Shown here piece by piece: positions 1 through 23,271 of a stretch of 23,271 nt of DNA. Source of the stretch: a virus; IMG/VR virus record IMGVR_UViG_3300021964_000562, positions 1 through 23,271 of that record; one strand, 5' to 3'. A program made the translations under genes and the position numbers. Each line of letters begins with the position of its first letter. Position 1 is the first letter of the stretch. The notes beneath the pieces are model-generated. The model made no database searches. It had not been told where the DNA came from and worked only from the letters and a program-made list of their open reading frames with translations.

Positions 1-145
1 AAAAAAAACTTAAAAAAAAATAAAAAAACTTTGTCATTTTAGTGCAAGAATTGGCCGAAGACTTTTGAAGAGGCGGGCTGTGAAAATGTTACTTGTAAAT
101 CAATCGGGGGGATGTTGTTTAAATTTCTATCCCACTACTTTTCAG

Positions 146-159
146 ATTGTTTAAACAAT
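146..159. repeat. Palindrome copy 1 (ATTGTTTAAACAAT)
   Basis: Perfect 14-bp inverted repeat centred on GTTTAAAC. It is the first of six copies of the TTGTTTAAACAA motif in the window. A TTGACA hexamer lies 10 bases downstream. Two 9/12 matches flank it at 115-123 and 419-427, so this non-coding region has the densest cluster. A dyad of this kind is what a dimeric DNA-binding protein would recognise; no such protein is encoded here that I can name. Confidence 0.75.
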
Positions 160-212
160 GCAACAAGCTTGACATATATGGGCTATATTCTGAAACAAAA
201 TAACAATCAGAT

Positions 213-229
213 TTGGTAAAAATTACCAA
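213..229 (+). other. Hairpin ahead of a strong ribosome-binding site
   Basis: TTGGTAA (213-219) pairs with TTACCAA (223-229) across a 3-base loop. It is followed after about ten bases by a GGGGGAGG ribosome-binding site for the 16-codon ORF at 250. It may shape the leader of that ORF. There is no U-run, so it is not a terminator. Confidence 0.4.
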
Positions 230-249
230 TAAAAACAGGGGGAGGTTAA

Positions 250-300
250 ATGTTGGGTGTCACTTATTATTATGTGTACCCTCTAAAAATATACTGTTAA
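250..300 (+). CDS. 16-aa tyrosine-rich mini-ORF with strong ribosome-binding site
   Basis: ATG at 250 is preceded 4 bases upstream by GGAGG (241-245, within GGGGGAGG), one of the strongest Shine-Dalgarno sequences in the window. The peptide is only 16 residues, MLGVTYYYVYPLKIYC, with five tyrosines, three of them consecutive TAT codons. It could be a leader peptide, a tiny expressed peptide, or chance. No family is recognisable. A weak inverted repeat (AGTAAA/TTTACT) follows the stop codon. Coding is uncertain; the ribosome-binding site is directly visible. Confidence 0.35.
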   Translation: MLGVTYYYVYPLKIYC

Positions 301-598
301 CTTCTAGTAAAAATACCTCTGTTTCTTTACTGTAGTAATGTTTCTTAAATAAGATGTTTAGTGGTTCTTACCCTGTGCTACGCCCTCCCAAACCGAATTA
401 AATCCATATCGCAGCATTTAAACAAATGTAGAATAATAGCCTTTTACGCTAGTTACCATGGTCAGGCAAATCCACTTACATGAGTTCTTATCGAGTAGAT
501 TGTTCTTAATGCCTGCAATCTACTGTGTTTGTAATTTAACAATACCACAATAAAAATTTAGTACAATTATTTAGGGTATGTTTTTTGGTAAAGCCTCC
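301..598. other. Non-coding stretch with inverted repeat
   Basis: No ORF with a credible ribosome-binding site is seen on either strand, and no tRNA-like T-arm. It contains a partial palindrome site (ATTTAAACAAAT, 416-427), a 9-bp inverted repeat (494-524) and a CCTCCTT string at 594-600. The last resembles a minus-strand Shine-Dalgarno but has no start codon in range. Confidence 0.5.
494..524. repeat. 9-bp inverted repeat (hairpin)
   Basis: AGTAGATTG (494-502) and CAATCTACT (516-524) are perfect inverted copies separated by 13 bases. A stable stem-loop in RNA from either strand is likely. There is no adjacent U-run strong enough to call a terminator. It could be part of a structured RNA or a protein-binding site. 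Confidence 0.5.
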
Positions 599-685
599 TT
601 ACTGAAAAGCTACCCCATTAAATCTAAAGTATGTTATGATTATTACAGATAGGTAACAAAGAAAACCCTCTAAGGTTTTATTCAT
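599..685 (-). CDS. Possible 28-aa single-pass membrane peptide
   Basis: On the minus strand an ATG (685-683) lies five bases after AAAGGAGG (698-691), a near-perfect Shine-Dalgarno that extends as TAGAAAGGAGG. It opens a 28-codon ORF, MNKTLEGFLCYLSVIIIT then a short polar end, with one hydrophobic segment at about residues 8-19. The possible promoter elements upstream on that strand (TTGCCC, 16 bases, TATACA) are weak. If real it is the only minus-strand gene in the window and would be divergent from the late genes. The competing reading is a plus-strand small RNA carrying CCUCCUUUCU, the same bases read the other way. No homologue is recognised. Confidence 0.4.
   Translation of the reverse strand: MNKTLEGFLCYLSVIIITYFRFNGVAFQ
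632..640 (+). promoter_or_regulatory. Extended -10 promoter element (TGTTATGAT)
   Basis: TGN followed by TATGAT matches an extended -10 box. No good -35 is seen 17 bases upstream. A start near 647 and the terminator at 721-751 would give a transcript of about 105 nt with no plus-strand ORF. Two other elements in the window (1240-1248, 17057-17065) share the TGWTATNAT form. Confidence 0.4.
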
Positions 686-720
686 TTGTTCCTCCTTTCT
701 ATTGTGTATATTAGAGCATA

Positions 721-751
721 GGCCTCGGGCAACCGAGGTCTTGTTCTTTTT
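721..751 (+). terminator. Rho-independent terminator with GCAA tetraloop
   Basis: GGCCTCGG (721-728) pairs with CCGAGGTC (733-740) around a GCAA (GNRA) tetraloop. This gives an 8-bp stem with one G-U pair, followed by a T-rich run to about 751. It is directed to the plus strand and ends whatever is transcribed from the 250-720 region. It also insulates the zinc-ribbon gene that follows. Confidence 0.8.
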
Positions 752-767
752 ATGATAGTATGCAGTT

Positions 768-872
768 ATGACAGATATTCATGTACAAGATTGTGACAAC
801 TGCTTAAACCCTTTTTGGGAAGATGCCTTAGAAGAAGGCCTATGTGAAGCATGTCAGGAATACGATTTATAA
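768..872 (+). CDS. 34-aa zinc-ribbon mini-protein
   Basis: ATG at 768 gives a 34-residue acidic protein with two CxxC knuckles, CDNC (residues 9-12) and CEAC (26-29). This is the layout of a single treble-clef or zinc-ribbon fold binding one zinc. It sits alone between two strong terminators (721-751 and 871-905), so it is an independent transcription unit. No Shine-Dalgarno is visible; a TATGAT box lies at 751-756, placing the start codon about 11 bases after it, so a very short leader or leaderless transcript is plausible. Small zinc ribbons in phages often bind nucleic acid or host proteins. The exact role is unknown. The ORF is short, but the cysteine pattern and tidy flanks argue that it is real. 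Confidence 0.65.
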   Translation: MTDIHVQDCDNCLNPFWEDALEEGLCEACQEYDL

Positions 873-905
873 AAAAAGACCCAGTGAGAGAACTGGGCCT
901 TTTTT
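871..905 (+). terminator. Terminator after the zinc-ribbon gene
   Basis: CCCAGT (880-885) pairs with ACTGGG (892-897) around a GAGAGA loop. It is preceded by seven As and followed by CCTTTTTT, so the A-run can pair with the T-run and lengthen the stem. It begins at the stop codon of the 34-aa gene. The symmetry would allow termination on both strands. Confidence 0.85.
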
Positions 906-1216
906 ATTTAGATAGTCAATCTATTTAAGGAGTTTGTAATGAATGGAAAACATTAACAAACTAATTTAATATTACCAACCTTCAGTTATAAGTATCAAAA
1001 AAAAAATTTTTTTACCCACCATAAAAACAGCAAGTAATTATATTAGTTATACCAGGAAAAGTTCCTGGTTGGTTGTATGGGGATATAACCAGTATGTAAA
1101 ATAAATATCTACATACGAATAGAAAAGAAAGAATGCTTTTCATATAGGACATTGTTCAGTATGGATTTGTGGTTTTTCATTTTCTTTCATAACAGTTTGG
1201 ACACTGTATATAGCAG
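906..1216. other. Non-coding stretch with an A/T tract and clustered hairpins
   Basis: No gene is seen. An A10T7 tract lies at 997-1013 and would be intrinsically curved. At 1046-1116 several stems cluster: ACCAGGAA/TTCCTGGT (1051-1058/1062-1069, 3-base loop), GTTATA/TATAAC enclosing it (1046-1051/1084-1089) and GTATGTA/TACATAC (1092-1098/1110-1116). With the terminator at 1217-1243 this could be a structured untranslated RNA. No clear promoter was found. Confidence 0.4.
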
Positions 1217-1243
1217 AACTCCACTTCGGTGGAGTTTTGTGTT
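1217..1243 (+). terminator. Terminator with UUCG tetraloop
   Basis: AACTCCAC (1217-1224) pairs with GTGGAGTT (1229-1236) around a TTCG loop closed by C-G. This is the very stable cUUCGg tetraloop, and a TTTTGTGTT run follows. It separates the upstream regulatory region from the late-gene block that starts at 1255. Confidence 0.85.
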
Positions 1244-1248
1244 ATTAT
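1240..1248 (+). promoter_or_regulatory. Extended -10 element (TGTTATTAT) before the late block
   Basis: TG, one base, TATTAT directly abuts the UUCG terminator. A transcription start about seven bases downstream would coincide with the ATG at 1255, giving a leaderless message for the first small gene. No Shine-Dalgarno precedes that ATG, which fits. No convincing -35 is present because the terminator stem occupies that position. Confidence 0.4.
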
Positions 1249-1254
1249 GATGAC

Positions 1255-1383
1255 ATGCCTTTAGCAAGTGGTAAATCAGATGACATAGTTGCAGCGAACA
1301 TTAGGAAGTTGCGGTCAGAAGGTTATCATTATAAACAAGCAGTTGCAATAGCAATGCGTAAGGCAGGAAGGAAAAAAATATAA
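1255..1383 (+). CDS. 42-aa basic phage mini-protein (GKS...KQAVAIA type)
   Basis: The protein starts MPLASGKSDDIVAANI and ends in a basic KAGRKKI tail. The GKS segment near the N-terminus followed by YKQAVAIAMRKAG (residues 26-38) matches, from memory, a widespread family of tiny phage proteins found just upstream of terminase genes; their function is not established. ATG at 1255 has no Shine-Dalgarno, and a possible extended -10 lies immediately upstream. The stop codon overlaps the next ATG by one base (TAATG), so the two are translationally coupled. It is first in the chain of small genes leading to terminase. Confidence 0.75.
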   Translation: MPLASGKSDDIVAANIRKLRSEGYHYKQAVAIAMRKAGRKKI

Positions 1384-1460
1384 TGCCAAAAGGAATTGGA
1401 TATCCAAAAGGTATGCCTAAGAAAAAAAAGAAAAAAGGTTCTAAGAAAAAAGGATACTAA
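1383..1460 (+). CDS. 25-aa lysine-rich mini-protein
   Basis: ATG at 1383 overlaps the preceding stop (TAATG), and its own stop overlaps the next ATG at 1460 in the same way. The peptide begins MPKGIGYPKGMPKK and continues almost wholly as lysine broken by GS and GGY; 13 of 25 residues are lysine. Such extreme basicity suggests nucleic-acid contact, which is inference. Because it is so short, the case for coding rests mainly on the two perfectly placed one-base overlaps and its position in the chain. Confidence 0.6.
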   Translation: MPKGIGYPKGMPKKKKKKGSKKKGY

Positions 1461-1717
1461 TGGCTACATATCAAGGTAAATCTGTAACTTTAAATAAACC
1501 TTCACGAATACAAAAAGGTGAACCTGGTCATGGCCGAAAGAAGTTTAAAGTCTATGTTAAGGATGGCGACAAAGTTAAGAAGGTTATGTTCGGTGACCCT
1601 AACATGGAAATCAGAAAAGATAATCCTAAAGCAAGAGCTTCATTTAGGGCTAGACACAAATGCGATACAGCTAGTGATAAAACTACCCCTAGATATTGGT
1701 CTTGCAAGATGTGGTAA
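1460..1717 (+). CDS. DUF5872-like small protein
   Basis: 85 residues. The core KKFKVYVKDGDKVKKVMFGD (about residues 27-46), the NMEI and SFRARHKCD segments and the C-terminal RYWSCKMW fit the pattern I remember for the DUF5872 domain of phages and giant viruses, where it occurs alone or fused to other virion-region proteins. The function is unknown. The conserved H, C and aromatic residues (RARHKC, YWSCKMW) suggest a small fold, perhaps metal-stabilised. It overlaps its upstream neighbour by one base and precedes the next gene by three, within the terminase-leading small-gene chain. The family name is from memory and should be checked by HMM search. Confidence 0.75.
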   Translation: MATYQGKSVTLNKPSRIQKGEPGHGRKKFKVYVKDGDKVKKVMFGDPNMEIRKDNPKARASFRARHKCDTASDKTTPRYWSCKMW

Positions 1718-1720
1718 ATA

Positions 1721-1933
1721 ATGGCCAAAATACCTGAAGCCGCTTTAACTAGTTTAAAGAAAAAAGCAAAAGAGAGTGGTATATCATTAGCTACATTAAA
1801 AAAAGTTTACAAAAGAGGCCAAGGTGCCTATCTATCTTCAGGTTCCAGGAATGTCAGTATGGCCGCCTGGGCAATGGGTAGAGTAAATAGTTTTATTAAA
1901 GGTTCTAAAAAACATGACAAGGATTTACGATAA
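1721..1933 (+). CDS. DUF5824-like small basic protein
   Basis: 70 residues, strongly basic. The pattern SLATLKKVYKRGQGAYLSSG followed by AAWAMGRVNSFIKG and an HDKDL end resembles the DUF5824 motif (KVYxRG... WAxxRVNSFxxG... DxDL) that I recall from phage and giant-virus proteins. It often appears close to DUF5872, which here is the immediate upstream gene. The biochemical role is unknown. There is no clear Shine-Dalgarno; it begins three bases after the previous stop, so translational coupling is likely. Its stop overlaps the next start (TAATG). Confidence 0.7.
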   Translation: MAKIPEAALTSLKKKAKESGISLATLKKVYKRGQGAYLSSGSRNVSMAAWAMGRVNSFIKGSKKHDKDLR

Positions 1934-2127
1934 TGAGTGCTAAGAGAACACAACCATATAGATTTGGAGTTCCTGCTAAATATACTGCAGGATTATCCCC
2001 TTCTGCCGCTAAAAGAAAAGCAGCAGAAATAAAAAGAACAGCTAAGGCCTACAAATCAGGCAAAAGAGTAAATGTTAAAGCTGTATCAAAGTCACGAGCA
2101 AACGCAGGTAAGAAAAAAAGAAAATAA
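1933..2127 (+). CDS. 64-aa basic protein (YRFGVPxKYxAGLS type)
   Basis: The N-terminus contains YRFGVPAKYTAGLSPSAAKR (residues 9-28), then a Lys/Arg-rich region ending KSRANAGKKKRK. I recall short phage and giant-virus proteins with the same FGVPxKYxxGLxP opening and a tyrosine/lysine helix, of unknown function. The protein is about one third basic residues. ATG 1933 overlaps the previous stop by one base. The ribosome-binding site of the following zinc-knuckle gene begins within its stop codon. A role in DNA packaging or condensation is conceivable but is only inferred from basicity and location. Confidence 0.7.
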   Translation: MSAKRTQPYRFGVPAKYTAGLSPSAAKRKAAEIKRTAKAYKSGKRVNVKAVSKSRANAGKKKRK

Positions 2128-2134
2128 GGTTTGT

Positions 2135-2236
2135 ATGAAAGTAGCATGCCCTAAGTGTGGTATACCGCTAATATACGATACTGACAGGTCTAAAATGACT
2201 TGTTTAAACAAGCAGTGTGAGGGTTATAGAAAATGA
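2135..2236 (+). CDS. 33-aa zinc-knuckle protein overlapping the terminase start
   Basis: ATG at 2135 follows AAGG (2126-2129) with 5-base spacing. The 33-residue product contains CPKC (residues 5-8) and a C-terminal C(4)C pair (C23, C28), MTCLNKQCEGYRK, consistent with one zinc-ribbon. Its TGA overlaps the terminase ATG as ATGA, which is classic translational coupling. The next protein also opens with a four-cysteine zinc finger, so two zinc-binding modules lie back to back. A copy of the 14-bp palindrome (2199-2212) is embedded in codons 22-26. The ORF is very short, but cysteine spacing, ribosome-binding site and overlap all support it. Confidence 0.7.
   Translation: MKVACPKCGIPLIYDTDRSKMTCLNKQCEGYRK
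2199..2212. repeat. Palindrome copy 2 (CTTGTTTAAACAAG)
   Basis: Perfect 14-bp inverted repeat inside the 33-aa zinc-knuckle gene, 21 bases before the terminase start codon. It is identical over all 14 bases to the copy at 14367-14380. Confidence 0.75.
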
Positions 2237-4149
2237 GTAAAGTAAAAGTATGTTTTGCACAATCATGTCATAATGTTTTAAAACCACCTGCAAGAAAATT
2301 TTGTTCACCAAAATGTTCAAAAGCATATCACAATAAAAAATATTACGCACAACAACAAGGTGCAGTTTATGAACCTGAACACGATGGTAAACCAGTTGCA
2401 GAACCTAATGTACAAAAAAGAAGAGGCGAAGTATATAACAAACTTATAGAAAAGAACTTAGGCCCTTTAATACTAAAAGGAGATTTAAAAAAACAAGATG
2501 CTGCTGAGTTATTAGGTTGTACTAAAGCCGCTTTGTCTTATGCATACGCTGCCTGGGTAGAAGATATGGAGACAAAAGAAAAAGCAGAGAACTGGACTTT
2601 ACCTGCTAAAGCAGAAAAATCACTAGCCGATTTTAAAATATTTAGAGATAGATACTTTGAGACAGAACAAGGTAAGCCATACGAAACACCTGAGTTTCAC
2701 ATTAGATGGATTAAATCTATTTTGAAGGCCATAGAAGAAGGTGGACAGCAGATGATACTATCTCCACCTCGACATGGCAAGACAGACTTACTAATTCATT
2801 TTGCAGTGTGGCTCATAATCAAGAACCCTAATGTTAGAATATTATGGGTGGGTGGTAATGAGGAGATAGCTAAGAACGCAGTAGCTTCAGTAATCGACCA
2901 ACTAGAAAATAATGAAAAACTCATCGAAGAACTATGCCCACCTGGAAGAAGCTTTAAACCAACTAGCCGAGCAGGAAAAGCGTGGTCGCAGAGTGGGTTT
3001 ACTGTTGGTACCAGGACTGTTACTGGTATTAAGTCACCTACCATGGTTGGTATTGGTAGGGGCGGAAAAATATTATCCCGAGATTGTGACATCATTATCG
3101 GAGATGACTTGGAAGACCACTCATCAACTATGCAACCAGCTTCAAGAGAAAACACTAGAACATGGTGGACTACAACATTGTCAAGTCGTAAAGAGGAACA
3201 TACAGCCTTAGTAGTTATTGGTTCTAGGCAACATTACGATGATTTATATTCTCATCTACTAGACAACGAAAGTTGGAACACAATAGTAGAAGAAGCACAT
3301 GACACTGGCTGTACTTTACCTGAATGGAATGATGAGGCCCATGTTGATTGTATGTTGTGGCCAGGTAAAAGAACTTACAAGTGGTTAACAGGCCGAAAGT
3401 CTGCAGCAGAAACTACAGGTGGTAGAGCTATATACGAAATGGTTTATCTTAATGTAGCAATGCCTGATGGTATGGCTTTATTCGATAGCGTAGAGATAGA
3501 TAGTTGTCGAGACCAAAGTAGAGATATAGGCCAAGTTCCTCCAGGAACAAGACTAATTGCAGGACTTGACCCTGCTTCTACTGGATATCAAGCTGCATTT
3601 TTGTGGGCCTATGACCAGTCATCAAACAAATTGTATATGGTTGATATGGAAAACTCTTTAGGTGGTGGTATTCCACAGGCCTTAAAGATTATGAAAGATT
3701 GGTTTGTTAAATACAATCTTGCACATTGGGTTATTGAGGAAAATGGTTTCCAACGAGCTATAAGACAAGACCAATCAATTCGTGAATTTGCAGGTAAACA
3801 TGGTATATTTTTAGAAGGAACGCAGACTTATTCTAATAAGCACGACCCAATATTTGGTGTGACTGCTATGAGACCATTGTTTGCAGAAAAGCTAATTTCT
3901 TTGCCTTATAATGGATTTGAGGCCCAAGAAAAGGTAAACTTATATAAAAGTCAGTTGGTTTATTTTAGTTCTGCACAGAACAAAAGTAGAACTGTAGGCC
4001 AAAAGTCTGACTTAGTTATGGCAAGTTGGTTCCCTATGAAAACTATTCGTAGGCTACAGAAGGAAAGACTTGCTACAATGGGACTTGAATATGAACCAAG
4101 TTTTGGTGGGTATGAAGGTAGTAACATAGATATTGACAGTTGGAGATAA
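2233..4149 (+). CDS. terL: Terminase large subunit (ATPase/nuclease) with N-terminal zinc finger
   Basis: The 638-aa DNA-packaging motor docks on the portal, pumps DNA into the procapsid and cuts the concatemer. Residues 7-28 hold C7, C12, C24 and C28 (KFCSPKCSKAYHNKKYY), an FCS-like zinc finger not typical of TerL. Residues 81-110 look like a helix-turn-helix, as if a small-subunit-like DNA-binding region were fused on. The ATPase has a Walker A variant SPPRHGKTD (177-185), a Walker B CDIIIGDDLED (285-295) and a coupling segment GSRQHYDD (330-337). The nuclease domain has LIAGLDPAS (D446), VIEENGFQ (E502/E503) and a C-terminal KSDLVMA (D593), the three-acid RNase H-like set. No separate small terminase gene is visible. 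The start overlaps the preceding stop (ATGA) and the end overlaps the portal ATG (TAATG). Confidence 0.93.
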   Translation: MSKVKVCFAQSCHNVLKPPARKFCSPKCSKAYHNKKYYAQQQGAVYEPEHDGKPVAEPNVQKRRGEVYNKLIEKNLGPLILKGDLKKQDAAELLGCTKAALSYAYAAWVEDMETKEKAENWTLPAKAEKSLADFKIFRDRYFETEQGKPYETPEFHIRWIKSILKAIEEGGQQMILSPPRHGKTDLLIHFAVWLIIKNPNVRILWVGGNEEIAKNAVASVIDQLENNEKLIEELCPPGRSFKPTSRAGKAWSQSGFTVGTRTVTGIKSPTMVGIGRGGKILSRDCDIIIGDDLEDHSSTMQPASRENTRTWWTTTLSSRKEEHTALVVIGSRQHYDDLYSHLLDNESWNTIVEEAHDTGCTLPEWNDEAHVDCMLWPGKRTYKWLTGRKSAAETTGGRAIYEMVYLNVAMPDGMALFDSVEIDSCRDQSRDIGQVPPGTRLIAGLDPASTGYQAAFLWAYDQSSNKLYMVDMENSLGGGIPQALKIMKDWFVKYNLAHWVIEENGFQRAIRQDQSIREFAGKHGIFLEGTQTYSNKHDPIFGVTAMRPLFAEKLISLPYNGFEAQEKVNLYKSQLVYFSSAQNKSRTVGQKSDLVMASWFPMKTIRRLQKERLATMGLEYEPSFGGYEGSNIDIDSWR

Positions 4150-5900
4150 TGAAAACAGCAGATGAAGTTTACAGCAGGGTATACGAACTAAGAAGTTTAC
4201 ATGCTGATGTCGTAGCGGAAAAAGATAAAATCAGAGCAATTATGAATGGTGGTGCTGATGGTATAAAAGCATTACTTGGTAAACAAATGAGAGATATGGA
4301 TTACCAACAAATACCTGCACCTAACTTACTTCACTCCGCAATGGAGAGATTTGCACAAAAACTAGGTAGAGCTCCTGATTTAAAAGTAGATATCTTTAAC
4401 GATAAAGACAGTGAAAGAGCTGCAAAGCGTGCAGAAAAACTAGAAAGAATAGTACACGCTTATGATGAACTGCAAAAAGTAGATTTACAATTACCACAAG
4501 TAGGTAGATGGTTACCAGGTTATGGTTTTGCTGTATGGGTTTTAAAAGAAAAGAAGGATGCTAATGGTGTTCCTTATCCATACGCAGAAGTAAAAGACCC
4601 TTACTTATGTTATCCAGGTTATTTTGGAGAAGGACAACAACCAAAAGAGTTAGCAGTAGTACAAAGAGTTCCGCACACAACACTAGCTAATCTATATCCA
4701 AAATATAAAAATGTAATTATGGATGAAGTCGATAGTGAATATAACACTATGGCCTATATGTCTAGTTATGATAAGACCTGGGGTAATCAAAGCGGTACAG
4801 GAAAAGTCGTAGCTGAATACTATGATGAAGAAGGAACTTATATCTTCTTACCTGAAAACAGAGTTATCTTAGACTTTATTCCTAATCCTTTAAAATCAGG
4901 ACCAAGATTTGTCGTAGCAAAAAGATTTGCTTTCGACCAAATGCAAGGCCAGTTCCATCATGTGATTGGACTAATGGCGAATATGGCAAAGATAAATGTT
5001 CTATCTGTCATTGCAATGGAAGATGCTGTGTTTACAGAAACCAACATCATCGGTGAGATAGAAAGTGGACAATACAAGAAAGGTAGATTATCGGTAAACT
5101 ACTTAACTCCTGGCAGTCAAGTAATAAAACCAACTAACAATCTTCCCTATCAGTTGTTCCAACAGATAGATAGACTAGAAAGACATCTTCGTTTAGGTTC
5201 GGCATATCCAGTATCTGATGATGGACAAAGCCCTAATGCATTTGTTACAGGCCGAGGACTAGAAGAACTTGGTCAATCTGCTTCATTGCATGTAAGAGAA
5301 TATCAAACAATTCTTAAAGATGCCCTAGAGCAAATAGATACTAAGAGACTTGAATGGGATGAAGTTATGTATGGTAACATGCGTAAGCCTATTGCAGGAT
5401 ATCGTAAAGGTACAGCTTTTAAAGAAACTTATGTTCCTAGTTCTGATATTGCAGAAATGTATAAGACTAGAAGAATTTATGGTGTTATGGCAGGATTTGA
5501 TGAACCACAAAAAATTATTACAGGTTTACAGCTAAAACAACAAGGTATTATCGATACACAAACTTTACAAGAGAATATGGATGGATTAGATAACATATCT
5601 CAAATACAACAAAGAATAAATTCTGAAAGAGCAGAGAATGTTTTGTTTGAAAGTCTTATGGCCCAAGCTGCACAAGGTAATCCTAAAGCAACTATGGCTG
5701 CTATTGAGATTAAGAAAAATCCTCAAAACATGAATAAAATTTTAGAAAAGTTCTATACTCCTGAAGGTGAGGACATGACACCTGAAGAGCAGGCCATGGC
5801 AGCTCCGCAACAAGCAGGGCCGCAAGGACCTCCTCCACAGTTAGCACAAGTTCTTGCACAAGCAGCAGCAGCTCAACAAGGAGGTGGACAAGGTGCCTAG
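4149..5900 (+). CDS. Portal protein
   Basis: The 583-aa head-vertex connector forms the dodecameric ring through which DNA enters and leaves. It follows terminase directly, as portals usually do. Segments such as IPAPNLLHSAMERFAQKLGR (N-terminal third), GRWLPGYGFAVWVLKEKKD and the long helical HVREYQTILKDALEQIDTKR fit portals of uncultivated marine phages. The C-terminus (about the last 35 residues) is a low-complexity Gln/Ala/Gly/Pro tail, common in portals. I chose ATG 4149 (TAATG overlap with terminase, GGAGA at 4143-4147) rather than the TTG nine bases earlier. The tail codons double as the ribosome-binding site (AAGGAGG, 5878-5884) and GTG start of the next gene. Confidence 0.85.
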   Translation: MKTADEVYSRVYELRSLHADVVAEKDKIRAIMNGGADGIKALLGKQMRDMDYQQIPAPNLLHSAMERFAQKLGRAPDLKVDIFNDKDSERAAKRAEKLERIVHAYDELQKVDLQLPQVGRWLPGYGFAVWVLKEKKDANGVPYPYAEVKDPYLCYPGYFGEGQQPKELAVVQRVPHTTLANLYPKYKNVIMDEVDSEYNTMAYMSSYDKTWGNQSGTGKVVAEYYDEEGTYIFLPENRVILDFIPNPLKSGPRFVVAKRFAFDQMQGQFHHVIGLMANMAKINVLSVIAMEDAVFTETNIIGEIESGQYKKGRLSVNYLTPGSQVIKPTNNLPYQLFQQIDRLERHLRLGSAYPVSDDGQSPNAFVTGRGLEELGQSASLHVREYQTILKDALEQIDTKRLEWDEVMYGNMRKPIAGYRKGTAFKETYVPSSDIAEMYKTRRIYGVMAGFDEPQKIITGLQLKQQGIIDTQTLQENMDGLDNISQIQQRINSERAENVLFESLMAQAAQGNPKATMAAIEIKKNPQNMNKILEKFYTPEGEDMTPEEQAMAAPQQAGPQGPPPQLAQVLAQAAAAQQGGGQGA

Positions 5901-6180
5901 CGAGTATGACCCAATGGTAGAAACCAATGCAGCTTTCTTCGATATGATTAATCAGGAAGATTGGGATTTTAATTACGCAAGAGAAACAGAAATCTTTGAT
6001 ATAGACAATGATGAAAGTTTTTTTCCAGTAGTTTATGAATACATGATACCTGGACCAATGCCTGGAGTATTTATAAAAATTAGTATGGCCCTAAGAGATG
6101 AACAACAAAAAGTAGATTTTTTAGAATTTATAAATAATCTTGGAGGTTTTCTAAACGAAGAGGATGAGAAATATGGTTAG
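5893..6180 (+). CDS. Conserved-looking acidic protein of unknown function, 95 aa
   Basis: The GTG start at 5893 lies 8 bases after AAGGAGG inside the portal tail and overlaps the portal stop (GTGCCTAG). The product is acidic and rich in aromatic and aliphatic residues (SEYDPMVETNAAFFDMINQE ... EYMIPGPMPGVFIKISMALR) with no recognised motif. It is soluble by eye, with no membrane segment. Its place between portal and the virion block suggests a small head or connector component, which is inference. The next start lies within its last codons, so translation is coupled. An upstream ATG at 5854 in the same frame lacks a ribosome-binding site and would overlap the portal by 47 bases. Confidence 0.75.
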   Translation: MPSEYDPMVETNAAFFDMINQEDWDFNYARETEIFDIDNDESFFPVVYEYMIPGPMPGVFIKISMALRDEQQKVDFLEFINNLGGFLNEEDEKYG

Positions 6181-6625
6181 GAAACCTGCTTCAAAAGTAG
6201 CTGCAGAAAAAGCAACAGATTTAACAACAGACCCAGGATATGCAGATTTGTATATTCCTAGAAAAAAAGGCGACCCAACAGGACAATCAGGTGAAGTAAA
6301 TACTATGGCAACAGGTTTAACTGCAGATGTATCAGGTGCAGAAGCAGCCGAAGTAACAAGAGAAGTACAAGTACAACCAGGAAGACCTATGAAATTAGGA
6401 GCTGCTACTAAATTTCAAAATGTTCCTGTTACAAATAATTTAGCATCAGCAGGTGCGGGAGTAGCACCAAAAGACCCTACCAATATGGAAGCATACTGGA
6501 TGGGCCTAATGTCTATGTTTGATGACCCAATAATTGCAGAATACTTACAACAAGATGATGCAGTTCCTCAAATGGTAGATAAAAGAAAACAAATAAAGTT
6601 TGGCGAGGATACTCGTGAGGCTTAA
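6173..6625 (+). CDS. Unknown structural-region protein, 150 aa
   Basis: The start at ATG 6173 is preceded by AAGAGG (6158-6163) with 9-base spacing; an in-frame ATG at 6164 is too close to that site. The N-terminal two thirds is polar and low in hydrophobics (many A, T, G, K, probably disordered). The C-terminal third has a compact aromatic stretch, MEAYWMGLMSMFDDPIIAEY, followed by an acidic end. This disordered arm plus short helix is typical of adaptor or scaffold-like phage proteins, but no family is recognised. It overlaps the previous gene by 8 bases and the giant gene by 11. Confidence 0.75.
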   Translation: MVRKPASKVAAEKATDLTTDPGYADLYIPRKKGDPTGQSGEVNTMATGLTADVSGAEAAEVTREVQVQPGRPMKLGAATKFQNVPVTNNLASAGAGVAPKDPTNMEAYWMGLMSMFDDPIIAEYLQQDDAVPQMVDKRKQIKFGEDTREA

Positions 6626-9600
6626 TGGGTTATCTTTTTCTGCTTCTTTTATAGCCGATGCCTTAGCAAAAGAGACACTTAATAAAGTTAACTCATACAA
6701 CGCAGGGGTAAAAGCAGGACAACAAAACCCTGACTTAGCACAGAGGTTTTCATCATTAGGACAAGCGTATCCAAATGTGCCATTTCAAATGAATGCATAT
6801 CAGGCTATGGCAGGTACTAATGCTGAAGATTTAGTTGCATTTAATACAGCAAGAAGAACACAAGAAATACTTGCAAAACAAAATGATTACAACTTAGACC
6901 CAATTACAAAAGTAAATCCTTTTAAAAGAAGTATCCAACTTGGAATGCTTGGACTAGATGCAGCGTTTCAACCTGTATCAAGAGGTTTTAAGTCTGCAGT
7001 AGTTGCAGCACAACAGAACGATAAGTCAGTATTAGGAACTGTGGCTTTAGCTACACTAGCAGGATTACCTGAAATCTTTATTGGTAGAAAAGGTGAAGGT
7101 GGAGGAGATGTTACTAGAGGCGTATTAAACACAATTATGGGTGATGGTGTTGGCGATAGTTACCAAGCAGCAAGAGATAAGTATGGACCAACACAATTAA
7201 CTATGGCCTTAAACGAAAGAAGAAAAGGAAACCCACTTAACTTAGGAGCGGGTTTTATGCCAAGGTCAGTAGATTTAAGAACTACACAAGAGTATCTTAA
7301 TGCAATTAGAGCAGGCGAAAGCAAAACAGTTGCTTATCAAAAGGCCAAAGAAAGATATGGAAGTAGCATTACAAGATTACACGATGCACGAGCTGACCAG
7401 TTTAAATATGAAACTAAACGAGGTCAAAAGATAAACATATCTCCTGGAAGATTAGTAGCTTCACAAATGCTAGAACCAGGAACTACAGGTTACAGTGTTG
7501 TATCAGGTGCTATCGATGGTGTATTTAGAATTGCAGCAGACCCAGTAAACCTTGCATTGATGTATGGTGCAGGTGTCAAAACAGCTATGAGAAGTATGAC
7601 AGGTGCTTATGCTAAAGGAACAAAAGCTATTGACCCAACTACAACATTACTAAAAGGTTTTTTACCAGGAAAAACAGGTGCTAGAAACAGAGCATTATAT
7701 TATGGAAGAACAGTTGATGATGTAAGAAATACTAAATGGGGACAAGATTTTGGTAAAGCATTAGCTGAAGTAAGTGGTGATGAAGGTCTTGCATTTTTAA
7801 GAGATATTCCTGATTTTAGAGATTTACCTGTATCAGTATTAAAAGTTATTAATGAAGTAGATGACCCTATTCATGTGTGGGACATATTAGACATTGTTGC
7901 TAAAGGTGGTAATTTATCTGACAGTCAGTTTGATAATATCTTTAATGTTATAAAAGAGTATGTTCCTGCAAAAGTACAAAAAGAACTAGATAATGTTAGA
8001 GAACTTGCAAGGAACAATGTAAACTTTGGACTTGATGTTATACCTGCTAGACCTACAGTTTATGGTGAAGTATTTAATCACATAAATAAATTAATTACAG
8101 GTCAAAGCACTGATGTTGCACCTTTAAGAAAACTAACAGCATTTTTAACTAAGGCTGACCCTGCACAAGGTTTACTTGGAATAGGAGCACAAGCTAAGTT
8201 AAGTCTTCCAAAACACATGCAAAGAGCTTTTAGTTTAGTTCCTGAAACTACAGCTATGATTACTCAGTTAGATGAAAGTGTTAAGAATATAGACAACAAT
8301 ATGAGAAATGCATTTGTAGATGCTAAAACAAGAGGCCGATACATTGATGAAGCATTAAATGCTACATCTCAACAAGAACTAGATGCACTTGTTAATGAAG
8401 TAAATGTCATTATTTATCGAGCTGTACAAAAAGAAAATCCAGGAATAGATGTAGATGTTGATATGTTGGTAAAACAACAAGAAAACTTTAATGCACAAAT
8501 GGAAGAGCTTAGAAGTTTTTTCAAAGGTAGTGCAGGTTCTTTAGCTTTTAATGGGACAAAAATAAAGAAAAGATATACCCAGTTAATTAAAGATTTAGAT
8601 GAACACTTCAAACAAACAGGGTTAGAAGTTAAACCTGATGATATTGAAAGATATGTATTTGAAGCTGTACCTACAATGCATTTATTATCACAAGCATCTA
8701 ATACTTTTTCAGTTATAGCAAATCCTAAAGATGTTATTCGTGCTACTAAAAGACATCAACTATTAGTTGGCAAAAAAGATACTAAGTTAAATGCATTCAT
8801 GAAGAATGCAGAAATAAGTTGGGATAACAGAAAATACTTTGACATTCTTAAAATACCTAGATATGTAAAAGAAGGTGAAACATTAAGAGCACCTGATGCT
8901 TTTGATAGTGCTTTTAACATGATACAAAATAATGTACTTAAACCTGCTTGGATGATTAGAGGTGCTTTAGCATTAAGAATTGCACCTGAAGAAGCATTAA
9001 GAGCTGCATTCGGTGGAAAGATAAATCCATTTACATCTGCTTTCAAAAGATTATCTCTAACCTCAAATAAATATTATGACTTCTTTGGAGAAGGTAGAGC
9101 AGACCAAGTAGCACAAGTTTATGACAATACAGGCAATATTGTACTTACAACACAAATGACACCTGACAGTATTGAGCTACTAAAAAACTTTATTGATGTA
9201 GAAGATGTCAAAAAGTTTCAAGCTATAAACTACGACAAAGCACAGAAATTAATTAAAAACAGCATGTTGGAAACTAATTACAATGGTCAAGTATCAGAGT
9301 ATATGATTGATGCTGCTGTTAATGGATTTGATTTAAGGCAAATAAAGTTTGCAGAATTAACAGATAAAGATTTTGTTGCTAAAACTAAAAGCATAAAAGC
9401 AACAGCTAAAGGTTCTATTGTGGGATACGATGGCAATACTTACAACTCTATGGGAGAAGCTTTTATAAAAGGTGGTGGATTTACTACCGATTTAGATGAA
9501 AGAAGATTTTTTGACTTAAAAACAAGAGGGCCTGCAGAAGGTGATGCATTCGTATCTCCATACAAAGAAAAAGAATACAGTATTGGAAAAATAGGTGACA

Positions 9601-12600
9601 TTGAAAGAGAAGCAAAGGCTTTAAAAATAGATGAAGCAGAATATATAAATCAACAATTAGACAATATATTTTTTGATGAAGACACCATAGGTCTATTGTC
9701 TAAAGACAAACATGTCATGGGAACATACATAGATAGCGATGGAAACTTTATGGTAGATGTTGCAGTTGGTTTATCAGGTGAAAACTCAGTATCTAATGCA
9801 GTCTTTATGGGAATGAACGCATTCCAGGAAAGTGTTTATATTGCAAACAGAGAACTTGCAGAGAAAGCAGGATTTAAAAATGCACTAGGTGATAGTGATT
9901 TAATTTATTTATACAGAAAACAAAAAGGTAAAGCAGCTGCAGATATAAACATTGATAGTGTTCTTAACAAACCTGCATTAGAAGCATTGTATCCACATAA
10001 CTTCGATGCATTAAGAATTAAAGTAAGTGATGTCAAAGGTGCTATGAGAGGTATGCCTGGAGGAAGTTTCTTCAGTGCCGATGCCACATACAATGCTTCA
10101 CTAGGAGAAAATGCTGTAACAGAAGCTTTAAAGACAGGTAGAAAAGACTTAATAGAAAATATGTTTATTGAGGTTCCTAAATATTTACAAAACCAAAAAA
10201 TAAATCCTAGATACTGGGAGGCTTTATGGACAGAGATAGAATTATTAGCATCTGACCCTATTGCAATTAAAGTAGCTGATGTTGGTATAGATGATACTTT
10301 GAAGTATTTAAGAAATGAAGGTAAAGAAACATTACAAGATTTAGTACAAAGAAGTCATAATGCCGATGACAGATTATATCTACAAAGCGATGCATCGTTA
10401 AAAGAATATTTAGAGAGTGTTCAATATAGAATAGCAAGATTAATAGGTGCAGAGCATTCATTATTAGACCCAACAACAGGTGCTATTATGTCTGCTGAAC
10501 AAGCAACAAGAGTAGCTTTTGACAATGGATACAAGGTACATCCAAAATTCGTATCTAATTTATCTAACAGAACTAATTCTAAAATATATGAAATGATTAG
10601 GACTGGTGGAGTAGTTGGAAGAAAAGACTGGGTAAGATATAAACAACATAATCAATTAAGAAAAGGGCCTAAAAAGGGACAAGCTAATGCTAAGTTTTTT
10701 GATGAACTAATAGAATTATTGACACCTGAAGTAGATGCAGCAGGACTAGGCCCACAGTCGCTACCTGCAAGGTTTGATGCAAAGCAAAGAGTTTCAGATA
10801 GTGGAACTATGGTTGTAGGAGAAAAGATAGTTCCTGCAGGTACAGCAGATGACATTCAATATTATGACAAAACATTCGGTGGGTATATGCGTAGCATTGA
10901 CTTTATGTATGATGTATTGATATCAAAACCATCTAACAAACTAAATAGAGACCCATTATTTAGATATGCTTTTTATGAGAATGCAGTTGAACTTATGCCA
11001 TTTATGGATGAGGCAACTAAGTCACAGTTCTTAAAAGGTGCAGAGACTTGGGTAGATGGTAATGAAATATGGGATGATTTAATTCAAGCTGCAAAACAAC
11101 CATCAGTAGAAAATACTGTAACAAGTTTAGAACAAGCAGAGATGATATTGAAAGCTAAAGCATTGCGTGAAGTAAAAGAATTGTTTTATTCAACAGACAA
11201 AAGACATGTAGCCTCAGAGTTGTTCAACAAGTACATACCATTCCCTGAGATATGGGCAGAGGTATTCCAAACATGGGGCAAGTTAATAACAGAAAATCCA
11301 CAGAAGTTTAACAAAGCAAGAATAACTGTAGACAATGGTGAAGAAGCTAAACCATGGGATAGTGAGAATGGATTTTTAGAAAGAGACCCATCAACAGGAA
11401 AACTTATGTTTAACTATGTAGATGTTTTGAATGTATTAACATTTGGTGTTGGTGGTAGAGCATTAGATGCACTTGCACAAAAAGCAGCATTCGGAGAAAA
11501 TTTAGAAGAAGAAGGTGTTAGGTTAGCATTACCAGGATATGCAGGTGGACTTAACTTAGTTGCACAAAATGGTTTTGCACCTGGATTTGGACCACTTGTT
11601 ACTGTTCCTATGACATTCTTTGTAGATAAAGTACCAACACCTAAATACATTCAAGACTTTTTCTTAGGTAACTTTGGAAGAGACCTGGAACAATGGCCTG
11701 CTTGGTTAAAGAAGTTTATGACTGCTAATACTAAAGATGCAGATAGACAAGCACAGTTTGCTAATGCAGTTATGGATGCATATACAGGATTTGTACTAGC
11801 AGGTTTAGTTGACCAAACAGATGCACAATCTACTACAAAATATACAGAACTAGCAGTAGAAAAAGCTAGAAACTTATTTATATTTAGAGGAGCTACACAG
11901 TTTACATTACCAACTGCAATACAACCAAGAATAGAAGTGCAAGATAAAAATGGACAATGGTGGATGACACAGGCCTTAAAAAACAAATATGATGAAATAC
12001 TAATTAGAAATGATTACGATTACTTTACAACAGACCAAGAGTTTGAAGCTAAGTTTGGAATTAACCCTGTTCCATTAAAACAAGCAAGAGGTGCTACTGT
12101 TGGTAAAAAACCTGTTAAAGAACATTCATTCTTTTGGTGGCAAGAAGATAATAGAGAAGATTTATTAAAACCAGGTAACTTACCAAATACAGGTATTTAC
12201 ATACAACCTGATAAATTGGAAGATGAAATGTATTACCCTGCTTGGTATGAGGTAGTAAGTACTCAATATACACCTGAACAATACGCTCAATTTATGAGAC
12301 AGTCACAAGCTATATCAGAACTAGAAAAAGAAAAAGCAAGAATTAGAGAAGAAGAACCTGAGCGTATGTGGGACACAAAATATTCAGAAGCTAAAGATAA
12401 AATACAAACAGAATACGATATAGATAATATCTATAACTTTGAAGGTAAATTACAAAAAGCAGAAGTTGTTACTAACTTTGGTGAATTAGATAGATGGGTA
12501 GATTTTGAACTAACTAAAAATAGCCCTGAGTTTGAATATGTAGAAAAATATACTGCACTTAGAAATGAATTAATTAACGCATTAAATAACAATGGAGTTT

Positions 12601-12821
12601 TTAAATATAAAGATACAACAGTAAGATTTGTAAGGAGTAATAGAACAAGTAAACATTTGCAGGGAACAAGTGCTAATGCACAGAAAGCACAAGATATAAT
12701 GAGGATTATATGGCAAGATATTGTTGCTGAAAGTACAGGTACAAACTTCCCACAACTTGCGAATGAAGTGTTATTTTATGAGATAAGCCCTTATAATAAT
12801 AGGAATAGGATAGATAAATAA
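6615..12821 (+). CDS. Giant virion-associated protein, 2,068 aa (probable internal/ejection protein)
   Basis: This gene fills over a quarter of the window. It starts at GTG 6615, five bases after GAGGA (6605-6609); TTG 6600 has no ribosome-binding site and ATG 6625 is in another frame. The protein is mostly helical-looking and charged, with isolated hydrophobic or glycine-rich patches: about residues 138-158 (VLGTVALATLAGLPEIFIG), 295-330 (AADPVNLALMYGAGVK) and 1605-1675 (FGVGGRALDALA ... GYAGGLNLVAQNGFAPGFGP ... VTVPMTFFVDK). I saw no lysozyme, peptidase or polymerase signature. The size, the position in the structural operon and the glycine-rich membrane-compatible patches fit large inner-core proteins of podovirus-like phages that are ejected with the DNA. 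A tape-measure role is less likely because there are no long heptad repeats and no tail-assembly chaperone pair upstream. Confidence 0.8.
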   Translation: MRLNGLSFSASFIADALAKETLNKVNSYNAGVKAGQQNPDLAQRFSSLGQAYPNVPFQMNAYQAMAGTNAEDLVAFNTARRTQEILAKQNDYNLDPITKVNPFKRSIQLGMLGLDAAFQPVSRGFKSAVVAAQQNDKSVLGTVALATLAGLPEIFIGRKGEGGGDVTRGVLNTIMGDGVGDSYQAARDKYGPTQLTMALNERRKGNPLNLGAGFMPRSVDLRTTQEYLNAIRAGESKTVAYQKAKERYGSSITRLHDARADQFKYETKRGQKINISPGRLVASQMLEPGTTGYSVVSGAIDGVFRIAADPVNLALMYGAGVKTAMRSMTGAYAKGTKAIDPTTTLLKGFLPGKTGARNRALYYGRTVDDVRNTKWGQDFGKALAEVSGDEGLAFLRDIPDFRDLPVSVLKVINEVDDPIHVWDILDIVAKGGNLSDSQFDNIFNVIKEYVPAKVQKELDNVRELARNNVNFGLDVIPARPTVYGEVFNHINKLITGQSTDVAPLRKLTAFLTKADPAQGLLGIGAQAKLSLPKHMQRAFSLVPETTAMITQLDESVKNIDNNMRNAFVDAKTRGRYIDEALNATSQQELDALVNEVNVIIYRAVQKENPGIDVDVDMLVKQQENFNAQMEELRSFFKGSAGSLAFNGTKIKKRYTQLIKDLDEHFKQTGLEVKPDDIERYVFEAVPTMHLLSQASNTFSVIANPKDVIRATKRHQLLVGKKDTKLNAFMKNAEISWDNRKYFDILKIPRYVKEGETLRAPDAFDSAFNMIQNNVLKPAWMIRGALALRIAPEEALRAAFGGKINPFTSAFKRLSLTSNKYYDFFGEGRADQVAQVYDNTGNIVLTTQMTPDSIELLKNFIDVEDVKKFQAINYDKAQKLIKNSMLETNYNGQVSEYMIDAAVNGFDLRQIKFAELTDKDFVAKTKSIKATAKGSIVGYDGNTYNSMGEAFIKGGGFTTDLDERRFFDLKTRGPAEGDAFVSPYKEKEYSIGKIGDIEREAKALKIDEAEYINQQLDNIFFDEDTIGLLSKDKHVMGTYIDSDGNFMVDVAVGLSGENSVSNAVFMGMNAFQESVYIANRELAEKAGFKNALGDSDLIYLYRKQKGKAAADINIDSVLNKPALEALYPHNFDALRIKVSDVKGAMRGMPGGSFFSADATYNASLGENAVTEALKTGRKDLIENMFIEVPKYLQNQKINPRYWEALWTEIELLASDPIAIKVADVGIDDTLKYLRNEGKETLQDLVQRSHNADDRLYLQSDASLKEYLESVQYRIARLIGAEHSLLDPTTGAIMSAEQATRVAFDNGYKVHPKFVSNLSNRTNSKIYEMIRTGGVVGRKDWVRYKQHNQLRKGPKKGQANAKFFDELIELLTPEVDAAGLGPQSLPARFDAKQRVSDSGTMVVGEKIVPAGTADDIQYYDKTFGGYMRSIDFMYDVLISKPSNKLNRDPLFRYAFYENAVELMPFMDEATKSQFLKGAETWVDGNEIWDDLIQAAKQPSVENTVTSLEQAEMILKAKALREVKELFYSTDKRHVASELFNKYIPFPEIWAEVFQTWGKLITENPQKFNKARITVDNGEEAKPWDSENGFLERDPSTGKLMFNYVDVLNVLTFGVGGRALDALAQKAAFGENLEEEGVRLALPGYAGGLNLVAQNGFAPGFGPLVTVPMTFFVDKVPTPKYIQDFFLGNFGRDLEQWPAWLKKFMTANTKDADRQAQFANAVMDAYTGFVLAGLVDQTDAQSTTKYTELAVEKARNLFIFRGATQFTLPTAIQPRIEVQDKNGQWWMTQALKNKYDEILIRNDYDYFTTDQEFEAKFGINPVPLKQARGATVGKKPVKEHSFFWWQEDNREDLLKPGNLPNTGIYIQPDKLEDEMYYPAWYEVVSTQYTPEQYAQFMRQSQAISELEKEKARIREEEPERMWDTKYSEAKDKIQTEYDIDNIYNFEGKLQKAEVVTNFGELDRWVDFELTKNSPEFEYVEKYTALRNELINALNNNGVFKYKDTTVRFVRSNRTSKHLQGTSANAQKAQDIMRIIWQDIVAESTGTNFPQLANEVLFYEISPYNNRNRIDK

Positions 12822-14281
12822 TGGATGATGAACAAGAGTTATTAGAGCTAGAAGAAGAACAAGAAGTTGTTGAGACAGTAGAAGATGATGGCGTAAAGCC
12901 AATAAGTCTTTCTCCTGATAGTATTGCTACAGATACTGTACCTAATATTATTAATCATTACTTGTCAAAATTACGATTTGGTTTTTATATTACAACAATA
13001 AATAAATCAGGAACATCAGGTAAAAGAAATTATACAACTGTTGGATTTCAAGACCTTATGCAAAATGAAAATACAAGCATATATTTTTCTTCTCAAACAA
13101 TAGATTTATACAACAAAGTAATTAGTGAAGGAGATGTTAACTCTTTAGGACTTCTCATTGCATCTGCTGATGATGACATGAATACTAGAACAAAACAAGT
13201 AGAAGGAAAAAGAGGAGTACTTGACCAACCACTAGAAGGTAGTGCTAAAGGTGCTTCTGTTTATGTTTATGCACCAAAGAAAAAAGACCAGGTAGATGTA
13301 GCAGAGATTTTAAACGATATAGATAAAACTATTAACAGTGATGATTTTGCACAAGCAAGAGAAAATGAAGATAGAGCTGCAGAAAGAGAAGATATCTTAG
13401 AAGTTTATCAAGAAGATACAAATGTATATAGAACTTCACATCCATACTGGGGTTACAAAACAACTGTAGATGGAATGATTACATCTGTTTTAACAGGTGA
13501 AGAAGTTCCTGCACCATTTGCTAAAGGTTCTGAATTTAGAAACTTTATAGGAATGGACCCAAGTGATGTATTTAGACTTCAAAGAAGAATGGTTGCTGCA
13601 GGTATGGATGCTCCACTAGCAGATGAATATGGACAATGGAGTAAAAGAGAAGCTGACTTTATGTCTGCTATTTACATAAAAGCTACAGATAGCGGAAACT
13701 GGGAAAAAGACTTACAAGCAAATAGGCCTATGTATGAAACTACATTAGCTGAACTAGAAGAACAAGTAGGCCAAACAGAAGACTTCGTTAGGCTTTTACA
13801 AGAAGCAGACTTCTTAGGAAAACAAACAAGCATTACTAATGCAGAGAAAAAAAGTTTGTTAGACCAAGCAGCAGAACAAATAGGTATCAAATTTACTGCA
13901 CAAGATTATGTTGATTTTGCAGAAGATGTAATACAGGCCTATGGACTAGCAGCCAAACAACAAAAAGATTACGAGGATGCTTTAATAACTGATAGAGATT
14001 TAATTTTAAATGCAGAAATAAAAGACCCTAGAGCTATACAACCAGGTGAGTTTCCATTGTTTTTACCAGGAAGTTCACTTCCTATTGTTATACCATCTTA
14101 CGAAACACTTAGAGCAGAAAAGGGAGAGCTACCACAAGTACAATCTCCATTAGAAATTATTGTACAAACTTTAGAACAAAGAGATGAAATTAAAGGAGAA
14201 GTAGCAGCAGTTGAAGATTTAGATGCTATTAAGTATGCAACCAACATATTTGAAGCAAGTCTTGGACAGATTGATATATAG
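12821..14281 (+). CDS. Unknown virion-block protein, 486 aa
   Basis: ATG 12821 overlaps the giant gene's stop (TAATG). The first 24 residues are extremely acidic (DDEQELLELEEEQEVVETVE). The body is helical and charged, with repeated acidic segments around 183-205 (QARENEDRAAERED) and a Pro-rich stretch near 420-445 (FPLFLPGSSLPIVIPSYETL). No enzymatic motif is seen. The position and the coupling to the giant gene suggest it is a partner in the same internal virion complex. The function is inferred from context only. Confidence 0.75.
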   Translation: MDDEQELLELEEEQEVVETVEDDGVKPISLSPDSIATDTVPNIINHYLSKLRFGFYITTINKSGTSGKRNYTTVGFQDLMQNENTSIYFSSQTIDLYNKVISEGDVNSLGLLIASADDDMNTRTKQVEGKRGVLDQPLEGSAKGASVYVYAPKKKDQVDVAEILNDIDKTINSDDFAQARENEDRAAEREDILEVYQEDTNVYRTSHPYWGYKTTVDGMITSVLTGEEVPAPFAKGSEFRNFIGMDPSDVFRLQRRMVAAGMDAPLADEYGQWSKREADFMSAIYIKATDSGNWEKDLQANRPMYETTLAELEEQVGQTEDFVRLLQEADFLGKQTSITNAEKKSLLDQAAEQIGIKFTAQDYVDFAEDVIQAYGLAAKQQKDYEDALITDRDLILNAEIKDPRAIQPGEFPLFLPGSSLPIVIPSYETLRAEKGELPQVQSPLEIIVQTLEQRDEIKGEVAAVEDLDAIKYATNIFEASLGQIDI

Positions 14282-14289
14282 GAGAAATA

Positions 14290-14700
14290 GTGGAAGAAGA
14301 TAATAAAGAGCAAGAGGCACCTAATACTCGTTTTGAACAAAAGCCTGAAACTCAGGCTGATAGCTCCTTGTTTAAACAAGAAGAAAAAAGCCAAGAAGAT
14401 ATGAGCTTTGCAGAAAAGTTTAATGAGAATAGTGCTAATGCACCAGTAGGACCAATCACTCAAAAGATAAGAGACAACAGGCCTACTATGAGTTATTACA
14501 GACTAATCAAAATGATGACAGCTCTTGGAGAAAATGTTACTAAAGGTACTACTAATTTATTGGTTAGTGCTGCAAGAGGACCTATAGAATTTGGTAAGAT
14601 GGTAAAAGAAAATATTGAAGAAGGCCTGGAGACATCAAAAGATGCACCATCTCTTAGAGATGTTGGTAAAAGACTAGGCGAAGTAATTAAGGGAGAATAG
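14290..14700 (+). CDS. Unknown small virion-block protein, 136 aa
   Basis: The GTG start at 14290 follows GGAG (14281-14284) with 5-base spacing. The N-terminal half is polar and Glu/Gln/Lys-rich, probably disordered. The C-terminal half (about 75-136) looks like amphipathic helices (YRLIKMMTALGENVTKGTTN ... FGKMVKENIEEGLE). No family is recognised. A copy of the palindrome lies within codons 26-30 and encodes L27-F28-K29-Q30. Its stop shares a base with the next start (TAGTG). Confidence 0.75.
   Translation: MEEDNKEQEAPNTRFEQKPETQADSSLFKQEEKSQEDMSFAEKFNENSANAPVGPITQKIRDNRPTMSYYRLIKMMTALGENVTKGTTNLLVSAARGPIEFGKMVKENIEEGLETSKDAPSLRDVGKRLGEVIKGE
14367..14380. repeat. Palindrome copy 3 (CTTGTTTAAACAAG)
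   Basis: Perfect 14-bp inverted repeat inside the 136-aa gene, 77 bases after its start. It is read as TTG TTT AAA CAA in frame, and the same four codons occur at the copy in the scaffold gene. Confidence 0.75.
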
Positions 14701-15854
14701 TGTTAACTAACGAATTTGCTTTCCAACCTGAAATGATTATTGAAATTGAAGATGTACTTTATGCAGTGTTTTTTGATACAGATGAAGAGTTCGGTGATTT
14801 CCCAATACTTGCTAGGGTAGATAGCCCTAACTTTGTAAAAGTTGGTACTGAAGTAAAAGAAATGGATAGCCAAATATTCGCAGCTACATTTGGATATGCA
14901 TTTAGAGGACATGAAGATTTACTTGTATCAGAAATACTAGAAGGTGATACAACAGAATACAGAACAATATTTGATGTAACAGAGAGAAAATTAGAGGCAA
15001 AAGCTTCAGAGACAGGTATGTCATGGATATTAGACCCTGATGTACAAGCAGCTTTTCTAGCAGCTACTCTTACAGGCACTCCCCTATCGACTGATGACCT
15101 ATCAAATACAGCCTGGTATAAGTCTTCTAGCACAGAACAAAGAGATTTTATGGCTAAATACTACGCTAATCCACAACAAGTAGAGAATGAAATTAAAAGC
15201 AATATATCTAGTATTACCAAAAGTATGATTGCAAGAAACATGAAAGGCCCTGTAGATGATTTAGCTAGAGTGTTAGCTTATGGTGTAACTACCTTTCAGA
15301 TAGATGCTGATGAGGTAGATACATACTTAGATTATATTGATGATGCAACTTATTTAGATTTGATTGGGGGTAAAGAACTACTTCCTGAAGAACTACAACC
15401 ATTCGTAGGACAATTTAGTGGTGTAAATGAAGGACATTCTACAACAAAAGGTTTGATATTAGATACTTTAGGTATCAATGCTTATGAAAGTATGGTTCAA
15501 TCAGGTGCTTTTTATAGACTTGCTGCAAGAGTAAGAGCAGGAGATTTAGAAGGTGTAAAAGTAGAACTGCAAACACAACACGATGTATTGTACCCTGCGT
15601 TCAAAGGTTCTAATTATAGTATTTGGAATGGCCAGTTTTCTAATAGAGCTTCAAGAGTAATCAATGGAACAACTGGTGGACAAGTAGTAAAGCTAACACA
15701 GTCACAACAACAAACAGTAGATGATGCTATTGTTGAAGCTAATGGTGACTACAATCAGTTTGATAAGATTATAAGAACAAAATTTATAGATAGCCCAGGA
15801 GTTAAGAACGCATTCCTGGAAGATTTAGTTAGAGCGTTACCACAAGGATACTAA
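14700..15854 (+). CDS. Virion-block protein with TxWYxxxSxxQR-type motif, 384 aa
   Basis: The GTG start at 14700 (TAGTG) is preceded by GGGAG at 14691-14695. Residues 10-100 form a mixed beta-rich, aromatic domain. Residues 137-158 contain NTAWYKSSSTEQRDFMAKYY, then NP. From memory, a closely similar pattern (a W-[WYF] pair, then Thr/Ser, Gln/Arg, and a DP/NP turn) recurs in large structural proteins of actinophages and marine metagenomic phages, where its function is unsettled. The C-terminal half contains helical repeats and an aromatic segment near 290-310. No enzymatic residues are recognised. It is probably part of the internal virion or ejection assembly with its neighbours. The family link is unverified. 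Confidence 0.75.
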   Translation: MLTNEFAFQPEMIIEIEDVLYAVFFDTDEEFGDFPILARVDSPNFVKVGTEVKEMDSQIFAATFGYAFRGHEDLLVSEILEGDTTEYRTIFDVTERKLEAKASETGMSWILDPDVQAAFLAATLTGTPLSTDDLSNTAWYKSSSTEQRDFMAKYYANPQQVENEIKSNISSITKSMIARNMKGPVDDLARVLAYGVTTFQIDADEVDTYLDYIDDATYLDLIGGKELLPEELQPFVGQFSGVNEGHSTTKGLILDTLGINAYESMVQSGAFYRLAARVRAGDLEGVKVELQTQHDVLYPAFKGSNYSIWNGQFSNRASRVINGTTGGQVVKLTQSQQQTVDDAIVEANGDYNQFDKIIRTKFIDSPGVKNAFLEDLVRALPQGY

Positions 15855-17020
15855 TGGCAACAGGACAATACAAAGTAGAAGAAGATGGTTCAATAGTAAA
15901 ACTAGGTACTATATCTAGTGGTTCTAATATTTACTCATCATCAGTAGCAGCAGAAACAGCAGCTATTAGAAAACGAGTTGAATACAATGCAGAAGTAAGA
16001 GCCATAGAAGATAAAGCAACTGAAGCTTTACGAAGAGAAAACGAAGCTTTACAGAAATCATTAAATGAATTGTCTGCAGCAGAAGCAGCAGCCCTAGATA
16101 TAATAAATAATTTTCTATCCGACATGGAAGGTAACAATATGTACAATGACACAGATGATGATGATGATGATGATTTAGGTGGTGATGATGGTGGATTTGG
16201 AGAAGAAACTCAAACTTATACACCAACAAAAGCAGATGCAGCAGCTTTATATCCTTACTATCCTTCTAATCTTTTAGATTTATTGATATCTTCTTGGACA
16301 GAAACTGGAAGTATTGACATAGCTTTAGCAACTGTAAGACAATCTGATGCTTTTGAGCAATCATTTCCAGGTATTAAAAGGGAAGATGGTTCTCTAAGAA
16401 TGACAGAAATACAATACTTAGAGCTTAAAGATGACATGAAAGACCAATTGAGAAACTACAATTTAAACCCTGATATATTTGCTGATGAAATAGTAGAAGC
16501 TATTGCAGGTGATGTAGATAAAGAAGAGTTTGCAGGAAGATTAGCTTTTGGATATAACGAGTTACTTAACAACAAAGACATTGTCAAGAGAATTTACATG
16601 GATGAATTTAATATGGATTTAACAGATGAGGCATTATTTGCTATGTTTATTAGCCCTGATATATCACAAGCAGTACTAGAAAATCAAATACTTACATCTC
16701 AAATACTTGCAGAGGCAGAGATTGCAGGTGTAGGTTTAGGTTCAGAAGTAGCTACTAAGTTTGTTAAGGGTAAGATAACACAGAGACAATCAGCAGAAAT
16801 ATTCCAAAGAGCAGAACAATTATCAGGATTAACTGGAGTTGCTGCAGGTGCAGGGTTTGACCTCACAGAAGAAGAGATTGCTACTGGTATAGCAGGTTTA
16901 GATAGCGAACAATTAAAGCTAATTAGAAGTGTAGAAGCTAGAGCAGCTTCATTATCTTCAATTCAAGCAGGTGCTGCACAAGCACGAACTGGAGAAGTAG
17001 TAGGTTTAGAAGAGGCCTAA
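15854..17020 (+). CDS. Virion-block protein: coiled coil, poly-Asp linker, conserved C-terminal domain, 388 aa
   Basis: ATG 15854 overlaps the previous stop. There are three parts: a likely coiled coil at about 33-92 (Ala/Glu/Lys/Arg-rich), a very acidic Gly/Asp linker at 98-118 with seven consecutive Asp residues, and a C-terminal domain (about 138-388). The C-terminal pattern (SSWTETGSIDIALATVRQS, FPG, MTEIQYLELKD, IAGDVDKEEFAGRL, LFAMFISPDIS, AEAEIAGVGL) matches, from memory, a domain frequent in large virion or tape-measure-region proteins of actinophages and marine phages. It is the last gene of the block; about 210 bases with a strong promoter follow before scaffold. Confidence 0.75.
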   Translation: MATGQYKVEEDGSIVKLGTISSGSNIYSSSVAAETAAIRKRVEYNAEVRAIEDKATEALRRENEALQKSLNELSAAEAAALDIINNFLSDMEGNNMYNDTDDDDDDDLGGDDGGFGEETQTYTPTKADAAALYPYYPSNLLDLLISSWTETGSIDIALATVRQSDAFEQSFPGIKREDGSLRMTEIQYLELKDDMKDQLRNYNLNPDIFADEIVEAIAGDVDKEEFAGRLAFGYNELLNNKDIVKRIYMDEFNMDLTDEALFAMFISPDISQAVLENQILTSQILAEAEIAGVGLGSEVATKFVKGKITQRQSAEIFQRAEQLSGLTGVAAGAGFDLTEEEIATGIAGLDSEQLKLIRSVEARAASLSSIQAGAAQARTGEVVGLEEA

Positions 17021-17025
17021 ACTAC

Positions 17026-17037
17026 TTGTTTAAACAG
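17026..17037. repeat. Palindrome copy 4 (one mismatch), beside a promoter
   Basis: TTGTTTAAACAG matches TTGTTTAAACAA in 11 of 12 positions. It lies six bases after the stop of the 388-aa gene and abuts the -35 region of the promoter at 17039-17065. This is where a repressor or activator of that promoter would be expected to bind. Confidence 0.7.
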
Positions 17038-17038
17038 C

Positions 17039-17065
17039 TTGCATTATAATTTTATATGATATAAT
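17039..17065 (+). promoter_or_regulatory. Promoter for the scaffold-capsid operon
   Basis: A consensus TATAAT (17060-17065) is preceded by an extended -10 TG (17057-17058). A TTGCAT -35-like hexamer lies at 17039-17044, with a 15-base spacer; reading CTTGCA gives 16. The predicted start near 17072 leaves a leader of about 160 bases before scaffold. It is the clearest promoter in the window and would let capsid genes be expressed apart from the upstream structural genes. Confidence 0.65.
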
Positions 17066-17092
17066 AACCATTGACACTCTACTAAGGTTCGG

Positions 17093-17161
17093 GTGGTTAA
17101 ACTAGACCTAGGATACGAGAACTGTCTTGATGCCTACATACAAGACATGCAAAATAAATAA
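17093..17161 (+). CDS. Possible 22-aa leader peptide
   Basis: GTG at 17093 follows AAGG (17084-17087) at 5-base spacing and opens a 22-codon ORF ending TAA, starting MVKLDLGYENCLDAYIQD. It sits inside the leader of the scaffold transcript, between promoter and scaffold. The ORF is too short to judge on composition. It could be a leader peptide coupling translation to capsid expression, or chance. No family is recognised. Confidence 0.25.
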   Translation: MVKLDLGYENCLDAYIQDMQNK

Positions 17162-17233
17162 TATGTAGCAGAACCAGTGCATGACATAAATGGCACTCGC
17201 AAAAATATTATTTATAGGAATAGGAGACAATAC

Positions 17234-17698
17234 ATGTCTGAAGAAGTAACTAACGAAACTGAGGTTCAAGCTCCTCTTGAAGACAAAGATGACAAGAACT
17301 GGAAGGCAATGCGTGAAGAGAACAAAGCTCTTCGTGATGAACTTGCAGGTTATCAAGTAAAAGAAAGAGATGAGTTGTTTAAACAAATAGGTTTAGACAG
17401 AACTAAGGGAATTGGTAAAGCAGCCGACCAAATGTTTGAAGGCGAATTGGATGCAGATGTCTTAAAGGGATTTGTAACCGAGGAATTTGGAGAAGAGGTA
17501 TTTGGGCAGCAAGACAGTTTTCGTGAGACAGTTAACGCAGGACAGGAAAGATTAGACAATCTTGCAAGTCAAGCACAAGCTGTAAATGCCAACCAAAGCG
17601 TAAAAGACCAAATAGCTGAAGCTCAACAAACAGGTCGTGTTAGAGACAGTATTGCTACAAAAATGAAAGCTCTCGAAGAGCTTGAAAAAGACAAGTAG
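17234..17698 (+). CDS. Capsid scaffolding protein
   Basis: 154 aa, highly charged and helical. It directs capsid-protein assembly into the procapsid and is then removed. ATG 17234 is preceded by AGGAG (17222-17226) with 7-base spacing; an in-frame ATG at 17177 lacks a ribosome-binding site. Residues 20-50 (DKNWKAMREENKALRDELAG) are the Lys/Glu coiled-coil segment typical of phage scaffolds just upstream of the major capsid gene. The middle is acidic and the C-terminus ends in a helix with basic residues (SIATKMKALEELEKDK), which commonly contacts capsid protein. No protease domain is present here or elsewhere in the window. The palindrome copy at 17375-17386 encodes L48-F49-K50-Q51. Confidence 0.8.
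   Translation: MSEEVTNETEVQAPLEDKDDKNWKAMREENKALRDELAGYQVKERDELFKQIGLDRTKGIGKAADQMFEGELDADVLKGFVTEEFGEEVFGQQDSFRETVNAGQERLDNLASQAQAVNANQSVKDQIAEAQQTGRVRDSIATKMKALEELEKDK
17375..17386. repeat. Palindrome copy 5 (TTGTTTAAACAA)
   Basis: Exact 12-bp inverted repeat inside the scaffold gene, about 310 bases downstream of the promoter box at 17060. It uses the in-frame codons TTG TTT AAA CAA, as at 14368-14379. With copy 4 it brackets the scaffold promoter and leader. Confidence 0.75.
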
Positions 17699-17699
17699 C

Positions 17700-17742
17700 G
17701 TTTAGGAGAATAAGCCTCCTAAACAAAAATTTAGGAGAATAA
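17700..17742 (+). promoter_or_regulatory. Two mutually exclusive hairpins over the capsid ribosome-binding site
   Basis: The 45-base scaffold-capsid gap contains two copies of TTTAGGAGAATAA (17701-17713 and 17730-17742) with CTCCTAAAC (17716-17724) between them. The middle segment can pair with the first copy (GTTTAGGAG, 17700-17708; 9 bp, 7-base loop). It can equally pair with the second copy (TTTAGGAG, 17730-17737; 8 bp, 6-base loop). The second copy is the capsid ribosome-binding site, so the second fold would hide it and the first would free it. No U-run follows, so it is not a terminator. A third copy of the 13-mer serves the next gene at 18825-18837. Confidence 0.6.
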
Positions 17743-17743
17743 A

Positions 17744-18754
17744 ATGGCAGCTATAGGCTCACCAGACCCAATCTCAGTATCTGAGATTAACAATTTTACT
17801 GGCGAACTATTCAAAGTTGGTGCTAGAAGAACACCTTTACTATCAATGGTTGGTGGTTTAACAGGTGGTAAACTTCTTAACTCTCCAGTTTTCCAAACCC
17901 AAAAAGTAGATACACCTACAGTTAACTCTTACACAGCAGTTGCTGAAGGTGGAAACCCTGCTTACTTTGGTAGAAGCAGAAGTTCTGCAATAGACTGTGT
18001 GCAAATTTGGAACCAAGGTATTAAACTTACCTACTCCGCATTAGCATCTACAGGATATTTGAACTCACAAGCTATGGAAACTGGAACAGCAGCTTTTGAA
18101 GGTTCTAACCCAGTCACAGATGAAATGGCATTTCAATTAGAAGAATTGCTCAGCAAAATCGCAAGAGAAGTTGAGTATGAGTTCTTTAATGCTACTTTCA
18201 ATGATGGAACAGATGGTAACCCAAGAGAAATGCGTGGTATCGCAGAATGGGTAGCCACAGGAAATGGTTCATCAGCTTTCGCCCACGATACAAATGGCGA
18301 TGGAAGTGGTACAGCACAAGGTCTTGACTTTGATGCAGTAGCAGAAACCCTTAAATTAATGTATGATGCAGGAGCCCCAATGGGTAACCCTGTTCTGTTC
18401 GCAAGACCAGGTTCAATCTTAGACTTGAACCAAAACCTTGTGAAGAGTGGTTCTAATCAAATGGCAGTATTGCCTAGAGATAGAAACATTGCAGGTATCA
18501 ACATTGATAGTATCATCACTCCATTTGGAAATATTGGATTAGCAGTTAACGAATATGTTCCTGCTGACCAAGCATTCATTTTGGACCTTTCATACCTAGA
18601 TGTTTGTTTCTTAAACATCCCAGGAAAAGGTGGTGTCTTCGTAGAAGATACAGATAATGATGATGCAGCCGCAGTATCAAAGCGTGTTTACATGGAAATT
18701 GGTCTTGATAAAGGACCTGCTGAGTATCACGCAGTTATCAATGGCGTAAGCTAA
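17744..18754 (+). CDS. Major capsid protein, SU10-type HK97 fold
   Basis: The 336-aa subunit forms the icosahedral or prolate shell. Family features recognised from memory of SU10-type (DUF5309) capsid proteins: an N-terminal region with PLLSMVGG (31-38) leading to the E-loop-like segment 45-80; a long spine helix MAFQLEELLSKIAREVEYEF (128-147); NPREMRGIAEWV (159-170); PRDRNIAGINIDSIITPFGN (244-263); and the closing NIPGKGGVFVEDTD and YMEIGLDKGPAEYHAVING. Its GC content and codon choice look slightly higher than those of its neighbours, as expected for a highly expressed gene. ATG 17744 follows TTTAGGAGAATAA. A terminator follows the stop codon. No protease or delta-domain is seen at the N-terminus, so maturation may not need cleavage. 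Confidence 0.9.
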   Translation: MAAIGSPDPISVSEINNFTGELFKVGARRTPLLSMVGGLTGGKLLNSPVFQTQKVDTPTVNSYTAVAEGGNPAYFGRSRSSAIDCVQIWNQGIKLTYSALASTGYLNSQAMETGTAAFEGSNPVTDEMAFQLEELLSKIAREVEYEFFNATFNDGTDGNPREMRGIAEWVATGNGSSAFAHDTNGDGSGTAQGLDFDAVAETLKLMYDAGAPMGNPVLFARPGSILDLNQNLVKSGSNQMAVLPRDRNIAGINIDSIITPFGNIGLAVNEYVPADQAFILDLSYLDVCFLNIPGKGGVFVEDTDNDDAAAVSKRVYMEIGLDKGPAEYHAVINGVS

Positions 18755-18772
18755 AGATAAAATTTGAAGATT

Positions 18773-18804
18773 AGGTGGGAAATCCACCTCCCACCTTTTC
18801 TTCT
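18773..18804 (+). terminator. Terminator after the capsid gene
   Basis: AGGTGGG (18773-18779) pairs with CCCACCT (18790-18796) over a 10-base loop and is followed by TTTCTTCTG. A shorter alternative stem GGTGG/CCACC (18774-18778/18784-18788) competes. It lies about 20 bases after the capsid stop. Partial read-through would set capsid expression above that of the downstream tail genes. Confidence 0.75.
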
Positions 18805-18837
18805 GTTAGAATAGAAAAAAAAGATTTAGGAGAATAA

Positions 18838-19191
18838 ATGCCAGTCGCAGGAAAAAGTTTATATAAAACAAAGGCTGTAACAATAGATATATCTGAAAGC
18901 ACAACAATATCTACTGCTGTAGATACAGATGGATTATTGTTATCAGGAATAATATTCCCTGCTGCAATGACAGGAACTGCAATTACTTTTCAAGTCGCAT
19001 CTACAAATACTGGAGGAACTTTTAAAGCATTAAAAGAAACTGATGGTACAGATGTAACTTATACAGTTACTGCAGACAGTCATGTGAGAATTGACCCATC
19101 AGGATGGGCAGGAGTTGGTGCAATTAAAATAGTATCAGGTTCAGCAGAAGCAGCAGATAGAGTTATAAATTTAGTATTTCATTCAGCATAA
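18838..19191 (+). CDS. Probable head decoration / small structural beta-protein, 117 aa
   Basis: The protein is rich in Thr, Ser, Ala and Val and predicted all-beta. It has the pattern common in phage decoration or head-fibre-like proteins: alternating hydrophobics, GIIFPAAMTGTAITFQVAST (residues 37-56), then a DVTYTVTADSHVRIDPSGW segment and a final VINLVF strand. It starts directly after the third copy of the capsid-type ribosome-binding module TTTAGGAGAATAA (18825-18837), implying high expression matched to capsid. Its position right after the capsid gene supports a shell-decorating role. An alternative is a small tail component. Confidence 0.65.
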   Translation: MPVAGKSLYKTKAVTIDISESTTISTAVDTDGLLLSGIIFPAAMTGTAITFQVASTNTGGTFKALKETDGTDVTYTVTADSHVRIDPSGWAGVGAIKIVSGSAEAADRVINLVFHSA

Positions 19192-19200
19192 GGAAGTAAG

Positions 19201-20142
19201 ATGAGTACAACTATAGGAAACCTAGTAGATAGGGTTTATAGAGAGTATCTTGAACCAATGGAAGACATTGTTAGTTACTCTTATTTAACTTCAGGCATAG
19301 ATGCTAACGCTACTGAGATAGTTTATGATGATAATTTATTATCAGTAGAAGAAGAAGATGCACTAGATGCAGGAACAATAATAGAAATTGGTCAAGAATT
19401 AATGTATGCAACAGCCCTTAATGCTGTTACAAATACTATTACAGTAACTAGAAGTGCTAGAGGAACTACCGCTACATCACACAGTGCAGGAGATTTAATA
19501 AAAATAAGCCCTCCATTTCCAAGAATTAATGTATTTAATGCAGTAAAAGACCAAATAGAAAATTTATATCCTACTCTTTACGCAGTAGAAGTTCAAACTA
19601 TAGCTAGTGCTGCAGGTTATGTGGCCCTAGAAGGTGCAGATGATAGTAGAATTGTTGCACCATTAGCTGCAGTTTCACAGTATCAATCACTTGCAAGTGG
19701 CAGTGAAACCACAGTTCAATTTAGAGGTGTTGCTATGGAACTTATAGATGTACCAACTTCAGTTACTGCTTCAGGAAAAGTTGTACAGTTTTCAGGAATA
19801 AACAATGGCGTTAATGTTCATGTAACTTTTAAAAAGAAATTTGGAGAAGTAGCTAACGAAGCATCTACTCTTGCAGACATAGGATTAGAAACAGAATACG
19901 AACCTATAATTATGGCAGGAGTTGCAGCACAAATGATATCAGGAAAAGATATTCCTACTTACACTGCTGATTACATTACAGAACAAATGGCTGTAAGCAA
20001 CTATCCAGTTAATTCATCTTCAAATATAAGAAATTCATTACTTCAATATCAACAAGTGTTAATTAACCAGGCTAGAAAAGATTTAAGAGCAAGATATCCT
20101 GAACCAGTTAGCGTAAACAGCGTGGTATATCCAAGTGCCTAG
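19201..20142 (+). CDS. Head-tail adaptor or tail-tube-like protein, 313 aa
   Basis: ATG 19201 follows AAGGAAG at spacing 4. The N-terminal 20 residues (IGNLVDRVYREYLEPMED) are helical. Residues 25-105 form a beta-rich domain with EIVYDDNL and TNTITVTRSARGTTATSHSA, a motif I know from phage structural proteins (SARGT...H); a similar element (VTRDVEGRHSPDISHSDGT) recurs in the 176-aa fibre protein. The C-terminal part has helices such as YEPIIMAGVAAQMISGKDIP (about 238-257) and KDLRARYPEP. The order capsid, small decoration protein, this gene, large tail protein resembles the adaptor or tubular-tail position in podoviruses. No exact family is assigned. The stop overlaps the next GTG (GTGCCTAG). 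Confidence 0.65.
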   Translation: MSTTIGNLVDRVYREYLEPMEDIVSYSYLTSGIDANATEIVYDDNLLSVEEEDALDAGTIIEIGQELMYATALNAVTNTITVTRSARGTTATSHSAGDLIKISPPFPRINVFNAVKDQIENLYPTLYAVEVQTIASAAGYVALEGADDSRIVAPLAAVSQYQSLASGSETTVQFRGVAMELIDVPTSVTASGKVVQFSGINNGVNVHVTFKKKFGEVANEASTLADIGLETEYEPIIMAGVAAQMISGKDIPTYTADYITEQMAVSNYPVNSSSNIRNSLLQYQQVLINQARKDLRARYPEPVSVNSVVYPSA

Positions 20143-22105
20143 AGTACCTACAACTAACATTATTAATAACCCAAAAAGATATGGGTATGATGTAAGAGTT
20201 GACACATTGCTTCTTAGGTCTGCTGTTGGGCCTGGAAGAGAGATGCAGATACAATCATCTGATGTACAAGAAGGTCAAATAAATGTTAAACAAAATCCTG
20301 AAGATTTTACATCTAACTTAGGTCGTATTTATTCCAGGAATAATTTTACTGGAGGACAAGGCCTGGATACTGCACACAGAGCTAATGGTACACCAAAAGA
20401 TACAACAAGATTTTGGGATAGTAAAGGTGTAGATGTGTTTCATGGAGATGATGAAACTTCTTATCATGTGCATTTGTTATATACAACTGCAGCAGAAAGC
20501 ATAAGTTTTAGTTCTGACAATAATTATATGATTAGAACTACTAATGGGAATATTTATGTAGCTGATGGTTCCACAATTTATGAAAGTACAGATAATGGAG
20601 ATACCTGGACAGCAATGACATCTACTGGATTATTGTATGACATTACAGGTATGGCAGCATTTGGAGATACATTTTATGTAACTACTGGAACTGCAGGAAC
20701 AACTAACACACAGTTTGCACACTATGAACCAGGTGGTCATGGATGGGCAGTACACAATACAGGTTTTACTGGTGGAATATTTACAGGTGTTTGGTTTGTA
20801 AAAGATAGATTAGTTGTTACAGCTAATGATGGAGATGCAGAATACTTATGGCAAGGTAACCCATTTGATGACAGTTGGGCTTCAGATTTTGCTGTAGGAG
20901 ATACATTGTTAACAGTAGAACCTACACATGAAATTACATCTGTTATAGATGCAGGTGCAGTCATACTCGCAGGAAGCACTAATCATCATGTGTATTCACT
21001 TAAAGATGAAGCAGGAACTCTTACTTTAAAAGGACAAACAGAAATACCATTTGAACAAATACATTCTATGGCTGCAGCAGAAGGCATTGTATTTTTAGGG
21101 ACACAAGAAGAAGGAAGAGAAGTAGGAAGATTTTATCGTTCTGATTTAGTTGTTGCAGATGATTTATATGTATTAGCTAATAGACAATTAATTAAAGAGT
21201 GGGTTGTAGATGGTTATGATACTTGTCCACATTCTATGTTTGTGTCAAGAGATAGTGTGTATATGGGAGTGCATGAAGGTTTAAATGAAGTTAACTTGTG
21301 GAGATATTACTTACCTACTGCAGGATTAGCTAGAGATTTACAAACAAGTGGTAATGGATTAATTATGGGCATTACACAAAGTAATGGAAAGTTTGTTATA
21401 TCTGTAGCAAGTTCTGATGTATATAGAGAAACATCTACTTACGAAAGCACAGGTTATCTTATAACTTCTGCTGCAGATTTCTTTACAGCAGAAAGTAAAC
21501 AGTTTGTTGGTGCAGAAATATCTACATTTTCTATGGAAGATAATACAAATGTAGAACTAAGATTTTCAAATACATTTGAAGATTTAGACAATCCTAATAG
21601 TACAAATTTTGGTCTTGCTATAAAACAAACAGAAGGAGTTGGTGACAGCGAAAAACAGATAAGCCCTGTTGCTAGATATATCATTGGAAAATTAATATTA
21701 AACTCAACAGATGGTGTTAATACACCTAAAGTTAAATCATTACAGTTTCGTGCTTTGGCTAGGCCTGAACTAGTAGTTGCACAAGTGCCTATAAATATAT
21801 CAGATAGAGTAGAAAGGCCTGGTAGAAAACCAATTAAAGTAAAAGGATTAGGTGATACTCTTTACAATGAGTTAAGGCAACTTGAAGGAGATGCTGTTAC
21901 TTTAGAATTATTTGACCCTGATGAAATTATTAGAGGTGTTGTAGAAAGAATTAGTTATCCTATACAAGCCAACACAGATGTAGGTTCAGTAACACATTAT
22001 GCTGTTCTAACTATTAGAGGAACTAGGCAACCAGTTGTTACTCCAGTATCAAGTTTGTTTACTTTAGGGGTAGAAACACTAGGTAAAATGAGATTTGGTG
22101 GTTAA
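20135..22105 (+). CDS. Large beta-propeller-like tail (nozzle/hub) protein, 656 aa
   Basis: The GTG start at 20135 overlaps the upstream stop by 8 bases (GTGCCTAG), with no strong Shine-Dalgarno, so translation is probably coupled. Residues 90-400 are rich in short beta strands and contain a textbook Asp-box, STDNGDTW (151-158), the turn motif of BNR/sialidase-type propeller blades; HSMAAAEGIVFLGTQEEGR and FVSRDSVYMGVHEGL look like further blades. Residues 440-560 form another beta domain (FSMEDNTNVELRFSNTF). The C-terminus (about 595-656, YNELRQLEGDAVTLELFDPD ... VTHYAVLTIRGTRQ) resembles terminal domains of phage minor tail proteins. The large size and place after the adaptor suit a tail nozzle or hub. 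Catalytic sialidase residues were not identified. Confidence 0.7.
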   Translation: MPRVPTTNIINNPKRYGYDVRVDTLLLRSAVGPGREMQIQSSDVQEGQINVKQNPEDFTSNLGRIYSRNNFTGGQGLDTAHRANGTPKDTTRFWDSKGVDVFHGDDETSYHVHLLYTTAAESISFSSDNNYMIRTTNGNIYVADGSTIYESTDNGDTWTAMTSTGLLYDITGMAAFGDTFYVTTGTAGTTNTQFAHYEPGGHGWAVHNTGFTGGIFTGVWFVKDRLVVTANDGDAEYLWQGNPFDDSWASDFAVGDTLLTVEPTHEITSVIDAGAVILAGSTNHHVYSLKDEAGTLTLKGQTEIPFEQIHSMAAAEGIVFLGTQEEGREVGRFYRSDLVVADDLYVLANRQLIKEWVVDGYDTCPHSMFVSRDSVYMGVHEGLNEVNLWRYYLPTAGLARDLQTSGNGLIMGITQSNGKFVISVASSDVYRETSTYESTGYLITSAADFFTAESKQFVGAEISTFSMEDNTNVELRFSNTFEDLDNPNSTNFGLAIKQTEGVGDSEKQISPVARYIIGKLILNSTDGVNTPKVKSLQFRALARPELVVAQVPINISDRVERPGRKPIKVKGLGDTLYNELRQLEGDAVTLELFDPDEIIRGVVERISYPIQANTDVGSVTHYAVLTIRGTRQPVVTPVSSLFTLGVETLGKMRFGG

Positions 22106-22132
22106 TATAATATGGTATCATTGTTTAAACAA
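22106..22132 (+). promoter_or_regulatory. TATAAT box with palindrome copy 6 in the leader
   Basis: TATAAT at 22106-22111 starts one base after the propeller gene. TTGTTTAAACAA at 22121-22132 follows ten bases later. If the TATAAT is used, the start would be near 22118 and the palindrome would cover the first transcribed bases and part of the AAGGAG ribosome-binding site (22131-22136). That is an operator-like position. No good -35 is seen. Confidence 0.5.
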
Positions 22133-22140
22133 GGAGATAA

Positions 22141-22671
22141 ATGACAGCTCAACAAGTTAATTACAGCAACTTTTTTGAAACTACATTAGATGGTAATGTT
22201 GGTGCATCAGATACTAACATAACATTATCTGCAGCTCCTACATCTGATGGTACTTCTGCTATATCTGCACCTTTTTATTTGGTTATAGACCCTGACAGTG
22301 CAACAAACAAAGAAGTAATATTAGTTACTGCATCTTCAGGCGTTTCTATGACAACTGTAACTAGAGATGTAGAAGGCAGACATTCACCTGATATATCACA
22401 TTCAGATGGAACTACTGTTCGTATGGCAGTTGTTGGAGAAATGTTTGAAGATTTACATGACCAATTAACATCAGGAACTTTAACTTTAACAAATAAAACA
22501 TTAACAAGCCCTGTACTAAATACAAGTGTTAGTGGTACTGCAGTACTAGATGAAGATACGATGACATCTAATAGTGCAACACAACTAGCTACACAACAAT
22601 CAATAAAAGCCTATGTAGACACACAAGTTGCTACTAAAGCAGGTATTGGTTTAATAATAGCTTTAGGATAA
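22141..22671 (+). CDS. Short tail-fibre-type protein, 176 aa
   Basis: ATG 22141 follows AAGGAG (22131-22136) at spacing 4. The N-terminal 100 residues form a beta domain with TTVTRDVEGRHSPDISHSDG (71-90), like the domain in the 313-aa protein. Residues 113-127 (LTLTNKTLTSPVLNT) and 145-162 (SATQLATQQSIKAYVDTQ) are hallmark repeats of marine phage tail fibres: trimeric-fibre strands followed by a coiled-coil joint. In most phages these lead into a long receptor-binding region. Here the protein stops soon after, at 176 aa, so the receptor-binding part is either absent or supplied by a separate downstream gene. It probably acts as a fibre adaptor. Confidence 0.75.
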   Translation: MTAQQVNYSNFFETTLDGNVGASDTNITLSAAPTSDGTSAISAPFYLVIDPDSATNKEVILVTASSGVSMTTVTRDVEGRHSPDISHSDGTTVRMAVVGEMFEDLHDQLTSGTLTLTNKTLTSPVLNTSVSGTAVLDEDTMTSNSATQLATQQSIKAYVDTQVATKAGIGLIIALG

Positions 22672-22673
22672 TT

Positions 22674-22871
22674 ATGGGTATATTATTAATGCTTAAAGAA
22701 GGTGGAAGTTTAGGAATAGACACTATTGGTAATTTGCCAATAGATGAAGACATAGATTTATTACCCGATGCAGGTGGCGTATCTCTTGCATTTAGGGAAA
22801 TAATGGAAGCACTTTCTGTTACCAACACGACAAGTTCGACTGGTCGTGCTATAGTAATGGGAAGCATATAA
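22674..22871 (+). CDS. Unknown small tail-region protein, 65 aa
   Basis: ATG 22674 begins two bases after the fibre stop, with TTAGGA about nine bases upstream. The product is acidic (LPIDEDIDLLPD, residues 21-32) with a helix AFREIMEALS and a Ser/Thr-rich end. No motif is recognised. It may be a small fibre-associated or chaperone-like protein given its position. An alternative in-frame ATG lies at 22689. Confidence 0.6.
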   Translation: MGILLMLKEGGSLGIDTIGNLPIDEDIDLLPDAGGVSLAFREIMEALSVTNTTSSTGRAIVMGSI

Positions 22872-22893
22872 AAATATATGGAGAAAAGATAAA

Positions 22894-23223
22894 ATGGCAG
22901 AAACATTTAAATCAGTAACATTAGATGCAGCTCTAACAATGTCTGACTTAATACCAACAGTAGCAGCAGATACAGAAGTAATTGTTATCTCTTGTCGTGC
23001 CACCAATGTTGATGGTGCAGCAGATGCAACAGTAGATGTTGAAGTTACAGATGGTGCTAGTAAAAATGCTTATGTTGCTTATACAATGACAGTTCCTGCA
23101 GATAGCTCTTTAGAGTTAGCAGGTACTTCTAAGTTAGTTTTACAAACTGGCGATAAGTTACAAGGGTTAGCATCAGCTACTGGAGATATAGAGTTTTTCG
23201 TTTCTTACTTAGAGATTACATAA
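22894..23223 (+). CDS. Small beta-rich virion surface/tail protein, 109 aa
   Basis: ATG 22894 is preceded by TGGAGAAAAGATAAA, a usable ribosome-binding site. The all-beta composition (VTLDAALTMSDLIPTVAADT; VIVISCRATNVDGAADATVD; AYTMTVPADSSLELAGTSKL; IEFFVSYLEI) is a pattern I know from short phage proteins near tail fibres that resemble decoration or fibre-tip domains. The YTMTVPADSSLEL and GDKLQGLAS elements are typical. The exact role is unknown. It is followed at 13 bases by another gene start. Confidence 0.7.
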   Translation: MAETFKSVTLDAALTMSDLIPTVAADTEVIVISCRATNVDGAADATVDVEVTDGASKNAYVAYTMTVPADSSLELAGTSKLVLQTGDKLQGLASATGDIEFFVSYLEIT

Positions 23224-23235
23224 TAAGGAGTACCT

Positions 23236-23271
23236 ATGGCTAAATATGGTTTCACAGGTGCTAAACCTACA
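23236..23271 (+). CDS. Start of a further gene, cut by the window end
   Basis: ATG 23236 lies five bases after AAGGAG (23225-23230). Only 12 codons are present, MAKYGFTGAKPT. The strong ribosome-binding site and tight spacing to the preceding gene indicate a real gene continuing the tail operon. The product cannot be identified from 12 residues. Confidence 0.7.
   Translation, partial: MAKYGFTGAKPT

What the first reader, a model, noticed from the sequence alone, without database searches (positions are those of the whole stretch)
1..23271. Complete absence of GANTC
Checking every AATC, ATTC, ACTC and AGTC in the window, none is preceded by G, so GAATC/GATTC and GACTC/GAGTC are all missing. 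Chance predicts about 75. Ser after Asp or Glu is written AGT/AGC (e.g. GAAAGT, GATAGT, GACAGT) rather than TCN, whereas TCA/TCT is used freely after other residues. GANTC is the CcrM/HinfI site; CcrM methylation is characteristic of many Alphaproteobacteria. Losing both GATC and GANTC suggests two independent pressures, or one host with both specificities, and may be a host clue.
Basis: partly seen in the sequence, partly recalled or inferred. Interest (0 to 1): 0.8.

Follow-up and report, generated by a model that had tools for sequence, protein, structure and literature searches.

The report
Marine phage purged of restriction sites
A virus of an unidentified marine bacterium has removed every copy of GANTC, GATC and several other short words from its DNA, most likely because bacterial restriction enzymes cut at those words; related viruses each lack a different set, so the missing words read like a record of past bacterial defences.

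Summary
GANTC occurs 0 times in 23,271 bases; a codon-preserving null gives 46 (lowest of 300 shuffles 33). GATC is 0 against 66. The purge also covers ACGT, GACG/CGTC, ACGG/CCGT, CCGG, GCGC and nearly all CCAGA/CCAGC.

The window is a fragment of a tailed marine phage with no close cultured relative. Across 74 loci (the window and relatives), each clade lacks its own set of words, mostly all-or-none. GANTC is exactly 0 in 51 loci (2,650 expected in total) and present in sister clades, with at least four switches on the terminase tree. Orthologous sites of purged words are all lost, while most control words keep about 20-45%. Arbitrary IMG/VR contigs lose 0.7 words on average; this family loses 5.6.

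Best explanation: recognition-site elimination under restriction by hosts with several changing, mainly Type II, systems. The phenomenon is known; its breadth and turnover here are extreme.

The host is unresolved. Cultured SAR11 phages share much of the vocabulary, including joint GATC and GANTC loss. Distant protein matches and one metagenome bin point to marine actinobacteria. "Two independent pressures" is supported; an alphaproteobacterial host is possible, not shown.

The parts
1..23271 (.). whole window: no GANTC, GATC, ACGT, ACGG/CCGT, GACG/CGTC, CCGG, GCGC or CGCG on either strand; CCAGA and CCAGC once each
2233..4149 (+). terminase large subunit
   Evidence: phrog_38, E 1e-64
4140..5900 (+). 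portal protein
   Evidence: 24% identical to annotated portal proteins of Streptomyces phages, E 1e-22
6600..12821 (+). giant 2073-aa protein, function unknown
   Evidence: ORF; no match in the phage collection; related giant ORFs in the family
17744..18754 (+). major capsid protein
   Evidence: phrog_1328, E 2e-34; 27-32% to actinobacteriophage capsids
19201..20142 (+). protein of unknown function in the structural block
   Evidence: phrog_7578, E 6e-39
22141..22671 (+). tail-fibre-like protein
   Evidence: phrog_24210, E 1e-6

Best explanation
The missing words are recognition sites of restriction enzymes met in the phage's hosts. Incoming phage DNA that carries an unmethylated site is cut, so genomes without the site are selected until none is left. 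GANTC and GATC can always be removed by silent changes, so proteins need not change. Hosts carry several restriction-modification systems, mainly Type II, and the set differs between strains and over time. Each phage clade therefore shows its own combination of purged words, and a word returns when its pressure ends. Shown here: complete, clade-specific elimination and its turnover. Inferred: that host restriction enzymes are the cause. Not established: which host, and which enzyme acts at GANTC.
For: Codon-preserving null: GANTC 0/46, GATC 0/66, GACG 0/56, ACGT 0/36. Mostly all-or-none distribution across 74 loci, and at least 4 state changes for GANTC on the terminase tree. Orthologous sites of purged words are all lost (CCGG 0 of 40 kept against G001) while most control words keep 20-45%. 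Purged palindromes are known Type II sites (GATC, GANTC, GGCC, CCGG, GCGC, ACGT, TCGA, CATG, CGCG; enzyme specificities from general knowledge), while 8 other palindromic 4-mers are never purged. Baseline viral contigs lose 0.7 words, this family 5.6. One candidate host order encodes a GGCC system: a HaeIII-like methylase beside an NgoPII-type nuclease. Site elimination is documented for dsDNA phages (PMC6286503).
Against: No host is known, so no cognate enzyme for GANTC was identified. Some purged words (GACG, ACGG, CCAGA, CCAGC, CTCAG) are asymmetric and match no Type II enzyme that I can name for certain; avoidance of Type I, IIG and III sites is reported as very rare (PMC6286503). SAR11, a possible host, is reported to lack restriction systems (PMC9516812).
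Confidence: 0.85

Rival explanations
1. GANTC is lost because the host is an alphaproteobacterium (for example SAR11) in which CcrM-methylated GANTC is a regulatory or self mark, not because a nuclease cuts it.
For: About half of pelagiphages are depleted in GANTC although no restriction system was found in SAR11 (PMC9516812). HTVC011P and HTVC019P lack GANTC (0/76, 1/77) and GATC. Five-mers purged in 7 pelagiphages fall in this family's list 16 of 25 times (chance 1.1), against 6 of 23 in low-GC baseline contigs.
Against: CcrM does not explain the other purged words (GATC, ACGT, GACG and so on). Close relatives keep GANTC at about half or more of expectation. The host is not shown to be an alphaproteobacterium.
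Confidence: 0.1
2. The phages carry their own site-specific nucleases against host or rival DNA, and avoid their own sites.
For: Would explain complete absence. One distant relative (G032 contig C30) does carry a methyltransferase.
Against: No PF01555 methylase in 30 relatives, and no restriction enzyme or DNA methyltransferase family among the families listed for 72 accessory proteins (only the first 25 of 31 and of 40 families are shown, and ORFs under 60 aa were left out). GATC is purged almost everywhere without any nuclease seen.
Confidence: 0.04
3. The absence is a by-product of mutation bias, CpG loss or codon usage.
For: CpG is scarce in the window (ratio 0.29) and several purged words contain CG.
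Against: GATC, GANTC and CCAGM contain no CG. Other CG words such as ACGA (45/59), GCGT (25/13) and TCGT (27/20) are common. The codon-preserving null predicts dozens of copies, and sister clades keep GANTC.
Confidence: 0.01

Closest known systems
Recognition-site elimination by dsDNA phages (Rusinov et al. 2018, PMC6286503)
   Same: Complete loss of palindromic Type II sites from phage DNA, far below expectation.
   Different: Here several words are purged at once, some asymmetric, and sets switch between closely related clades; that paper paired phages with known hosts, here the host is unknown.
GANTC depletion in pelagiphages (PMC9516812)
   Same: Marine phages, GANTC lost in a clade-wise manner; HTVC011P and HTVC019P also lack GATC.
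   Different: That paper treats GANTC only. The window's phage is not closely related to cultured pelagiphages: capsid, portal and giant protein gave no pelagiphage match.
Flowerpowervirus and related Streptomyces phages (Beephvirinae)
   Same: Gene order terminase, portal, small genes, giant gene (an endolysin gene lies between terminase and portal there); portal and terminase similar at 23-26% identity.
   Different: No purged words of this kind in the stretch examined; the giant proteins do not match convincingly (best E 0.003).

Membership tests
Recognition-site elimination (anti-restriction strategy) | Observed/expected below 0.1 with expectation above 15 (criterion of PMC6286503) | tested here: met
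   GANTC 0/46, GATC 0/66, ACGT 0/36, GACG 0/56, ACGG 0/33; null model differs from that paper's
Recognition-site elimination (anti-restriction strategy) | Sites are those of orthodox Type II systems | tested here: inconclusive
   Palindromic words fit known Type II sites; GACG, ACGG and CCAGM are asymmetric
Recognition-site elimination (anti-restriction strategy) | Host encodes the cognate restriction enzyme | not testable with these tools
   Host unknown; a GGCC system and others occur in one candidate host order, no GANTC nuclease identified
Recognition-site elimination (anti-restriction strategy) | Phage is non-temperate and lacks other DNA protection | tested here: inconclusive
   No integrase among the families listed for relatives (lists truncated); one relative has a Mom-like gene; the window is a fragment
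Phage-host pair with an alphaproteobacterium (CcrM clue) | Phage family found in alphaproteobacterial genomes | tested here: inconclusive
   1 of 385 genomes, a metagenome bin (G033); composition test uninformative
Phage-host pair with Actinomarinales | Phage family found in genomes of that order | tested here: inconclusive
   1 of 42 genomes (G032, a metagenome bin with two such contigs); no WhiB gene in the window or 20 relatives
Phage-encoded nuclease with self-avoidance | Nuclease or methylase gene shared by phages lacking the word | tested here: not met
   None found, within the stated limits

The most novel reading that the evidence does not exclude
Unrelated phages of streamlined marine bacteria, including SAR11 phages whose hosts are reported to lack restriction systems, draw on one shared vocabulary of purged words, many of them asymmetric. 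If so, these hosts or their unsampled strains carry a large, fast-changing set of site-specific nucleases that has not been recognised, and phage barcodes record it.
Probability: 0.3. Interest if true: 0.78.

Novelty: new member of a known kind. Interest (0 to 1): 0.55.

Why it matters
If host restriction is the cause, the purged words of each phage clade form a barcode of the enzymes its hosts have used. That would let one read defence repertoires of uncultured marine bacteria, and perhaps host ranges, from phage sequence alone. It also sharpens a puzzle that can be tested: cultured SAR11 phages show the same multi-word purge although SAR11 is reported to lack restriction systems.

Tried and rejected
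Host by tetranucleotide composition: could not separate SAR11-like from Actinomarinales-like genomes, and the Prochlorococcus phage control gave high scores to everything. Host by WhiB, an actinobacterial marker: absent from the window and 20 relatives. Host by tRNA genes: none. Host by genome-collection hits: four metagenome bins from unrelated groups, no isolate. Phage-borne methylation as protection: no PF01555 methylase in 30 relatives. A Mom-like gene in relative G015 did not go with relaxed elimination. CpG depletion as sole cause: rejected. No structure prediction was made, because it would not bear on the question.

Full report
CHECK. GANTC and GATC are both absent from all 23,271 bases. 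I built a null that keeps every protein and each gene's codon usage and shuffles intergenic DNA by dinucleotides. It gives GANTC 46 on average (range 33-64 in 300 shuffles), GATC 66 (51-82), GACG/CGTC 56, ACGT 36, ACGG/CCGT 33, GCGC 9 and CCGG 9, all with 0 observed; CCAGA plus CCAGC are 2 against 66. Ser after Asp or Glu is AGY 48 times and TCN never, against 260 TCN to 120 AGY elsewhere.

WHAT IT IS. The window is an IMG/VR virus record with a terminase, a portal, a giant 2073-aa protein and a major capsid protein. No cultured phage is close: capsid 27-32%, portal and terminase 23-26%, mostly to actinobacteriophages, and the giant protein has no match. The viral collection holds many relatives. 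I compared 74 loci or genomes, the window among them; three of these (L161-L163) are more distant relatives from metagenome bins.

PATTERN IN RELATIVES. Each clade lacks its own set of words. GATC is gone in 72 of 74 loci, ACGT in 54 of 71 testable, GGCC in 40 of 74, TCGA in 24 of 65, CATG in 6 of 74. GANTC is exactly 0 in 51 loci (2,650 expected over them) and present in 23, in most of them at half or more of expectation. The palindromes AATT, AGCT, ATAT, CTAG, GTAC, TATA, TGCA and TTAA are never purged. For GATC, GANTC, GGCC, CATG and ACGT the distribution is close to all-or-none; for CTCAG it is graded. On the terminase tree GANTC needs at least 4 changes of state, GACG 4, CCGG 3, TCGA 3, GGCC 2 and CTCAG 6. 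Near-complete relatives of about 40 kb show the same sets in both halves, so the purge is genome-wide there.

DIRECT COMPARISON. Aligning the window with G001 (74% DNA identity), none of 40 CCGG, 15 GACG or 9 GCGC sites of G001 survives in the window, while most control words survive in 20-45% of places (CATG 21 of 47, TGCA 62 of 150). Against the GANTC-bearing relative G013, 0 of 15 GANTC sites survive. Most of the lost CCGG and GACG sites differ by one base (29 of 40 and 11 of 15). These are marks of selection on the word itself.

BASELINE. Among 41 arbitrary IMG/VR contigs of at least 9 kb, the mean number of purged 4-mers plus GANTC is 0.71; 26 have none, and none lacks both GATC and GANTC. 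The window's family averages 5.6, range 1-13. The family contigs are on average longer, which helps detection, but the first 11 kb of the window alone already shows five purged words.

MECHANISM. The best account is restriction-site elimination, a documented strategy of dsDNA phages: complete or nearly complete loss is seen in about a tenth of viral genomes and concerns largely orthodox Type II sites (PMC6286503). It is cheap because GATC and GANTC can be removed by silent changes in any reading phase; this follows from the genetic code. That host restriction is the selecting force is inferred, since the host is unknown. Mutation bias is excluded for GATC and GANTC. Phage-borne nucleases or methylases were not seen, within limits: ORFs under 60 aa and cluster representatives under 95 aa were left out, only the most frequent 25 families were listed, and PF00145 and PF02086 were not searched directly in the phage records. 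CcrM alone would not explain the other words.

HOST. Two candidates remain. (a) Marine actinobacteria: the actinophage-like proteins (also an MRE11-like exonuclease of relatives), and a metagenome bin (G032) with two contigs of distant family members. The bin's order has 42 held genomes of 0.6-1.1 Mb; pieces of them have mostly 26-36% GC, which fits the published Actinomarinales (PMC7771536); this identification rests on size and GC only. That order encodes a HaeIII-like methylase beside an NgoPII-type nuclease (GGCC), an MvaI/BcnI-type nuclease, Dam/DpnM-like methylases, and a conserved methylase of about 280 aa in most genomes. (b) SAR11: cultured pelagiphages lack the same kinds of words (HTVC011P: GATC, GANTC, GGCC, TCGA, CCAGC), and five-mers purged in seven pelagiphages fall in this family's list 16 of 25 times (chance 1.1), against 6 of 23 (chance 0.7) in low-GC baseline contigs. 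GANTC depletion in pelagiphages was reported before (PMC9516812). The seven pelagiphages are partly related, so they are not seven independent observations. Composition could not decide.

VERDICT. A real and strong signal of a known kind, with unusual breadth and turnover.

Noticed in passing
L137:6821-7384 (relative G015): A gene whose start resembles Mom, the DNA modification protein; a Mom family match (PF25680, phrog_1384) was found once among 72 accessory proteins, and I assign it to this gene by its sequence. G015 still lacks GATC, GANTC, GGCC, ACGT and TCGA.
   Followed up: partly
L226:9920-10678 (G032 contig C30): A distant family member carries a CcrM-like N6/N4 methyltransferase. The same gene recurs 43,860 bases further on, so the contig looks like a circular phage genome read past its start. 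It lacks GATC and GGCC but keeps GANTC (109/121 over 40 kb).
   Followed up: partly
L182:1474-2310 and equivalents: A solitary methyltransferase of about 280 aa, between an ABC transporter gene and a peptidase-like gene in L182, recurs in most genomes of the Actinomarinales-like order (a PF01555 match over the cut-off in 36 of 42). Its specificity is unknown.
   Followed up: no
L359, L360, L361, L380, L382 (pelagiphages HTVC010P, 011P, 019P, 022P, 109P): Cultured SAR11 phages have many purged words beyond the published GANTC, including GATC, GGCC, GCGC, CCAGC, GCAGC, CATCC and CTCAG.
   Followed up: partly
Relatives G013, G014, G016: ACGG/CCGT, CCGC, CCCG, TCCG and (where testable) CCGG are all purged, as if the 3-base word CCG/CGG itself were the target.
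   Followed up: no
window 1-1459: The left 1.4 kb begins with an A-rich stretch and holds no reading frame of 60 aa or more; its role was not studied.
   Followed up: no
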